The notes under the pieces: generated by a model
Database searches by the model: none
What the model was told of the DNA's origin: nothing
What the model saw: only the letters and a program-made list of their open reading frames with translations
In this document: positions 1 through 64,000 of the stretch, piece after piece
How positions within the stretch are numbered: position 1 is the first letter of the stretch
How the letters are laid out: each line of letters begins with the position of its first letter
Source of the DNA: Actinoplanes sp. NBC_00393
Lineage (GTDB): Bacteria; Actinomycetota; Actinomycetes; Mycobacteriales; Micromonosporaceae
Assembly (NCBI RefSeq): GCF_036053395.1
Contig: NZ_CP107942.1
Span: 5,236,501-5,300,500 of the forward strand
Direction of reading: 5' to 3'
DNA: 64,000 nt
Translations under genes and position numbers: made by a program

Positions 1-2104
1 CGTTGTGCACGGCGCTCTGCGCGCCCGGTGCGAACCAGGCCGGCTCCGGCTTGTCCGGCCGGCCACCGAGGTCGGCGATCAGGTTCACCAGCTCCACGTC
101 GGAGAAGGTGATCACGTCGGGCAGGCCGAGCCGGGTGGTCACCCGGTCCAGGTTGCGCTGCTGGTGCTCGAGCTCGTCGGCGTCCGCGGCGAACCGGCCG
201 GCCAGCGCCTTCGCCTCGGCCGCGGTGAGCGCCTCCAGGCGGACCGCGGGCGGGTCGAGCCGCGGCAGCTCCGGGATGCTCTCCGACTCCAGCGGGGCGG
301 CCAGGGCCTCGAACGGGACGCCGATCCGGGTGCGCACGTGGTCGACAGCCCGGCCCACCGCCTTGACATGCTCGGCAAGCTCCTCGGCGGCCAGCCGGAC
401 CGGCCGCAGCGTCGGCGCGGTCAGCCAGCTGTCCGGTACGCCGTCCGGGCGCCGGGCGGCGTGCGCGGTGATCTCGTCGAGGGCCGGCGCGTCGGCGGGC
501 AGCCGCAGATGGAACGCGGCGGCCAGGTCGGCGTTCGGCGCGCCGGCCTCGGCGAGATCCTCCAGGGTGAGCTGAGCCAGGAACAGCGCGTCGTCGAGCG
601 ACTCCCGCTCCACCACCTCCCGCCAGCGGAAACCACTGCGCTCGGTGGCCGGCCGCCAGGCCTGGGCGAGGCGCTCACTCGCCGCACGGATCCGCTCCAT
701 CGCGTCCGAGGTCAGGGCCGCGGTCTGCAGCCCCGGCGCCGGTGCCTGCGGCACCTCCGCCAGCCGGGCCAGATCCCCGAGCACGTCATGCAGGCTGCGG
801 CTGAGCGGTTCCCTGATCTCGGCAACGGCCTGGGCGTACGCGTTGAGCTGCTCCCGCCGCTCCCGCAGCATCTGCCGGTCGGTCTCGTCCATCCCGGGTC
901 CCGGCAGCGGCACCGCTTCCAGGGCCGCGGCCAGCGCGGCGGCCACCTGCTTGCGGGAGGACTTCGCGCCGTGCAGGTCGAGCAGGTAGTTCCCGAGCCC
1001 CACGGCCGCAAGCCGCTGCTGAACGGTGTCGAGCGCATTCGCCTTCTCGGAGACGAACAGGACCCGCTTCCCGCCGTGCGCCAGCGCGCCGATCATGTTG
1101 GCCACGGTCTGCGACTTGCCGGTGCCGGGCGGGCCGTCGATCACGAAGCTCCGGCCGTCCAGGGCGGCCGCCACGCAGGCGCGCTGCTCCGCGTCGGCGT
1201 CGAGCACCAGCGGCGTGTCATCCGGCGGCGCGAGCACATCGATCTCGTCGGGGGTGACCGGCTCGAAGCTGAAGGCGCCGGCCGTGCCATCGGCGGCGGC
1301 GAGCGCCCGGACCACCGGGTGCGCAACCATCCGGTCCTCGTTGACCAGCAGATCCTCCCGGATCGCCTCGGTCGCCGGATCCAGCCGCGCCAGCACCACG
1401 ACATCCGCGGTCCGCCAGCCGGGCCGTCCCGCAATCGCCGCGTCCACTGCGGCCCGCACGCCTGTCCCGCCGGCCACGTTCTCACGCGCCGCGCTCTCGC
1501 CGGCCGCCTTATCGCGCGCCGCTTCTTCGCCGGGCCTCGCACCGCGCACCGCGGCCAGGGCTCCGTCGACCTGCGGCAGTTCGACGCCGGCGCGCCGCAG
1601 CCGGGCCCGGAGAGCCGGGTTGAACACCGGGTCGCCCGAGCCGGCCCGCAGCCGCGGAACGTCGCCGGGGCCGAGCGCCACCAGCTCCACCGGGACGAGC
1701 AGGAGCGGGCTGGCGTACCCGGTGCCGTCCTCGTCCTGCCAGTGCAACAGACCGATCGCCAGGTGCAGAACATCGACCCCGCGGTCGGCCTGCTCCTGCT
1801 GGGCGTGCCGGCGCAGCCTGCGCAGCAGCGGATGCAGCACGTCGTCCGGCAACTCGGTCCGCAGCGCCGGGCGCTGCTTGCCCTTCCCGCCGGCGCCGAG
1901 CGTGCAGTCCCGCCCCTGGCTCAGCGCCTCGAGGACGCCGGCCGGGTCCGGGCCGACGATCTCGACCAGGTCGGCGCCGCCACGCGGCAGGTTGATGAGG
2001 CGGTTGGCCGCGCCGGGGTCAGCGATCCCGTCACGCCAGGCCGCGAGCGCGGCCCGGGCGTCATCCCCCGGGCCGGTGGGTCCTTCAGCATCATCCGGCC
2101 GCAT
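1..2104 (-). CDS. DUF4011-type SF1 helicase, N-terminal part (cut by window edge)
   Basis: The reading frame stays open from an ATG at 2104 to the left edge, giving about 701 codons with the 3' part missing. The N-terminus has the DUF4011-like block with the motif NRLIN (about residue 40) followed by DLVEIVGP. Walker A, DGPPGTGKS, falls near residues 322-331 and is followed by RVLFVSEKANALD. It aligns along its length with the complete 1601-residue protein at 45523-50328 (shared WRD, NRLI, DLVEIVGP, LLVNEDR and DGPPGTGKSQT), so the two are paralogues. The family joins DUF4011, split SF1 helicase domains and often a C-terminal nuclease. The missing part should hold motifs II-VI and any nuclease. 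The ATG choice rests on frame and the paralogue's N-terminus; only a weak GGAAT lies upstream. A role in DNA repair or phage defence is inferred. Confidence 0.85.
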   Translation of the reverse strand, partial: MRPDDAEGPTGPGDDARAALAAWRDGIADPGAANRLINLPRGGADLVEIVGPDPAGVLEALSQGRDCTLGAGGKGKQRPALRTELPDDVLHPLLRRLRRHAQQEQADRGVDVLHLAIGLLHWQDEDGTGYASPLLLVPVELVALGPGDVPRLRAGSGDPVFNPALRARLRRAGVELPQVDGALAAVRGARPGEEAARDKAAGESAARENVAGGTGVRAAVDAAIAGRPGWRTADVVVLARLDPATEAIREDLLVNEDRMVAHPVVRALAAADGTAGAFSFEPVTPDEIDVLAPPDDTPLVLDADAEQRACVAAALDGRSFVIDGPPGTGKSQTVANMIGALAHGGKRVLFVSEKANALDTVQQRLAAVGLGNYLLDLHGAKSSRKQVAAALAAALEAVPLPGPGMDETDRQMLRERREQLNAYAQAVAEIREPLSRSLHDVLGDLARLAEVPQAPAPGLQTAALTSDAMERIRAASERLAQAWRPATERSGFRWREVVERESLDDALFLAQLTLEDLAEAGAPNADLAAAFHLRLPADAPALDEITAHAARRPDGVPDSWLTAPTLRPVRLAAEELAEHVKAVGRAVDHVRTRIGVPFEALAAPLESESIPELPRLDPPAVRLEALTAAEAKALAGRFAADADELEHQQRNLDRVTTRLGLPDVITFSDVELVNLIADLGGRPDKPEPAWFAPGAQSAVHN

Positions 2105-2196
2105 GAGCCCATTCCAGCAAGGCGATCGGGGCCGCGCGGGCAATTCCCCCATATCACCCGCCGAACCCTGCTATCCCACTCCGCCACCCAGCCCTC

Positions 2197-2500
2197 GGCT
2201 GACCCCCAACGTCCCTTCCCACCCGCCGAAGCAGCACTCCCGGTCAGCCCGACCCCTCCAGCTGACCCCCAGCGTTCCTTCCCGGCCGTTGAGGCAGCAC
2301 TCCCGGTCAGCCGGACCCCTCCAGCTGACCCCCAGCGTTCCTTCCCGGCCGTTGAAGCAGCACTCCCGGTCAGCCCGACCCCTCCAGCTGACCCCCAGCG
2401 TTCCTTCCCGGCCGTTGAAGCAGCGGTGCCGGTCAGCCCGGGGCTCGGGCTGACCGGCAGCGTCGCTTCGCGGCCGTTGAAGGGGCGCTGACCGTCAGCC
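2197..2500. repeat. Tandem array A of the 62-63 bp palindromic repeat (5 units)
   Basis: Units begin with GCTGAC at 2198, 2261, 2324, 2387 and 2449, so the period is 63, 63, 63 and 62 bp. Most units open with GCTGACC and close with GGTCAGC, a perfect 7-bp outer stem. The inner stem is weak here (CTTC with GAAG). The array fills most of the 429-bp gap between the helicase start (2104) and the end of the reductase-methyltransferase gene (2534). No gene is visible in the gap. A role in transcription termination of the 2534 gene is possible but unproven. Confidence 0.85.
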
Positions 2501-2533
2501 GGCTGTGTGGCTGCCGGCCAGCGCGGGCCGGGG

Positions 2534-4114
2534 TCACGCGCGGCGGCGGGCCTGTAGGACAGCGTCGTGGATGGTGATCGGGCGGCCGTCCGGGTCCTTG
2601 AACGGGCGTGGCCGCGCCTCAGCCGCGACGATCTCCCACTCGGCCGCGGGCAGCGACTCCGCGATCTCCTCGGCCGTGAACAGCATGTCCGGAAAGTGCA
2701 TCCGGCCGACCCCGCTGACCAGGTCCGACGGGTGGTGACCGACGATCAGCAGGGTGCCGCCGACGGCGACCGCGCCGGCCAGGTGGGCGTAGAGCTCCTG
2801 GCGCGCCTCCGGCGGCAGGTGCATGAACTGCGCGGACACCAGATCGTACGAGCGCTGCTCCGGAGCTTCGCGTCGCAGATCAGCGTGCCGGAAGGTGATC
2901 TGTTCGGCCAGCCCGGCCTCGGCGGCGTGCCCGGCGGCGCGGCCCAGCGCGACCGTCGAGATGTCCACCGCGGTCACCTGCCAGCCTCGCTGCGCCAGCC
3001 AGACCGCGTCGGCGCCTTCACCGCAGCCGACGTCCAGCGCACGACCGGCAGCGAGATCGGAGGCCGAGGCCACGAGCTGCGGGTTCGGTTTGCCGCTCCA
3101 CACCGCAGACTTGCTGCGGTACCGCTCCTCCCAGGCGTCCTCCTCGAAGATGGTGGCGATCCGGTGCCGGTACTCGGCCACCGCCAGCCGGGTGTCCTCG
3201 GCGATCAGGTCCATGTTGATCGCCGCACCCGCCGTCTGCCCGCCCGCGGCCGCCACCGCGACGGTCGCGCCCAGGTTGGTGACGTTCCCGGCCACCCAGA
3301 CCCCGGGGACCGAGGTGGCGCCCATCGGGTCGGCCGGGATGTGACTGCCCAGCGCGAACCCGTTCATCTCGAAGTCGACCGCTTTGAGGCCGAGCGACTC
3401 CAGCACCGCGGACCGCGCCACGAACCGCGGCCCGGCGGCGATCGCGTCCAGGGCCACCACCTCGCCGGACTCCAGCCGTACCCCGGTCAGCCGGTCGCCG
3501 CTCACCTCCACCGAGGCGATCCGGCCGGCCACCAGCGGAACCGCGCGGGCGGCGAGCTCCTCGGACTGCTCGACGCCCGGCGCCGCCTGCCCGTTGAGCA
3601 GGAACAGAACGTTCGGGCTGATCTGCCGCCACATCTGCACCTGATGCAGGCTCAGCGGCCCGGTCGCCAGGACGCCGATCCGCTGGTCACGCAGTTCCCA
3701 GCCGTGGCAGTACGGGCAGTGCGCCACGTCCCGGCCCCACCGCCCGGCCAGACCCGGAACGTCCGGCAGCTCGTCGACCAGTCCGGTCGTCACCAGCAGC
3801 CGCCGGCCACGAACCTCCCGGCCCCCGTCGAGGCTCACCCGGAACACGTCGCCGTCCCGGACCGCGGACTCGGCCCGCCCGTCCAGCAGCTCCGCGCCGT
3901 AGCCGGCGATCTCGGCGCGCCCGGCGGCGTACAGCTCGGCCGGCGACTTGCCGTCGTGCCCGAGCACGTTCTGCATGTGCGCGGCCGGGGCGTTGCGGGG
4001 TTCCCCGCTGTCGACCACGAGCACCGACCGCCGCGAGCGGGCCAGGGCCAGCGCCCCACTCAGTCCGGCGGCGCCGCCACCGATAACCACCACGTCGTAC
4101 GTCTGCTGCTCCAC
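2534..4114 (-). CDS. Fused thioredoxin reductase-like flavoprotein and SAM methyltransferase
   Basis: 526 residues. The N-terminal half is a thioredoxin reductase-like FAD/NAD(P) oxidoreductase: dinucleotide motif GGGAAG at about 12-17 and a redox-type CPYC near residues 131-134. From about residue 330 a class I SAM methyltransferase follows, with motif I LDVGCGEG near 356. This fusion occurs as a bifunctional oxidoreductase/methyltransferase family in actinobacteria; its substrate is unknown to me. I chose GTG at 4114 because AAGGGGAG sits just upstream; the frame continues to 4336, but that extension would overlap the divergent regulator. It diverges from the XRE-cupin gene across a short gap holding a palindrome, so it is probably that regulator's target. 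The CxxC suggests disulfide reduction or a redox-coupled methyl transfer, which is inference. Confidence 0.88.
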   Translation of the reverse strand: MEQQTYDVVVIGGGAAGLSGALALARSRRSVLVVDSGEPRNAPAAHMQNVLGHDGKSPAELYAAGRAEIAGYGAELLDGRAESAVRDGDVFRVSLDGGREVRGRRLLVTTGLVDELPDVPGLAGRWGRDVAHCPYCHGWELRDQRIGVLATGPLSLHQVQMWRQISPNVLFLLNGQAAPGVEQSEELAARAVPLVAGRIASVEVSGDRLTGVRLESGEVVALDAIAAGPRFVARSAVLESLGLKAVDFEMNGFALGSHIPADPMGATSVPGVWVAGNVTNLGATVAVAAAGGQTAGAAINMDLIAEDTRLAVAEYRHRIATIFEEDAWEERYRSKSAVWSGKPNPQLVASASDLAAGRALDVGCGEGADAVWLAQRGWQVTAVDISTVALGRAAGHAAEAGLAEQITFRHADLRREAPEQRSYDLVSAQFMHLPPEARQELYAHLAGAVAVGGTLLIVGHHPSDLVSGVGRMHFPDMLFTAEEIAESLPAAEWEIVAAEARPRPFKDPDGRPITIHDAVLQARRRA

Positions 4115-4174
4115 AGCCTCTCCCCTTCCGTGCCGCGTCGTTCCCGCCCACCGTGCCCCAGCGTTCCGCGAAGC

Positions 4175-4190
4175 AGCAACTAAAGTTGCT
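4175..4190. promoter_or_regulatory. Candidate XRE operator, perfect palindrome
   Basis: AGCAAC-TAAA-GTTGCT is a perfect 6-bp inverted repeat with a 4-bp centre. It ends 3 bp before the ATG of the XRE-cupin gene (4194) and lies 60 bp upstream of the divergent reductase-methyltransferase start. The position suits autorepression plus control of the divergent gene. It is assigned by position and symmetry only. Confidence 0.6.
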
Positions 4191-4193
4191 GTT

Positions 4194-4766
4194 ATGGCAA
4201 AAGCGCTCACCACCGTCGGCCCGCGACTGCGCGAACTGCGCCAGCAGCGCGACATGACCCTCACCCAGCTGTCCGAGAGCACCGGCATCTCGGTGAGCAC
4301 CCTGTCCCGCTTGGAGTCCGGAACCCGCAAACCCACGCTCGAGCTGCTGCTGCCGCTCGCCGAGGCCTACCAGGTCACGCTCGACGAGCTCGTCGACGCC
4401 CCGGAGACCGGCGATCCACGGGTGCGGGCCCGGCCGATCGAGCGCGGCGGCCGCACGTACATCCCACTCACCCGCCGGCCCGGCGGCCTGCAGGCCTTCA
4501 AGCAGATCCTGCCGCCCGACCCGGCCGGCTGCGACCTGGAACAGAAGACCCATGAGGGGTACGAGTGGCTCTACGTCCTGTCCGGCCGAGTGCGCCTGCT
4601 GCTCGGCGAGCACGACATCACGCTGACCCCCGGCGAGGCGGCCGAGTTCGACACCCGGCTCCCCCACCTGGTCCTCAACCCTGGCTCGGAACCCGCCGAG
4701 ATCATCAACATCTTCGGCCCCCAGGGCGAACGCCTGCACGTCCGCGCCCGCTCCACCACCCGCTAG
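4194..4766 (+). CDS. XRE-family regulator with C-terminal cupin domain
   Basis: 190 residues. An N-terminal helix-turn-helix covers about residues 8-65 (MTLTQLSESTGISVSTLSRLE), and a small cupin fold lies at about 115-185 (HEGYEWLYVLSG, then LTPGEAAEF). Cupin-XRE proteins are usually one-component regulators that bind a small ligand in the cupin barrel. The ATG at 4194 is used; there is no good Shine-Dalgarno sequence and the palindrome at 4175-4190 nearly abuts the start, so the message may be leaderless. It diverges from the flavoprotein-methyltransferase gene, the likely target. The ligand cannot be read from the sequence. Confidence 0.88.
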   Translation: MAKALTTVGPRLRELRQQRDMTLTQLSESTGISVSTLSRLESGTRKPTLELLLPLAEAYQVTLDELVDAPETGDPRVRARPIERGGRTYIPLTRRPGGLQAFKQILPPDPAGCDLEQKTHEGYEWLYVLSGRVRLLLGEHDITLTPGEAAEFDTRLPHLVLNPGSEPAEIINIFGPQGERLHVRARSTTR

Positions 4767-4849
4767 CAACGCAAGCCCCACGCACCCTCTCACCCCTGGC
4801 CAACCGAACCACCAGGCCCGGCCAAGCCACCGGGTCTGCGACCTGCCGA

Positions 4850-5030
4850 GCTGCCCGGCCACCGGGCCAGCGAGCCACCGGGCCACCGGGCCACCGGGCT
4901 GCCGGGCTGCCGGGCTGCCGGGCCAGCGGGCTGCCCGGGCCACCGGGCTTCCGGGCTGCCGGGCTGCCGGGCGAGCGGGCTGCCCGGGCCAGCGGGCTTC
5001 CCGGGCCGGCGGCCGGCGGCCGGCGGGGTG
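4850..5030. repeat. Short GGGC-rich tandem repeats
   Basis: Degenerate 8-10 bp units of the type CCGGGCCAC, CCGGGCTG and CCGGGCCAG repeat about 18 times just downstream of the XRE-cupin stop codon. They are non-coding low-complexity DNA, probably slippage-prone. No family is recognised. Confidence 0.7.
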
Positions 5031-5332
5031 ACAGCGCTACCGCGCGGCCGAGACCGCCATTTCGGCCTGTTTGACCACTCAGCCGCAGGGGATGAGTGCG
5101 GGCGACAGCCGTAAGACACAGCCGAGCCCACTTCTTCGAGCTTTTCGATCATCCGGCTGGGAGCTGCGCACCCTTCAAGCCGCCGGAGACAGCCGCATCT
5201 CCCAGCCCACCCCCAAGAACCGGCCATATAGACCACCCGGCTGGGAGCTACGGCCGCCATGATGATCCGCAACCGGCAGAACGTCGCCGCCACTGCCGCA
5301 TCCGGCCAGTCGGCCCATCTGCCGGGCAACCC

Positions 5333-5573
5333 GGCTGACTGTCACGGCTGCTTCCGGGCCCGGGAAACAACCCTCACCGCCAGCCGGGCAAACCAGCTGA
5401 CCCCCACGGCTGCTTCCACGCCCGAGAAACGACCCTCACCGCCAGCCGGGCGATCCCAGCTGGCTCTCACGGCTGTTTGCGCGGCCGGGAAACAGCCCTC
5501 AGCGCCAGCCAAGGCGAACCGGCTGGCGGTCACGGCTGTTTGCGGGGGCGGGGAATGACGCTGAGCGCCAGCC
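5333..5573. repeat. Tandem array B of the palindromic repeat (4 units)
   Basis: Units start at 5333, 5395, 5458 and 5521. The third has an outer stem GCTGGC with GCCAGC and an inner stem GGCTGTTT with AAACAGCC. Here the family's usual GCTGACG/CGTCAGC and GCTGCCTC/GAGGCAGC pairs are replaced by other pairing bases, which is compensatory change. The fourth keeps GGCTGGCG with CGCCAGCC outside but has lost the inner stem. Confidence 0.8.
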
Positions 5574-5639
5574 GGGCAATTCGGGCAGGCGGGGTCGGCG
5601 GGCAGAAGGGGTCGGCGGGGCCGGAGGGCACGAGCGGTC

Positions 5640-5822
5640 GGCGGGGCCGGAGGGCACGAGCGGTCGGCGGGCTGGAGGGGGCGGCGGAGCAGGAGGGAGC
5701 GGCGGGCTGGAGGGAGCGGCGGGGCCGGAGGGAGCGGCGGGGCGGGAGGGAGCGGGCGGGGCGGGAGGGAGCGGCGGGGCGGGAGGGAGCGGCGGGGCGG
5801 GAGGGGGCGGCGGGGCTGGGGG
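5640..5822 (+). repeat. G-rich purine repeat with quadruplex potential
   Basis: The + strand is a run of units like GGCGGGGCGGGAGGGAGC with many G3-G5 runs separated by 1-3 bases. It lies about 90 bp past the stop of the minus-strand dehydrogenase gene, so that transcript would be C-rich and its template G-rich. Quadruplex formation is predicted from composition only. Confidence 0.6.
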
Positions 5823-5913
5823 GATTGCTTAAGCCCGGCGGGCGCGTTGAGGGCCGCGACGTCGAGGCTGCGTCGCGTCGTAGGGCAAGACCTGTGCGTA
5901 GCCCGTACCCCCG

Positions 5914-6852
5914 CTATTCGACGATGTTGCGCAGCGGGCGCCCCTCCTGGAATGCCTGCAGGTTCGCGGTGATCAGGTCGGCGGCGCCGACCGGGCGGCC
6001 GCCGGCCGCGTGCGGGCTGATGATGATGTTGGGTTCGTCCCAGAGGGGCGAGTTCGGGGGCAGCGGCTCGGTGTCGAAGACGTCGAGGGCGGCGCCGGCG
6101 AGGCGGCCGGAGCGGATGGCGTTGAGCAGGGCTACCTCGTCGAGGGTGCTGCCGCGACCGACATTGATCACCCAAGCGTGTGGCTGCAGCTGGGCCAGCA
6201 CGCCGGCGTTGAGGGCGCGCTCGGTGGCCGGGGTGGCGGGCAGGATGGAGATCAGCAGGTCGGTGTGCGGCAGCAGTTCCGGGAAGGCCTCCTCGGTGAC
6301 GACCGGGTAGCCGTGCCGGGTGCCGGCCTGCCGTGCGACCCCGGTGACCTGCGCGCCGAGGGCCGTGAGCAGCGGCGCGAGCGTGGCGGCGATCCCGCCG
6401 AAGCCCCAGATGACCACCTTGGCGTCGCGCAGGGTGCGGAACGCGCCGGCCTCGTGGACCGGCTGGAGCCCGCCGAGTTCGGTCGCCCAGCGGTGCCCGA
6501 TCTGGGCGCGGATCAGCAGGTTGAGCCGGCGGGCGGCGGCCAGGGCGAGGGCGAGGGTGTGTTCGGCGACGGTACGGTCGTGCAAGCCAAGACCGGCAGT
6601 GATCAGCACGTCGGGCGCGAAGCCGGCGGCCAGCACCGCGTCCGGTCCGGCGGCCAGGGTCTGCACCCAGCGCAGGCTCTTGAGCCGGGTGGCCGCGTCG
6701 CTGAGCGTGTCCGCCGGGTTGCCCCACACCACCAGGACTTCGGCGTCGGTGTGCTCGTCCGGTACGGGCCGGCGCACGTCGTAGACGACCGCGGTGGTGC
6801 CGGCCGGGAGTCGCGGGTCGAGTTCAACGGTGTCGGGCAGCAGGACTTTCAT
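5914..6852 (-). CDS. D-isomer specific 2-hydroxyacid dehydrogenase
   Basis: 312 residues, the normal length for this NAD(P)H-dependent family, which interconverts 2-oxo acids and D-2-hydroxy acids. The Rossmann loop reads WGFGGIA. The catalytic trio is visible as Arg in INVGRGS, Glu in DVFDTEPLP and His in SPHAAGG. The ATG at 6852 lies 5 bp after the upstream glycosyltransferase stop, so the two form a transcription unit. The substrate is unknown; glyoxylate/hydroxypyruvate reductase-like activity is possible. The G-rich tract and array B lie just downstream. Confidence 0.9.
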   Translation of the reverse strand: MKVLLPDTVELDPRLPAGTTAVVYDVRRPVPDEHTDAEVLVVWGNPADTLSDAATRLKSLRWVQTLAAGPDAVLAAGFAPDVLITAGLGLHDRTVAEHTLALALAAARRLNLLIRAQIGHRWATELGGLQPVHEAGAFRTLRDAKVVIWGFGGIAATLAPLLTALGAQVTGVARQAGTRHGYPVVTEEAFPELLPHTDLLISILPATPATERALNAGVLAQLQPHAWVINVGRGSTLDEVALLNAIRSGRLAGAALDVFDTEPLPPNSPLWDEPNIIISPHAAGGRPVGAADLITANLQAFQEGRPLRNIVE

Positions 6853-6857
6853 GAGCG

Positions 6858-8366
6858 TCAGCTTGCCCGAGTCCGTTCGTAGAGCGCCAGGGTCGCCCGC
6901 TTCGGCTGCCAGAAGCCGACCCGCCGGTATTCGCGGTCGAGGAGTTCGCGCAGGGTGGGCCGGGCGGTGACCGGGTCGTCGCGCTGGTCGCCGAGGACCA
7001 GCCAGATCCGGCGGGTGCCGGTCACGCGTACGGCGTCGTCCGGGTACTCCTCGGCGATCAGCCGGGCTGATGCGGCGGACGGCACCCGGATCAGCGGGTC
7101 GGCCGGCTGGGCGGGCAGCCGGCTCAGGTAGTAGTCCATGCCGGCGCGGATGGCCCGGTTCTCGGGCGTGTAGACGACCACGTCGCCGGGCTGCTGCCGG
7201 TCGCCGATGATCCGCGCGGCGGCCCGGTAGTCGGGGCCGTTCTTCGCGCTGGGCGTCCGGACGGCGCGCTGGGCGGGCATCACGACGGCGGCGAGCAGCA
7301 GGAGGACGGCGACGATCCGTACCGCTCCGGCCCGGTGCCGGCGGCCACCGGCCAGGGCCACCGCGGCGAGGATCGCCAGCGGGGCGAGGACGACGAGGAG
7401 GTAGCGGGCCACCCACATCGGCGAGATCAGGGCGGACACCACGGCGAGCACGGCGAGTGGGCCGAGCGCCAGGACCGCGGTCGGGGCCAGCCGGCGCAAC
7501 GGCCGCCAGGAGGCGAGGACGGCGATGCCGATCAGCAGCCAGGCCGCATCCCGGGAGCCGACGATCTCGCCGGGCATCGCACGGATGCCGGCCACGGTGA
7601 TCGGCTGCACCCAGTGCAGCTGGGTGTCCTCCTGGTGCAGGCCGAGGTAGGCGACCGGCAGCAGCGGGACCATCGCGGCGAGGATGGTGCCGGTCCAGAC
7701 CATGGCGACGCGGCGGCGCCGCGTGTGCCGCACGAAGAGGCCGACCAGGACGGCGTGCGCGGCCAGGGTGGTCAGGGCCACCAGGTGGAAGAGGCCGAGC
7801 AGGACCACGCTCAGGCCATAACCGGCCCATCGGTACGCGCCACCGCGGCGCACCGCCACGACCAGGAACAGCACAGCGAGCATCGCGAAGAAGCAGGCGA
7901 AGGCGTACGGGCGAGCCTCAGCCGCATATCGGGAGGTGTTCGGCAGCACGCTCAGGATCAGCCCCGCGGTGAGCCCGATCATCGGTGTGAACAGCCGCCG
8001 GCCCAGTTCGGCCGTGACCGCCACGCCGGCCGCCATGGCGAGGATCGACGGCAGTCGCAGCATCAGCTCGGAGGTTCCGGCCAGCGCGCTCCAGTAGTGC
8101 AGGAAGACGTAGTAGAAGCCGAAGACGGCGTCGATGTTCTGGACCATCTCCCAGATCTGCGGGACGGTCCGCTGGGACACCTCGGCGGAGGTCACCTCGT
8201 CCCAGCTCAGCGCGGGCCGGCCGGCCTGGACCAGGGAGATGCCGAGCATGGTCGCCCCGGACAGCGCCGCGGGCAGGAAACGGACGAACCGGTGGGCAGG
8301 CGGCGGGGCGACCGCGACCGTCACCCTGCTGGTTCTCGGTCGGTTCGTGGTCAGCACTTCGGTCAC
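6858..8366 (-). CDS. GT-C membrane glycosyltransferase (PMT/ArnT-like)
   Basis: 502 residues with about ten hydrophobic segments. The acidic motif SWDEVTSAEV lies in the first extracytoplasmic loop, where GT-C enzymes keep their catalytic DE. GT-C enzymes transfer sugars from polyprenyl-phosphate donors on the outer membrane face. The GTG start at 8366 has a strong GGAGGTGA ribosome site. It is followed after 5 bp by the 2-hydroxyacid dehydrogenase gene. Acceptor and donor are not evident. It is the only glycosyltransferase in the window and lies far from the exopolysaccharide genes at 50-56 kb. Confidence 0.85.
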   Translation of the reverse strand: MTEVLTTNRPRTSRVTVAVAPPPAHRFVRFLPAALSGATMLGISLVQAGRPALSWDEVTSAEVSQRTVPQIWEMVQNIDAVFGFYYVFLHYWSALAGTSELMLRLPSILAMAAGVAVTAELGRRLFTPMIGLTAGLILSVLPNTSRYAAEARPYAFACFFAMLAVLFLVVAVRRGGAYRWAGYGLSVVLLGLFHLVALTTLAAHAVLVGLFVRHTRRRRVAMVWTGTILAAMVPLLPVAYLGLHQEDTQLHWVQPITVAGIRAMPGEIVGSRDAAWLLIGIAVLASWRPLRRLAPTAVLALGPLAVLAVVSALISPMWVARYLLVVLAPLAILAAVALAGGRRHRAGAVRIVAVLLLLAAVVMPAQRAVRTPSAKNGPDYRAAARIIGDRQQPGDVVVYTPENRAIRAGMDYYLSRLPAQPADPLIRVPSAASARLIAEEYPDDAVRVTGTRRIWLVLGDQRDDPVTARPTLRELLDREYRRVGFWQPKRATLALYERTRAS

Positions 8367-8475
8367 CTGTCACCTCCGGAGGCTCGCCTCGGCAATTGAT
8401 TGCACGCAGATCAGGCCGCTACGGATCGGATTGGTGAGCGAATTCATCAGAACGAGGTCGGGTGGGAGCCGACGG

Positions 8476-8506
8476 AGAACGGCCGCGGCGTGACGCCGCG
8501 GCCGTT
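8476..8506 (-). terminator. Strong GC hairpin terminator
   Basis: A perfect 14-bp inverted repeat, GAACGGCCGCGGCG with its complement, has a 3-nt loop. It begins 17 bp past the PhoX-like gene stop on the minus strand. No T-tract follows, as is common for actinobacterial hairpin terminators. Confidence 0.75.
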
Positions 8507-8522
8507 CCTGGAGAGAGAAGGG

Positions 8523-10640
8523 TCAGCTACCGACCGGGCGACCATCGGTACGCCACGTCACGATCACGCCCGGCTTGGCGTAGTCGCCGTCCGGCCAGAC
8601 CGACGCGGGCTTCTCCACCGACGCGCCGCTGAGCTCGCCGGGGTGCTGGACCGCGACGAAGACCGACCGGTCGTCGTCGGTGATGAACGGGCCGCAGGTC
8701 TCGGCGCCCTTGGGCACGGTGAGGAACTGCTTGAGGTGGCCCCGCTCCCTGCCCTCGATCGGGGTGGCGAACAGGCCGTCGTTGGTGCCCAGCGCGTTGC
8801 CGTCGGTCGAGATCCAGAGGTTGCCGGCGCTGTCGAAGGCGACGTTGTCCGGGCAGGAGATCGGCGAGACGGCGTCCTTGTCGTACCCACCGAAGTAGGT
8901 GTCGGCCGCCTTCGGGTCGCCGCAGACGATCGGCAGCGACCACCGGAACGAGTCACCGGTGTGGTCGCCCCGGTCCTCGACGATCTCGAAGATGTGGCCG
9001 TGCTTGTTGGCGTTGCGCGGGTTGGCCTCGTCGGCCGGCGCGTTCGTGCCGACACCGCGGTTGGTGTTGTTGGTCATCGCCGCGTAGATCTTGCCGGTGC
9101 GCAGGCTCGGCTGCACGTCCTCCGGCCGGTCCATCTTGGTGGCGAGGACCGCGTCACCGGCGAGCCGGGTGAAGGTCAGCACGTCGGCGGCCGTCATGCC
9201 GGGCACGTACGACTTGTTGCCGGAGACCAGCTTGATCCAGACGCCCTTGCCGTCGAACTTGCCGTCGGCCGGGAGCTTGCCGGTGCCGTCGATCTCGGTG
9301 GCCGGGCTGTCGCCGGTGACCCGGGCGACGTACAGGGTGCCCGACTCGAGGAGCGAGAGGTTGTGCTTGCGCGCCCACGGCGAGTCGCTGTCGATGTACT
9401 TCTTGTCCGAGACGAACTTGTACAGGTAGTCGAACCGCTCGTCGTCGCCCATGTACGCGACCACGTGCCCGCTGCGGGCCACGATGACGTTCGCGCCCTC
9501 GTGCTTGAACCGGCCCAGCGCGGTGTGCTTGCGCGGCGGGGCGTCCGGGTTGAGCGGGTCGACCTCGACGATCCAGCCGAACCGGTTCGCCTCGTTGGGG
9601 TGCTTGGCCAGGTCGAACCGCTCCTGCGCGCGGTCCCACTTGCGGGAGTCGCTCGGGTAGCGGGTGGTGGTGTTGATGCCGTAGCGGTTGAGCTTCGGCT
9701 TGTCGGCCGCCGGGACGCCGTCGCCGCCGACGAAGTACTGGTTGAAGTTCTCCTCGCCGGAGAGCACGGTGCCCCACGGGGTGACGCCGCCGGCGCAGTT
9801 GTTCAGGGTGCCGATGACCGTGGTGCCGCGCGGGTCGAGCGCGGTCTTCAGGGCCGCCGTGCCGGCCGCCGGGCCGGTGAGCTTGAACTCGGTCTCCAGC
9901 GCGGTGATCCGGCGGTTGTAGGCCAGGCGACGGCCCTTGACGGGCACCCACTGCCCGGTACGCCCGACCCGCTCGATCTCGACCACGGACAGGCCGTGCG
10001 CCGCGATGGCCGCCTCCACCTGGTCGAGGGTGAGCGCGTCCTGGCTGACGAAGTTCGGGAACATCAGGTTCTCGTTGGTGTACTCGTGGTTGACCACGAG
10101 CAGCGCCCGGTTCTTGGAGCCGGGCAGCGGGATCACACCGACGAAGTCGTTGTTGTAGCCGAACTGCTTCGACTGGGTCTTGCCGGTCTGCTTGGCGAGG
10201 TTGAAGGCGGGGGCGCCGGCCACCACCGGGTCACCCCAGCGGATCACGACCTCGGTCCGGTAGCCGGCCGGGATGGTGACGGCGTCCAGCGTGTTCGGCT
10301 CGACGGCCTCGAAGCTCAGCTTGCCGGCCTTCTGCCAGTGGCTGGCGCCCAGCAGCGCCTCACCGACCGGCGCGGCCTCAACGGGGGCGGCCGCAGCGGG
10401 CCCCGCGGCCGCTGCCGCAGCGCCACCGAAGCCGAGCACCATCGCGCCGACCGCGCCGGCGCGGACCACGCCACGGCGGCTCATCTCGGCGTGGACGATG
10501 TCGCCGAGGTACGGGTTGTCGGACTTGTTCGGAACTGGGTGGTCACACGCGTTGCCACAGCGGTAAAGACAGGTCATCGCGTCCCGGCTGCCGCCGCTGT
10601 GTCCCAGCACCGGCAGGAAACGGCGAATCTTGTCGGACAT
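8523..10640 (-). CDS. PhoX-like (DUF839) Tat-exported alkaline phosphatase
   Basis: 705 residues. The family is calcium-dependent, secreted phosphatases that release phosphate from organic phosphates. An N-terminal segment of about 54 residues precedes a twin-arginine signal, SRRGVVRAG (Arg at 55-56), and an Ala-rich hydrophobic stretch, a layout seen in this family. Conserved blocks include LLVVNHEYTNENLMFP, NNCAGGVTPWGT, LSGEENFNQYF and CPDNVAFDSAGNLWISTDGN. The ATG at 10640 has AGGAGATCC upstream. A PHO box lies about 95 bp upstream on the same strand, indicating PhoP control, and a strong hairpin follows the gene. Convergent evidence from family and regulation makes the call firm. Confidence 0.93.
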   Translation of the reverse strand: MSDKIRRFLPVLGHSGGSRDAMTCLYRCGNACDHPVPNKSDNPYLGDIVHAEMSRRGVVRAGAVGAMVLGFGGAAAAAAGPAAAAPVEAAPVGEALLGASHWQKAGKLSFEAVEPNTLDAVTIPAGYRTEVVIRWGDPVVAGAPAFNLAKQTGKTQSKQFGYNNDFVGVIPLPGSKNRALLVVNHEYTNENLMFPNFVSQDALTLDQVEAAIAAHGLSVVEIERVGRTGQWVPVKGRRLAYNRRITALETEFKLTGPAAGTAALKTALDPRGTTVIGTLNNCAGGVTPWGTVLSGEENFNQYFVGGDGVPAADKPKLNRYGINTTTRYPSDSRKWDRAQERFDLAKHPNEANRFGWIVEVDPLNPDAPPRKHTALGRFKHEGANVIVARSGHVVAYMGDDERFDYLYKFVSDKKYIDSDSPWARKHNLSLLESGTLYVARVTGDSPATEIDGTGKLPADGKFDGKGVWIKLVSGNKSYVPGMTAADVLTFTRLAGDAVLATKMDRPEDVQPSLRTGKIYAAMTNNTNRGVGTNAPADEANPRNANKHGHIFEIVEDRGDHTGDSFRWSLPIVCGDPKAADTYFGGYDKDAVSPISCPDNVAFDSAGNLWISTDGNALGTNDGLFATPIEGRERGHLKQFLTVPKGAETCGPFITDDDRSVFVAVQHPGELSGASVEKPASVWPDGDYAKPGVIVTWRTDGRPVGS

Positions 10641-10660
10641 TGTGGATCTCCTCGGTCTCA

Positions 10661-10680
10661 CGTCACCGCACTCGGTGACG
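10661..10680 (-). other. Hairpin in the phosphatase 5' leader
   Basis: CGTCACC-gcactc-GGTGACG is a perfect 7-bp inverted repeat 20 bp upstream of the phosphatase ATG. It could be an RNA hairpin in the leader or a second operator; nothing else distinguishes these. Confidence 0.4.
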
Positions 10681-10734
10681 GGCTGACCGGACGCTAAGCA
10701 GCGCAGATGTGGCTTCCACTCAGGCGAGGTGCCG

Positions 10735-10756
10735 ACCGAGTGAACGCGACATGAAC
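10735..10756 (-). promoter_or_regulatory. PHO box (PhoP binding site)
   Basis: Read on the minus strand there are two adjoining 11-nt direct repeats, GTTCATGTCGC then GTTCACTCGGT, followed by a degenerate third, CGGCACCTCGC. This matches the actinobacterial PHO box layout of 11-nt GTTCA-type repeats. A further GTTCACC lies upstream near 10803. It faces the PhoX-like phosphatase gene. The distance to the start (95 bp) leaves room for a promoter. Confidence 0.75.
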
Positions 10757-10835
10757 GTCCGCTTCTGTGCAGCGCTGCAAGGATCGCCGCCGATTCTCCC
10801 TGGTGAACGTTAACAACAGGCGCGGCTCGCGACGG

Positions 10836-10904
10836 TAAAGGCTCTTTAGCAGCTGAGACATCGACGCTGAGCTCTTGACAGGACTGTCGATGTTTGCGTA
10901 CACA
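10836..10904 (+). promoter_or_regulatory. Promoter region of the arabinofuranosidase operon
   Basis: A perfect palindrome TAAAG-GCT-CTTTA lies at 10836-10848. A consensus -35 box TTGACA follows at 10875-10880, and TACACA at 10899 with 18-bp spacing is a fair -10. CATCGAC and GTCGATG flank the -35 as an inverted repeat. Sugar-responsive repression at one of these sites is plausible but unproven. Confidence 0.45.
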
Positions 10905-10968
10905 TTGCTGAGCTCGTCCACCGGAAACATCCCCGACATACCGCCCGGACCCGCACCGGAGGACCCTC

Positions 10969-13464
10969 ATGCCCAGAATCCCCACCCGCCTCGTGGGCGC
11001 GGCGGCCGTCCTGGTCTCGCTCCCACTCGCGGTCGCCCCGCCCGTCTCGGCGGCCGCGGTCGAGCCGGACTACACCATCACGGTGAAGCCCGGTGCGACC
11101 GGCGCCGCGATCCCGAAATCGATGTACGGCGTCTTCTTCGAGGACATCAACTACGCGGCCGACGGCGGCCTCTACGCCGAGCTGGTCCGTAACCGCTCGT
11201 TCGAGTTCCTGCCGGCCGACAACCGCGCGTACACCGGCCTGACCGGTTGGACCGTGACCGGCACGGCTACGACGGTAAACGACGACCAGCGGCTCAACGA
11301 GCGCAACCGCACCTACCTGCGGCTCACCGCCCCGGCTCAGATCACCAACTCCGGCTACAACACGGGACTGGCCGTCGAGCGCGGCGAGCGTTACGACTTC
11401 TCGGTCTGGGCCCGCTCCGACGCCGCCGGCCCGCTGAAGGTCTCGCTGCACACCGCTGACGGCACGGCGCTGGCCGCGCCGATCACGGTCGCGGTGAAGA
11501 ACGACACCTGGACGAAGTACACCGGCAGCCTGCGGGCCACGGCCACCAGCGACGCGGCCCGGCTGAGCGTGCAGGCGGACGGCACCGGCACGCTGCGGCT
11601 CGACGAGGTCTCGCTGTTCCCGCGGGACACCTACAAGGGCCGGGCCAACGGGCTGCGCAAGGATCTGGCCGAGAAGGTCGCCGCGCTGAAGCCGGGCTTT
11701 GTACGCTTCCCCGGCGGCTGCCTCGTCAACACCGGCAGCCACTACCCGTACGACGCGGCGAACAACTTCCCGCGCGCCCGGTCCTACCAGTGGAAGGACA
11801 CCGTCGGGCCGGTCGAGACGCGGGCCACCAACGCGAACTTCTGGGGCTACAACCAGTCCTACGGTCTCGGCTACTACGAGTACTTCCAGTTCTCCGAGGA
11901 CATCGGCGCGATGCCGCTGCCGGTCGTGCCGGCCATGGTCGTCGGCTGCGGCCAGAACCGGGCGACCGACGACGAGGCGCTGCTGCAGAAGCACATCCAG
12001 GACACCCTCGACCTGATCGAGTTCGCCAACGGCCCGGTCACCTCGACCTGGGGCAAGCTGCGCGCCGACATGGGCCACCCGAAGCCGTTCGGCCTGACCC
12101 ACGTCGGGGTCGGCAACGAGGAGAACCTGCCCGAGGAGTACTGGGCGGCGTTCCTCAAGTTCGAGGCGGCGATCAAGGCGGCGTATCCGGGGATCACCGT
12201 GATCAGCAACTCCGGGCCGGACGACCAGGGCGCCACCTTCGAGAACCTGTGGGCCAAGAACCGGGCGCACGGCTCGGACATGGTCGACGAGCACTACTAC
12301 AACAGCCCGAGCTGGTTCCTGCAGAACAATGCGCGCTACGACGCGTACGACCGCAACGGCCCCGATGTCTTCCTGGGCGAGTACGCCTCGCTGGACAACA
12401 AGCTGTTCAATTCGCTCGCCGAGGCGGCGTACATGACCGGCCTGGAGCGCAACGCCGACGTGGTGAAGATGGCCTCGTACGCGCCGCTGCTCGCGAACAT
12501 CGACAACGTGCAGTGGCGGCCGGACATGATCTGGTTCGACAACGACGAGTCGTGGGGTTCGACCAGCTACCAGGTGCAGAAACTGTTCATGAACAACGTC
12601 GGTGACCGGGTGGTGCCGTCGACGGCCAGCGGCAACGTGCTGCAGCCGAAGCCGATCACCGGCGCGATCGGGCTCTCCACCTGGCGTACCGCCGCGGTCT
12701 ACGACGACGTGAAGGTCACCAGGCCGGACGGCACCGTGCTGTTCAGCGACGACTTCAACGACGGCGACGCGGACGGCTGGACCCCGGTGCAGCCGCGCGG
12801 CACGTGGACGGTCACGAACAACGCGTACACCCAGACCGACACGGCGTCCGAGGACACCATGGTCAAGGCGGCCACGATCAGCGAGACCGATTACGACTAC
12901 ACGCTGAAGGCCACCAAGACCGCCGGCGCGGAGGGCTTCCTGGTCGCCTTCGGCATCCAGGAGACCGGCCAGTTCTACTGGTGGAACCTGGGCGGCTGGA
13001 ACAACACCCAGGGCGCCGTCGAGAAGGGCGTCACCAGCGCCAAGGAGCAGATCCTCACCAAGCCGAACTCGGTCGAGACCGGAAAGACCTACGACCTCAA
13101 GATCCAGGTACGCGGTACGAAGGTCACCCTGATCCTCGACGGTCAGGAGTGGGGCAGCTTCGACGACAACAAGGTGAGCGAACCGTTCGCCCAGGTCATC
13201 ACCGAGGACACCAGGTCCGGCGAGCTGATCGTCAAGGTCGTCAACGCGCAGGACAGCGCGGCGGTCACGAAGATCGACCTGGCCGGGCGCAGGGTGGCCC
13301 GGACCGCGCGGATGACCGTGATCACCGGTGACCCGGGCGAGCAGAACACCCGCTCCGCCGAGCCGATCCAGCCGGTCACCAGCACGGTCAGCGGCATCTC
13401 CTCGACCTTCACCCGGGAGTTCCCGGCCAACTCGGTCACCTTCCTGCGCATCAAGACCCGATAG
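10969..13464 (+). CDS. Secreted GH51 alpha-L-arabinofuranosidase
   Basis: 831 residues. A Sec signal peptide ends near AAAVEP (about residue 30). The GH51 core begins at YGVFFEDINYAADGG, with a carbohydrate-binding-like beta domain (about 75-210) inserted near the N-terminus. The acid/base Glu lies in VGNEEN (about 383) and the nucleophile Glu in FLGEYAS (about 470). A LamG-like domain follows (about 580-760). It removes terminal arabinofuranose from arabinan or arabinoxylan outside the cell. The ATG has GGAGGA upstream. The GH43 gene starts 9 bp after its stop, so they are cotranscribed. Confidence 0.93.
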   Translation: MPRIPTRLVGAAAVLVSLPLAVAPPVSAAAVEPDYTITVKPGATGAAIPKSMYGVFFEDINYAADGGLYAELVRNRSFEFLPADNRAYTGLTGWTVTGTATTVNDDQRLNERNRTYLRLTAPAQITNSGYNTGLAVERGERYDFSVWARSDAAGPLKVSLHTADGTALAAPITVAVKNDTWTKYTGSLRATATSDAARLSVQADGTGTLRLDEVSLFPRDTYKGRANGLRKDLAEKVAALKPGFVRFPGGCLVNTGSHYPYDAANNFPRARSYQWKDTVGPVETRATNANFWGYNQSYGLGYYEYFQFSEDIGAMPLPVVPAMVVGCGQNRATDDEALLQKHIQDTLDLIEFANGPVTSTWGKLRADMGHPKPFGLTHVGVGNEENLPEEYWAAFLKFEAAIKAAYPGITVISNSGPDDQGATFENLWAKNRAHGSDMVDEHYYNSPSWFLQNNARYDAYDRNGPDVFLGEYASLDNKLFNSLAEAAYMTGLERNADVVKMASYAPLLANIDNVQWRPDMIWFDNDESWGSTSYQVQKLFMNNVGDRVVPSTASGNVLQPKPITGAIGLSTWRTAAVYDDVKVTRPDGTVLFSDDFNDGDADGWTPVQPRGTWTVTNNAYTQTDTASEDTMVKAATISETDYDYTLKATKTAGAEGFLVAFGIQETGQFYWWNLGGWNNTQGAVEKGVTSAKEQILTKPNSVETGKTYDLKIQVRGTKVTLILDGQEWGSFDDNKVSEPFAQVITEDTRSGELIVKVVNAQDSAAVTKIDLAGRRVARTARMTVITGDPGEQNTRSAEPIQPVTSTVSGISSTFTREFPANSVTFLRIKTR

Positions 13465-13473
13465 GTGGAGCAC

Positions 13474-14874
13474 ATGAATCGTCGTACCCTGCTGCGGGGT
13501 TCTCTCGGGGTGAGCGCGGCCGGCGCGCTGGGCGCGCTCGCGGCCAGCGGCGCGGAAGGCGCGCCCCAGCTGCGCAGCGATGCTGAAATCTATGGTGTGC
13601 CGACCGTCGACCCGCTGATCACCCAGCGCGCCGACCCGTTCATCACCCGCCCGGTCGGCGGCATGTACTACTTCACCGGCTCGGTACCGGAGTACGACCG
13701 CCTGGTCGTGCGCGGCGCCGCGACGATCGCGGGCTTGGCCGACGCCGAGGAGACCGTCATCTGGCGGCGCCCGGCGAGCGGCACCATGGCCGGGCACATC
13801 TGGGCGCCGGAGCTGCACCGCATCGGCGGCAAGTGGTACATCTACTTCGCCGCCGGCGACTCCGACGACGTCTTCCGGATCCGCACCTACGTGATGGAGT
13901 CGGCGCTCGACGACCCGCGCGACGCCTCCGGCTGGACGCTGAAGGGCAAGCTGGTCACCGAGTGGGAAGGCTTCACGCTCGACGCCACCACCTTCAGCCA
14001 CCGCGGTAGGCAGTACCTGGTGTGGGCGCAGAGCGAGCCGGAGATCGCGGTCAACACCAGCCTCTACATCGCCGAGATGGCGAACCCGTGGACGCTGAGG
14101 AGCAAGCCCACCCGGATCGCTACGCCCACGAAGAGCTGGGAGATCCAGGGCTTCCGGGTGAACGAGGGCCCGGCCGTGCTGATCCGCAACGGGAAGGTGT
14201 TCATCGCCTTCTCGGCCAGCGCCACCGACGCCCGGTACTGCATGGGCCTGCTCACCGCCGACGCCTCCGACAACCTGCTCGACCGGGCGAGCTGGACCAA
14301 GACGCCCGACCCGATCTTCGTCACCAACCGGGCCACCTCGCGCTTCGGCCCTGGTCACAACTCGTTCACGGTGGCCGAGGACGGGAAGACCGACGTGCTG
14401 GTCTACCACGCCCGCGACTACGAGGCGATCACCGGCGACCCGCTGTACGACCCGAACCGGCACACCCGAGTGCAGAAGCTCTACTGGCACGAGGACGGCA
14501 CGCCGCTGTTCGGCATCCCGGTGGGTGCGGGTGGGCCGATCGTCCGGCTCTCCCCCAGCGACTCGCCGCGCTCGTTCGTCAAGCACGAGGGTGACGCGGT
14601 GATCGCCGAGCGGGCGCCACGGGAGCTGGAGCTGACCCAGTTCCGGTTCGTCGCGGCCGCCGACGGCACCGAGACGATCCAGTCGGTGGACCAGCCGGCG
14701 AAGTTCGTCACGGTCAGCGGCAGCACGGTGTCGCTGAGCACCACCGGAACCCCGGTGGTCCGGGCCGCGTCCCGGGACGGGGTGACCATCCGGGTCACCA
14801 CCGGCGGCTATCTGCGGCACGCCGCCGGACAGATCACCGTCGGTGACAAGGCCACGGTGTTCAAGCTCAGCTGA
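13474..14874 (+). CDS. Tat-exported GH43 glycosidase
   Basis: 466 residues. It begins with the twin-arginine signal NRRTLLRGS and an Ala-rich stretch. The five-bladed GH43 fold is recognisable: catalytic base Asp in RADPFI (about 54), pKa-setting Asp in LDATTF (about 170) and acid Glu in NEGPAV (about 231). The last 110 residues look like a beta-trefoil-type sugar-binding domain. It probably acts with the GH51 enzyme on arabinan or arabinoxylan. The ATG at 13474 is preferred because GGTGGAG sits just before it; an in-frame GTG at 13465 is the alternative. A hairpin terminator follows. Confidence 0.9.
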   Translation: MNRRTLLRGSLGVSAAGALGALAASGAEGAPQLRSDAEIYGVPTVDPLITQRADPFITRPVGGMYYFTGSVPEYDRLVVRGAATIAGLADAEETVIWRRPASGTMAGHIWAPELHRIGGKWYIYFAAGDSDDVFRIRTYVMESALDDPRDASGWTLKGKLVTEWEGFTLDATTFSHRGRQYLVWAQSEPEIAVNTSLYIAEMANPWTLRSKPTRIATPTKSWEIQGFRVNEGPAVLIRNGKVFIAFSASATDARYCMGLLTADASDNLLDRASWTKTPDPIFVTNRATSRFGPGHNSFTVAEDGKTDVLVYHARDYEAITGDPLYDPNRHTRVQKLYWHEDGTPLFGIPVGAGGPIVRLSPSDSPRSFVKHEGDAVIAERAPRELELTQFRFVAAADGTETIQSVDQPAKFVTVSGSTVSLSTTGTPVVRAASRDGVTIRVTTGGYLRHAAGQITVGDKATVFKLS

Positions 14875-14875
14875 A

Positions 14876-14913
14876 AGATCACCGGCACAGCCTTCGGGTT
14901 GTGTCGGTGATCT
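14876..14913 (+). terminator. Hairpin terminator after the GH43 gene
   Basis: AGATCACCGGCACA pairs with TGTGTCGGTGATCT (13 Watson-Crick pairs and one G-U) around a 10-nt loop, starting 2 bp after the GH43 stop. It separates the glycosidase operon from the Rrf2-hmp unit. Confidence 0.75.
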
Positions 14914-14917
14914 CATC

Positions 14918-14950
14918 ACTAAAAGAGGACTCTGATACTCCTCTTTTAGT
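14918..14950. promoter_or_regulatory. Candidate Rrf2 operator, 12-bp perfect inverted repeat
   Basis: ACTAAAAGAGGA and TCCTCTTTTAGT flank a 9-bp centre. The element ends 11 bp before the GTG of the Rrf2 gene and is strikingly AT-rich for this genome. Rrf2 regulators bind long palindromes over their own promoters, so autoregulation is the simplest reading. The arms could also form an RNA hairpin. Confidence 0.65.
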
Positions 14951-14961
14951 AGGTTCGACTC

Positions 14962-15399
14962 GTGCGACTGAACCGTTCCACCGACATCGGGCTCCGGATC
15001 TTGATGCTCGCCGCGGCCCGTTCGGAAGATCTGCTGACGATCGACGAGCTGGCCGCCGGCGTCTCGGTCCCGCGCAGCCACCTCGCCAAGGTGGTCCAGC
15101 GGCTGCAGCACCTCGGCCTGCTCGACACCGTTCGCGGCCGGGGCGGCGGTGTCCGGCTCGCCACCGCGGCAGCGGACGCGTCGGTCGGCAGGCTCATCCG
15201 CGATCTCGAGGGCGAGACCGAGGTGGTGGACTGCGCCGGCGCGCAGCCGTGCCCGCTGAGCACGGGTAACTGCCGGCTGCGGGGTGCGCTGCGCGTCGCA
15301 CAGGAGGCGTTCTACGCCTCGCTCGACCCGATCACCGTCGGCGACCTGGCCGCCCCACCGGTCCGCCAGGTCCTGCTCACCCTCGGCCGATCCGGCTGA
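14962..15399 (+). CDS. Rrf2-family regulator, NsrR-like Fe-S sensor
   Basis: 145 residues. The N-terminal winged helix reads TIDELAAGVSVPRSHLAKVVQRL, typical of Rrf2. Three cysteines sit where NsrR and IscR bind an Fe-S cluster, in VDCAGAQPCPLSTGNCRL (about 94-110). NsrR represses nitric-oxide detoxification genes until NO attacks the cluster. The next gene is the flavohaemoglobin, the classic NsrR target. The GTG at 14962 follows the palindromic operator. The stop codon lies inside the first unit of a palindromic repeat (GGCTGAC), so the array abuts or replaced the original 3' end. NsrR identity is strongly supported by context but not proven. Confidence 0.85.
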   Translation: MRLNRSTDIGLRILMLAAARSEDLLTIDELAAGVSVPRSHLAKVVQRLQHLGLLDTVRGRGGGVRLATAAADASVGRLIRDLEGETEVVDCAGAQPCPLSTGNCRLRGALRVAQEAFYASLDPITVGDLAAPPVRQVLLTLGRSG

Positions 15400-15507
15400 C
15401 CGCCAGCGCTGCTTCCGCGCCCCTGAAGCAGCACCCGGGTCAGCCCGACCACTCGGCTGACGCTGAACGCTGCCTCCGTGCGCCGGAGGCAGCATCAGGC
15501 GTCAGCC
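15394..15507. repeat. Array C of the palindromic repeat (2 units)
   Basis: These are the best-formed units in the window. The first pairs GGCTGACC with GGTCAGCC and GCTGCTTC with GAAGCAGC. The second pairs GGCTGACGC with GCGTCAGCC (9 bp) and GCTGCCTCCG with CGGAGGCAGC (10 bp). They lie between the Rrf2 stop and the hmp ribosome site, so a transcript crossing them would carry two stacked double hairpins. Confidence 0.9.
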
Positions 15508-15536
15508 GGACGAACCCCGTGCAACTCGGAGGAATC

Positions 15537-16751
15537 ATGCTGTCCGCATCCAGCGCCCCGGTCATCGAGGCGACCCTGCCCGTCGTCGGCGAACACCTCG
15601 AGGAGATCACCGGCGTCTTCTACCAGACGATGATCGGCGAGAACCCGGAGCTGCTGAACCTGTTCAGCCGCAGCGCGCAGGCCACCGGTGAGCAGCGCAG
15701 CGCGCTCGGCGGGGCGGTCGCGGCGTACGCCGCCCACCTGATCGGCGCCGGGCCGGACGGCGTGCCCTTCGAGCACATCGTGGAGCGCATCGCGCAGCGG
15801 CACTGCGCCCTCGGCATCCGCCCGGAGCAGTACACGATGGTCGGCCGCTACCTGCTCGGCGCGGTCGGCACCGTGCTCGGTGACGCGGTCACGCCGCAGA
15901 TCGCGGCCGCCTGGGACGAGGTCTACTGGCTGTTCGCCGCGCGGCTGATCGGGCGGGAGGCGCGGATCTACGGCGAGGCCGGGGTGGACGGCGCCGACCC
16001 GTGGCAGCTCTACACCGTGGCCCAGAAGATCACCGAGGCGCACGACACGGTCTCGTTCGTGCTGGTCCCGGCCGACGGCGGGCCGGCGCCGCACTTCACC
16101 CCCGGCCAGTACGTGACGGTCGCCGCCGAACTGCCCGGCGCCGGGCGCCAGCTGCGGCAGTACTCGCTGTCCCAGGCCGCCACCGGTGGCACGTTGCGGA
16201 TCACGGTCCGGCGGGTACGCGGCACCGGCGGCGCCCCCGACGGAGTGGTCTCCGGGCACCTGCACGACCACGTGTCCGCCGGTGATCGACTGCGGATCAG
16301 CAAGCCGTACGGTGACCTCACCCTGCGCACCGGCGACAGCCCGTTGCTGCTGGTCAGCGCCGGGGTCGGGATCACCCCGATGGCGGCGATCCTGGAGCAC
16401 GTGGCGCGTACCCAGCCAACCCGCGAGGTGATCGCGGTGCACGCCGACCGCACCCCGGACCGGCACCCGCTGCGCGCCGACATGAGCGGCAACGGCGCAC
16501 GGCTGCGCACCTTCCGCAGCCTCTCCTGGTACGAGCAGCCGACCGCCGAACCGGACACCTACACCGGCCGGATCGACACCGACCTGATCCCCGTGCACCC
16601 GGACGCCGAGGTGTACCTGTGCGGCCCGGTCCCGTTCATGCAGTCGGTACGGGCCGGCCTGCACCGCCGCGGCATCCCGGACGAGCGGATCCGCTACGAG
16701 GTGTTCGGCTCCGAGCAGTGGCGCCCGGCGCCGGTCCCGGCAGCCGCCTGA
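15537..16751 (+). CDS. hmp: Flavohaemoglobin, nitric oxide dioxygenase
   Basis: 404 residues. The globin domain (about 1-135) has Tyr B10 (Y29), Phe CD1 (F43, in NLFSR) and proximal His 89 (QRHCALG). The FAD-binding domain shows RQYSLS and the NAD domain shows GVGITPM, then YLCGPVPF and YEVFGSE. Hmp converts NO and O2 to nitrate with NAD(P)H in the cytoplasm. The ATG at 15537 has GGAGGA upstream. It follows the NsrR-like gene across two repeat units and is followed after 39 bp by the PAS protein, suggesting a four-gene NO-linked unit. Confidence 0.93.
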   Translation: MLSASSAPVIEATLPVVGEHLEEITGVFYQTMIGENPELLNLFSRSAQATGEQRSALGGAVAAYAAHLIGAGPDGVPFEHIVERIAQRHCALGIRPEQYTMVGRYLLGAVGTVLGDAVTPQIAAAWDEVYWLFAARLIGREARIYGEAGVDGADPWQLYTVAQKITEAHDTVSFVLVPADGGPAPHFTPGQYVTVAAELPGAGRQLRQYSLSQAATGGTLRITVRRVRGTGGAPDGVVSGHLHDHVSAGDRLRISKPYGDLTLRTGDSPLLLVSAGVGITPMAAILEHVARTQPTREVIAVHADRTPDRHPLRADMSGNGARLRTFRSLSWYEQPTAEPDTYTGRIDTDLIPVHPDAEVYLCGPVPFMQSVRAGLHRRGIPDERIRYEVFGSEQWRPAPVPAAA

Positions 16752-16790
16752 CCCCTCAAGTGGGCCGCCGCCGGGACGATAGAGCGGGGC

Positions 16791-18272
16791 GTGTTGACCG
16801 TCGACGCACCTCAGATCAGCGCCCCGCCGGCGGCCTCCGTCCGTGATCGCGCCGTGGACGCCGCCGGCCTGGCGTTCCTGCACGTGGACCGGACCGGCCT
16901 GATCCGGGACTGGAACCCGGCCGCGGAGCGGCTCTTCGGCTGGCGACGCGAGGAGATCCTCGGGCAGCCGCTGGCCGACACCCTCGTGCCGCCGGCGCTG
17001 CGGGCCGCGCACAGCGCCGGTTTCGCCCGGCGACTGGTGACCGGCGGCGACGGTGACGCCATCGGGCACCGGGTGGAGATGCCCGCGCTGCACCGCGACG
17101 GGCGTGAGCTGCGCGTCTCCATGATGATCGACCAGCTGGGCGACGAGGGCTTCACCGCGTTCGTCTCCGACCAGACCGACTGGTACCTGGCGCAGCAGGA
17201 GCTGCAGCGCAGCAACGCGCTGATCGGCGCGATCCTGCAGCACACCACCGCGATGATCTCGGCGAAGGACCTGGACGGCCGGTACCTGTTCGTCAACGGC
17301 GAGTTCGAGCGGATCTTCCAGGTGACCGCCGCGGACATGGTCGGCCGGGCCGAGTCGGAGATGGTGTCGGCGTCGGTGGCCGCGGTCGGCCGCGCCCACG
17401 ACATCGAGGTGGCCGAGACCGGAACCGCCAAGACCGTCCTCGAAGAGGTCCCGTTCGGCGACGACATCCGCCAGTACGTGGTGACCCGGGTGCCGCTGAC
17501 CGACCCGGACGGCTCGGTCTACGGGGTCTGCATGATCGCCATCGACGACACCGCGCGGCGCCGCAGCCAGGACGTCATCGCCGCCGGTGAGCAGCGGTTC
17601 TGGAACACGGTCAACAACGCGCCCGGCATGCTCTACCAGTTCCGGATGGAACCGGACGGCAGCACGGCCTTCACCTTCGTCTCCGACGGCTGCCGCGACA
17701 TCTACCACCTGGAGCCGGAGGAGATCATCCAGACTCCGAACCGGGCCATCGACATGATCGCCGAGGAGGACCGGGAGTCCTTCGTCGCCAGCGTGCTGGA
17801 GTCGGCGCGCACCCTGGAGCCGTGGGACTGGCGGGGCAGCGTGCTGCGCCGCGACGGCAGCCGCCGCTGGCTGTACGGCGTCTCCCGCCCGCACCGCGAG
17901 CCCGGCGGCGCGACCGTCTGGGACGGCATGCTGCTCGACCGCACCCGCGAGCGGGACACCGAACTCGACCTCGCCGCGGTCCGCGGCGACCTGGACAACC
18001 TGGTCGACCGGCTGGCCAGCACCTCGTTCGTCGTCACCGTGGAGCCGGACGCGATCGGCGGTTCGGAGCCGGTGGCGGCGCTGGCGGCCCTGGTGGTCCC
18101 GGAGGAACGCGCCGGCCTGGACGAACTGTGGGCGGCCGCCGTGCGCGGCGAACGGGTCGACGCCGGGCGCACCGGTCCCGGCGGGCCGGTCCACATCCGG
18201 ATGCGGGCCCGTCGCGACGGCGCCCGTACCCAGGTCGGCGTGGCCTGCTTCGAACTCGGGCGGATGCGGTGA
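16791..18272 (+). CDS. Triple-PAS sensory protein without output domain
   Basis: 493 residues. Three PAS/PAC modules are visible: about 20-130 (FLHVDRTGLIRDWNPAAERLFGW), 140-260 (MISAKDLDGRYLFVNGEFE) and 265-390 (FVSDGCRDIYHLEPEEI, with WRGSVLRRDGSRRWLYG). The C-terminal 100 residues carry no kinase, GGDEF or HTH signature. The GTG start has no clear ribosome site. Its TGA overlaps the GTG of the GGDEF/EAL gene by 4 bp, so the two proteins probably work together, the PAS protein sensing and the EAL protein answering. No haem or flavin ligand can be assigned by eye. Confidence 0.85.
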   Translation: MLTVDAPQISAPPAASVRDRAVDAAGLAFLHVDRTGLIRDWNPAAERLFGWRREEILGQPLADTLVPPALRAAHSAGFARRLVTGGDGDAIGHRVEMPALHRDGRELRVSMMIDQLGDEGFTAFVSDQTDWYLAQQELQRSNALIGAILQHTTAMISAKDLDGRYLFVNGEFERIFQVTAADMVGRAESEMVSASVAAVGRAHDIEVAETGTAKTVLEEVPFGDDIRQYVVTRVPLTDPDGSVYGVCMIAIDDTARRRSQDVIAAGEQRFWNTVNNAPGMLYQFRMEPDGSTAFTFVSDGCRDIYHLEPEEIIQTPNRAIDMIAEEDRESFVASVLESARTLEPWDWRGSVLRRDGSRRWLYGVSRPHREPGGATVWDGMLLDRTRERDTELDLAAVRGDLDNLVDRLASTSFVVTVEPDAIGGSEPVAALAALVVPEERAGLDELWAAAVRGERVDAGRTGPGGPVHIRMRARRDGARTQVGVACFELGRMR

Positions 18273-19966
18273 CGACGACGGCCACCGGTCCGAGCCCGCG
18301 GCTGCCGCACAAGCTGGGCGAGATCGGCGTACCGCTGACGCCGCTGCCGGCGGGCACCCCGCTCGCCGAGATCGAAGCCGTGCTGGCCGCGGATCCGCTC
18401 GCGCCCGGCGTCGTCATCCGGACCGCGACCGGATTCCGGCTGATCAGCCGGGCCGCCGCCGCCCGCGCCGCGCACGCCGGCCTCGGCCCCACCGCCGCCG
18501 ACCTGCCCGGCGCCGACGTGCCGCCGGTGCCGGCCGGCACCGATCTCGACCTCGCCGCCGAGGCTGCGCTGGCCCGCCCGGCCACCGAGCGCGAGGAACC
18601 GGTGCTGATCAGCTGGACCGACGGCCGGTACGGCGCGGTCGCCATGATCGAACTGCTGGCCGGGATGGCCGGCCGGTTCACCCGGCTGTCGCGGACCGAC
18701 CCGCTCACCGGACTGCCGAACCGCGCCATGGTGCACGCCGAGGGGCAGCGCCGGCTCGACGCCGGTGAGCTGACCGCGGTGATCCACCTGGGACTCGACC
18801 GCTTCCAGGACGCCAACGACGTGCTCGGCCACCACGGCGCCGACACCCTGCTGCACCTGGTCGCCGGCGCGCTCAGCGACGCCCGCGGACCGGGTGAGCT
18901 GGCCGCCCGCCTGGACGGCGACCAGTTCGTCGTGCTCGTCTCCGAGTTACCGCCCGGGCAGACCCCGCAGAGCATCGGCCGCCGCCTGGCCGCCGGCATC
19001 CGCGGCCCGCACCCGGTCGACGGGCTGCCGATCAGCGTCGAGGCCAGCGTCGGGATCAGCCTCGCCGACCACCACGACGTCACCGTGCTGATGCGCCGGG
19101 CCGCCGCGGCGATGCGGCGGGCCAAGCACGAGCGGACCGGCGTGGTGGAGTGGTCGCCGGGCCTGGACACCAACCAGCGGGTCGACCTGCGGCAGCTCAC
19201 CGAACTGCGGGCCGGGCTGCGCGCCGGTCACCTGCGGCTGCACTACCAGCCGCTGCACGACGCGCGCACCCGGGAGCTGCACGGCGTGGAGGCGCTCGTC
19301 CGCTGGCAGCACCCGCAGCGTGGCCTGCTGCCGCCCGGGGTCTTCCTGCCCGACGCCGAGCGCTCCGACGTGATCCTGGAGCTGACCGACTGGGTGCTCG
19401 CCGAGGCGCTGCATCAGGCCGCGGTCTGGCATCGGGCCGGTCACCACGTACCGGTGTCGGTCAACCTGCCGCCCGCCTACCTGGCCCAGGACCGCGCCGT
19501 ACCGACCATCAAGACCCTGCTCGACCTGGAGCGGCTGCCGCCGTCCCTGCTCACTGTGGAGATCACCGAGACCGCCGTGCTGACCCGGCCGGACCTGGTC
19601 GCCGCGCAGCTCGCCGAACTGCGCGCGGTCGGCGTCCGGGCCGCGATCGACGACTTCGGCACCGGCTACACCTCGCTCGGGCTGCTGCCGCGGCTGCCGA
19701 TCGACGAGCTGAAGATCGACCGCTCGTTCGTGGTCCGGGTGCACGACTCCCCGGCGCACGCCACGATCATCGACTCGGTGATCGCGATCGCCCGGTCCCT
19801 CGGGATGATCGTGGTCGCCGAAGGGGTGGAGGACGAGCCGACCGCCGCCGACCTGGCGGTGGCCGGCGTCGACCTGCTGCAGGGCTACCACCTCAACCGG
19901 CCGCAGCCGCCGGAGGCCCTGCCGGCCCACTTCAGCCCGTGCCGACCGGTCCCGGCGGCCGCCTGA
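18269..19966 (+). CDS. Degenerate GGDEF plus intact EAL c-di-GMP phosphodiesterase
   Basis: 565 residues. An N-terminal region of about 130 residues is followed by a GGDEF fold (SRTDPLTGLPNR) whose signature is degraded to DGDQF (about 214-218), so cyclase activity is unlikely. The EAL domain is complete: VEALVRW (E about 341), VNLPPAYL, VEITETAV, DDFGTGYTSL, ELKIDRSFV and VVAEGVED. It should hydrolyse c-di-GMP to pGpG. The start is the GTG overlapping the PAS gene stop (GTGA). Its stop lies 2 bp from that of the convergent monooxygenase gene. Confidence 0.9.
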   Translation: MTTTATGPSPRLPHKLGEIGVPLTPLPAGTPLAEIEAVLAADPLAPGVVIRTATGFRLISRAAAARAAHAGLGPTAADLPGADVPPVPAGTDLDLAAEAALARPATEREEPVLISWTDGRYGAVAMIELLAGMAGRFTRLSRTDPLTGLPNRAMVHAEGQRRLDAGELTAVIHLGLDRFQDANDVLGHHGADTLLHLVAGALSDARGPGELAARLDGDQFVVLVSELPPGQTPQSIGRRLAAGIRGPHPVDGLPISVEASVGISLADHHDVTVLMRRAAAAMRRAKHERTGVVEWSPGLDTNQRVDLRQLTELRAGLRAGHLRLHYQPLHDARTRELHGVEALVRWQHPQRGLLPPGVFLPDAERSDVILELTDWVLAEALHQAAVWHRAGHHVPVSVNLPPAYLAQDRAVPTIKTLLDLERLPPSLLTVEITETAVLTRPDLVAAQLAELRAVGVRAAIDDFGTGYTSLGLLPRLPIDELKIDRSFVVRVHDSPAHATIIDSVIAIARSLGMIVVAEGVEDEPTAADLAVAGVDLLQGYHLNRPQPPEALPAHFSPCRPVPAAA

Positions 19967-19968
19967 CG

Positions 19969-21396
19969 TCAGTGGAAGTCGGAGCGGACCAGACGGGCGG
20001 TGCGGCGGCGGTACTCGACGGCCTTCCCCGGCCAGTTCGTGACGACCCGGCCGGTGGCGGTCCGATACCAGCTCTGGCACCCGGTCCAGACACTTCCGGC
20101 GAGGCGCCCCTGGATCTCCTCGTCGTAGGCGGCCGCGTGCTCCGCGCGTACCTCGAGAGGTCTGCTCTGATCGGCGACCAACCGCACCGCTTGCGCGATG
20201 TATCGCGCCTGGGCCTCATGGAAATAGATCACCGAGGTGTTGCCGGTGTTCGTGTTCGGTCCGTAGACCAGGAACATGTTGGGAAAACCGGGCACCGTGA
20301 TGCCGAGGTGGGCGCGCGCGCCGTCGCGCCACTCGTCCTCGAGCCGCACGCCGTCGCGGCCGGTCACCCGGATCGGCACCAGGAACTCGGTCGCCGCGAA
20401 CCCGGTGCCGTAGATCAGCACGTCACACCGGTGCTCGGCGCCGTCCGCGGTCCGGATCCCGTCCGGGGTGACCGCGATGATCTTCTCGGTGATCAGGCTG
20501 ACGTCGGGCCGGGCCAGCGCGGGCAGCCAGCCGTTGGTGAACAGCACCCGCTTGCAGCCCAGCGGCTCGTCCGGGGTGACCTTGGCACGCAGCTCCGGAT
20601 CGCGCACCTGCCAGCGTCGCTGCGCCCGCGAGTAGCCGCGGACCAGCGGGTTCACCACCCGGTTGCCGCCGACGGCGGCGCCCTGGATCAGGGTCAACCC
20701 CCAGGTGGCGGCGCGGGAGAGCTGCATCAGGGCCGGGATCTTCCGGTACGCGGTACGCCGCACCCGCCCGTAACGACGGTCCGGTTTGGGCAGCGTCCAC
20801 GGCGCGGTCCGCTGGAAGACGGCGACATGGGCGGCCTTCCCGGCGATCTCCGGGACGAGCTGGATCGCGCTGGCGCCGGTGCCGACCACGGCGACCCTCT
20901 TCGCGGCGATCGTGATCTCCGGATCCCAGTGGGCGGTGTGCACCTGGATGCCGCGGAAGGTTTCCGCCCCCGGCAGCACCGGGGTGCTGGGCCGCGAAAG
21001 CTGCCCCACCGCCGGGACGAGCACGTCCGCAGTGACCACTTCACCGCTGGTCAGGGTGAGCTGCCACCGCGTCCCGTCCCAGGCCGCTTCGGCCACCTCG
21101 GCGCCGAACCGGACCAGATCGGTCACGCCCAGCTCGCCGGCGCAACGCTGCAGATAGGCCAGGATCTCCTGATGCGGCGGGTAGCGCCGGGACCAGTCCG
21201 GGTTCGGGGCGAAGGAGAACGAGTAGAGCGGCGCCGGCACGTCACACGCGCACCCCGGGTAGATGTTGTCCCGCCACACCCCGCCGATCCGGTCCGACTT
21301 CTCCAGCAGCACGATGTCGCGGAACCCCTGCTTGAGCAGCTCGGCCGCGGCTGCCACGCCGCCGAACCCGGCCCCGATGATCGCCACCCGCGTCAT
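19969..21396 (-). CDS. Baeyer-Villiger flavin monooxygenase
   Basis: 475 residues. It has an N-terminal FAD motif (IIGAGFGGVAAAAEL), a second nucleotide motif (VVGTGASAIQLVPEI), and a perfect Baeyer-Villiger fingerprint FxGxxxHxxxWD read as FRGIQVHTAHWD (147-158). Such enzymes insert oxygen next to a ketone using NADPH and O2 and give an ester or lactone. The ATG at 21396 overlaps the GMC gene stop (ATGA), so it is translated with the upstream GMC oxidoreductase. The divergent alpha/beta hydrolase could cleave the ester. The substrate is unknown; steroid, terpenoid or long-chain ketones are typical. Confidence 0.92.
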   Translation of the reverse strand: MTRVAIIGAGFGGVAAAAELLKQGFRDIVLLEKSDRIGGVWRDNIYPGCACDVPAPLYSFSFAPNPDWSRRYPPHQEILAYLQRCAGELGVTDLVRFGAEVAEAAWDGTRWQLTLTSGEVVTADVLVPAVGQLSRPSTPVLPGAETFRGIQVHTAHWDPEITIAAKRVAVVGTGASAIQLVPEIAGKAAHVAVFQRTAPWTLPKPDRRYGRVRRTAYRKIPALMQLSRAATWGLTLIQGAAVGGNRVVNPLVRGYSRAQRRWQVRDPELRAKVTPDEPLGCKRVLFTNGWLPALARPDVSLITEKIIAVTPDGIRTADGAEHRCDVLIYGTGFAATEFLVPIRVTGRDGVRLEDEWRDGARAHLGITVPGFPNMFLVYGPNTNTGNTSVIYFHEAQARYIAQAVRLVADQSRPLEVRAEHAAAYDEEIQGRLAGSVWTGCQSWYRTATGRVVTNWPGKAVEYRRRTARLVRSDFH

Positions 21397-23054
21397 AGCC
21401 GCAACGCCGCCGGTGCGTCGGCCGGGACGACCGGGTTCTTCGGCGCCACCGGCTCCACCTTGCGGTAGGCCTCGCCCACCGCCGGACGCGGATCGGGCTC
21501 GCCCACATTCGGCCAGAGCGACATGGCCCGCTCGGCGAGCGCGGTGATCGTCAGCGACGGATTCACCCCGAGGTTCGCGGCGACCACCGAACCGTCGGCG
21601 ATGTGCAGGCCCGGATATCCGAACAGCCTCTGGTACGGGTCGACCACCCCACCGTCCGGGTCCGCGCCGATCGCGCAGCCGCCGATGAAATGCCCGGTCA
21701 CCGGCCGCCCGGCCAGCTCGGTGTAGGCCCCGAGCGGCACGCCGTCGATCTTCTCGGCGGTGCGGCGGGCCACGTCGTGCGCGGCCGGGTTCCACACCGG
21801 GTTCGGCTCGCCGATGCCGGGCTTGCTGGTCAGCCGGCCCCGCTTGCGGTAAACCGTGATCGAGTTGTCCAGGGGCTGCATGGCCAGCAGCACCACGGTC
21901 TGCCGCGACCAGTCCCGCGGCGACAGGTACAACCGCAGGTCCTTCCCGGCGCGGGCCAGTTTCTTGCCGGCGGCGAGCCAGCGGGACCGGCCGCCGGTGT
22001 CGCCGACCAGCACGGTCGCGAGCAGGCTGAGCAGGTTGCTGCCGGGGCCGTACCGGACCGGCTCGACGTGGGTCACCGGGTCCGGGTAGATCGACGAGGT
22101 GACCGCGACGCCGTGGCTGTAGTCGCGGTCCCGGCGGCGGGTGCGGGCGCCCAGGATGGACTCCGAGTTGGTGCGGCTCAGCTCGCCGAGCCGCGCCGAG
22201 ATCGCGGGCAGCGGGCCGCCGTCGCGCATCCGGTGCAGCAGCCGCTGGGTGCCGAGCGCGCCCGCGGCGAAGACGACCTGCTCCGCGGTGAACCGGCGCT
22301 TCCTGCGCCCGCCGGTGCGCCGGGTGTCGATCGCGTAGCCGCCGCCGGGCAGCGGGGTGACCGTGCGGACCGTCGTGAGTGGATGCACCTCGGCGCCGGC
22401 CTTCTCGGCCAGGTAGAGATAGTTCTTCACCGTGGTGTTCTTCGCGTTGCGGCGGCAGCCGGTCATGCAGGCGCCGCACAGCGTGCAGTTGCGCCGGGCC
22501 GGGCCCACCCCGCCGAAGAAGGGGTCCGGCACCTCGGCGCCGGGTCTGCTCCCCTCCTTGGCGAACAGAACCCCGACCGGGGTACGCCGGAACGACTCCC
22601 CCACCCCGAGATCGTCCGCGACGGCCTTGAGGGCGTGGTCGGCAGCTGTCTCCACGGGGTTGACGGTCACGCCGAGCATCCGGTTGGCCTGCGCGTAGTA
22701 CGGCGCCAGCTCGGACTTCCAGTCGGTGATCGCGGACCACTGCGGGTCGGCGAAGAACGCGTCCGGCGGCTCGTACAGGGTGTTGGCGTAGCCCAGTGAG
22801 CCGCCGCCCACCCCGGCGCCGGAGAGCACCAGCACGTCCTTGAGCAGGGTCATCCGCAGGATGCCGAAGCAGCCCAGGGCCGGTGCGTACACATAGTCAC
22901 GCAGCCGCCAGGACGTCTTGGCGAACTGCTCGTCGGTGAACCGGCGACCGGCTTCGAGGACGCCGACCCGGTAGCCCTTCTCGGTCAGGCGCAACGCGGT
23001 GACGCTTCCGCCGAAGCCGGAGCCGATGACGAGAACGTCGTAGTCGTACGACAT
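21393..23054 (-). CDS. GMC-type FAD oxidoreductase (cholesterol oxidase-like)
   Basis: 553 residues. FAD motif VIGSGFGGSVTALRL at the N-terminus, SGAGVGGGSLGYAN in the middle, and a C-terminal IADGSVVAANLGVNPSLTITALAERA typical of GMC enzymes of the cholesterol oxidase branch. It should oxidise a secondary alcohol to a ketone. A Cys cluster, CTLCGACMTGC (C190, C193, C196, C200), has ferredoxin spacing CxxCxxCxxxC. The ATG at 23054 is divergent from the alpha/beta hydrolase (78-bp gap), and the stop overlaps the monooxygenase start. A TTGACA lies in that gap on the minus strand. Confidence 0.9.
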   Translation of the reverse strand: MSYDYDVLVIGSGFGGSVTALRLTEKGYRVGVLEAGRRFTDEQFAKTSWRLRDYVYAPALGCFGILRMTLLKDVLVLSGAGVGGGSLGYANTLYEPPDAFFADPQWSAITDWKSELAPYYAQANRMLGVTVNPVETAADHALKAVADDLGVGESFRRTPVGVLFAKEGSRPGAEVPDPFFGGVGPARRNCTLCGACMTGCRRNAKNTTVKNYLYLAEKAGAEVHPLTTVRTVTPLPGGGYAIDTRRTGGRRKRRFTAEQVVFAAGALGTQRLLHRMRDGGPLPAISARLGELSRTNSESILGARTRRRDRDYSHGVAVTSSIYPDPVTHVEPVRYGPGSNLLSLLATVLVGDTGGRSRWLAAGKKLARAGKDLRLYLSPRDWSRQTVVLLAMQPLDNSITVYRKRGRLTSKPGIGEPNPVWNPAAHDVARRTAEKIDGVPLGAYTELAGRPVTGHFIGGCAIGADPDGGVVDPYQRLFGYPGLHIADGSVVAANLGVNPSLTITALAERAMSLWPNVGEPDPRPAVGEAYRKVEPVAPKNPVVPADAPAALRL

Positions 23055-23132
23055 CGCCGTACCATCACACCCTTATTGGCAACATGTCAACAACGGGTTT
23101 CCGGTCTTGGCTAGCAGTGCCAATCTGTACGG

Positions 23133-23975
23133 ATGACGGAGCTTTCCCACTTCCGGCAGGGCAGCGGCCCGCCCCTGGTGCTGATTCACGGCATCGGCAG
23201 CCATTGGCAGGTGTGGTCGCCGGTCCTCGACGAGCTGACCCGCCACCGCGACGTGATAGCCCTCGACCTCCCCGGCTTCGGCGCCTCCCCACCCTGGCCA
23301 CCGCCCGCCGCGACCCCAACCGCCGCCGACATTCCACAGTCCGCGCTCCCGCCACCACCCGGATCGGTCGCTCACCTCGCCGACCTCGTCACCGCTTTCC
23401 TGGACCGGCTCGGGGTGCAGAATCCCGAGGTGGGCGGCAACTCCCTCGGCGGCGGCATCGCCCTCGAACTGGGCCGCCGCGGCGTAGCCCGCTCCGTCAC
23501 GGCCTTCTCCCCGGTCGGTTTCTGGAGCAGCGCCGGCCGCCGCTGGTGCCAGACCGTCGTGGGCGCCGCCCGCACCGGCGCGGTCCGCCTCCAACCAGCC
23601 CTGCCCGGCATCATGAACTCCCGCGCCGGCCGGGCCGCGTTCTGCGCGCCCTTCTTCGCCCACCCGGCCCGCCTGCCGGCCGCCGACGGCCTCTCCGCGG
23701 CCCGCGCCCTGGCCGCCGCCCCGGGCTTCGCCCCGACCCGCCGGGCCTTCGCCGACCTGCCACCGTGGAGCTGGACGAACACCGGCGCCCTGACCCGCAT
23801 CCCGGTCACGATCGCCTGGGGTACGCGAGACGCCGTCCTCCCCTACCGCACCCAGGCCCGCCGCGCCCGAACCGTCCTGCCCACCGCCCGCCACGTCCGC
23901 CTGCCCAGCTGCGGCCACCTCCCCTTCGCCGACAACCCCACCCGCTGCGCCGCCCTCCTGCTCCGCCACCCATGA
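23133..23975 (+). CDS. Alpha/beta hydrolase (esterase-like)
   Basis: 280 residues. The fold markers are LVLIHGIGSHWQVW (oxyanion HG), nucleophile GNSLGG (Ser about 103), Asp in WGTRDAVLP (about 231) and His in SCGHLPF (about 261), a full Ser-Asp-His triad. It is divergent from the GMC-monooxygenase pair across 78 bp, and hydrolysis of the ester made by the monooxygenase is a natural role. The ATG follows GTACGG directly with no clear ribosome site, so the message may be leaderless. An insert rich in Pro and Ala (about 53-75) lies in the cap region. Confidence 0.88.
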   Translation: MTELSHFRQGSGPPLVLIHGIGSHWQVWSPVLDELTRHRDVIALDLPGFGASPPWPPPAATPTAADIPQSALPPPPGSVAHLADLVTAFLDRLGVQNPEVGGNSLGGGIALELGRRGVARSVTAFSPVGFWSSAGRRWCQTVVGAARTGAVRLQPALPGIMNSRAGRAAFCAPFFAHPARLPAADGLSAARALAAAPGFAPTRRAFADLPPWSWTNTGALTRIPVTIAWGTRDAVLPYRTQARRARTVLPTARHVRLPSCGHLPFADNPTRCAALLLRHP

Positions 23976-23993
23976 CCGCCACAGCCCACCCCA

Positions 23994-24189
23994 GCTGACG
24001 CCAACCGCTGCCTCCCAGCCCCCGATACAACACTCACCGTCAGCCCACTCACCCCAGCTGACGCCAACCGCTGCCTCCCAGCCCCCGAAACAACACTCAC
24101 CGTCAGCCAACCCACCCCAGCTGACACCAACCGTTGCCTCCCAGCCCTCGAAACGACACTCACCGTCAGCCCACTCACCCCAGCTGACG
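23994..24189. repeat. Array D of the palindromic repeat (3 units plus partial)
   Basis: Units start at 23994, 24057, 24120 and 24183 (exact 63-bp period). The outer stem GCTGACG with CGTCAGC is kept in units 1 and 2. The inner stem has decayed (GCTGCCTC opposite GATACAAC or GAAACAAC), so this array looks older or less constrained than array C. Confidence 0.85.
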
Positions 24190-24363
24190 GCTAGACACAG
24201 AGGCGGTTCTTCATTGAGGTGGCCCGGCCGGCCGGAGGCGGACCACGTCTCATCCCGGTCGGAGCCTGGGTCGGGGCCGGTTGAGCGTCTGAGAGTTCGC
24301 CTTCGGCGCCACCCGGCGGGGAGGTACGGCGGCCCCGATGACATATGGGTTCCCGAACGCCGG

Positions 24364-24403
24364 CACACCCGTGGCGGGTGTAGGTACACCCGCCACGGGT
24401 GTG
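24364..24403. repeat. Perfect 19-bp inverted repeat with 2-bp spacer
   Basis: The left arm, 24364-24382, reads CACACCCGTGGCGGGTGTA. Its exact complement follows at 24385-24403 after GG. It is not close to a gene end (about 390 bp from the nearest) and has no T-run. It could be an isolated terminator, a cruciform or a dyad binding site. Confidence 0.7.
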
Positions 24404-24865
24404 GCCGCTTTCGGAAGGTCTCCCGCCGCAGAGCGCCGGCCGCCGCGCGATGTGCCCTGCCTGCCGGGGCGGGTCCGGCTGGATCGAAGGGAGGGCGGGC
24501 TGGTGAGCGCCTGCACGGCGACCCGGCCGGCCCACCCGGCACATCTCGCGATCGAGGCGAGCGGCCGGGTGGCTCGGGGGCGGTTGGCGGCTCGGTAGAC
24601 GGCCGCCGAATCCGGACCGATGGGCGAGACCCCGACGCCGGAGACCCGCTAGCGCTGCATCCCGCCCCGAAGCGACGCTCACCGTCAGCCGGGCCCGACC
24701 GCATTCGGCAAGCTCTTCGCGGCCGCTAGGCCATGCGGGTGGTTGCGGCTACCTCCGCCTCTTCGATCTTGCGGAGTTGCCCGGGAACGGTGCGCGCGAG
24801 AGTTACCAGATCGGCGGTTCGGCACGCCGCCTTGGCACGCACGTAGAAGCATCGGCACGCGAGCC

Positions 24866-24918
24866 GGCTGACGGTGAGCGCTGCGTCCTGGTGCTGGAAG
24901 CAGCGTTGGCGGTCAGCC
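24866..24918. repeat. Single palindromic repeat unit E, opposite orientation
   Basis: GGCTGAC pairs with GTCAGCC, and GCTGC with GCAGC inside. The TGAG linker on the left shows that it is inverted relative to most other units, whose CTCA linker is on the right. A half unit lies at 24651-24690. Confidence 0.7.
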
Positions 24919-24957
24919 GGGGCTGGAATGTGCCGTGCGGGGTGAGCCGGAGAAACG

Positions 24958-25155
24958 CTAGCGGGTGAGCCAGGTGACCAGCATGATCAGCAGGAAGAGG
25001 ACGCTGGACACGACGGTGACGGTGGCTACCAGGGTGCTCACGCCGGATTCGGAGCGGGCCGGGCGGTCGACCGGGGTGGCCAGGTTGCCGACCGTGGTGA
25101 GCACGCGCGAGCCGGCGTGGCGTAGCCGGCGGAGGAGGGCATGATCGTCGGTCAC
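24958..25155 (-). CDS. Small single-pass membrane protein, hypothetical
   Basis: About 65 residues from a GTG at 25155; in-frame starts at 25218 and 25290 would lengthen it. The last 26 residues form one hydrophobic helix (VATVTVVSSVLFLLIMLV) ending WLTR, so it would be tail-anchored with the N-terminus in the cytoplasm. The preceding stretch is basic (RRLRHAGSR). No family is recognised and no good ribosome site is visible. The clear membrane helix, unlike nearby shadow frames, is the main support. Confidence 0.5.
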   Translation of the reverse strand: MTDDHALLRRLRHAGSRVLTTVGNLATPVDRPARSESGVSTLVATVTVVSSVLFLLIMLVTWLTR

Positions 25156-25340
25156 GAGCGGCGAGCCCGCCGTGATCGACCAGCCGCTGGGGAGTCCAGT
25201 CCGGACATATGACCACACCTCCAGGCACCGCCTCACTCGACCGGTCAACGACCCATGGGCGGAACAGTGATGCGGCGCCGGGTGTGGCACTGCGACACTC
25301 TTCCGTGCCTAGGTACGGATCATCGCCGGGAGGGGATCGC

Positions 25341-26076
25341 ATGGAGCACCTGCGGGAGGCCGCGAAGCTGCTGGCCCAGGCGCAGCGGGTGGCCGTCTTC
25401 ACCGGCGCCGGGATCTCGGCGGAGAGTGGCGTGCCCACCTTCCGGGACGCGCTCACCGGTTTGTGGGAACGGTTCGACGCGCAGTCACTGGCCACGCCGC
25501 AGGCGTTCCAGGAAGATCCGGAGCTGGTCTGGGGGTGGTACGAGTGGCGCCGCCACCGGGTGACCAGCGTCCGCCCGAACGCGGGTCACGACGCCGTGGC
25601 CGCGATCGAGGCGCACGCCCCGCACACCGCGGTGATCACGCAGAACGTCGACGACCTGCACGAACGAGCCGGTTCAGCGCAATCCGTCCACCTGCACGGC
25701 AGCCTGTTCGCGCCGCGCTGCACCATCTGCGCCGAACCGGCGGTGCTGCCCGCGCTCACCGGTGAACCGGACGGCGGACGGCGTCTCGCACCGCCGTCGT
25801 GTGCGAGCTGCGGCGGCATGATCCGGCCAGGGGTGGTGTGGTTCGGCGAGTCGCTGCCGGAGGCGGCTCTGGAGGCGGCGGTCCGGGCGGCCGCCGACGC
25901 CGACGTGTTGCTGACCATCGGTACGTCGGGACTGGTCTACCCGGCCGCCGAGATCCCGCGGCTGGCGGCCCGGTCCGGCGCCGCGGTGATCCAGGTGAAC
26001 CCGCAGCCCACGCCGCTGGACCGGATCGCCGCCGTCAACCTGCACGGCCCGGCCGCCGGCACCCTGCCCGACCTGG

Positions 26077-26099
<23 letters not shown>
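25341..26099 (+). CDS. cobB: Sir2-family NAD-dependent protein deacylase
   Basis: 252 residues, the usual bacterial size. Motifs: FTGAGISAESGVPTFRD, TQNVDDLHERAG and HLHGS with catalytic His 119. Zinc cysteines are CTIC (127, 130) and CASC. Tyr 67 and Arg 70 in YEWRR match the YxxR of sirtuins that also remove succinyl or malonyl groups. It removes acyl groups from lysine using NAD. The ATG has GGGAGGGGATC upstream. Its 3' end overlaps the convergent acyl-CoA ligase gene by 23 bp. CoA ligases are classic sirtuin targets, so a functional link is possible. Confidence 0.93.
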
Positions 26100-27550
<1,451 letters not shown>

Positions 27551-27558
<8 letters not shown>

Positions 27559-28009
27559 AGTGCCGGTAGACGGGACGTGCGATGCAGGCGGGCTTCGGTG
27601 AGCCGTCCACCTCGACGATGAAGTCGAACGTGCTCTGCACCCCGCCGCCGGCCACCTCCTCGACGCTGACCACCTTGGCGTTCAGCCGGATCTTCGCACC
27701 CACCTTCACCGGGCTCGGGAACCGCACCTTCTCCAGCCCGTAGTTGAGGCCCATCTTGACGCCCTCGACCTTGAGCAGCGACGAGAAGAGCGGGATGACC
27801 AGCGACAGCGTCAGGTAGCCGTGGGCGATCGGCCCGCCGAACGGTCCGCTCTTGGCCCGCTCCACGTCCACGTGGATCCACTGGTGGTCGTCGGTGGCGT
27901 CGGCGAAGGTGTTCACCCGCTCCTGGGTGATCTCCAGCCACTCGGACGAACCGAGGTCCTGGCCGACGAGTGCCTTGAGTCCGTCGAGGCCGTTCACGGT
28001 GGTGGTCAT
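27551..28009 (-). CDS. MaoC-like hot-dog enoyl-CoA hydratase
   Basis: 152 residues, a single hot-dog domain of the NodN/MaoC type. The hydratase signature reads FADATDDHQWIHVD (catalytic Asp/His), followed by GGPIAHGYLTLSL. It would add water to an enoyl-CoA to give an (R)-3-hydroxyacyl-CoA. The ATG overlaps the amidohydrolase stop (ATGA) and the stop overlaps the ligase start. The SDR gene of the same operon could oxidise its product. Confidence 0.9.
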
Positions 28010-28881
28010 TTGGCGTTCTCCCTGAATAGAAGGCGGGCCGCGTTGTCACGCAGAATCTTGGGCCGGACCGTGTCCTTGATGTCGAGCTTCGCGAAGTCGG
28101 CGAGCCACCGGTCCGGGGTGATCACCGGGTAGTCGGAGCCGAAGAGCACCTTGTCCTGCAGCAGGCTGTTCGCGTACCGGACCAGCTGCGGCGGGAAGTA
28201 CTTCGGCGACCAGCCGGAGAGATCGATGTGCACGTGCTCCTTGTGGGTGGCGACCGCGAGGGCCTCGTCCTGCCAGGGGAAGGACGGGTGAGCCAGGATG
28301 ATCCGCAGGTCCGGGAAGTCCACCGCGACGTCGTCGACCAGCATCGGGTTGGAGTACTTGAGGCGGATCCCGCCGCCGCCGCGGACCCGGGCGCCGATGC
28401 CGGTCTGTCCGGTGTGGAACAGCGCGACCGCCCCGAGTTCCTCGATCGCCTCGTACAGCGGGTAGGCGAGCCGGTCGTCGGGGGCGAAGCCCTGCAGGCT
28501 GGGGTGGAACTTGAAGCCTTTGATCTTGAACTGCTCGACGAGTCGCCGGGCCTCGCGGACGCCGGCCCGGCCCTTGTGCGGGTCGATGCTGGCGAACGGG
28601 ATCAGCACGTCCGGATGCTCCGCGCAGTTCGCGGCGATCTCCTCGTTGGCGATCCGCGGATGCCCCGTGGCGTGCTCGGCGTCCACGGTGAAGACGACGG
28701 CGGCCATGTTGCGGTCGCGATAGTAGGACGCCATCTCGTCGATGGTCGGCTGCCGGTGGTCGTGCGCCTTGAAATAGTCGGCCGAGGCGCCGAGCAGCGC
28801 CGGGTCGAGCGAGCTGCGCCCGTCGCGGCTGACCTCGGCGTGCGTATGCACGTCGATGGCGGTGAGCTGGTCGAGGTTCAT
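28006..28881 (-). CDS. Amidohydrolase-2 family metal-dependent hydrolase or decarboxylase
   Basis: 291 residues of the TIM-barrel amidohydrolase-2 family. Metal ligands: HxH in DVHTHAEV, His in LFHTGQTG, His in LAHPSFP and Asp in FGSDYPV. Relatives include gamma-resorcylate and ACMS decarboxylases as well as hydrolases. It overlaps both neighbours by ATGA. In a CoA-linked catabolic operon it could open or decarboxylate a ring intermediate, but the sequence alone does not settle this. Confidence 0.88.
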   Translation of the reverse strand: MNLDQLTAIDVHTHAEVSRDGRSSLDPALLGASADYFKAHDHRQPTIDEMASYYRDRNMAAVVFTVDAEHATGHPRIANEEIAANCAEHPDVLIPFASIDPHKGRAGVREARRLVEQFKIKGFKFHPSLQGFAPDDRLAYPLYEAIEELGAVALFHTGQTGIGARVRGGGGIRLKYSNPMLVDDVAVDFPDLRIILAHPSFPWQDEALAVATHKEHVHIDLSGWSPKYFPPQLVRYANSLLQDKVLFGSDYPVITPDRWLADFAKLDIKDTVRPKILRDNAARLLFRENAK

Positions 28882-29756
28882 GACCGCGGGGCCGGAATGC
28901 CGTAGGTCTCCGGCGCGAAGTCCCAGGCGGCCTCGATCGCGTCCGCCGTCCAGCCCCCGTCGGCGAACTTGACCGTCTTCTCCGCCGGGTGCGACCAGAG
29001 TGCGAGCTTGTCGCCGCCGATCCCGATCGCCTGCCCAGTGATGTCCTTCGCGGCGTCCGAGGCCAGGAACGTGATCAGCCCGGTGACATCCTTGACCGTT
29101 CCGAGCCCCTCATCACGGCGCAGCCAGGCCGGATAGGGCTGCCCGGTCCGCTCCGCCTCCTCGATCACCGGACCGAACGCCGGAATCGTCTTCGTCATCT
29201 CGGTGGCCGCCACCGGCACCACCGCGTTCACCGTGATCCCGGCCCGCCCGAGCTCGAGCGCCCAGGTCCGGGCCATCGCCGCGATGCCCGCCTTGGCCGC
29301 CGCGTAGTTGGTCTGCCCGAAGTTGCCCCGCTGCCCGGCCGGCGACGAGATCAGGATCAGCCGCCCACCGAAACCCTGCTCGCGCATCCGGACCGCGGCC
29401 GCCCGGGCGCAGGTGAAGGTGCCACGCAGGTGCACGTTCACCACGGCGTCGAAGTCGTCGTCGGACATCTTCCAGAGCACCCGGTCGCGCAGAATGCCGG
29501 CGTTGGTGATCAGCACGTCGAGCCGGCCGAAGCTCTCCACCGCCGCGGCGACCAGCCGGTCCGCGGTCTCGGTGCTGCCGACCGCCGCCGCCACACCGAC
29601 GGCTCCGGGGATCTCGGCGACCGCTGCGTCCACGACAGCCTGGTCCACGTCGTTGACGACCACCGACGCACCGGCCGCGGCGAGCGCCTTGGCGTAGGCC
29701 AGACCCAGCCCGCGCCCGCTGCCGGTGACGATGGCGACCCTGCCAGTCAGATCCAT
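28878..29756 (-). CDS. Short-chain dehydrogenase/reductase
   Basis: 292 residues. NAD motif TGSGRGLG, NAG, catalytic Ser in LISSPAG and YxxxK in YAAAKAG. The C-terminal 50 residues extend past the core SDR fold, as in hydroxyacyl-CoA dehydrogenase types. The ATG at 29756 is chosen because GAGAGG lies 9 nt upstream; an ATG at 29762 is too close to it. It is the first gene of the operon, facing the MarR gene across two palindromes. Oxidation of a 3-hydroxyacyl-CoA is likely. Confidence 0.9.
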   Translation of the reverse strand: MDLTGRVAIVTGSGRGLGLAYAKALAAAGASVVVNDVDQAVVDAAVAEIPGAVGVAAAVGSTETADRLVAAAVESFGRLDVLITNAGILRDRVLWKMSDDDFDAVVNVHLRGTFTCARAAAVRMREQGFGGRLILISSPAGQRGNFGQTNYAAAKAGIAAMARTWALELGRAGITVNAVVPVAATEMTKTIPAFGPVIEEAERTGQPYPAWLRRDEGLGTVKDVTGLITFLASDAAKDITGQAIGIGGDKLALWSHPAEKTVKFADGGWTADAIEAAWDFAPETYGIPAPRS

Positions 29757-29839
29757 GCTCATCAACCTCTCACAGAAGATGCGGGCGGTGCACCGGCCCG
29801 GGCCCCGCAGCCGTCGATCCGGCACACCGCCGCGTCATT

Positions 29840-29882
29840 AACAGGAATCCTGTTGATCTCGAGTCAACCTGACGATCAGGTT
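29840..29882. promoter_or_regulatory. Two candidate MarR operators
   Basis: Two perfect palindromes lie in the divergent promoter region: AACAGGA-A-TCCTGTT (29840-29854) and AACCTGA-CGA-TCAGGTT (29866-29882), 26 bp apart start to start. A related CAGGTTTCCTGTCA overlaps the second. A -10-like TAATCT follows at 29897 for marR. The arrangement suits one MarR dimer per palindrome, controlling both directions. Confidence 0.65.
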
Positions 29883-29933
29883 TCCTGTCAATGGGGTAAT
29901 CTGGCGTCCCCTGCGAAACCGAGGAGCATCGTG

Positions 29934-30344
29934 ATGCCGTCCCTGCTCTACCTGGTCAAACAGCTCGAACTCGCGGTGCGCAGCCACCTCGACGACCTCG
30001 TGCGCTCCGCCGGCATCACCGCCCTGCAATACACCGCGCTCACCGTCCTCGAACGCCACGACGGCCTCTCCGCCGCCCAACTCGCGCGCGACTCGTTCGT
30101 CACCGCGCAGTCGATGGCCGACATGGTCCGCACCCTGGAGACCCGCGGCCTGATCCGCCGCGAACGCAACGCCGGCAACCGCCGCGAACTCCTCATCCGC
30201 CTGACCGACGAGGGCCGCTCGCTGCTGACGACGTTCGCCGGCCCGGTCCGCGAACTGGAAGACCGCATGATCGGCAAACTCACGGCGGCGCAGGCCGCCG
30301 AATTCCGTCACTCCCTGGTGAGCGCGTGGCAGTCTTTGACCTGA
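29934..30344 (+). CDS. MarR-family regulator
   Basis: 136 residues, normal MarR size. The winged helix reads LSAAQLARDSFVTAQSMADMVRTLETRGLIRRERN with the wing GNRRELLIRLTDEG. GAGGAG precedes the ATG at 29934; GTG at 29931 is an alternative. It is divergent from the SDR-amidohydrolase-MaoC-ligase operon, and two palindromes fill the gap, so it is probably the operon's repressor, released by a CoA thioester or its acid. Confidence 0.9.
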   Translation: MPSLLYLVKQLELAVRSHLDDLVRSAGITALQYTALTVLERHDGLSAAQLARDSFVTAQSMADMVRTLETRGLIRRERNAGNRRELLIRLTDEGRSLLTTFAGPVRELEDRMIGKLTAAQAAEFRHSLVSAWQSLT

Positions 30345-30985
30345 TTTCGTACGGGCAATGGCCGTCCCCCACAATCCACACCTCCCCGCCGCACGACGCG
30401 GCCCGGCAGCCAGGCCGGGCCCCAGCGCGGCCGCCGGGAAACAGCACGGGGCTGAGCTTCACACGCACCGCCGGCGCGCCGGTACCGCGCAAACCACCAG
30501 TCCAGCTGGTTAACCCGGCGGTTCCAGCCACCCCGTTGACACAGCCGTGAGAACCAGCCCGCCGGTCCAGCTGACACCAAGCGCTGCCTCCCGGCCCCCG
30601 AAGCAACACTCACCGTCAGCCGAGCCGGCCAGCTGACCCCCACTGCTGCCTCCCGGCCCCCGAAGCAACACTCACCGTCAGCCCGGCCGGTCCAGCTGAC
30701 CCCCACTGCTGCCTCCCGGCCTGCGAGGCAGCGCTCAGCGCCAGCCGAGCCGACCAGCTGACGGCCACCGCTGCCTCCCGGCCCGCGAGGCAGCGCTCAG
30801 CGTCAGCCGAACCGGCCAGCTGACGGCCACCGCTGCTTTCCGCGCCGGGAGGCAGCGCTCAGCGTCAGCTGAGGAAACCGGCTGACGGCCAGCGCTGCTT
30901 CCCGCGCCGGGAGGCAGCGGTGGCCGTCAGCCCGGGTCGGTCGGCTGGCTCTCAGGGCTGTTCCGGAGGGGCGGGAACAGCCGTG
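30345..30985. other. Intergenic region of 640 bp, mostly repeat array
   Basis: It lies between the MarR gene (+) and the end of the amidase gene (-). The first 220 bp show nothing beyond GC-rich unique sequence. The rest is array F. No gene is supported. Confidence 0.7.
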
Positions 30986-30995
30986 TTAACCAGCC
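30569..30995. repeat. Array F of the palindromic repeat (7 units, longest array)
   Basis: Units start at 30570, 30632, 30695, 30757, 30819, 30881 and 30944 (62-63 bp). Unit 4 pairs GCTGACG with CGTCAGC and GCTGCCTC with GAGGCAGC. Unit 5 keeps the inner stem through G-U wobbles (GCTGCTTTCC with GGGAGGCAGC). Unit 7 pairs GGCTGG with CCAGCC and GGCTGTTCC with GGAACAGCC. The last unit includes the amidase stop codon. Confidence 0.88.
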
Positions 30996-32383
30996 GGTAT
31001 GGGGGTGACGGGTGGGAACGCGGCCTCGATGTCGCGGGCGGCGGCGAGCGCGATGTGATCGGCATGCTGGCGGGCGATCACCTGGACGCCGAGCGGGCGG
31101 CGGCCGGAAAGACCAGTCGGGACGGCGACGGCGGGCAGGCCGAGGAAGTTGGCCGTCACGAGCAGGCGGTGGGCACGCCAGAGTTCTGTGGTCGCGGCGG
31201 GGCCACTCAGGTCGTACCCGATTTGCGGCATTTCCTGAGTGGTCACCGGGCCGAGCACGACTGGATAGCGGGAGTGGAACTCACGCCACGCCGCGGCGTG
31301 CACGAAGCGCTCCGCCCAGGCGCCCTGGTAGGCAGCGGACGTGTCCAGGAGGGTGACGTCGGCGATGTTGTCGCGGAAGTACTGGACGGTCCCGGCCGAC
31401 AGCGGCCCCGGGAAGACGCCCGGGTTGATCAGCATCGGCGCGTTCTCGGTGGAGGAGAGCTGCCGCCAGAGGACGGCGCACCGGTCGACCGCCGGCGGCG
31501 ACACCTCCTCGACCTCCCAGCCCGCTGCGGCCAGCGCCGACGCGGCCGCGCGCACCGCACCGGCAACCGCCGGATCGACTCCCCAGCCGGCCGGGTCCAC
31601 AGTGACCGCTACCCGGCGCGGCCCGTCGTAGCCGGACGGATGCGGCACCGACAGCGACAGCGGGTCGTAGGAGTCAGCGCCGTGCATGACCGAGAACAGC
31701 AGGTCGAGGTCGTCGACGGAGCGGGCGAGCGGCCCGTTCACCGCCATCTGCTGCAGGGACAGCGGCAGCGGCTCGACGGTCCGGGACGGCGCCGGCACCC
31801 GCCCGGCCGAGGGACGCAGCGCGGTGATCCCGGCCGCGTGGGCGGGCAGCCGCAGCGACCCGCCGTAGTCGTTGCCGAGCCCGGCCGCGGCCATGCCGGT
31901 CGCCACCGCCACCGCGTCGCCGCCCGACGACCCGCCGGGCACCCGGTCCGGGTCCCAGGGGTTGACGGTCCGCCCGTACAGATCGTTGTCGGTGTCCCAG
32001 CGCAGGCCGATGTCCGGCATGTTGCCGCGCCCCACCGGGATCGCCCCGGCCGCGAGGAGCCGGTCGACGAACGTGGCGTTCGCGGGCGGGACGTTCCCGG
32101 TCGCGAACGGCAGCCCCGAGGTAGTCGCCGACCAGGTCAGGTCGATGTTCTCCTTCACGGTGATCGGCACCCCGGCCAGCGGCCCCGGGTCGGAACCCGC
32201 GGCGATCCGGGCGTCCAGGGCGGCGGCCGCGGAACGAGCCTGATCGTCGAGGACGACGGTCACGGCGTTGACCTTCGGGTTCACCGCGGCGATCCGATCC
32301 AGGTGGGCATCGACGACGGCGGTCGCGGTGAGCCGGCCGTCGCGGACCTGGGCGGCGATCTCGGTCGCGGTCAAGTTGATCAT
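30986..32383 (-). CDS. Amidase signature family hydrolase
   Basis: 465 residues. The Ser-cisSer-Lys triad is visible: Lys in TVKENID, Ser in GGSSGGDAVAVATG and nucleophile Ser in DYGGSLRLPA. Such enzymes hydrolyse amides or transfer amide nitrogen. The ATG at 32383 has AAAGG upstream and overlaps the CocE gene stop (ATGA). The TAA stop lies inside the last unit of palindromic array F. With the CocE-type hydrolase and the nearby peptide importer it suggests catabolism of an imported amide or ester compound. Confidence 0.92.
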   Translation of the reverse strand: MINLTATEIAAQVRDGRLTATAVVDAHLDRIAAVNPKVNAVTVVLDDQARSAAAALDARIAAGSDPGPLAGVPITVKENIDLTWSATTSGLPFATGNVPPANATFVDRLLAAGAIPVGRGNMPDIGLRWDTDNDLYGRTVNPWDPDRVPGGSSGGDAVAVATGMAAAGLGNDYGGSLRLPAHAAGITALRPSAGRVPAPSRTVEPLPLSLQQMAVNGPLARSVDDLDLLFSVMHGADSYDPLSLSVPHPSGYDGPRRVAVTVDPAGWGVDPAVAGAVRAAASALAAAGWEVEEVSPPAVDRCAVLWRQLSSTENAPMLINPGVFPGPLSAGTVQYFRDNIADVTLLDTSAAYQGAWAERFVHAAAWREFHSRYPVVLGPVTTQEMPQIGYDLSGPAATTELWRAHRLLVTANFLGLPAVAVPTGLSGRRPLGVQVIARQHADHIALAAARDIEAAFPPVTPIPAG

Positions 32384-34035
32384 GAATCGCCTTTCGAAGC
32401 GGCAAGGGCGGTCAAGGTGAGGCGGGTGTCGCCGAGGTGGATCCGCTGCTGGTTCGGGATGGTCTTGACGGCCAGCCAGCGGTGCTCGCCGGTGCCGGGG
32501 GCGGGCACGAACTCCGGCGCATCGCTGCTGCTCAGCGTCAGCCGCAGCGCGTGCCCGGCGGCGAGCCGGTAACCGGTGTGCCCGAGGTCGAGCGTGACCG
32601 GGCACGACGTGCCGGGAGAGAGGATCGTCTGCTGTCCGCGAGCGATCAGCCGGGCGCTGCCGTCCGGCGCGACGTCGAGCAGCCGGGCGAACAGGTCCAT
32701 CTCCGGCCCGTCCGAGCCGACCGCGGTGTCGAGGCGGATCGGCCCGGCCAGGTCGAGCGGCGTGGTCCGGGGCGGGCCGGTGAAGACCAGCACGTCGGGC
32801 CGGTTGCCGAGCAAGCGCTCGTCCGGATGCTCGGCCAGGAACGAGAAGGCGTCCGCGGCCGGCGAGGGCACCGGGTCGGCAGCGTCGTGCGTCCAGACCG
32901 CGGTCTCCGCCGGCCCGGGCTCGGAGCCGAGGGTTCCGCCGGGCACGTCACTCACGGCCGCAGCAGCACCCGCCGGATGAACCACGATTTCGTACGCGGA
33001 AACCGGCGGCCAACTCGAGCAGGAGCGCCACGACGGGTCGCCGGATCCGGCCAGCTGCCACCGCACACGCGGCAGCACAGTGTCCTTCCCCCGCAGGAAC
33101 ACGTCGAAGAACTCGACCGCCGGATCCAGGTACCGCGGCAGGAAGGACGCGTCGGTGTTCGGCACGCCCAGCGAGAAGTGGCTGTTGTTCTCGTGATCGA
33201 TCGCTTCGAGCAGCAGGTACTCGTTGCGGGCCCAGGCCGGCCGCCGCTGCAGCTCCCGGTGATCGTGCCACTGCCAGGGCGCGCAGTTGTCCCACCAGCC
33301 GATGGTCATCAGCACCGGCACGGCCGGCGCGTCGAACGGATGCCCGGCCGGGAACCGCCGCAGGTTCACCGGGTGCGGGAACCACACGTCGTAGGACGCC
33401 GACCGGCTCCCGACCGCCTCGAAGAACTCCTCGACGCGGGCCGCGTACGGCCGCCGGGTCCAGTCCAGCTCCCACTCGAGGATGTCCCGGTCGTGGAACA
33501 TGCTGAGCGGATAGAACCGGGCTACACCCATCTCGACGTCGTGCGTACGCTGCCCCGGCACCGGCCCGGGCAGCTCACCGAGGCGGGTGCCGGTGACCCG
33601 CGGGGCGATCGCCCGCAGCGCCGGGTGCCCGGTCGACGCGGCCGCCCACTGGGTGAACCCGTAGTACGAGTCGCCCCACATCCCGACCACACCGTCCGAC
33701 CACTCCTGCTGGACGATCCAGTCGAGGGTGTCGTGCCCGTCGTACGCCTCGTTCACGAAGAGCAGCGTCTCCCCTTCGGATCGGAACTTCCCGCGCACGT
33801 CCTGCACCACCATCGTGTAGCCGCGCGCCGTGAAGTACGCCGCCACCCGAGGCATGAACGTGTATTCGCCGCACTTGTCGTACGGCAGCCGGGTCAGCAC
33901 CACCGGCCCCGGCCCCACCGGACCCGCGGGCAGATAGACGTCGGTGGCGAGGCGTACCCCGTCGCGCATCCGCACCATGTGCTGCCGGGCGTCCGGCGAG
34001 AGCGGCCCCGGCCCCGTCCGCTGCACCGGGATCAT
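32380..34035 (-). CDS. CocE/NonD (X-Pro dipeptidyl-peptidase type) hydrolase
   Basis: 551 residues. The alpha/beta hydrolase core includes the CocE nucleophile motif GDSYYGFTQWAAA, preceded by VVQDVRGKFRSEGE, and a C-terminal jelly-roll (LDLGHTGYRLAAGHALRLTLSSS). The family contains cocaine esterase and X-Pro dipeptidyl peptidases. The ATG at 34035 shares its A with the TGA of the DUF3237 gene. It is the middle gene of a three-gene operon. No signal peptide is present, so it acts in the cytoplasm. Confidence 0.9.
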   Translation of the reverse strand: MIPVQRTGPGPLSPDARQHMVRMRDGVRLATDVYLPAGPVGPGPVVLTRLPYDKCGEYTFMPRVAAYFTARGYTMVVQDVRGKFRSEGETLLFVNEAYDGHDTLDWIVQQEWSDGVVGMWGDSYYGFTQWAAASTGHPALRAIAPRVTGTRLGELPGPVPGQRTHDVEMGVARFYPLSMFHDRDILEWELDWTRRPYAARVEEFFEAVGSRSASYDVWFPHPVNLRRFPAGHPFDAPAVPVLMTIGWWDNCAPWQWHDHRELQRRPAWARNEYLLLEAIDHENNSHFSLGVPNTDASFLPRYLDPAVEFFDVFLRGKDTVLPRVRWQLAGSGDPSWRSCSSWPPVSAYEIVVHPAGAAAAVSDVPGGTLGSEPGPAETAVWTHDAADPVPSPAADAFSFLAEHPDERLLGNRPDVLVFTGPPRTTPLDLAGPIRLDTAVGSDGPEMDLFARLLDVAPDGSARLIARGQQTILSPGTSCPVTLDLGHTGYRLAAGHALRLTLSSSDAPEFVPAPGTGEHRWLAVKTIPNQQRIHLGDTRLTLTALAASKGDS

Positions 34036-34499
34036 CAGAGCACCTCGAAGAAGCGGATGCAGACCTGGCCGTTCTCCCCGCGCGCCAGCCCCACGAAGAC
34101 CGACTCGGCGAGCCACCGGTGCGCCGGCGCGTCGGTGCGGAACACCGGGCTGGTCCGGTAGTAGTACATCGTCTCCGGCAGGTCCTCCCCCGCCTCGACC
34201 CGCGCGTCGATCTCCGGCGTGGCCCGCCAGAACCCGCGATTGTGGATGTCGATCACCGCGCCGTCGGAGGCCAGCAGCAGGTAGTGGGCGTCCAGTTCGG
34301 TCACCTGACCACGGGTGGTCGACCAGTCCCCACCGCCGGCCAGGACGCTGCCGGACAGCCGGGGACCGGAGACCGTGCCGCCGGTGATCGGGGTGAACAT
34401 CAGCACCTCCTCCGGCCCGCGGCCCACGTGCAGGGTTTCGGCCACGTCGACCCGTGCCTCGAAGGCGAAGACCAGACGGGGGTCGGGCAGCTCAGGCAT
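34035..34499 (-). CDS. DUF3237-domain protein
   Basis: 154 residues. The sequence matches the small beta-barrel DUF3237 family: LVFAFEARVDVAET, FTPITGGTVSGP, GGDWSTTRGQVTELDAHYLL and FRTDAPAHRWLAESVFVG. The biochemical role of the family is unknown to me; members often sit beside hydrolases. The ATG at 34499 has GAGGAG upstream. It is the first gene of the operon and diverges from a TetR gene 82 bp away. Confidence 0.85.
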   Translation of the reverse strand: MPELPDPRLVFAFEARVDVAETLHVGRGPEEVLMFTPITGGTVSGPRLSGSVLAGGGDWSTTRGQVTELDAHYLLLASDGAVIDIHNRGFWRATPEIDARVEAGEDLPETMYYYRTSPVFRTDAPAHRWLAESVFVGLARGENGQVCIRFFEVL

Positions 34500-34581
34500 G
34501 AGGCTCCTCGTTTTCTTTTCCGAAATGACAATCAATTAGGCTGTGGGCGCGCAGACTGGGAGCGCCGAGAGGGAGGGCCGG

Positions 34582-35169
34582 ATGGGACGTCCGAGCATGG
34601 CCGCGGAACGGACCGAGCAGATCATGCAGGCCACCGCGCGCTGCCTGCAGAAGAACGGCCTGGCCGGGACCACTCTCGAGCGGGTGGCCGAGGAGTCCGG
34701 GCTCAGCCGCAGCCACGTCCGGCACTACGTCGGCAACCGGGACGACCTGCTCCGCAAGTTCGCGAACTGGCTCTACACCGGATGCGAGGCCGAGTTCATC
34801 GGCAGGATCGCCGCCGCGCCCGCGCCGCAGAAGCTGCCGATCGCGATGGACTACCTGTTCAGCAGCGGGTTCCTGCCGATCAGCGACGACGACACGGTGA
34901 TTCGCGAGCTCATCACGGCCGGGGTCGCCGACGAGAGCATCCGCACCACCATGCAGGGCCACTACACGCTCGCCATCCAGGCGGTGGAGAACGCGCTGGC
35001 CGCCGAGTACCCGGCCGCTTCTCCGGGCGCCCGCCGCTCCGCCGCGTACGGATTGTGGTGTCTGGCGATGGGCAACTCGATGATGGCCGAGCTCCAGCTC
35101 CCGGTCGCCTCCGGCGGCCTGGTCCGCACCGCCGGCGAGGCGCTGCTGGAACGCCTCAGCCACGACTGA
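34582..35169 (+). CDS. TetR-family regulator
   Basis: 195 residues. N-terminal TetR helix-turn-helix: GTTLERVAEESGLSRSHVRHYVGNRDDLL. The start at 34582 has GGGAGGG upstream. It diverges from the DUF3237-CocE-amidase operon and its stop overlaps the convergent ABC transporter operon end by 14 bp. TGACAATC occurs in its upstream gap and again (on the other strand) in front of the ABC operon, so it may control both. Confidence 0.88.
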   Translation: MGRPSMAAERTEQIMQATARCLQKNGLAGTTLERVAEESGLSRSHVRHYVGNRDDLLRKFANWLYTGCEAEFIGRIAAAPAPQKLPIAMDYLFSSGFLPISDDDTVIRELITAGVADESIRTTMQGHYTLAIQAVENALAAEYPAASPGARRSAAYGLWCLAMGNSMMAELQLPVASGGLVRTAGEALLERLSHD

Positions 35170-35923
35170 CCGCCCGGGACGGCACCCAGCCCGGGCGCGG
35201 CACCGACCCGATGAGCTTGCGGGTGTAGTCGGCGGACGGCTCGGTCAGCACCTGCTCGACCGGGCCGGACTCGACCACCCGCCCGCGGGACATCACCACC
35301 ACGTCCTCGCAGACGTGCCGCACCACCGACAGGTCGTGGGTGATGAACAGGTAGGCCACCCCGGTGGCCGCCCGCGCGTCGACGAGCAGGTTGAGGATCT
35401 GCGCCTGGATGGAGACGTCCAGTGCGGCCACCGCCTCGTCCAGGACCAGCAGTTTCGGGTCGGCGGCCAGCGCGCGGGCGATCGCCACCCGCTGCCGCTG
35501 CCCACCGGAGAGCGCCCGCGGCAGGGCTTCGCCCAGCCGGCGGTCCAGGCCGACGAGATCCAGCAGTTCGGCGGCGCGCGCGTCCCGGCCGGGCCGGTCC
35601 AGCGCGGTGTGGTGCTTCAGCACCTCCGCGAGGCAGCCGCGCACGGTCTGCCTGCGGTCCAGGCTCTGATAAGGATCCTGAAACACCATCTGTACGACCG
35701 AAGCACGCCGCCTGCGGTCACCGGGGGAACTCTCGCCGTTCAGCAGCACTGTTCCGGAGGTGGCCCGTTCCAGACCGGTGATGATCCGGGCGCAGGTCGT
35801 CTTGCCGGAGCCGGACTCGCCGACCACCGCCAGGGAGCCGCCGGCCGGCACCGAGAAGCTGACGCCGTCCACCGCGACGAACCCGCCCTTGAAGACTTTC
35901 CGCAGGTCACGAACCTCTAGCAC
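35156..35923 (-). CDS. Oligopeptide/dipeptide ABC transporter ATPase (OppF/DppF type)
   Basis: 255 residues. Walker A GESGSGKTT, Q-loop VFQDPYQSLD, signature LSGGQRQR, Walker B LLVLDEAVAALD and switch His in ITHDLSVV. The GTG at 35923 has GGAGGTGCC upstream and overlaps the partner ATPase gene by 7 bp. It pairs with the 35917-36867 ATPase to drive the importer. It lacks the C-terminal peptide-transporter extension, which its partner has. Confidence 0.92.
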   Translation of the reverse strand: MLEVRDLRKVFKGGFVAVDGVSFSVPAGGSLAVVGESGSGKTTCARIITGLERATSGTVLLNGESSPGDRRRRASVVQMVFQDPYQSLDRRQTVRGCLAEVLKHHTALDRPGRDARAAELLDLVGLDRRLGEALPRALSGGQRQRVAIARALAADPKLLVLDEAVAALDVSIQAQILNLLVDARAATGVAYLFITHDLSVVRHVCEDVVVMSRGRVVESGPVEQVLTEPSADYTRKLIGSVPRPGWVPSRAVSRG

Positions 35924-36867
35924 GGCACCTCCAGGTGACAGGCGACCGAACCGGAGCCGATGGTCAGCAGTGCCGGGCGTACCGATCGGCAGCGGTCCCC
36001 GGCGTGTGGGCAACGGTCCGCGAAGACACAGCCGGCGGGCGCGTCGGCCGCGGACTGCGGCGTGCCCGGCACGGTCTCCAGGCGCGTGCCGGGCGGCACG
36101 GTTCCGGGCCGGGACCGCAGAAGCGCCTTCGTGTACGGGTGTCGCGCCTCCGTGTGCAGCCGAGCGGCCGGCAGGATCTCGACGATCTCCCCGGCGTACA
36201 TGACGGCGATCCGGTCACAGACCGCGGCGGCCAGTTCCAGGTCGTGCGAGATGAACAGCAGCGCGGCCGCACGCCGGTGCCGCTGCTCGTTGAGGATCGC
36301 CACCACCTCCTCCTGGGTGGTCACGTCGAGGGCGGTGGTCGGCTCGTCGGCGAGGATGAGTTTCGGCTCGGTGGCCAGGGCCGCGGCGATCACCACCCGC
36401 TGCAGGAGGCCGCCGCTCAACTCGTACGGCCGCTGGGTGAGCCTGCGCGGCACATGGTCGACGCCGACCTCGGACAGCAACCCGGCTGCCCGCCGCGTCG
36501 CCTCGGCCCGCCCGAGGCCCTGGTCGCGCAGCACCTCGGTGAGGAAGTCGCCGACCGTGCGCACCGGATTGACCGTGGCGCGCGGATCCTGGAAGACCAT
36601 GGCGACGTCCCGCGACCGCATCCGGCGCAGCTCGGCGGGGCTCAGCGCGTACACGTCGGCGCCGCCGAACGTCACCTTGCCGCTGACCGTGGCGCCGTCC
36701 GGCAGCAGCCGCACCACCGACTTGACCGTCATCGACTTGCCCGAGCCGGACTCGCCGACCAGGCCGACCGCCTCCCCCGCGTGCACGGCGAGGGTGACGT
36801 CCCGCAGGATCGGCCGATCACCGATCCGCATCGCGAGCCCGTCGAACTCCAGAAGGGGTGAGGTCAT
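35917..36867 (-). CDS. Oligopeptide/dipeptide ABC transporter ATPase (OppD/DppD type)
   Basis: 316 residues. Walker A GESGSGKSM, signature LSGGLLQR, Walker B LILADEPTTALD and switch His in ISHDLELA. The C-terminal extension has RHPYTKALL and a Cys-rich end, CVFADRCPHAGDRC, found in Opp/Dpp ATPases and linked to an Fe-S cluster in some. The signature reads GGLLQR rather than GGMRQR. The ATG overlaps the permease stop (ATGA). Confidence 0.92.
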   Translation of the reverse strand: MTSPLLEFDGLAMRIGDRPILRDVTLAVHAGEAVGLVGESGSGKSMTVKSVVRLLPDGATVSGKVTFGGADVYALSPAELRRMRSRDVAMVFQDPRATVNPVRTVGDFLTEVLRDQGLGRAEATRRAAGLLSEVGVDHVPRRLTQRPYELSGGLLQRVVIAAALATEPKLILADEPTTALDVTTQEEVVAILNEQRHRRAAALLFISHDLELAAAVCDRIAVMYAGEIVEILPAARLHTEARHPYTKALLRSRPGTVPPGTRLETVPGTPQSAADAPAGCVFADRCPHAGDRCRSVRPALLTIGSGSVACHLEVPC

Positions 36868-37712
36868 CGCACGTCACCGCCGAATCGCAGGGCCAGGCGT
36901 TCGGCCAGGGCGGTGAACGCGACCACCGTGACCACCACGGCGACGGCGGCGACGAGGGACTGCTGCGGGAAGCCGGCCAGGATCGACGGCTGACCGTTCG
37001 CGATCATCAGCCCCCAGTCCGCTGCCGGTGGCTGCAACCCGAGGCCGAGGAACGAGATCGAGGCGAGGTCGATCATGGCGTACCCGAATCCGATCGCGGC
37101 CTGGACCACCAGCAGCGGCGCCAGGTTCGGCAGCAGATGCCGCAGGCAGATGTGCCAGGCGGAGAAGCCCTGCACGCGCAGCGCCTCGATGTAGGGCAGC
37201 GACCGCTCGCGCAGCGCCGCGGCCCGCATCACCCGGGCGATGACCGGCACGAACGCCAGCGACAACGCCACCACCGGGGTGACGAACCCGGTGCCGAACA
37301 GCGCCGCCACGGTGATCGCCAGGACCAGGCCGGGGAACGCGAACAGCACGTCCAGGGCGCGGGAGATCAGGTTGTCGAACCAGCCGCCGAACCAGGCCGC
37401 GGTGATCGCCAGGGTACTGCCGACGGTGCCGGCGGCGAGCACCACGATCAGTGGGCCGGCCAGGCTGGTCCGGGCGCCGTGGATCAGCCGGGAGAGCAGG
37501 TCGCGGCCCAGGTCGTCGGTGCCGAGCCAGTGCTGCGGCGAGGCCGGGGCGTAGGCGTTGAGCGGGTCCACGCCGTTCGGGTCGTAGGGCGCCAGCCAGG
37601 GTGCCGCGATGGCGACGCAGACGACCAGCACGCAGACCACACCGGCCGTCGCGGGCACCCAGCGCACACCGGCGAGGCGCTTGATCGGTGCCCGCATGAT
37701 CATCGCCGTCAT
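36864..37712 (-). CDS. ABC transporter permease (OppC/DppC type)
   Basis: 282 residues with six membrane segments. The N-terminal part (LAPYDPNGVDPLN, HWLGTDDLGRDLLSRLIHGARTSL) is the OppC signature, and the EAA loop reads LRVQGFSAWHICLRHLLPNL. The start overlaps the upstream permease stop by ATGA; a second start at MIMRAP is possible. It works with the DppB-type permease as the membrane channel. Confidence 0.92.
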   Translation of the reverse strand: MTAMIMRAPIKRLAGVRWVPATAGVVCVLVVCVAIAAPWLAPYDPNGVDPLNAYAPASPQHWLGTDDLGRDLLSRLIHGARTSLAGPLIVVLAAGTVGSTLAITAAWFGGWFDNLISRALDVLFAFPGLVLAITVAALFGTGFVTPVVALSLAFVPVIARVMRAAALRERSLPYIEALRVQGFSAWHICLRHLLPNLAPLLVVQAAIGFGYAMIDLASISFLGLGLQPPAADWGLMIANGQPSILAGFPQQSLVAAVAVVVTVVAFTALAERLALRFGGDVR

Positions 37713-38653
37713 GGGGCGCTCCCCTTCAGCAGGCGCGGGTCGAGCACCGCGTTGGTGACGTCGACCAGCGTGTTGACCACCACGAACACGGTGACCAGCA
37801 GCAGCGACAGGGCCTGCACGACGACCAGGTCCTGCCGGGCGGCGCTCTGCACCAGCAGCGAGCCGAGCCCGCTCACCCCGAACGCCTGCTCGGCGACCGC
37901 GGTGCCGGCGAACAGCCCGGCCACGGTCACGCCGGAGACCGCGAGGATCGGCGGGGCGGCGTTGCGCAGCACGTGGCGGCGCAGCACGGTCCGGCGCGGC
38001 AGCCCGCGGACCCGGGCGGCGGCCACGTGGTCGGCGGCCAGTTCGGCGCGGACCTCGGTCCGGGTGATCCGGCTGACGTAGGCCAGGTAGCCGCCGCTGA
38101 GCGCCAGCGCGGGCAGGGTCAGGTGGTGGATCCGGTCCCAGAAGCCGGTTCCGGAGCCGTACACCGGGAACCAGGAGAGCTTGGTGGCGAAGATCCAGAT
38201 CAGCAGGATCGCGGCGACGAATGCCGGGGCCGCCATCAGGACCGTGGTGGTCACGGTGAGCGCGCCGTCCACCGCCCTACCGGCGACGCCGGCCACGATC
38301 CCGGCGGCCACCCCGACGATCAGGATCAAGAGTGCGGCGTACGCGACGAGCAGCGCCGTGTTCGCCAGACGTGCCCCGATCAGGCTCGTCACCGGCTCCT
38401 TCAGGACCATCGAGTCGCCCGGGTTGCCGGAGAGCAGACCGGAGAGCCAGTGCCAGTACTGCGCGAGGAACGGCTCGTCGAGGTGATAGCGGGCCCGGAT
38501 CTCGGCGAGCGCCGCCGGGTTCGGCTGGTGCCCGCCCGCGAGCAGGCTCGCCGGGTCGCCGGGCGCCAGATACAGCGCTCCGAAGATCACCAGGCTGGCC
38601 ACCGCGACCGTGGCCACCAGCGCGCCCGCCTTCCGCGCCAGGAACCACATCAT
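37709..38653 (-). CDS. ABC transporter permease (OppB/DppB type)
   Basis: 314 residues. Features of OppB: LVIFGALYLAPGDPAS at the N-terminus, RYHLDEPFLAQYWHWL, and an EAA loop AARVRGLPRRTVLRRHVLRNA. About six membrane segments. The ATG at 38653 overlaps the substrate-binding protein stop (ATGA); the frame extends 8 codons upstream without a better start. Confidence 0.92.
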   Translation of the reverse strand: MMWFLARKAGALVATVAVASLVIFGALYLAPGDPASLLAGGHQPNPAALAEIRARYHLDEPFLAQYWHWLSGLLSGNPGDSMVLKEPVTSLIGARLANTALLVAYAALLILIVGVAAGIVAGVAGRAVDGALTVTTTVLMAAPAFVAAILLIWIFATKLSWFPVYGSGTGFWDRIHHLTLPALALSGGYLAYVSRITRTEVRAELAADHVAAARVRGLPRRTVLRRHVLRNAAPPILAVSGVTVAGLFAGTAVAEQAFGVSGLGSLLVQSAARQDLVVVQALSLLLVTVFVVVNTLVDVTNAVLDPRLLKGSAP

Positions 38654-40284
38654 GGGGCGCCCACCTCGGCAGCCCACGCGGAGCTGATGTAGGAGAACGA
38701 GGCCGGGGCGCCGGTGAGGCGCTTGTTGAGGAACAGCCGGTTGTACGAGCCGGCGAGCGTGATCTGCAGCTTGGCCGGCGCGAACACGGCCTGGGCGGCG
38801 ACGAACTTCTCCGCCGACACGGCCGGGTCGGTGGCCGACGTGGCCGCCGCCATGTTCGCGATGACCTCGGGGTTCTCGTAGTTCGTCCAGTTGAACGCGG
38901 CGCCCGGGAAGACGAAGCCCGGCGCGTAGTAGAGCGCGCCCGGCACCTCGAGGTAGCCGGTGGTGGCGATCAGGTCGATGCCCTTGCGCAGCGCCGGGTC
39001 GTAGAAGAGGCCGGCGAACTCGGCGGGCTGCAGCTGCTTGATCGTGAGGGTCAGGCCGATCTGCTGGGCGGCGGCCTGGGCGATCGTGGCGGTCTGCAGC
39101 AGTGACTGGTCACCGGCCGGGGTCGCGATCACCAGCTCGGTGCGGCTCGGCGCGGCCTCGGTCACCAGTTTCTTCGCGGCGTCCAGGTCGGCCCTGCTGG
39201 TGTCGGGCAGGGCGGCGTACCCCGCGTCGTAGACGGCCTTGGCCGGACTGCCCTGCCAGGCCAGCGGCGGGGTGAAGGTCTTCAGCGGCTCCCCGGCGCC
39301 CTTGAGCACGCTGGTCACGAAGCTGCCCTTGTCGATCGCCAGGTCCAGGGCCTGCCGGATCCGCGGGTCGGCGGCCGGGCCCTCGGCGGCGACCGCGCCC
39401 AGGCTGACCGTCTCGGTGCTCGGGCCGAAGTACAGCTTGCCGGTCTCCGAGCGCTGGAGCGCGGCGATGCTGCCGACCGGGGCGCCGTAGACGCCGTCCA
39501 CCTCGCCGGAGAGCAGGGCGCTGGTCAGCGTGCTGCTGTCGGTGAGCGGGACGAAGTCGATCGCGACGGCCTTGGCCTTGCGGGCGGAGTCCCAGTACGA
39601 GTCGTTGCGCTCGATCGTGATCCGCTGCCCGCTCTGCCAGGCGCCGAGCTTGAACGGGCCGGTGCACATCAGGCCGCCACTCGGGGTGCCGAACGCCGGG
39701 CCGGCCTCGGTGGCGAACTTCTGCTGGATGATCGCGCCGGGGACGCCGGCCAGGTCCGGGACGAACTGCACGTCCGGAATCTTGAAGCGGACCGTGACCT
39801 CGAGCGGGCCGGTCTTCTCGATGGCGCTGACGTTGGCGTAGACGTGTGCCGCGTACGAAGCGATTTTGGGGTCCATGTTGCGCTTCAGGCTGTAGACCAC
39901 GTCGTCGGCGGTGAGCGCGGAACCGTCCCAGAACGTCACCCCGTCGCGCAGGGTGATCACCACGGTGGCCGGGTCCTTCTGGGTCACCTCGCTGGCCAGG
40001 CCCGGTGCGGTGGAGTAGTCCGTCCGCAGGCGCAGCAGGCTCTCGCAGAGGTTGGTACCGACCGTGTTGGCCGAGTAGTCGCCGGTGCGGGCCGGGTCGA
40101 GGGAGGCCGGCTCGCCGGAGGGCAGGGCCCAGGTCACCTTCGCCACCTCGCCGGTGGCGGCCGGGGTCGTCTCGACGAGCTCGATCTTCGGGGCGCTCGC
40201 CGATCCGGACTCGCCGCCGGCGGAGCAACCCGCGAGCGCGACGCCGGCGATCAGGGCGGAGGCGATCACTCTATGAATGGACAT
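38650..40284 (-). CDS. Peptide-type ABC substrate-binding lipoprotein (SBP family 5)
   Basis: 544 residues. A lipoprotein signal ends in LAGC with Cys 20. The family-5 signature follows: EPASLDPARTGDYSANTVGTN, LRDGVTFWDGSALTADDVVYSLKR. It captures peptides or other amides (also nickel or opines in relatives) outside the membrane. The ATG at 40284 has GGGAGAG upstream. It is the first gene of the importer operon. An amidase and CocE hydrolase operon lies just beyond the importer, suggesting that the ligand is then hydrolysed. Confidence 0.92.
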   Translation of the reverse strand: MSIHRVIASALIAGVALAGCSAGGESGSASAPKIELVETTPAATGEVAKVTWALPSGEPASLDPARTGDYSANTVGTNLCESLLRLRTDYSTAPGLASEVTQKDPATVVITLRDGVTFWDGSALTADDVVYSLKRNMDPKIASYAAHVYANVSAIEKTGPLEVTVRFKIPDVQFVPDLAGVPGAIIQQKFATEAGPAFGTPSGGLMCTGPFKLGAWQSGQRITIERNDSYWDSARKAKAVAIDFVPLTDSSTLTSALLSGEVDGVYGAPVGSIAALQRSETGKLYFGPSTETVSLGAVAAEGPAADPRIRQALDLAIDKGSFVTSVLKGAGEPLKTFTPPLAWQGSPAKAVYDAGYAALPDTSRADLDAAKKLVTEAAPSRTELVIATPAGDQSLLQTATIAQAAAQQIGLTLTIKQLQPAEFAGLFYDPALRKGIDLIATTGYLEVPGALYYAPGFVFPGAAFNWTNYENPEVIANMAAATSATDPAVSAEKFVAAQAVFAPAKLQITLAGSYNRLFLNKRLTGAPASFSYISSAWAAEVGAP

Positions 40285-40448
40285 CGATATCTCTCCCTGG
40301 ACTGGGACACGAGGTCGCAGCACCACCCGGGAGGCTCGGCCCGGTGGAGTGTGGCGACCGCCTCAGGTTTCCGCCCCGGGCCATAGATTGTCAATCCTGG
40401 AAATCAACTATTAATTGCGCGCTGTTCACCAGTAGCTTCTTGATACTC

Positions 40449-42707
40449 ATGCCGACTAAGAACCGGGCGACCCCTCGCGTCCGGGCCAGGACAGCCGATA
40501 CATCCGCCGTGACCCGTCACCTCTGGTGGATCTACCTGGTCCTCGCGTCGGCGACCGCCGTGAGCTACGTGGCGGTACCGCTGACCCCGGCCACCCGCTG
40601 GGTGTACGTGCTGGTCAACTGCACCGCGCCGCTCGCCTGCTGGTACGGCCTGAAGCGCCACGACCCGCAACGGCGCCTCGGCTGGCTGGTGATCGTGGCC
40701 GGCCTGGCCGCCTCCGGGATCGGCGACGTGATCTTCGCGAGTCACACCGCCCGCGGCGCGGAACCGCCGTTCCCGTCCGTCGCGGACGCCCTCTACCTGC
40801 TCGGCCACCTCAGCATCGCCGCCGGCACCGCCGTGCTGGCCGCGCGGGCCGGGCGCACCGCGTTCATCGACTCGGCGGTCATCCTGGCCCCGTTCGCGAG
40901 CATCGCGTGGATCCTGGTCGTCGAACCCACCGCGGCCGCCGGAGGCAGCCTGACCGCCCAGTTCGTCGCGGTCGCCGCCCCGATCAGCACGCTCTTCGTG
41001 GTCTACTGCGCGCTCGCCCTGGCACTCGGGGTGGAGTTGCGCACCCCCGGCGTCCGGGCCCTGCTGATCGGCCTGGTCGCCTGGTTCGTGTCGGACGCGC
41101 TCTACACCCACCAGGGCCTCACCGGCACGTACACCGAGGGCAACCTGATCGACCTGGGCTGGATGGCGATGCCGATCCTGATCGCCACCGCCGGCCTGCA
41201 CCCGTCGATGGTCACCACCACGCCGCGCCGGTCGATGCTGGTCATGCTCACCGTGCAGCGTGCGCTCATCCTCTTCGGGGCGGCCCTGCTGCTGCCGACC
41301 CTGCACCTGTTCTGGGAGCCGCGGTCGGACGCCCCGCTCGTCATCGGCGGCTGGGTCTCCGTGGCGCTGGTGGCCGTACGCCTCCTCTCCCCCATCCATG
41401 AGCTGGCCCGGCGTGCCGGGCATGACGACCTGACCGGCCTGGTCAACCGCGGCCTGCTGATGGACCGGCTGGCGCTGGCGCTCAGCTCGCTGCCGGCCGG
41501 CGGGCCGGCCCGGGTCGGCCTGCTCTTCTGCGACCTCGACCACTTCAAGACCGTCAACGACAGCCTCGGGCACGACGCCGGTGACCAGCTCCTGGTCGCC
41601 ATCGCCGAACGGCTGCGCGACTCGGTCCGCCCCGGAGACGTGGTCTGCCGGCTCGGCGGCGACGAGTTCGTGATCCTGATGCCGCACGTCACCGACGACG
41701 AGGCCGCCGCGGTCGCCGAGCGGATGGCCGAACACCTCGGCCGGCCGATGCGCCTCGCCGACGGCAGCGAGTTCTTCGCGTCGCTCTCCGTCGGCCTGCG
41801 CACCACCGCCGACCCCGCCGCCGACCCGGAGTCGCTGCTGCAGGACGCCGACACCGCGATGTACCAGGCCAAAGCGGCCGGGCGCGGCCGGACGGTCCGC
41901 TTCGACCAGCAGAGCCGGGCCGAAGCCGCCCAGCGCTTGCGGCGCGACGCCGACTTCCACCGGGCGCTCAGCCACCCGGGCGAGCTGTTCTGCGTCTACC
42001 AGCCGGTGTTCCGGGTCGACGACGGCAGCCTCAGCTCGGTCGAGGCCCTGGCCCGCTGGCAGCACCCGGTCGACGGCGTGCTGCCGCCCGCCGATTTCGT
42101 GCCGGTCGCCGAGGCTACCGGCACGGTGGCCCAGCTGTTCGCGGTCGTGCTGGAGCAGTCCCTGTACGAGCAGCGCACCTGGTACAACCGCACCGGCCGA
42201 TGGATCCCGGTCGCGGTGAACCTGTCCCCGCGCCAGCTCGACGGAACCACCGCCGAGGTGGTGCTGGCGGCCCTCGCCCGGGCCGGCGCCCCGGCGTCCG
42301 CGCTCACCCTGGAACTGACCGAGACCGGCCTGGCCACCCCGGAGACCGTGGAGGCCGCCCTGGGCCCGCTGCGTCTCGCCGGCGTGCGGGTGGCTGTCGA
42401 CGACTTCGGCACCGGCTACTCGTCGATGGCCCGCGTCGCCGACCACGGCTGGGACGTCGTGAAGATCGACGAGTCCTTCGTCAGCGGCATCTCCCGCGAC
42501 CCGGCCCGCCGCGCCCTGGTCGACGCGATGGTGGGGATGGCGCACGCCCTCGGCATGGAGTCGGTCGCCGAGGGCGTCGAGAACGCCGCCGACCTGGCCG
42601 TCCTGCGCGAGCTCGGCTGCGAGTACGCCCAGGGCTTCCTCCTCGCTCACCCGGTCGACGCCGCCGGCCTGCTCGAACTGATGCCCGCCGTCCCCACCGC
42701 CGCCTGA
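40449..42707 (+). CDS. Membrane GGDEF-EAL protein with both catalytic signatures intact
   Basis: 752 residues. About nine hydrophobic helices (residues 25-320) form an integral sensor. The GGDEF domain has HDDLTGLVNR, FCDLDHFKTVNDSLGHDAGD and GGDEF (402-406). The EAL domain has VEALARW (E about 532), VNLSPRQL, LELTETGL, DDFGTGYSSM, DVVKIDESFV and ESVAEGVENAADL. Both synthesis and breakdown of c-di-GMP are therefore possible; usually one dominates. The ATG at 40449 has no visible ribosome site. It is divergent from the ABC operon and is the second c-di-GMP enzyme in the window. Confidence 0.92.
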   Translation: MPTKNRATPRVRARTADTSAVTRHLWWIYLVLASATAVSYVAVPLTPATRWVYVLVNCTAPLACWYGLKRHDPQRRLGWLVIVAGLAASGIGDVIFASHTARGAEPPFPSVADALYLLGHLSIAAGTAVLAARAGRTAFIDSAVILAPFASIAWILVVEPTAAAGGSLTAQFVAVAAPISTLFVVYCALALALGVELRTPGVRALLIGLVAWFVSDALYTHQGLTGTYTEGNLIDLGWMAMPILIATAGLHPSMVTTTPRRSMLVMLTVQRALILFGAALLLPTLHLFWEPRSDAPLVIGGWVSVALVAVRLLSPIHELARRAGHDDLTGLVNRGLLMDRLALALSSLPAGGPARVGLLFCDLDHFKTVNDSLGHDAGDQLLVAIAERLRDSVRPGDVVCRLGGDEFVILMPHVTDDEAAAVAERMAEHLGRPMRLADGSEFFASLSVGLRTTADPAADPESLLQDADTAMYQAKAAGRGRTVRFDQQSRAEAAQRLRRDADFHRALSHPGELFCVYQPVFRVDDGSLSSVEALARWQHPVDGVLPPADFVPVAEATGTVAQLFAVVLEQSLYEQRTWYNRTGRWIPVAVNLSPRQLDGTTAEVVLAALARAGAPASALTLELTETGLATPETVEAALGPLRLAGVRVAVDDFGTGYSSMARVADHGWDVVKIDESFVSGISRDPARRALVDAMVGMAHALGMESVAEGVENAADLAVLRELGCEYAQGFLLAHPVDAAGLLELMPAVPTAA

Positions 42708-42760
42708 CCCCACCCCGGGCTGACCCCCAGCGTCGCCGAGGGCCACGCCAAACAAACCTG

Positions 42761-43075
42761 CCTGACGGGCGGCTCGCGCCCGGGAGCCGCCGCCCAGACG
42801 CCCTACCGCCAGGCCATAACCCGCCTGACGGGCGGCTCGCGCCCACGAGCCGCCACCCAGACGCCCTACCGCTAGCCCAAAACCGGCCTGACGGGCGGCT
42901 CGCGCCCACGAGCCGCCACCCACGCGCCCTACCGCCAGCCCGAAACCCGCCTGACCGGCGGCCCGCGCCCACGAGCCGCCACCCACGCGGCCTACCGCCA
43001 GGCCATAACCCGCCTGACGGGCGGCTCGCGCCCGCGAGCCGCCACCCACGCGCCCTACCGGGCCTGCGGCCGCCG
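42761..43075. repeat. Five-unit 63-bp palindromic tandem array, second family
   Basis: Units begin with CCTGAC at 42761, 42824, 42887, 42950 and 43013, an exact 63-bp period. Each centres on GGCGGCTCG-cgccca-CGAGCCGCC, a 9-bp inverted repeat; in unit 4 the left arm is GGCGGCCCG, a mismatch. The rest of the unit (ACGCCCTACCGCCAGGCC...) is shared between units but not with the dispersed GCTGAC family. It matches that family only in period. Confidence 0.88.
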
Positions 43076-43112
43076 GGGCGGGAGGCGGGCGTGACCGTGG
43101 GCACATTTCGAT

Positions 43113-43176
43113 ACGAGACCGTTTCGTTTCATCGGGCCGAGGCTTAGTGTCGGCGGGGATTACGGAACCGTTCCGT
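43113..43176. promoter_or_regulatory. Two candidate TetR operators before the drug exporter
   Basis: ACGAGAC-C-GTTTCGT (43113-43127, one mismatch) and ACGGAAC-C-GTTCCGT (43162-43176, perfect) are related 15-bp palindromes of the form ACGRRACCGTTYCGT, 49 bp apart. They lie 22-85 bp before the exporter ATG. The TetR gene of the same operon is the likely binder. Confidence 0.6.
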
Positions 43177-43197
43177 TTCGAAATCGGGGGGGTAGAC

Positions 43198-44766
43198 ATG
43201 GACAAGGTGCAGGCCGGGCATCCCCGGCGCTGGGCGATTCTGGGCGTGCTGGTCATCAGCCTGCTGGTGGTCGTTCTGGACAACACCGTGCTCAACGTCG
43301 CGCTGAGCACCATCTCGGACCCGGAGCGCGGGCTGGGCGCCACCCAGAGCGAGCTGGAGTGGGCGATCAACTCGTACACCCTGGTCTTCGCCGGGCTGCT
43401 GTTCACCGCCGGCATCCTGGCCGACCGGCTGGGCCGGCGGATCACGCTGGTCGCCGGGCTGATCGTCTTCGGGGTGGCGTCGCTGATCTCGGCGTACGCG
43501 GGATCGCCCGACCAACTGATCGCGGCCCGCGCTGTGATGGGCCTCGGCGCGGCGGCCGTCATGCCGGCCACCCTGTCGATCATCGCGAACGTCTTCGACC
43601 CGAGTGAGCGGGCCCGCGCGATCGGCGTCTGGGCCGGCGCGGTCGGCCTGGCCGTGGCGATCGGCCCGGTGATCGGCGGCCTGCTGCTGGAGAGCTTCTG
43701 GTGGGGCTCGGTCTTCCTGATCAACGTGCCGATCGTGATCGTCGGCGTGGTCCTGGTGTTCGTGCTGGTGCCGGAGTCGCGGGATCCGAAGCCGAACCGG
43801 ATCGACGTGCTCGGCGTACTGATGTCGATCGTCGGTCTGACCCTGCTCACCTATGGCGTGATCAAGGGTGGCGAGGACGGCTTCGGTCAGACCGCGGCCT
43901 GGAGCACGATCGTCGCGGGTGTGCTGGTGCTGGGCGCGTTCGTGCTGTACCAGAGCCGGATCGAGTTCCCGTCGCTGGACGTGCGCCTGTTCAAGAGCCG
44001 GCAGTTCTCCGCCTCGGTCGGGATCATCGGCCTGGTGTTCTTCGCGGCCATGGGGGCGATGTTCTTCGGCGCGTTCTACCTGCAGCTGGTCCGCGGCTAC
44101 GGTCCGCTGGCGTCCGGCGCGCTGTTCGTGCCGTTCGCGGTCGGCCAGATGGTGTTCGCGCCGCTCAGCTCCGGCATGGTGAAGCGGTTCGGGCCGAAGG
44201 CGGTCAGCACGGCCGGTCTGCTGCTGGTCGCGGCGGCGCTGTCCACCTGGCTGCTGATCGGCGCCGGCACTCCGATCTGGGTGGTCGCGGTGGCGTTCTT
44301 CGTGCAGGGCGTCGGCATGGCCAACGTGATGCCGCCGGCCACCGAGGCGATCATGGCCGCGCTGCCGCGGGAGAAGGCGGGCGTCGGCTCGGCGGTCAGC
44401 AACACGATCCGGCAGCTCGGCGGGGCGCTCGGGGTGGCTGTGCTGGGCGCGGTGGTGTCCTCGGCGTACCGGGGGCATCTCGGCGACGCCGCGGCGAACC
44501 TGCCCGCAGCCGCCGAGGAGGCCGCGCGCGAGTCGGTGGCCGGCGCGTACGCGGTGGCCGCGCAGGCCGGCCCGGCCGGCGCCGAGTTGATCAGCCAGGC
44601 GAACGCGGCGTTCATCACCGCGATGCACTACGCCGCGGTGGGCACCCTGGTGTTCGCGGTGCTCGGCGCGCTGGTCGCGGCGATCTGGCTGCCCGGCCGG
44701 CGGCGCGCCGAGACCCTCGGTCAGGCCGCAGCGGAGCGGCCTGACGGGGAACTGGTCGACGCGTAA
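43198..44766 (+). CDS. MFS drug exporter, DHA2 (EmrB/QacA) family
   Basis: 522 residues with about 14 membrane helices. Motif C-like LDNTVLNVAL in helix 1, motif A GILADRLGRRITLVAG, and PATLSIIANVF. These proton-driven pumps export drugs and other hydrophobic compounds. The ATG at 43198 follows a G-rich ribosome site. The TetR gene starts 14 bp after its stop, so the pair is probably an inducible resistance operon controlled at the upstream palindromes. Confidence 0.92.
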   Translation: MDKVQAGHPRRWAILGVLVISLLVVVLDNTVLNVALSTISDPERGLGATQSELEWAINSYTLVFAGLLFTAGILADRLGRRITLVAGLIVFGVASLISAYAGSPDQLIAARAVMGLGAAAVMPATLSIIANVFDPSERARAIGVWAGAVGLAVAIGPVIGGLLLESFWWGSVFLINVPIVIVGVVLVFVLVPESRDPKPNRIDVLGVLMSIVGLTLLTYGVIKGGEDGFGQTAAWSTIVAGVLVLGAFVLYQSRIEFPSLDVRLFKSRQFSASVGIIGLVFFAAMGAMFFGAFYLQLVRGYGPLASGALFVPFAVGQMVFAPLSSGMVKRFGPKAVSTAGLLLVAAALSTWLLIGAGTPIWVVAVAFFVQGVGMANVMPPATEAIMAALPREKAGVGSAVSNTIRQLGGALGVAVLGAVVSSAYRGHLGDAAANLPAAAEEAARESVAGAYAVAAQAGPAGAELISQANAAFITAMHYAAVGTLVFAVLGALVAAIWLPGRRRAETLGQAAAERPDGELVDA

Positions 44767-44780
44767 ACGCCTCGGTAACA

Positions 44781-45401
44781 ATGAACCCCATGACCATCGC
44801 GGACACCGCACCCGGCGCCGGCCAGGAGCGCAAAACTCCTGGCCGGCCGCGCAACGCCCAGGCCGACGAGGCGATCCTCGACGCGGTGCTGGCCATGCTC
44901 AGCGACGGGCAGAGCGCGGCCGCGATCTCCATCGAAGCGGTCGCGGCCCGGGCCGGTGTCGGCAAGGCCACCATCTACCGGCGCTGGCCCAACAAGGAGG
45001 CCCTGCTGATCGACGCGGTCCGGTCGATGAAAGGGCCGCTGCCCGAGTTGGAGGGCCGATCGGTACGCGACGACCTGATCGCCTTGATGGAGGCGAACCG
45101 GACGCCGCACGCCCGGCGCAACGGCAAGATCACCGCGTGTCTGCTGCCCGAGTTCATCCGGGATCCGGAGCTGGGCCGGATGCACCAGGCGGTCGTCGAG
45201 CCCCGCCGCGACGTGATGCGGCAGGTGTTGCGGCGCGGCATGGAGTCGGGCGAGCTGCGGGCCGACCTGGATGTCGAGCTGACCCTGCTGATGCTGTCGG
45301 CGCCGTCGATGATGCAGTCGATGCTGTGGAGCCCGCGGGTCCCGGACGAGGGGTTCGCCGAAACCCTGGTCGACGCGGTACTACGAGGCGCGGCCGCCTG
45401 A
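44781..45401 (+). CDS. TetR-family regulator of the adjacent exporter
   Basis: 206 residues. The N-terminus has the DNA-binding domain with AISIEAVAARAGVGKATIYRRWPNKEALL. The C-terminal ligand domain resembles the TetR_C class found with drug pumps. ATG at 44781 or 44790; both fit. It is in the exporter operon (14-bp gap). Confidence 0.9.
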   Translation: MNPMTIADTAPGAGQERKTPGRPRNAQADEAILDAVLAMLSDGQSAAAISIEAVAARAGVGKATIYRRWPNKEALLIDAVRSMKGPLPELEGRSVRDDLIALMEANRTPHARRNGKITACLLPEFIRDPELGRMHQAVVEPRRDVMRQVLRRGMESGELRADLDVELTLLMLSAPSMMQSMLWSPRVPDEGFAETLVDAVLRGAAA

Positions 45402-45488
45402 GGATAAGGCGTGGTCGACGGCCGGCGCGCCGAGCCATGCCGGCCGAAAACGATCGGACGTCGCAACGTGAGCGGATCCCGAATCGCC

Positions 45489-45506
45489 AGCGAAAAAGAG
45501 TTCGCT
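45489..45506. promoter_or_regulatory. Small inverted repeat before the helicase gene
   Basis: AGCGAA-aaagag-TTCGCT, perfect 6-bp arms, ends 16 bp before the helicase ATG. It is AT-rich relative to its surroundings and could be a hairpin near the ribosome site or an operator. Support is positional only. Confidence 0.35.
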
Positions 45507-45522
45507 TTGGTGCAATCGGGAC

Positions 45523-48500
45523 ATGAGAGACAGCGCCGAGGTACGCGCAGCCCTGCACGCCTGGCGGGACAGCCTCGTCGACCTGGGCGACACGAACCGG
45601 CTGATCAGCTTCCCGACCGACCACCCGGACCTGGTGGAGATAGTCGGCCCGGAACCGGAGGCCATGCTCGCCGCCCTGCACGCCGGGCGCGAGTGTGGAC
45701 TGGTCGGCACCGGCGCCGACCCGGACCGGCACGCCGCGGCGGATCAGGTGCTGCGTACCGAACTGCCTGACGCGTCGCTGGACGCCACGCTGCGCCGGAT
45801 GATGAAGAAGGCCCGGCAGGAGTATCTGGACCGGGGCGTGTCGGTGCTGCATCTGACGCTCGGCCTGCTGCGCTGGCGGGACGAGGCGGATCAGCCGTCC
45901 GCGAGCCCGGTCCTGCTGCTGCCGGTGGAGCTGGTCGCGACCGGCCCCGGCGACCCGCCCCGGCTGCGGCTGCGCGACGACGACCCGATTCTGAACCCGG
46001 CCCTGGCCATCCGGCTGCGCCGTCTCGGGATCGAGCCACCGGCCGGCGGCGAGGACGTCACCCGCGTCTGGTCGGAGCTGCAGGGCGCGGTGGCGCGCCG
46101 CCGCGGCTGGCACGTGGAGCGGACGGTGTTCCTGTCGCTGCTGACCTTCCACAAGGAGGCGATCTACCGGGACCTGCTGGTCAACGAGGACCGGATCCTC
46201 GGACACCCGGTGGTGCAGGCGCTGGCCTCGACCGGCACCGGCCGGCAGACCGACGCGTTCCGGTTCAACCCGATCGCGGCCACCGACATCGACCGGGTGG
46301 CGGCGCCCGAGCACGTACCGCTGGTCCTGGACGCCGACGCGTCGCAGCGGGCCTGCATCGCGGCCGCGGTGGCGGGCCGCAGCTTCGTGATGGACGGTCC
46401 GCCGGGCACCGGCAAGTCGCAGACCATCGCCAACATGATCGGTTGCCTGCTGCACGCCGGGAAGCGGGTGCTGTTCGTCTCGGAGAAGGCGGCCGCGCTC
46501 GACGTGGTGCACCACCGGCTGGTGGAGGCCGGTCTGGACCGGTACGTGCTGGAGCTGCACGGCCACAAGGCTGGGCGCAAGGAGGTGGCGACCGCCCTGG
46601 CTGCCGCGCTGGACGACGGGCACGCTCCGCGGGGCACGGCGAGCGCGCCGGACCGGCGTGGCACCCGGGAGCGGCGCGAGCAGCTGAGCACGTACGCCGA
46701 GGCGATGAACGAGGTACGCCAGCCACTCAACCGCAGTCTCCACGATGTCCTCGGACTCTGCGCCCAGCTCGCCGAGGCGCCCGCCGCCCCGGTGCCGGTG
46801 GTGCCGCCGGCGACCGTCACGCCGGAGTCGGTACGCCGGGTCCGGGAAGCCGCCGACCGTCTGGCCGCGTCCTGGCGTACCGCGGTGGAGCGGGACGACC
46901 TGCCGTGGCGCGACGTGATGAAGCGGGAGCCGCTCGACGCCATCCTGTCCAAGGCGGAGCGGGCGCTGACCGGCCTGACCCGGACGGTCAAGGACGACAA
47001 GGCCCCGGCCGCCGCCTTCGGGCTGGGCAGCCCGGACGACGCCGGCACCCTGGCCCGGCTGGCCGCGCACGCCGGCAAGCGCCCGCCGCAGGTCCGCGAC
47101 GAGTGGCTGACCGGCCCCGGCCTGGACCCGGTCCGGGAGGCCGCGCAGGCTCTCGGCCGGGATCTCACCACGGTCCGGGCGGCGCGGGAGGCGGCCACCC
47201 GGCGGGCCGGGGCGGCCTGGTCGGCGCTGCCGGTGCCGGCCGAGCTGCCCGGCGTGCCGGATCTGAGCGTGCTGACCCCGGAGGCGGTGGATCTGGACCC
47301 GCTGACCGCCGCCGAGGCGGACCGGCAGGCGAAGCAGTGCACCGAAGCCGCCGACGAGCTGGAACGGCACCGGGCAGCGATCGACAAGGTGACCGCGAAG
47401 CTGGGGCTGCCCAAGGCGGTAACGGTCGCCGACATCGGGCGGATCGCGGATATCGCCGAGCTGGGTACGCGGAAGAACAAGCCGGAACAGTTCTGGTTCA
47501 CGCCGGGCGCGGCGGCCACCGTCACGACCGGGGTGCAGGCGCTGCGGCGGGCGTTGGAGAACCTGGTCGCGGCCGAGGTACGCGCCCGCCCGTTCTTCGC
47601 CGAGGCGATCCTCACCCAGCCGGTCGAGGAGCTGGCCGACCGGTTCGCCCGGGTGCACCGCGGGTGGCGCAAGCTGCTCGGCGCGTACCGGCACGACCGG
47701 CGGATCGTAGCGGCGTTCGTGCTGCCCACGGCCGCGGTGCGGGACGCGCTACCCCGGCTGGAGACCGCGGTGGCCTGGCAGCGGGCCCGGCAGGACCTGA
47801 GCGCGGCGGAGCAGGCGTACGGTCCCGCGCTGGGCCGGTACTGGCAGGGACCGGGGACCGACTTCCCGGCGATCGAGGAGGCTCTGCAGGTCGTCGAGCA
47901 GGGGCTGCGATCGGCGCCGCCGGCCGCGGTGAACGCCGTCGCCGCGTACGCCTGCGCCGCGAAACCCGATCCCGAGCTGATCCGCCTGGCCACTGCCGCC
48001 CGTGACGCCGTGCTGGCCCATCAGCCCGGCCCGTACGCCGCCGACCGTCCCGAGCTGCTCTCCGGCCCGATCGAGACCGCGGTCGCCTGGCTGCGGGCAC
48101 ACGCCACCGCCCTAGCCGCGGTGGCCGCCGTGGTGCACGCGTACGACGTGGCGACCGGGCGCACCCTGGACTTCGCCGAGGTCAGCCTGCTCGGACGGCT
48201 ACGGCAGGAGGTCGCCGACGCGGAGGCGGGACTGTCCACGGGCGCCGCCCGGTATGCGGAGGTGTTCGGTGACGCGTACCGGGGCTCGGAAACCGACGAA
48301 GCGGCCCTGGCCGCGGCTGTCGCCTGGGCCGGCACCGCTCGCGCCCTGCTCACCGGCTCGGACGCCGCGCTCACCGCGGCCCAGGCCACCGCGCTGCGTA
48401 ACCTGCGACCGGTCACCGGCCTGGCCAAGCTGGCCGAGCAGTGGGCCGAGGCGCGGCAGGCGGTGTTGCAGGCGTTCGCCCCGGCCCGGCGCGCGCAACT

Positions 48501-50328
48501 CGGCGAGGAACTGGCCGATCCGGACCGGGCGCGCGCGTTCCTGCAGCGGATCCGCGCCGACGCCGGCGGCCAGGAGGAGTGGTTCGCCGCGCAGGACGCG
48601 CGGGCCGTGCTCAGCGGGTACGGCCTGGAGGGCGCCGTCGACTTCTGCGCCGACCGCGGGGTGGCGGCTGAACAGGTCCGCCCGGCGGTCGAGCGGGCGC
48701 TGTTCCGGGCCTGGGCGGACGCGGTGATCCAGGCCGACCACCGGTTGCGCCCGTGGCGGGCCGCCGACCGGGACCGGCTGGTCGCCGAGTTCCGCACCCT
48801 GGACGGCCGGCTGTCCGCCTCGGCGGTCGACGACATCGCCGAGGCAGTGGCCGCACGCCGACCGCCCTCGGACAGCCCGGAGGCGGACCTGGTCCGCCGG
48901 GAGGCGATGAAGGCGAGCCGGCACCTGCCCGTCCGGGAGCTGATCGGCAAGGCCCGCGACCTGGTCCTCGGGCTGCGGCCGTGCTTCCTGATGTCGCCGC
49001 TGACGGTGAGCCAGTCGCTGCCGCCGGACCTGCGGTTCGACGTGGTGATCTTCGACGAGGCGTCCCAGGTGACCCCGGCCGACGCGGTGAACTGCATCTA
49101 CCGCGGCACCGCGCTGATCACCGCCGGTGACGACCGGCAGCTGCCGCCGACCACGTTCTTCGACCGGGCCTTGAGCGCGGTCGACGAGGACGAGCCGGAG
49201 CTGGCGGTGCTCGACTTCGAATCGGTGCTGGAGCTGGCGAAGGGCTGCGGCGCGTTCCCCAGCCTGGGTCTGAACTGGCACTACCGCAGCCGGCATGAGG
49301 CGCTGATCGCGTTCTCGAACCACGAGTTCTACCAGGGGCGGCTCAGCGTCTTCCCGAGCGCCGGGGCGGGCGGGCCGGACACCGGTGTCGCTTTGCTGCC
49401 GGCCGGCGGGGTGTACCGGCGCAGCAGCGGCCGGGACAACCCGGTCGAGGCGGAGCGGGTGGCCGAGCGGATCGTGCACCACTTCACCAGCCGGCCCGGC
49501 CTGTCACTCGGCGTGGTCACCTTCTCGGTGGCGCAGGCCGAGGCGATCGAACGGGCCGTCGAGCGGGTCGCGGCCGGACGCCCCGAACTGGAGCGAATCC
49601 TCGACGACGACCGGCTGCACGGCTTCTTCGTGAAGAGCCTGGAGGCCGTGCAGGGCGACGAGCGCGACGTGATGATCTTCTCGATCGGGTACGGCTTCGA
49701 CGAGACCGGCAAGATCAGCGCCAACTTCGGGGCGCTGAACCGGCCGAACGGCTGGCGCCGGCTCAACGTGGCGATCACCCGGGCCCGCTACCGGGTGGAG
49801 ATCGTCACCTCGATCACCGCGCGCGACGTCCCGGAGACCGACAACGAGGGCGTACGCCTGCTCGCGTCCTACCTCGACTACGCCGAGCGCGGTCCGGCCG
49901 CCCTGGAGCGGTCGATCCCGGAGCGGGCGGCCGGCGAGCCGGACGGCCCGTTCCAGGAGTCGGTGCTGGCCACGGTCCGGTCCTGGGGTTACCCGGTGCA
50001 CCCGGCGCTGGGCTGGGCGGGCGGCCGGGTGGACCTGGGTGTGCGGCCGCCGGACCGCCCGGACGCCGGGTACGCCCTGGGGATCCGGTGCGACGGGACC
50101 GCGTACGGGGACTGCCCGGCGGCCCGCGACCGCGACCGGCTCAGCGAGCAGGTGCTGCTCGGCCTCGGCTGGACGCTGCACCGGATCTGGTCGATCGCCT
50201 GGTACCGCGACCGGGAGGGCGAGGAGGCCCGGCTGCGCGCGGCCATCGAACGGGCCATCGGCGGCCGCAGCACCCTGCCGGAACGGCACGCCTCAGGAAG
50301 CAGCGCGGTAAAGGCGATCAGCGGCTGA
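45523..50328 (+). CDS. DUF4011 / SF1 helicase with C-terminal nuclease-like domain
   Basis: 1601 residues. The N-terminal DUF4011-like block has LVDLGDTNRLISF. SF1 helicase motifs: Walker A DGPPGTGKSQT (about 290), motif II IFDEASQ (about 1175), motif III TAGDDRQLPPT, motif IV WHYRSRHE, motif V EAVQGDERD (about 1376) and motif VI NVAITRARYR (about 1414). A long insert of about 850 residues separates motifs I and II. The last 100 residues match the MTES_1575-type nuclease fold (GGRVDLGV, then LGIRCDG and RDRDRLSEQVLLGLGW). From memory the family reads GIECDG and YH; here they are GIRCDG and YG, so the nuclease may be inactive. The last residues overlap a 39-bp duplicated segment. Repair or phage defence is inferred. 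Confidence 0.9.
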   Translation: MRDSAEVRAALHAWRDSLVDLGDTNRLISFPTDHPDLVEIVGPEPEAMLAALHAGRECGLVGTGADPDRHAAADQVLRTELPDASLDATLRRMMKKARQEYLDRGVSVLHLTLGLLRWRDEADQPSASPVLLLPVELVATGPGDPPRLRLRDDDPILNPALAIRLRRLGIEPPAGGEDVTRVWSELQGAVARRRGWHVERTVFLSLLTFHKEAIYRDLLVNEDRILGHPVVQALASTGTGRQTDAFRFNPIAATDIDRVAAPEHVPLVLDADASQRACIAAAVAGRSFVMDGPPGTGKSQTIANMIGCLLHAGKRVLFVSEKAAALDVVHHRLVEAGLDRYVLELHGHKAGRKEVATALAAALDDGHAPRGTASAPDRRGTRERREQLSTYAEAMNEVRQPLNRSLHDVLGLCAQLAEAPAAPVPVVPPATVTPESVRRVREAADRLAASWRTAVERDDLPWRDVMKREPLDAILSKAERALTGLTRTVKDDKAPAAAFGLGSPDDAGTLARLAAHAGKRPPQVRDEWLTGPGLDPVREAAQALGRDLTTVRAAREAATRRAGAAWSALPVPAELPGVPDLSVLTPEAVDLDPLTAAEADRQAKQCTEAADELERHRAAIDKVTAKLGLPKAVTVADIGRIADIAELGTRKNKPEQFWFTPGAAATVTTGVQALRRALENLVAAEVRARPFFAEAILTQPVEELADRFARVHRGWRKLLGAYRHDRRIVAAFVLPTAAVRDALPRLETAVAWQRARQDLSAAEQAYGPALGRYWQGPGTDFPAIEEALQVVEQGLRSAPPAAVNAVAAYACAAKPDPELIRLATAARDAVLAHQPGPYAADRPELLSGPIETAVAWLRAHATALAAVAAVVHAYDVATGRTLDFAEVSLLGRLRQEVADAEAGLSTGAARYAEVFGDAYRGSETDEAALAAAVAWAGTARALLTGSDAALTAAQATALRNLRPVTGLAKLAEQWAEARQAVLQAFAPARRAQLGEELADPDRARAFLQRIRADAGGQEEWFAAQDARAVLSGYGLEGAVDFCADRGVAAEQVRPAVERALFRAWADAVIQADHRLRPWRAADRDRLVAEFRTLDGRLSASAVDDIAEAVAARRPPSDSPEADLVRREAMKASRHLPVRELIGKARDLVLGLRPCFLMSPLTVSQSLPPDLRFDVVIFDEASQVTPADAVNCIYRGTALITAGDDRQLPPTTFFDRALSAVDEDEPELAVLDFESVLELAKGCGAFPSLGLNWHYRSRHEALIAFSNHEFYQGRLSVFPSAGAGGPDTGVALLPAGGVYRRSSGRDNPVEAERVAERIVHHFTSRPGLSLGVVTFSVAQAEAIERAVERVAAGRPELERILDDDRLHGFFVKSLEAVQGDERDVMIFSIGYGFDETGKISANFGALNRPNGWRRLNVAITRARYRVEIVTSITARDVPETDNEGVRLLASYLDYAERGPAALERSIPERAAGEPDGPFQESVLATVRSWGYPVHPALGWAGGRVDLGVRPPDRPDAGYALGIRCDGTAYGDCPAARDRDRLSEQVLLGLGWTLHRIWSIAWYRDREGEEARLRAAIERAIGGRSTLPERHASGSSAVKAISG

Positions 50329-50381
50329 TGCCGAACGACACTCCTCAGGAAGCAGCGCGGTAAAGGCGATCAGCGGCTGAT
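50291..50381. repeat. 39-bp direct duplication spanning two convergent gene ends
   Basis: The same 39 bp, starting CCTCAGGAAGCAGCGCGG, occurs at 50291-50329 and 50343-50381, a 52-bp period. The second copy encodes the end of the minus-strand CapD-like protein. The first supplies the final codons and TGA of the helicase gene. The helicase C-terminus therefore derives from antisense CapD sequence. Confidence 0.9.
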
Positions 50382-52180
50382 TCCGCAGCACACAGACCGG
50401 CGAGCCGGGCGATCACTTCGCCCGGCTCGCCGTCCACTTGGAGCCGGGCCACCTGCGCCGCGTCCAGCGGCGGCACCTCGACGTGCGAGATCAGCGGATG
50501 GAACGGCCGCCGGTCCACCTCGCCGGCGCCGAACAGGGTCTCGGTGAGCTTCTCCCCCGGCCGCAGCCCGGTGTAGCGGATGTCCACCGGCGCCGGCGCG
50601 AGCTGCGCCATCTGCCGGGCCACCTCGGCGATCTTGACCGGCTCGCCCATCTCCAGGACCAGCGCCTCGCCGCCCCCGCCGATCGCCGCCGCCTGGATGA
50701 CCAGGTGCACGGCCTCCTGGATGGTCATGAAGTACCGGCTGACCTCGGGGTGGGTCACGGTGACCGGCCCGCCGTCGGCGATCTGCGCGCTGAACGTGGT
50801 GAAGACCGACCCGCGGCTGCCGAGCACGTTGCCGAAGCGCACGCTCAGGAAGCTGCCCTCGCGGTGCCGCGCGGTCCAGGCGGTGAGCCGCTCGGTGATC
50901 CGTTTCGAATAGCCCAGCACGCTGGTCGGGTCGGCCGCCTTGTCGGTGGAGATGTTCACGAACCGCTCCACGTGCTCGGTCGCGTCCAGCACGTTGCGGG
51001 TGCCGAGCACGTTCGTCTTGACCGCCTCGGCGGGGTAGCGCTGCAGCAGCGCGAGATGCTTGAGCGCCGCGGCGTGGAACACCACCTGCGGCCGCCGGGT
51101 GCGGAAGATGGCCCGGATCTGCTCGGCGTCGCGCAGGTCGGCCAGGATCACCGCGGGGTCGTCGAGCCGGCCGTGCGCGTCCATCGAGAGCTGGACCGCC
51201 TGCAGCGCGCTCTCGTCACGGTCCAGCATCATCAGCTCGGCCGGCCGGAAGTGGTGGATCTGCCGGCACAGCTCGGAGCCGATCGACCCGCCGGCTCCGG
51301 TCACCAGGATCCGCTTGCCGGTCAGATAGCCGGCGATCGCGTCCAGGTCGGTCTCGATCTGGTGGCGCCCGAGCAGGTCGGTGACCTGCACGTCCCGGAT
51401 GTCCTCGACGGCCACCGGATGGTCCATCAGCTCGCTCACCGACGGCACCACCTTGAAGGTGGCGCCGGCCGCGAGCGTCCGGTCCCGGATGTCACGCACC
51501 AGCTCGGCCTCGGCGTTCGCCACGGCGAACACCAGCACGGACGCACCGGTCGCGGCGAGCACGGGGCCGATGTCGTGACGAGAACCCCGCACCGGTACGC
51601 CGAGCACGTGCAACCTGCGCTTGTGCGGGTCGTCGTCGATCAGCCCGACCGGAAGGTACCGCCCGCCGGGGTCGTGCAGCATCGAGCGCAGCAGCAGAGC
51701 GCCCGCCTCACCGGCGCCGAAGAGCACGACCGGCGCGGCGGTGCGCACGTCCGGGCGGCGGCTGCGGTGGCGGAGACTGCGGTGGGCGTACCGGACGGCG
51801 AGCATGCCGACCAGCGCGACCGCACCACCCACCACCGGGGCGCTCGCCGGGACGGGGTGCCGGGAAAGCAGGACGTCCACGACGAGCAGGCCCACGGCGG
51901 TGGCGCCGGTGGTGACCGCGACGGCACGGATCTCGTCGAAGCTCGCGTACCGATAGCGGCCACGGTAGAGGTGCCGGGTGTGACCGATCGCAGCCTGCAG
52001 GACGACCGCGAGCAGCACCGCAGCGGCGGTCCCGGCGAGCCGTTTACTGCTCAGGTCACCGCCGAAGCGGGTGAGCACTGCGGCGAACAGGCCGGCCGCC
52101 CAGGCCACACTGTCCACCAGCAGCGGGATCAGACGGCGGTGGCGCATCGTCCGGGCCCGTACGTCGTCCCACGAGAACAT
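50345..52180 (-). CDS. CapD/FlaA1-type membrane nucleotide-sugar epimerase/dehydratase
   Basis: 611 residues. Four membrane helices lie in the first 140 residues. A CoA-binding-like Rossmann domain follows (FGAGEAGALLLRSM), then the SDR domain with TGAGGSIGSELCRQI, AALKHLALLQ, STDKAADPTSVLGYSKR and GLRPGEKL. It makes a modified UDP-sugar (dehydratase or epimerase) for surface polysaccharide. It is divergent from the Wzz/BY-kinase-like gene across a 138-bp AT-rich promoter region. Its 3' end is the source of the 39-bp duplication. Confidence 0.92.
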   Translation of the reverse strand: MFSWDDVRARTMRHRRLIPLLVDSVAWAAGLFAAVLTRFGGDLSSKRLAGTAAAVLLAVVLQAAIGHTRHLYRGRYRYASFDEIRAVAVTTGATAVGLLVVDVLLSRHPVPASAPVVGGAVALVGMLAVRYAHRSLRHRSRRPDVRTAAPVVLFGAGEAGALLLRSMLHDPGGRYLPVGLIDDDPHKRRLHVLGVPVRGSRHDIGPVLAATGASVLVFAVANAEAELVRDIRDRTLAAGATFKVVPSVSELMDHPVAVEDIRDVQVTDLLGRHQIETDLDAIAGYLTGKRILVTGAGGSIGSELCRQIHHFRPAELMMLDRDESALQAVQLSMDAHGRLDDPAVILADLRDAEQIRAIFRTRRPQVVFHAAALKHLALLQRYPAEAVKTNVLGTRNVLDATEHVERFVNISTDKAADPTSVLGYSKRITERLTAWTARHREGSFLSVRFGNVLGSRGSVFTTFSAQIADGGPVTVTHPEVSRYFMTIQEAVHLVIQAAAIGGGGEALVLEMGEPVKIAEVARQMAQLAPAPVDIRYTGLRPGEKLTETLFGAGEVDRRPFHPLISHVEVPPLDAAQVARLQVDGEPGEVIARLAGLCAAESAADRLYRAAS

Positions 52181-52318
52181 GATCGTCCTCCAGCCACGCC
52201 AGCCCGGTCACCGCCAGCTTATCAATCTATATCATCCTAAAGGGGACTTTTCTTATACGGGCTCTCCGGGGTGGATCGCGCCATATCGTGGCAGTGGCCA
52301 CGGAACGGGGAGGTCTGC
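52181..52318. promoter_or_regulatory. AT-rich divergent promoter of the polysaccharide genes
   Basis: The segment TATCAATCTATATCATCC and CTTTTCTTATACGG (about 52219-52260) is the most AT-rich stretch nearby and should hold promoters for both the CapD-like gene and the kinase-flippase-polymerase operon. No specific operator is called. Confidence 0.4.
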
Positions 52319-53779
52319 ATGGGCCTACGCGACTACCTCCTTGTCGCCCAGCGGCACTGGTGGCTGGTGGTGGGCTCGATCCTGCTCGCGCTCGGCGGGG
52401 CCCAGGTGGTCAACATGCGCACCACCCCGGTGTACGCCGCCCACGTGACGTTCTTCTTCAGCACCCCGTCCGACGTCGCGGCTGACCTCTATCCCGGCAG
52501 CATGTTCTCCACGAGCCGGATGGCCACCTACGCCGAACTGCTGGACAGCGACGAGATCGTGGTGCCGCTGGCCCGCTCGCTGGGCACCGGCCTGACCACG
52601 ACCGAGCTGCGCGAGCAGATCAGCGCCGAGGCCGTCGCCGACACCGTCATGCTCGAGGTCACCGTGGAGGACCGGTCGCCGGATCGAGCCGTGATGCTCA
52701 CCTCCAAACTCGCCGCGCAGTTCAAGAGCACGGTGGAGAGCCTGGAACGCAGCGCAGACACCGACGGCCCGGCGGTACGCGTGGAGATCGTCAACGGCCC
52801 CTACCTGGACGACGACCTGGTCGCGCCGCAGCCGCTGAACACCTTCGCCCTCGCCCTGATGGCCGGGCTGATCCTCGGCGCCGGGTCGGCCGTGCTCCGC
52901 GAGGTCTCCGACGCCACCGTCCGCAACGCCGAGTCGCTGCAGACCCTCACCACGGCGCCGGTGCTGGCGCGGGTGCCGTCCGACGGGCGGGCGCCGTCAC
53001 GTCCGGGGCCCTTCGTCTCGGATCACAACTCCGCGCGTACCGAGGCGCTGCGCCAGGTCCGCACCCTGCTGCAGTCGGCCGCGGCCGGCACCTCGCTGAA
53101 GACGCTCGCGGTCACCAGCGCGGTGCCCGGGGAGGGCCGCTCGGCGACCACCTGCAGTCTGGCGCTGCTGTTCGCCGAGACCGGGCAGCGGGTGCTGGTC
53201 GTCGACGCGGAACTGCGCCGGCCCCGGCTGGCGAAGTTTCTCGGCCGGGACGACTCGGCCGGGCTGAGCAGCGTACTGAACGGCTCGGTGACCGTCGATC
53301 AGGCGCTGCAGCCCTGGGGCGCCGGGCTGTGGCTGCTGGCCGGCGGGCATCCGCCGCCGAACCCGAGCGAGCTGCTCAGCTCGCCGCGGATGACCGAGGT
53401 GGTGGATGAGGTCCGCCGCCGTTTCGACGTGGTGATCTTCGACTGCCCGCCGCTCCTGCCGGTCACCGACGGTGAGGTGGTCGCGGCCCGGGCCGACGGC
53501 ACCCTGCTGGTGGTCCGGTTCAGCAAGACGACCGGCGCCCAGGTGACCGCCGCGGTGCGCGCCCTGCACGGGGTGAACGCGACGCTGCTCGGCTGCGTGC
53601 TCAACATGGTCCCGCGCAAGGCCACCGACGCCTTCCCGCACTTCGACGAGTACGTCGCCCCGCCGCCGTCGGACAAGCGCAAACCGCGCTGGTGGAGCCG
53701 CACGATGCTGATCCCCGAGCTGATCGGGGTGCGCCTGGTTTCGCCCGATCCGCCCACCGGGACGATCTTCGCTGGCTAG
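52319..53779 (+). CDS. Wzz/BY-kinase-like polysaccharide chain-length protein
   Basis: 486 residues. Two membrane helices (about 14-32 and 178-198) flank an extracytoplasmic Wzz domain. The C-terminal domain resembles bacterial tyrosine kinases: VPGEGRSATT as Walker A (about 270), VVDAELRRPRL as Walker A' and VIFDCPPLLPVTD as Walker B. The usual Walker A is GEGKS; here Lys is Arg. The C-terminus has one Tyr instead of the usual tyrosine cluster. It probably sets polymer length and may be a weak or inactive kinase. The ATG at 52319 has GGGGAGG upstream. First gene of the operon. Confidence 0.87.
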   Translation: MGLRDYLLVAQRHWWLVVGSILLALGGAQVVNMRTTPVYAAHVTFFFSTPSDVAADLYPGSMFSTSRMATYAELLDSDEIVVPLARSLGTGLTTTELREQISAEAVADTVMLEVTVEDRSPDRAVMLTSKLAAQFKSTVESLERSADTDGPAVRVEIVNGPYLDDDLVAPQPLNTFALALMAGLILGAGSAVLREVSDATVRNAESLQTLTTAPVLARVPSDGRAPSRPGPFVSDHNSARTEALRQVRTLLQSAAAGTSLKTLAVTSAVPGEGRSATTCSLALLFAETGQRVLVVDAELRRPRLAKFLGRDDSAGLSSVLNGSVTVDQALQPWGAGLWLLAGGHPPPNPSELLSSPRMTEVVDEVRRRFDVVIFDCPPLLPVTDGEVVAARADGTLLVVRFSKTTGAQVTAAVRALHGVNATLLGCVLNMVPRKATDAFPHFDEYVAPPPSDKRKPRWWSRTMLIPELIGVRLVSPDPPTGTIFAG

Positions 53780-53802
53780 GCTCCGAGCGAGGGGGACAAC
53801 TG

Positions 53803-53868
53803 ATGGCCGCACGCGAGGTGCTTGAGCAGGCGATGGTCCCGGTCGACCCGGCGAATGTCCGGCGGTGA
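53803..53868 (+). CDS. Possible 21-codon leader peptide
   Basis: ATG at 53803 has a good GAGGGGGAC ribosome site and encodes a 21-residue peptide ending at TGA 53866-53868. It overlaps the start of the flippase frame (ATG 53855) by 14 nt. It could couple translation to the flippase gene, which has no clear ribosome site of its own. No homology is recognised, and it may be the remnant of a longer gene. Confidence 0.35.
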   Translation: MAAREVLEQAMVPVDPANVRR

Positions 53869-55153
53869 CCGCCGCACGCTCGGATCGCTGCTGCGCACCG
53901 TTCCGGCCGCCGTCCGGCGCGACTACGCCGGCACCCTGCTGGCGCAGTGGTTCGTCCTCGGCTCCGGTCTCTTCCTGTTCCACCTCGTGGCGGCGCGGGG
54001 CGGCGTCGACGGGTTCGCGTACTACCAGATCGCCCGCGGGGCGGTGAGCTCCTTCCAGCCGCTGGTCACCGCCGGTCTCGGCCAAGGTCTGCAGCGCTAC
54101 CTGCCGCGTACGCACGCCGGCACCGAACGACTGGCCCGCCAGGCATTCCTCACCGAGGTGTGCATAGTCGGGGTCTTCGCGCTCGGCGGTCTCGCGCTCA
54201 GCCCCTGGCTGGCCGGCTTCCTCGGCCTCGGCGGCGGGGCGGCAGCGGTCGGCGCGGTGCTGGTCATGATCACCGGCACGTGTCTGTGCTCGCTGGCCGC
54301 CTCCGCGCTGCGCGGCACACACCAGGTCACGCACGCCAACATCATCACCGCGGTCGGCCTGGGCCTGATCCCGCTCATCGCCTTCCCGCTGGCCGACCGG
54401 ATCGACACCTTCCTGATCATCCAGGGCGCGGGCATGTCAGTGGTCGCGGTCTGGGGCGCGGCCTCGGTCCGCCGCCAGCGTCCGGCGCCGCCGGCACCGC
54501 ACCACGTCGGCGAGCCGACGATGCAGACCCTTCTCCGGTACGGCGTACGCCGCCTGCCCGGCGACATGGCGCTGCCGGCCCTGTTCACCTATCCCACCTT
54601 CACGGTCGCCGCCGTGCTGCCCGGCGGCCCCGAAGCCGGCTACGTCGGGTTCGCCACCTCCGCGGTCACCCTGATCTGCTCGTTCTTCGGCATGCTCACC
54701 CCGGTGCTGCTGCCCCGCCTGAGCCGCCTCTTCCACCGGCCCGGCGAGGACAGCGCCACCCTGCGGATGCTGACCAGCCTGCCGGTCTTCGCGGCCGGCC
54801 TGGCCACCGTGGCCGCCACGCTGTTCGCCCTGCTCGCGCCGGTGCTGATCCGCGGCTTCCTGGGGCCGGAGTTCGCCGCGGCCACCGGAGTGCTGCGCGC
54901 CGGGGTCGTCGCCGCAGTCCCGCTCGCCATGTTCTACGCCGCCCGGCCCACCCTGGACGCACTGCTGGAGACCCCGGTCATCAGCCGGCTGCTGCTCGTC
55001 AGCCTGGCCGTCGAGGTCCTGCTCACCCACGCGGCCCAGTCCCTGCTCACCCCGCCGTACGCCGCGGTCCTCGCCTTCTGCGCCGCGGCCGTCGTGCTCG
55101 GCGTCGGCTCGGAACGGCTGGTGGTGCGTGCCCTGCGCGGTGGGCCGCAGTGA
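53855..55153 (+). CDS. Wzx-like polysaccharide flippase
   Basis: 432 residues, about 12-14 membrane helices, with the general layout of the MOP/polysaccharide transporter superfamily (PGDMALPALFTYPTFTVAAVLPG, GFATSAVTLICSFFGMLTPVLLPRLS). It would flip lipid-linked repeat units across the membrane. ATG at 53855 is chosen; a TTG at 53822 is also in frame. Its TGA overlaps the polymerase GTG by 4 bp. Confidence 0.85.
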   Translation: MSGGDRRTLGSLLRTVPAAVRRDYAGTLLAQWFVLGSGLFLFHLVAARGGVDGFAYYQIARGAVSSFQPLVTAGLGQGLQRYLPRTHAGTERLARQAFLTEVCIVGVFALGGLALSPWLAGFLGLGGGAAAVGAVLVMITGTCLCSLAASALRGTHQVTHANIITAVGLGLIPLIAFPLADRIDTFLIIQGAGMSVVAVWGAASVRRQRPAPPAPHHVGEPTMQTLLRYGVRRLPGDMALPALFTYPTFTVAAVLPGGPEAGYVGFATSAVTLICSFFGMLTPVLLPRLSRLFHRPGEDSATLRMLTSLPVFAAGLATVAATLFALLAPVLIRGFLGPEFAAATGVLRAGVVAAVPLAMFYAARPTLDALLETPVISRLLLVSLAVEVLLTHAAQSLLTPPYAAVLAFCAAAVVLGVGSERLVVRALRGGPQ

Positions 55154-56397
55154 CCCTGCCCGGCGCACTGAGCATGCCCGGGCAGGAGCCGGCCCGGCCC
55201 GGACTCGTCGTGGTCGTCGCGTTCGTCGCCGCTCTGGCCGGCCGCTTCACCCTCGACCGGGCCGGCCTGGAGATCCCGATCCTGAACGACGTACGCGTAC
55301 CCCTGTTCATCGCTCTCTGGTTGTGCCTGCTGCTGGAAGCGCACCGGATCGGCCCGCGTGCCGCCGCCGGCGGCTACTGCGTGCTGCCGATCATCGGCCT
55401 GCACGGGTACCAGGCGATCTCCGCCACCTGGACCCCGCCCGGCACGGTCATCGGCCCGGTGATCGGCGACCTGGCCGCGGTCGTGTTCCTGATCGCGGCC
55501 TACTACGTCATGGCCCGGTGGGACCGCGACCACGTCACCCGGATCACCCTGTACTGCTTCCACGCCGCGGCCTGGGTCTACTTCCTGGCCGCCTCCACCG
55601 GCCGCGGCCACGCCTCCGGTGGGCGGTGGGCGGCGCTCGGCGGCGGGCCCAACGTGTTCGTCCGGATCATGATCCTCGGCGTCATCACGTCGCTGTACCT
55701 CTACGCCCGCAGCGACGCGAAACTGCGCTGGCTGATACCGATCCCGTTGTTCCTGTTCGGCGCGATCGCCTCCGGATCCCGCGGTGGCATGGCCGCGCTC
55801 GCCATCACGGCCGGGGTGGCGCTGCTCGCGTTCCGGCCCCGGCCCCGCTGGGACCAGCTCGCCAAACCCGCCGGCCTGCTGGCCCTGCTGTCGATCATCG
55901 TGGCGGTCACCGCCGGCCCGACGATCGCCGAGTTCGTCCAGACCCGGTTCGTCGAGGCGACGTTCCAGCAGGGCTACCTCTCGCAGCGGGACGTGCTGTT
56001 CGCCTACGCCCTGCGGCTGTTCTGGCAACGGCCGCTGTTCGGCACCGGCATCAACGGCTTCGTCACCGAACTGGGCGACGCCGGGCTCTACGTGCACAAC
56101 CTGCCGCTGTCGATCGCCGCCGAGGGTGGCTTCGCCGGCCTGACCCTGCTCGGTCTGGCCTGGTTCACCCTCTGGCACGCCTACGTCAGGTCACCCCGCG
56201 CCCAGCGCAGCCCGGAAGCCCGCGCGGCCGCCTACAGCGGCATCTTCATCGGCGGAACCAGCCTGTTCTCCGGCGACTACTACGACGCCCGGCTGATGTG
56301 GATCCTGCTGATCCTGGCCGCCATCCGGCCCGCCGCGCCACCGGGGTCGCTGCACACCGGTAGCATCGCCTTCCCGTGGAGCCGAACCTCGACCTGA
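55150..56397 (+). CDS. O-antigen polymerase/ligase-like (Wzy) membrane protein
   Basis: 415 residues, about ten membrane helices. The Wzy_C region has FGAIASGSRGGMAALA, a large loop, and RPLFGTGINGF with VHNLPLSIAAEGGFAGL. Such proteins polymerise or ligate lipid-linked oligosaccharides outside the membrane. The GTG start overlaps the flippase stop. The 3' end overlaps the SUMF1-like gene start by 22 bp. Confidence 0.87.
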   Translation: MTLPGALSMPGQEPARPGLVVVVAFVAALAGRFTLDRAGLEIPILNDVRVPLFIALWLCLLLEAHRIGPRAAAGGYCVLPIIGLHGYQAISATWTPPGTVIGPVIGDLAAVVFLIAAYYVMARWDRDHVTRITLYCFHAAAWVYFLAASTGRGHASGGRWAALGGGPNVFVRIMILGVITSLYLYARSDAKLRWLIPIPLFLFGAIASGSRGGMAALAITAGVALLAFRPRPRWDQLAKPAGLLALLSIIVAVTAGPTIAEFVQTRFVEATFQQGYLSQRDVLFAYALRLFWQRPLFGTGINGFVTELGDAGLYVHNLPLSIAAEGGFAGLTLLGLAWFTLWHAYVRSPRAQRSPEARAAAYSGIFIGGTSLFSGDYYDARLMWILLILAAIRPAAPPGSLHTGSIAFPWSRTST

Positions 56398-57350
56398 TCC
56401 CGGTGCCGGCCGGTTCGATCACCCTGTCCGACCGCCGCACCGATCGCCGGTGGCCGGTCGAGGTGGCCTCCTTCCAGCTGGCGGCGGTCCCGGTCACCGA
56501 GGCCCTCTACGCCGACCTGACCAGCCAGTCACCGGACCGTGCCGCCCCACTCCCGGCCATCACGCCCCCGCCGGGCAACGCCCGACCTCCGGCCGCGTCC
56601 CAGCCGGGCAACGCCCGACCTCCGGCCGCGTCCCAGCCAGGCAACGCCCGACCTCCGGCCGCGTCCCAGCCAGGCAACGCTCGACCTCCGGCCGCGTCCC
56701 AGTCAGGCAACGCCCGGCTTCCGGTCACGGGCGTGTCCTGGTGGGACGCCCTCCGTTTCTGCAACGCCCTTTCCGCCCGGCACGGCCTCAGCCCGGCCTA
56801 CCACTTCCTCCCGGCCGGCGACCTCCGCGCCGCCGACCGTCCAGCATCCGCCGGCCTTGCCCGCGCCGCCGCTCCCGTCCGCCCCGCGCACGGCCGCTTC
56901 TCCCCCGGTGGCCGGGTCGACAACGAGGGCCGTCTCCAGCCCGACGGCAGCCTGCTCCCCTCCGCCGACGAACCCGGCGTCCTCTGGGACCGCACCGCCG
57001 ACGGTTTCCGCCTTCCCACCGAGGCCGAATGGGAGCACGCCTGCCGCGCCGGCACCACCGAGGCCCGTTACGGCCCGCTCGACGAAATCGCCTGGTATCG
57101 CGGCAACTCCGCCGAACGCATCCACGAACCCGGCGGCAAACTGCCCAACGCCTGGGGCCTGCACGACATGCTCGGCAACGCCTGGGACTGGTGCTGGGAC
57201 GTCTACGACGCCGAGGTCTACGGCACCTACCGCGTGCTGCGCGGCGGCGGCTGGTTCGACGAGCACTGGAGCTGCCGCGCCTCGGTCCGCCGCCGCAGCC
57301 ACCCCGACCTGCGCATCGAGGACGTCAGCTTCCGCGTCGCGCGCTCCTAG
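56376..57350 (+). CDS. SUMF1/FGE-fold protein with internal 11-residue repeats
   Basis: 324 residues. FGE-sulfatase domain markers: [69 protein letters not shown] and a [13 protein letters not shown] end. True formylglycine-generating enzymes have two Cys in the last block (from memory, LC and YC); here only the second remains (SC), so that activity is unlikely. Five copies of an 11-residue unit, [11 protein letters not shown], are inserted at about 66-120. The start is GTG at 56376, inside the polymerase gene. The stop shares a CTAG with the lexA stop. Confidence 0.85.
56571..56735 (+). repeat. 33-bp coding minisatellite (5 units)
   Basis: Units start at 56571, 56604, 56637, 56670 and 56703, exactly 33 bp apart and in frame, encoding [11 protein letters not shown]. 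The first four are nearly identical in DNA and the last is more divergent. This indicates recent slippage or unequal exchange. Confidence 0.9.
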
Positions 57351-57970
57351 ACCCGGCGCATCACGCACACCACCTTGCCCATCACGACCGCCTCGTCACC
57401 CGGGATGACCTGGTAGAGCGGGTTGCGCGGAACCAGCTCCACCCGCCCACCGCGCCGGCGCAGCACCTTCACCGTGGCCTCGCCGTCGAGCATCGCCGCG
57501 ACGATGTCACCGTTCTCCGCGACCGGCTGCTTGCGCACCACCACGACGTCGCCGTCACAGATGGCGGCGTCGATCATCGAGTCACCCTTGACGTTGAGGG
57601 CGAAGAACGTGCCGAACCCGACCATCTCCCGGGGGACGGTCAGATGATCCTCGACGTTCTCCTCGGCGAGGATCGGCGCACCGGCAGCGATGTCACCGAG
57701 AACCGGCACGGTGACCGCCCGCTCGGCGAACTTCGGCCGCACGTCGACCGCGCGCGACTCGTTGGGCCGGCGCCGGAGCAGCCCGTGCCGCTCCAAAACC
57801 TTCAAGTGGTGACTGACCGAGGACGGCGAGACGAGGCCGACGGCCGCCCCGATCTCCCGCACAGTCGGTGGATAGCCGCGGTCACGGACCGAATCACGGA
57901 TCACGGCGAGGATGCGTTCCTGCCTCGCGGTGATGGGACGAGGGGCGCCCTCACCGCTGTCGATACTCAT
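57347..57970 (-). CDS. lexA: LexA-type repressor with divergent DNA-binding helix
   Basis: 207 residues. Winged helix at about 14-77 ([30 protein letters not shown]). Self-cleavage parts: Ala-Gly at about 96-97 (DIAAGAP), Ser 131 in KGDSMID and Lys 168 in EATVKVL. LexA represses SOS genes and cleaves itself with RecA. The recognition helix reads [13 protein letters not shown], whereas actinobacterial LexA usually reads STSSVAHQL (from memory). No clean CGAAC-N4-GTTCG box lies upstream. This suggests a LexA paralogue with its own operator. ATG at 57970; GTG at 57979 is possible. Confidence 0.85.
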
Positions 57971-57990
57971 GACCCGCACCCTACCCGAAA

Positions 57991-58010
57991 ATTAGATCAG
58001 GTGTACTAAT
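57991..58010. promoter_or_regulatory. Candidate LexA-paralogue operator
   Basis: ATTAG-N10-CTAAT, perfect 5-bp arms, lies 21 bp upstream of the lexA ATG in an AT-rich patch. A nearby CGAACGTGCGGTTTCG (about 58024-58039, minus strand) resembles an SOS box but has the wrong spacing. Which one is bound is open. Confidence 0.4.
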
Positions 58011-58097
58011 CGCGACCGAAACCGCACGTTCGGGGGACGGACGCGATACCCCCAAAGACGGATTGCCGGGCCGCGTTCACGCTGGTGAGATCGTCCG

Positions 58098-58619
58098 ATG
58101 CCGACCATCTGGGCCTACGCCGAGCAACTCGCCGCAGGCGACACCGGCCGGTGGCACGACGCCACCCGCCGCGCCGCGATCCTGCTCGCGCCGACCCGCC
58201 CGGTGCTCGAGCTGCCGCACCGGATGCCGGTGCACCATGTGCTCGTGCAGACCACCGCCCTGATCGTTCTCGGTCTTGCCGCCCGCCGGCACGACCACGT
58301 AGTCACCTCCGCCGAACTCGCCGCCTGGGCCGCCGACCACGCGGTTCCCTGCGTGCCACCGACGTCGCCCGAGGTCACCATCGCGGTGCGGCGCCAGCAG
58401 TCCGATCTGGCCGCCCTACTGCGCGCCGCCGGCCACCAGGTTCCCGACCCGGGCGTACGCTCGCTGCACCGCCACTCCCCCGACCCGGTGGTCCGCCAGT
58501 GGCACGACCTGGCCGACATCGACGACGAGACCGTCACCGCCTACGGCGTCTTCCCCGGCCCGTTGCTGACCCTCGGCATAGCCGCCATGGCCGACACTTT
58601 CGGCCCCGCGATCGTCTGA
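58098..58619 (+). CDS. Hypothetical cytoplasmic protein
   Basis: 173 residues with no family I recognise. Composition is normal for a coding gene in this genome and the frame is open throughout. It starts MPTIWAYAEQLAAGD and has a His/Arg-rich middle. No signal peptide is seen; a weakly hydrophobic stretch (HHVLVQTTALIVLGLAA) may be buried. It diverges from lexA with about 130 bp between starts, so it could be part of the LexA-paralogue regulon. GGTGAG precedes the ATG. Confidence 0.6.
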   Translation: MPTIWAYAEQLAAGDTGRWHDATRRAAILLAPTRPVLELPHRMPVHHVLVQTTALIVLGLAARRHDHVVTSAELAAWAADHAVPCVPPTSPEVTIAVRRQQSDLAALLRAAGHQVPDPGVRSLHRHSPDPVVRQWHDLADIDDETVTAYGVFPGPLLTLGIAAMADTFGPAIV

Positions 58620-58642
58620 CCCGCTCAGCCACCCCCAACCCA

Positions 58643-58747
58643 GCCGGCCCTCACGGCTGTTTCACCGCGCCCGAAACAACCCTCAAACCAACCCAGCTGG
58701 CCCTCACGGCTGTTTCGCAACGCCCGAAACAGCCCTCAGAACCAGCC
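58643..58747. repeat. Array G of the palindromic repeat (2 units)
   Basis: The second unit pairs GCTGG with CCAGC outside and GGCTGTTTCG with CGAAACAGCC inside (10 bp). This is the TTT/AAA version of the inner stem, a compensatory change compared with GCTGCCTC/GAGGCAGC. It lies between the convergent 58098 gene and MFS gene. Confidence 0.8.
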
Positions 58748-58764
58748 ACCACGACCCAGCGGCA

Positions 58765-60009
58765 TCAAGGGCGTGCAGGCGGGACTTCAACCGGCATCGG
58801 CGGAGCGTTGCGGACCGCCGGGCTGGCCGTCCCCACAACTGCGGCGCCCAGCATGATCGCGGCAAGCACCCACACCGACCCGACCGGCCCGATCGCCGTC
58901 AGCAGGAATCCGGCCCCCAACGATGCGATCGGCATGACACCCCAGGTCAACGTCATGGCCGCACTCGTCACCCGCCCGAGCAGCTCGTTGGGCACGAGCA
59001 CGCTCGCATAGGTGACCATCACCACGTTCCACAGCGGCCCGACGAACGCGCACGCCGCCCCGATCGCCCCGATCTGCAACGGATGCGTGGTGAACGCCAT
59101 CAACGGCAACAGCGCAGCCCAGATCCAGTTGATCCCGATGATCACCGTCCGCGGCGCGAAGTGCCGATGGAACCGTCCCGCGGCCAGCGCCCCGAGCAGC
59201 CCGCCGACACTGTAGAGACCGAGCATCACACCGACGGCCGTGGAACTCGCGCCCTGCTGCCGGGCCAGCACCACGATCACCAGCACCAGCGCCTGAAACA
59301 CCAGGTTGCCGACCGCCAGCAGCAGAATCGCCGCCCGGACGAGCCGGTGCCCCCACAGGTACCGCAGGCCGGTGGCCGCCGATCGCCACAGCGGTTCAGC
59401 TGCTTGCGTACGCTCGACCTGCAAATCTTTGCGCAGAAAGATCAGAGCGCCGGCCGCGACCAGGTAGGACAGCCCGTCAACGAGGAACGGCAGCGCCCGA
59501 TCGACGCCGAAGAGCACGCCACCCAGCGGCGGACCGGCCAGCGCCGCGCCGCGGCTGCGCGCTTCGTTGTGCGCGATCGCGGTGGGCAGCGCCGCAACCG
59601 GCACGATCATCGGCAGCGCCGCACGCTCGGCCAGGCCGAAGAAGACAAAACACAGGCCTTGCACGAACGCCACCAGGCAGAGCAGCGCAGTGCTGACCAC
59701 CCCCGACCAGAGAGCGATCGGTACGCCGAGCAGCGCCAAACCAGCGAAAGCCTCGGCGCCGACCATGATCCGGCGCCGGTTCCACCGGTCGACGAGCGGC
59801 CCGGCCGGAAGGTTGGCGATGAGGTGCGGAAGCGTGCCGGCCGCACCGACCAGTCCGGCGTCGGCGGGTGAGCCGGTGACGCCGAGCACCAGCAGCGGCA
59901 TCGCGGTACCGCTGATCGCGGCCCCCAGGTTCGAGACGACCTGACCGCTCCAGAGCAGGGTGAAGTCCCGGTTGCGCCAGAGCGAGACCGGCTCCGTCGT
60001 GGTGCTCAC
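58765..60009 (-). CDS. MFS exporter (12-helix)
   Basis: 414 residues, 12 predicted helices. N-terminus LWRNRDFTLLWSGQVVSNLGAAISG and motif A-like GPLVDRWNRRRIMVGAE are typical of the MFS_3/enterobactin-exporter-like group common in actinomycetes. The GTG start overlaps the stop of the upstream HTH gene (GTGA), so regulator and exporter form an operon. The substrate is unknown. Confidence 0.9.
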   Translation of the reverse strand: MSTTTEPVSLWRNRDFTLLWSGQVVSNLGAAISGTAMPLLVLGVTGSPADAGLVGAAGTLPHLIANLPAGPLVDRWNRRRIMVGAEAFAGLALLGVPIALWSGVVSTALLCLVAFVQGLCFVFFGLAERAALPMIVPVAALPTAIAHNEARSRGAALAGPPLGGVLFGVDRALPFLVDGLSYLVAAGALIFLRKDLQVERTQAAEPLWRSAATGLRYLWGHRLVRAAILLLAVGNLVFQALVLVIVVLARQQGASSTAVGVMLGLYSVGGLLGALAAGRFHRHFAPRTVIIGINWIWAALLPLMAFTTHPLQIGAIGAACAFVGPLWNVVMVTYASVLVPNELLGRVTSAAMTLTWGVMPIASLGAGFLLTAIGPVGSVWVLAAIMLGAAVVGTASPAVRNAPPMPVEVPPARP

Positions 60010-60575
60010 GACGCGTCCCCCGGCGTCGGAAAGGCGTGGAAGAGCACGGTGACCGGCCTGCTGCCCTCGGGTGCGTCGACCGGCGTACGGTTCCAGCGCT
60101 TGAGCAACGCCATGTACTCCTCGCCGAACCGCGCCAGTTCCTCCGCCGTCAACAGCGTCGCGCCGAACGAGTGCATGGCCGCCGCCGCGAACTCCCCGTG
60201 GGCACCCCGATCGGTGAGGTAGCCGACGAGGTCACGCTGCGACTGCTCCAGCCACTGCTTGCCGATCTCGTCCGCCGCGGCCGCCACTTCGGGATCCGCC
60301 GACGCCCGCGGCAGCCGAAGGTCCTGCGCGATCGCCCGCCAGTACTTCCGCCGCCCCGCCGACCGCCCCGTGTCCTCTTCGATGAACCCGTACCGGGCGA
60401 GCTGCCGCAAGTGATAGCTGGTAGCGCCACGATCCGCGCCATAGCGGGTGGCCAGCTCGGCGGAGGTCGCCGACCCGTACCGCTGCAGCCAGCTCAGCAT
60501 CTGCTGCCGCAGCGGGTGGGCGAGAGCTTTGAGCGCATCAACATCACTGAGAAGGCGGGGCGCGGGTTCCGGCAT
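60006..60575 (-). CDS. ArsR-like winged-helix regulator, probably leaderless
   Basis: 189 residues. The N-terminal winged helix (VDALKALAHPLRQQMLSWLQ, TSAELATRYGADRGATSYHLRQLARYGFIEE) is ArsR/HTH_20-like, followed by a helical ligand region with WLEQSQRDLVGYLTD. The promoter TTGAGA-N17-TATCTT ends 6 nt before the ATG, so transcription should begin at the start codon. It is coupled to the MFS exporter by GTGA and likely represses both. Confidence 0.87.
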   Translation of the reverse strand: MPEPAPRLLSDVDALKALAHPLRQQMLSWLQRYGSATSAELATRYGADRGATSYHLRQLARYGFIEEDTGRSAGRRKYWRAIAQDLRLPRASADPEVAAAADEIGKQWLEQSQRDLVGYLTDRGAHGEFAAAAMHSFGATLLTAEELARFGEEYMALLKRWNRTPVDAPEGSRPVTVLFHAFPTPGDAS

Positions 60576-60611
60576 GTTGAGAAGATATCAATGCAAAGAG
60601 TTCTTCTCAAC
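60576..60611 (-). promoter_or_regulatory. Leaderless promoter covered by a 9-bp inverted repeat
   Basis: GTTGAGAAG (60576-60584) and CTTCTCAAC (60603-60611) are exact inverted repeats with an 18-bp spacer. On the minus strand the distal arm contains the -35 TTGAGA and the proximal arm overlaps the -10 TATCTT and the expected start point, with 17-bp spacing. A bound repressor would cover the whole promoter. Confidence 0.7.
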
Positions 60612-60617
60612 CCCGTC

Positions 60618-60921
60618 GGCTGACGCCCAGCGCTGCCTCGTGAGCGCCGAAACGACACTCACCGCCAGCCGGGGATCCCGGGCTGACGCTCACCGCTGCC
60701 TCGTGAGCGCTGATACGACACTCAGCGCCAGCCGGGGTCCCGGGCTGACGCTCACCGCTGCCTCGTGAGCGCTGATACGACACTCAGCGCCAGCCGGGGA
60801 TCCCGAGCTGACGCCCAGCGCTGCCTCGTGAGCGCTGAGACGACACTCAGCGTCAGCTGAAGAGAGCGGGCTGGTGCTGAGGGCTGTTTGGCGGGCGTTG
60901 AGACAGCGCTGAGCGCCAGCC
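60618..60921. repeat. Array H of the palindromic repeat (5 units)
   Basis: Units start at 60618, 60681, 60743, 60806 and 60869 (62-63 bp). Unit 4 pairs GCTGACGC with GCGTCAGC; most inner stems are degraded (GCTGCCTC opposite GAAACGAC or GATACGAC). The last unit has the TGAG linker of the opposite orientation. The array fills most of the 384-bp gap between the HTH gene start and the 60960 gene stop; no gene is seen there. Confidence 0.82.
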
Positions 60922-60959
60922 GGGCAGGATCGCCGCGGGAGGGCGGGGCGCCGGGTGGG

Positions 60960-62336
60960 CTAGCGGACGAACAACAGGAACAGGCCGGCCCAGGTGCAGC
61001 CGATCATGAACAGGACCATGGGGAGTTCGTCGGCCAGGACGGCGAGCGGAGGCCGACCTGGATCAGCGGCCAGGGCCCGGTCGTGTGCGACGATCACGCC
61101 GAACACGTGTCCGATCAGGATCAGCGTGATCTGGGCCGCCGCGATGGCTACCGGGGACGGGGTCACGTTCCAATGAGCTCCGGTGACGAGACCCCACTGC
61201 TGGATCAGGAGAAGCACGCCCCGGGGTGCCTCCACCAGCAGCAACGTGAGGTAGTGGGCCAGGGTGTACCCGACGGCGATCGGGATCAGCGAGGCTGTCA
61301 CGTCCAGGGTTCCGGAGGTCCAGCGGACCGCCAGCAGGACCAGGAGGCAGAGCAGCACCAGGCCGGCGGTCGCCCAGGCGATCGGGGTGCCGGCCCGCTG
61401 CACGAAACCGGTCCAGAACGGGGCGGCCGAAGCGCTGTCGAAGACTGTCGAACCCCACCAGACCGCCAGGAACGCGGCCATGCCCACACCGCCGGAGGGC
61501 AGCGGGGCGATCAGGCCGGCGAGGGGGCGACGCCAGCGGTACGGGCTGAGCCTGCCGGCCAGTTCCGAGTAGACCTCGAAGCAGTCGCCGCGGGCGAACC
61601 AGTCCTCGCCACGGAGGGCGGCCAGGGCGAGTTGGCTCACCGCGTACAGGATGAGGAAACTGCCGACCGCGACCGGATCGCCGTGATGGGGTGCTGCCAG
61701 CTCGAACCAGACGAAGCCCAGCAGGAACGCCGCCGCCGGCCAGGTGCCCATCGCGCGGCCCGGCGGAAGCGGGCGTAGCCCGTGACGCGGCAGCCGGTGG
61801 CCGAGCAACCGGCGCAGCAGCCCGAAGAGGGTGCGCAGCGGGTTGACCGCGCGCCAGACCGGGCCGAGGGCCACGCTCAGCGGGATCAGACCTACCCAGA
61901 GCCAGACGAAGAGGGCGTGCGCCGCCGGGTTCTCCGGTCCGCGCGGTCCGAGCAGCGCGTTGCCGGTCAGGTAGAGCGTGAGGACGAGCACGGCGCCGCG
62001 CAGCAGATGGCCGGCCTGGAGAGGGCGCGGCTCGGTGGCAGCGAGGCGCGGTTCGCGCCACCAGAACGCCGAGATCAAGAAGGACAGTACGACGGTCGCG
62101 GCACCGGCCTGCAGCACCAGATCGAACGGCAGCGGCAGATCAGCCGAGCTGCCGACACCGTGAGCAAGGGCGCCGTGAAGAAAGACGCCGTGCGCAAGGA
62201 CGCCGTGAGGAAAGGCGCCGTGAGCAAGGACGCCGTCCGCCAGGACGCCGTGAGCAAGGACGCCGTCAGCAAGGACGCCGTGAGCAAGGACGCCGTCAGC
62301 AAGGACGCCACGAGGGAGGACAGTGTGATGCGTCAC
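60960..62336 (-). CDS. Conserved multi-pass membrane protein with N-terminal 5-residue repeats
   Basis: About 458 residues from a GTG at 62336, with at least ten hydrophobic helices. I do not recognise a named family. The body (from GVGSSADLPLPFDL) has regions such as GEDWFARGDCFEVYSELAGRLSP. Before it lies a segment of ten 5-residue repeats of the GVLAD/GVLAH type, encoded by a 15-bp minisatellite, so the native start may once have been close to HGVGSS. The upstream gene ends 76 bp away. The three genes 60960-64000 share orientation and probably an operon. Function is unknown. Confidence 0.75.
   Translation of the reverse strand: MTHHTVLPRGVLADGVLAHGVLADGVLAHGVLADGVLAHGAFPHGVLAHGVFLHGALAHGVGSSADLPLPFDLVLQAGAATVVLSFLISAFWWREPRLAATEPRPLQAGHLLRGAVLVLTLYLTGNALLGPRGPENPAAHALFVWLWVGLIPLSVALGPVWRAVNPLRTLFGLLRRLLGHRLPRHGLRPLPPGRAMGTWPAAAFLLGFVWFELAAPHHGDPVAVGSFLILYAVSQLALAALRGEDWFARGDCFEVYSELAGRLSPYRWRRPLAGLIAPLPSGGVGMAAFLAVWWGSTVFDSASAAPFWTGFVQRAGTPIAWATAGLVLLCLLVLLAVRWTSGTLDVTASLIPIAVGYTLAHYLTLLLVEAPRGVLLLIQQWGLVTGAHWNVTPSPVAIAAAQITLILIGHVFGVIVAHDRALAADPGRPPLAVLADELPMVLFMIGCTWAGLFLLFVR
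62161..62310 (-). repeat. 15-bp coding minisatellite (10 units)
   Basis: The + strand repeats units like TGAGCAAGGACGCCG ten times with few substitutions (62161-62310). On the minus strand, in frame, this encodes repeating GVLAD/GVLAH at the start of the 60960 membrane protein. Confidence 0.9.
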
Positions 62337-62412
62337 CGGAACTGGCCCGGGAAATGCCGACGGCCGCAACACAGCCGGGCGCGCGCGTGGCCGAGACCGC
62401 CCAGCCGAAGCT

Positions 62413-63435
62413 TCACGGCCGGCCCTGTTCGGCGGCTTGGTGGGCCAGGCCCCGCAACACACCCGCGCCCGCCACGGCGACGCCGGCGCCCAGACCGAGG
62501 GCGAGTACGACCAGGAGCCGTTCGAGGACGGCCGGGCCGGCGAACGGCAGGACCGCCCGGTGGAACGAGGTCACGTCGGGCAGGACGAACACCGCGGTGA
62601 GGGCGGCGCCCGCGCACACAGCGAGCACACCTGCCGCCCGGCCACGCAGTGCGGTGACCGCCCCGCCGATCAGCAGCGGCCAGGCCAGCAGGTTGATCCC
62701 GGCGGCGCTGAGGAAAGTTCCGGCCGGCGGCGCTGACTCGACGGCCATCGTGGAGCCGGCCACGTGCCCGATCGAGGCTGCGGCGGCGACGAGGCCGGCC
62801 GCGGCCAGCAGCAGGTCGGCCCGGCGCAGGCGCCGCGCGAGTAGGAACACGGCGACTCCGGTGAGCGCGGCCGCCGCCCACCACAGGGCGGGTGCCGGCC
62901 CCTGCTCACCGACGAGTTCGCCGGTGACCAGGACGGAGGTGCCGTTCGCGTCGAGTGGGACCGTCCACGGCACGACCTCGCCGGCCGGGACGGCACGCCC
63001 GTCCGGGGTGGCCCGTTCGTCGATCCAGGTCAGCTCGTCACCGGGCGCGACCACGGCCGGGGTCGCGGATCCGCCGCCGGCGACCACGGTGACCGGGCCG
63101 GTGGTGCCGTTGCGCAGTCGAAGCCGGGCTCCGTCCTCGATCGCGACCACGTCGAGGCCGGGCACCGCGGGCGTGACGGTGACGACCCGGCCACGCGAGT
63201 CGGTCGCGGTCAACCCGCCGGCGTGCGCATCGGCCGGCCCAGCAGCGCCGGCCAGCGCCACACCCGAAACGAGCAACACCGCACCCAGCCGGCCCAGCGC
63301 CCGGACGAACCACACCGAAACCAGCCAGCCCAGCGCCCGGACGAACGACACCGCACCCAGCCAGCCCAGCGCCCGGACGAACAACACCGAAACCAGCCGG
63401 CCAAGCGGACGAACGAGCGACGCCAGGCGGGTCAC
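62413..63435 (-). CDS. Exported membrane protein with repeated N-terminus, function unknown
   Basis: 340 residues. The N-terminal 50 residues are four 12-residue hydrophobic/basic repeats of the VRALGWLGAVSF type, then a signal-like end (AGAAGPADAHAGG). A beta-rich extracytoplasmic part follows (about 55-165), then about six membrane helices. The GTG at 63435 overlaps the upstream stop (GTGA). The HAGG after cleavage resembles exported metal-handling proteins, but no copper motif is convincing. No function is claimed. Confidence 0.75.
   Translation of the reverse strand: MTRLASLVRPLGRLVSVLFVRALGWLGAVSFVRALGWLVSVWFVRALGRLGAVLLVSGVALAGAAGPADAHAGGLTATDSRGRVVTVTPAVPGLDVVAIEDGARLRLRNGTTGPVTVVAGGGSATPAVVAPGDELTWIDERATPDGRAVPAGEVVPWTVPLDANGTSVLVTGELVGEQGPAPALWWAAAALTGVAVFLLARRLRRADLLLAAAGLVAAAASIGHVAGSTMAVESAPPAGTFLSAAGINLLAWPLLIGGAVTALRGRAAGVLAVCAGAALTAVFVLPDVTSFHRAVLPFAGPAVLERLLVVLALGLGAGVAVAGAGVLRGLAHQAAEQGRP
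63277..63414 (-). repeat. 36-bp coding minisatellite in a signal region
   Basis: CGGACGAAC anchors recur at 63302, 63338, 63374 and 63406 (36, 36 and 32 bp apart). The units encode 12-residue hydrophobic repeats at the N-terminus of the 62413 gene product. Confidence 0.85.
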
Positions 63436-64000
63436 TCCGGGAGGTGCTGGACGCTGCGGGCGACCAGCACAGTGGCCGCACCGGTCAGAGCGGTCAGCGT
63501 CAGCAGGCCGGTGACCATGTGGATGTTGAAGCCGGTGCTGCCCGTCTCCAGCTTGCCGACCAGCAGCACGGCGCCCCACATGGCCGGCGGCGCGACCAGA
63601 CCGAACACGATCCAGCCGGCGTTGGCCGAGAGCCTGACCAGCGGCGTGACCACGCGCAGCACGAGCTCGATCACGACGGCCGCGGCGGCCACGGTCAGGG
63701 CCGGCCACCAGGCGTCCTGCGAGTCGAACATCAGGTGCATGAGCACGGCGATGATCGCGACCAGGATGCTCGGCAGGCCGATCGGGAGCGGCCACCGCCG
63801 CCCGATGATGATGAACGGCAGGAGCAGGAGGATGGTGCTGAACACGTACCCGTGGATGAGCTGCGCGTCCGGCGAGAAGATCGGCACCGGGTCGGCGCCG
63901 CTGCCCAGGTGACGGAAGCCGATCGACGACGCGTGCAGCGAGTAGATGTGCACCGGGAGCACCGCGAACAGCGTGGAGATGCCGACCAGGAAGGCGCCGC
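63432..64000 (-). CDS. Multi-pass membrane protein, 3' part (cut by window edge)
   Basis: The frame stays open to the right edge (about 189 codons seen; the N-terminus is missing). At least five hydrophobic helices are visible (LIHGYVFSTILLLLPFIII, PSILVAIIAVLMHLM, and others), with a conserved-looking loop HIYSLHASSIGFRHLGSG. No family is recognised with confidence. It is the first visible gene of the run with 62413 and 60960 and is translationally coupled to 62413 by a GTGA overlap. Confidence 0.75.
   Translation of the reverse strand, partial: GAFLVGISTLFAVLPVHIYSLHASSIGFRHLGSGADPVPIFSPDAQLIHGYVFSTILLLLPFIIIGRRWPLPIGLPSILVAIIAVLMHLMFDSQDAWWPALTVAAAAVVIELVLRVVTPLVRLSANAGWIVFGLVAPPAMWGAVLLVGKLETGSTGFNIHMVTGLLTLTALTGAATVLVARSVQHLPE

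Follow-up and report, generated by a model that had tools for sequence, protein, structure and literature searches.

The intergenic regions of a 64,000-nt stretch of the Actinoplanes sp. NBC_00393 chromosome (the window) carry a palindromic repeat, which raises the question of what keeps its two arms complementary and how its copies came to be dispersed. A preliminary description had placed about 29 units at no fewer than eight intergenic positions, and units could be located at all eight that it named (5 + 4 + 2 + 3 + 1 + 7 + 2 + 5 = 29; Table 1). The stem variants named in that description were present, and the arrays consisted of a mixture of intact and decayed copies, as had been proposed. 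However, the two separate stems drawn earlier were better described as one continuous palindrome of 53 nt, in which column i pairs with column 54-i, followed by a linker of 9–10 nt. Tandem Repeats Finder and lag analysis revealed a period of 62/63 in the window arrays. Among the 29 window units, 27 contained 53 letters and could be aligned without gaps, the exceptions being those at 15394 (52) and 58642 (truncated). The common orientation of the window units follows the replication arm and is ordinary strand skew; its reading as an independent signal was rejected.

Table 1. Positions of the 53-nt units and of a further tandem array in the window.
Feature	Position	Strand	Context
Array, 5 units (2197, 2260, 2323, 2386, 2448)	2197..2500	+	3' of minus-strand gene 2534-4114, 33 nt from its stop
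Array, 4 units (5333, 5395, 5458, 5521)	5333..5573	+	Gap of convergent genes
2 units	15394..15507	+	First unit with 52-nt core, overlapping the stop codon of plus-strand Rrf2-like gene 14962-15399
Array, 3 weakly paired units (23993, 24056, 24119)	23993..24171	+	17 nt past the stop of gene 23133-23975
Lone unit	24866..24918	+	
Array, 7 units (30569, 30631, 30694, 30756, 30818, 30880, 30943)	30569..30995	+	Gap of convergent MarR-like and amidase genes
2 units, first truncated	58642..58747	+	Gap of convergent genes
Array, 5 units (60618, 60681, 60743, 60806, 60869)	60618..60921	+	3' of minus-strand gene 60960-62117, 38 nt from its stop
Other-sequence tandem array, period 63 (GCCTGACGGGCGGCTCG...)	42754..43060	none	Outer stem drawable with span 53; possible sister family of the 53-nt units

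Alignment of the units revealed nearly fixed ends, RGCTGR/YCAGCY, and an interior in which A12-T42, G15-C39 and TC21-22/GA32-33 were almost invariant pairs, so that nearly constant bases occupied columns 2–5, 12, 15 and 21–22 and their mirror columns. The positions between these pairs were free yet re-paired, while the central 9-nt stretch showed little pairing. In the genome that includes the window (G000), only three sites had a 52-nt core, produced by one-base deletions, against 95 ungapped units; a palindrome span of 53 was found in 56 cases, and none of the other spans between 36 and 71 in more than three. The core length was thus held almost fixed although neighbouring units differed by a mean of 6.9 substitutions and the linkers varied (8 nt, 1; 9 nt, 38; 10 nt, 23). 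The hairpin energies predicted for six intact units ranged from -34 to -54 kcal/mol, and the unit at 30880 was almost perfectly paired. RNAalifold analysis of the window units returned five outer pairs and nothing more.

The family was not limited to the window, in agreement with its earlier description as dispersed. A position-weight scan of 864 kb, made up of the window and 40 further 20-kb pieces of the chromosome, revealed 95 units; 29 of these came from the window and 66 from the other pieces, of which 13 contained any unit. All 95 scored above 15 with the final matrix. First-order Markov sequences modelled on these 864 kb gave a top score of 1.1 in the first round and never exceeded -5 later; a chance origin was therefore rejected. 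An exact pattern matched 379 times in the 11.4 Mb G000 genome (reversed control, 0). The suggested search of related genera, conducted with the same kind of pattern, demonstrated units in 18 of 67 Actinoplanes genomes and none in 233 genomes from 43 other genera of the family. A generic inverted-repeat survey for the same element in the unit-free genomes gave little result. Coding repeats were rejected, since 62 is not a multiple of three and the units occupy the gaps between gene calls. The 30450-31100 array, the one searched against plasmids, had no plasmid match, and viral contigs contained no exact pattern match, so that a plasmid or virus origin was also rejected.

Copy number and array structure varied strongly among species. 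G060, G075 and G076 contained 241, 192 and 51 copies, respectively; A. xinjiangensis DSM 45184 and A. utahensis are likewise rich in copies, and sister species could differ hugely, as in one pair with 426 and 1 copies (sister pairs were taken from a dnaA-region tree, a single locus with ragged ends used for that purpose only). Most G000 copies sit in tandem arrays with periods mostly of 62–63; the periods were 63 and 72–73 in G060, 61, 63 and 64 in G075, and 74–169 in G010. Most copies were not shared with the sister species. When A. flavus was compared with its sister species G021, a unit was present in one and absent from the other at three of the four sites examined. At one site common to both species, three pairs were broken, one was gained and one was compensated, and the unit looks vertically inherited. 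At another, a decayed half unit was kept in G021, and loss is as good an explanation as gain there. One convergent gap carried differently stemmed 53-nt units in G000, G075, G060 and G014, whereas four other genomes had no unit in it.

The preliminary description had read paired changes in the stems as evidence of selection for base pairing. This was evaluated by structure-pair counts with shuffles and by half-swapping. For the window units alone, covariation was 0.155 against 0.131 in shuffled data, with 6 of 500 shuffles as high, and 13 pairs carried a double change against 13.2 in shuffles. The window by itself was thus weakly above chance, and clear support for pairing came from outside it: the paired-change score of the G000 genome was reached by none of 500 shuffles, and the inner stem sequence differed between species yet was re-paired. 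In G010, block 7–11 was fully paired in 13 of 42 units with nine different sequences (4% with swapped halves), while eight of the 42 had 0–1 pairs in that block. At least 21 of the 22 pairs were formed in 9 of 12 lone G010 copies against 4 of 44 array copies; in G000, lone and array copies were equal in mean pairing. In the array-dominated samples of G060 and G075, a half paired no better with its own partner than with the half of another array. Covariation was therefore strong between species and in the lone copies of one genome and absent from the array units of two genomes, and selection acting on every unit was not supported.

The units were concentrated at the ends of genes. At 110 of 137 sites the closest gene boundary was a 3' end, with a median distance of 40 nt in those cases. 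Among the classified G000 sites, 23/40 were convergent and 1/40 divergent, compared with 63/391 and 133/391 of background gaps; 41 of 43 G000 sites lay neither in a called gene nor in a divergent gap, one being inside and one divergent. In the named species, 10/82 sites were divergent and 5/82 inside genes. No T-tract followed the core (T 0–3% at the first two places), and the flanks of 255 units revealed a C preceding the core and a G following it, with no fixed tetranucleotide.

The units were compared with known systems. Integron attC sites, with core sites GTTRRRY/RYYYAAC, are also imperfect palindromes, and their fold counts for more in recognition than their sequence. The aligned ends RGCTGR/YCAGCY did not contain such a core, the length was constant and no gene cassettes lay between units. 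Mycobacterial MIRU/VNTR minisatellites are intergenic tandem repeats of 40–100 bp, whereas the Actinoplanes unit is palindromic and also occurs singly and dispersed. Rfam gave no match in the window at the gathering score, and a known Rfam family was rejected; at a relaxed threshold, applied to 30450-31100, miRNA hairpin models far below the cut-off were returned. The likeness to REP/BIME elements noted in the preliminary description was upheld in principle. REP families with GTAG/CGTC tags are likewise high-copy palindromes of convergent and codirectional gaps, frequently no more than 20 bp from a stop codon, but they measure 20–40 bp (PMC3733652), and no unpaired GTAG or CGTC was found at either end of the 53-nt units in the 255 flanks; CGTC occurred in G000 units only within the paired outer stem. 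The words Actinobacteria, Streptomyces and Frankia are absent from the main text of that paper.

The closest likeness could be drawn to REPINs, the REP doublets of Pseudomonas fluorescens SBW25 and others, which have inverted conserved ends and constant length, are extragenic and lineage-specific, and form tandem clusters that include the flanks; in their interior, length and hairpin are preserved and compensatory changes are common (PMC3116915). The Actinoplanes units are also high-copy extragenic palindromes of constant length with fixed ends and a variable, re-paired interior (in the G060 and G075 array samples not above swapped halves). They differ in the length of 53 nt, in the ends and in the predominance of tandem arrays in G000. 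A cognate Y1 transposase (RAYT) flanked by repeats was not found in G000, G060, G075 or G076: PF01797 occurred in 21 of 67 Actinoplanes genomes but in none of the unit-bearing G060, G075 and G076, and two partial matches in G000 had no unit in the 3.2 kb examined. Searches of the open-access literature for repeats and palindromes of Actinoplanes and related actinobacteria brought up no description of the family; according to the SE50/110 genome paper, sequencing was halted by numerous stable GC-rich secondary structures (PMC3364876).

Judged from the sequence pattern, the repeat may be a REPIN-like, non-autonomous hairpin element of Actinoplanes, spread by a putative factor and tolerated at gene ends, a reading to which we give about an even chance. 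It is drawn from the length, the pairing, the species-specific stems and copy numbers, the presence/absence between sisters and the gene-end placement. The factor would spread or homogenise copies in trans and would recognise a folded single-stranded DNA hairpin by its ends, pairing and length. Copies would persist downstream of stop codons, where they do no harm and where the hairpin in the transcript may serve as a two-way terminator without a U-tract or as a block at the 3' end. Tandem arrays would be secondary, through duplication of unit and linker; in most array copies constraint would be relaxed, and their sequence would drift in line with the strand-specific base skew of replication. 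Against this stand the missing Y1 genes and the unit-free surroundings of the G000 partial matches, the vertically inherited-looking A. flavus/G021 site, the G060 and G075 arrays without pairing excess and the equal mean pairing of lone and array copies in G000. Neither a transposition event nor an excised form, nor a cognate enzyme, could be recognised in the genome sequences examined. A broader reading, possible but tentative, is a mobile hairpin DNA of actinobacteria, measured by its 53-nt length, recognised by its fold and a few fixed bases and spread or homogenised by machinery other than a REP transposase, which would rewrite stems genome-wide as lineages diverge; the other-sequence 63-nt arrays of this chromosome would then also have been produced by that machinery.

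The units could instead be immobile cis-acting RNA elements, U-less (I-shaped) bidirectional terminators or 3'-end stabilisers selected at each gene end, with arrays adding strength. The 3' placement, the strong predicted hairpins and the better pairing of lone G010 copies agree with this. A stable hairpin soon after the stop codon, no U-tract and possible two-way action are traits shared with the U-less terminators of GC-rich bacteria; Term-seq of Streptomyces clavuligerus revealed 353 structured 3' ends lacking U, the two-way ends having longer stems (PMC8269248), and hairpin clusters by stop codons have been proposed as terminators (PMC8355165). A terminator, however, needs no constant 53 nt, fixed end bases or species-wide stem, and U-less terminators would not be expected to form a dispersed family of constant length and ends. 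The absence of most copies from sister species, the lack of a T-tract and the divergent and intragenic sites of the named species also weigh against this account, which we consider rather unlikely. Template switching during replication, which copies arm onto arm, is documented for hairpins and can make paired changes at palindromes without selection (PMC8794818); the fully paired and the nearly unpaired copies of block 7–11 in G010 are what block copying predicts. It also predicts equal pairing of lone and array copies, which held in G000 and failed in G010, no loop among 42 G010 loops was the reverse complement of another, and fixed ends, fixed length and dispersal are left unexplained; we consider it improbable. 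Least probable is a double-stranded site for a protein, perhaps a nucleoid protein or gyrase along the lines suggested for BIMEs: strictly spaced half-sites would suit the 53-nt spacing and the nearly fixed columns, but duplex binding does not require free positions to co-vary as pairs, and the inner stem is species-specific.

REP and REPIN elements are explained by RAYT transposases; hundreds of REPIN-like copies without a detected Y1 transposase would mean another maintaining enzyme, and comparative genomics of sister pairs as uneven as 426 and 1 copies makes that enzyme a tractable target. A strict length combined with a free stem sequence offers a clean case for telling apart selection for pairing, correction by template switching and recognition by a protein, and the family is a caution that covariation at palindromic DNA is no proof of RNA function. 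The lone units are, in addition, candidate strong terminators that would act in both directions in high-GC actinomycetes.

The window occupies positions 5,236,501–5,300,500 of the 11.43-Mb, single-contig chromosome of G000, the genome of Actinoplanes sp. NBC_00393. About 29 units of one design had been claimed for it, and 29 could be located. In the 53-nt core of each, the base at column i has its partner at column 54-i. The description of the family as dispersed, which confinement to the window would contradict, agreed with a chromosome-wide occurrence: RGCTGRN5AN2GN5TCN9GAN5CN2TN5YCAGCY gave 379 matches in the G000 chromosome and its reversed control none. A weight-matrix scan of 864 kb of G000 (the window together with 40 samples of 20 kb at even intervals) revealed 95 units in 30 groups, nine of them single-unit. 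Among G000 segments with correct ends and a paired outer part, a span of 53 nt was observed in 56 cases and other spans from 36 to 71 in at most three each; for all scanned loci pooled, part of which were preselected by the 53-nt pattern, span 53 occurred 317 times and any other span at most six. In a gapped scan of G000, a 52-nt core outscored every 53-nt placement at three sites against 95 ungapped units, one site belonging to both counts. The palindrome was extended by C before the core and G after it. The period of 62/63 in G000 arrays arises because each 53-nt core is followed by a linker of 9–10 nt; the 62 pairs of neighbouring units had linkers of 8 nt (1), 9 nt (38) or 10 nt (23) and diverged by a mean of 6.9 substitutions. 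Array spacing in other Actinoplanes genomes was 63 and 72–73 (G060), 61, 63 and 64 (G075) and 74–169 (G010); thus the core, not the array period, is the constant feature.

Among non-family arrays in the 864 kb, period 63 formed an isolated TRF peak (16 rows, with 0–2 at each of 54–62 and one at 64). Span 53 was among the best outer-stem spans, often tied and without a null, in 13 of 17 non-family period-63 rows, including that in the window. An outer stem could be drawn at this span in several of the arrays listed in the Table, which may represent sister families.

All 78 database stretches matching the strict unit pattern were from Actinoplanes, including A. utahensis, A. xinjiangensis, A. 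lutulentus, A. palleronii, A. flavus and A. philippinensis. The search of related genera proposed in the preliminary description was run: 18 of 67 Actinoplanes genomes carried the pattern, as against none of 233 genomes from 43 other genera of the family. Model R2, a search model of the unit, matched 11 of 36 Actinoplanes genomes, G000 included, and none of 24 genomes from other families of the order. In samples of approximately 200 kb, the 62/63 lag was absent from G017 and G026 and occurred at one place in G010 and at one in G016, besides a run of N. The inner stem, read among the matches listed and from the consensus, was specific to the genome, and copy-rich genomes paired with near-empty neighbours in a dnaA-region tree of 30 genomes.

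Location and content of repeat features in the window and in related genomes
Feature	Genome or locus	Position	Observation
Faint match to search model R1	window	30504-30559	14.8 bits; resembles decayed unit adjoining intact ones
Faint match to search model R1	window	24640-24690	23.3 bits; resembles decayed unit adjoining intact ones
GC-rich short tandem repeat	window	4822-5007	8/16-nt periods; flanks 5333-5573 array
GC-rich short tandem repeat	window	5583-5830	18/36-nt periods; flanks 5333-5573 array
Tandem repeat	window	62154-62309	15 nt; may be coding
Tandem repeat	window	63268-63421	36/72 nt; may be coding
Period-63 array unlike family	window	42754-43060	
Period-63 array unlike family	L065	8172	
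Period-63 array unlike family	L070	6039	
Period-63 array unlike family	L036	522	
Period-63 array unlike family	L038	7821	
Period-63 array unlike family	L061	863	
Period-63 array unlike family	L032	7465	
Partial Y1_Tnp matches	G000 (L075, L076)	C1:3492728 and C1:3439669	one with internal stop
MarR-amidase gap	G075		six 63-nt units, stem CCCTATCC
MarR-amidase gap	G014		two units
MarR-amidase gap	G060		one unit, perfect 22-bp stem
MarR-amidase gap	G016 (L216)		simple GGCCCGGCATGG-type repeats over 892 nt, where G000 carries 7-unit array
~100-nt repeat directly 5' of unit	A. flavus L123, L127, L158		also at many places in G019 and G021
Inner stem	G000		GCTGCYTC
Inner stem	G010 and G014		GGGTGYCTC
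Inner stem	G060		GGTGGTRTC
Inner stem	G075		GCCCTATCC
Inner stem	G019 and G076		GCTGTCTC
Copies in neighbouring genomes	G090 vs G087		426 vs 1
Copies in neighbouring genomes	G019 vs G021		22 vs 1
Copies in neighbouring genomes	G014 vs G070		358 vs 1

The region holding the gap between the convergent MarR-like and amidase genes was retrieved from 11 relatives, and the gap was readable in seven. Besides the gaps with units (Table), those of G080 (304 nt), G066 (42), G076 (56) and G016 (892) carried none; the gap accumulates different repeats in different species. Stretches of A. flavus and G019 agree at 99–100%, identifying the two. Four of five queried A. flavus sites were comparable with its sister G021, which was without the unit at three, a decayed half unit remaining at one of these. 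At one site both genomes have the unit, and the two copies are separated by seven substitutions without any insertion or deletion. Pair 4-50 went from T-A to C-G, three pairs were disrupted and a former mismatch is now paired. In A. flavus the 53-nt unit is often adjoined by a second dispersed repeat, roughly 100 nt long and with GGGCTGAGCTCGGTGGTCC or a close variant at its end; judged by HSPs, this repeat seems to occur many times in G021 without the unit.

Gene context was derived from codon-based gene calls, with 391 gaps of at least 60 nt as background (63 convergent, 195 codirectional, 133 divergent). The 43 G000 sites, 14 of which were best model matches outside the even sample, comprised 23 convergent, 16 codirectional, one divergent, one inside a gene and two at locus edges, a convergent excess (Fisher p 3e-8) and a divergent deficit (p 7e-6). 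Corresponding counts were 34, 22, 10, 5 and 11 for the named species and 14, 16, 1, 1 and 1 for other congeners. In codirectional gaps the unit was closer to the upstream stop in 38/54 (p 0.004), with G000 giving just 10/16. With dnaA at 8.534 Mb in G000 and the terminus assumed opposite, one arm had 17 arrays, 13 of them with negative GC skew, and the other had 13, of which 11 showed zero or positive skew (Fisher p 0.0025). Since array skew follows the replication arm, the uniform unit orientation in the window is best read as ordinary replication-strand skew on decaying copies, arrays alone having been measured.

Paired changes had earlier been taken to indicate selection for base pairing; this signal was weak in the window alone and became clear with 54 non-redundant G000 units. 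Their covariation was 0.207 compared to 0.146 for shuffled units, no shuffle of 500 being as high, and fell to 0.07–0.11 when slid. With one pick per array and swaps between arrays, own halves formed 16.8 of 26 pairs and swapped halves 15.4, the biggest gains being at pairs 6-48, 19-35, 14-40, 7-47 and 10-44. Two G000 subfamilies, seemingly linked by eye (GCTGAC with GCTGC, GCTGGC with GCTGT), may account for part of this gain. Among 42 G010 units, sampled irrespective of their pairing, 13 had the free block 7–11 fully paired, with nine different sequences, compared to 4% for swapped halves; pairs 18-36 and 19-35 showed no gain in these units. Across 53 distinct multi-species units, double changes occurred at 16/22 pairs with a score of 0.421 versus 0.148, a figure inflated by many rows picked for good pairing. 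For the 12 unconstrained pairs, unselected within-genome comparison of own with swapped halves gave 0.574 versus 0.490 (G000) and 0.784 versus 0.664 (G010); own halves were not better in G060 (0.504 versus 0.551) and G075 (0.559 versus 0.647), with nine and eight groups only. Halves combined across genomes paired at 0.34–0.47 and within one genome at 0.49–0.65. At least 21 of 22 pairs were formed by 9/12 lone versus 4/44 array copies in G010, and by 2/9 versus 0/86 in G000, where mean pairing was equal; the only lone copy in G060 formed 20 pairs, and G075 lacked lone copies. The pooled p was 0.002, a value driven by G010. From this contrast and the within- and between-genome tests, pairing is therefore preserved between species and in G010 lone copies and relaxed in arrays. 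Folding of eight units gave energies between −34 and −54 kcal/mol for the six that were intact, with z scores of −4 to −11, and of −12 and −13 kcal/mol for the two decayed ones, both from arrays.

Template switching, which can mimic compensatory change according to PMC8794818, stays as a rival source of the paired changes. A terminator reading was also considered. No T-tract follows the core, at least four T being present in the first eight bases of 4/102, 18/306 and 1/102 flanks; a U-less terminator fits too, such ends being documented by Streptomyces Term-seq (PMC8269248), and may explain the retention of copies at gene ends. The resemblance in principle to REP/BIME elements suggested in the preliminary description could be refined: REPINs match the units best by design (PMC3116915) and REPs by location (PMC3733652). 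The Y1 transposase that moves REPINs (PF01797) was found in 21 of 67 Actinoplanes genomes and in none of G060, G075 and G076, and no repeat units lay within the 3.2 kb examined around the partial G000 matches. Given the unit-bearing genomes that gave no Y1 match, we do not assert that the Actinoplanes element is a REPIN, and favour the statement that it works like one.
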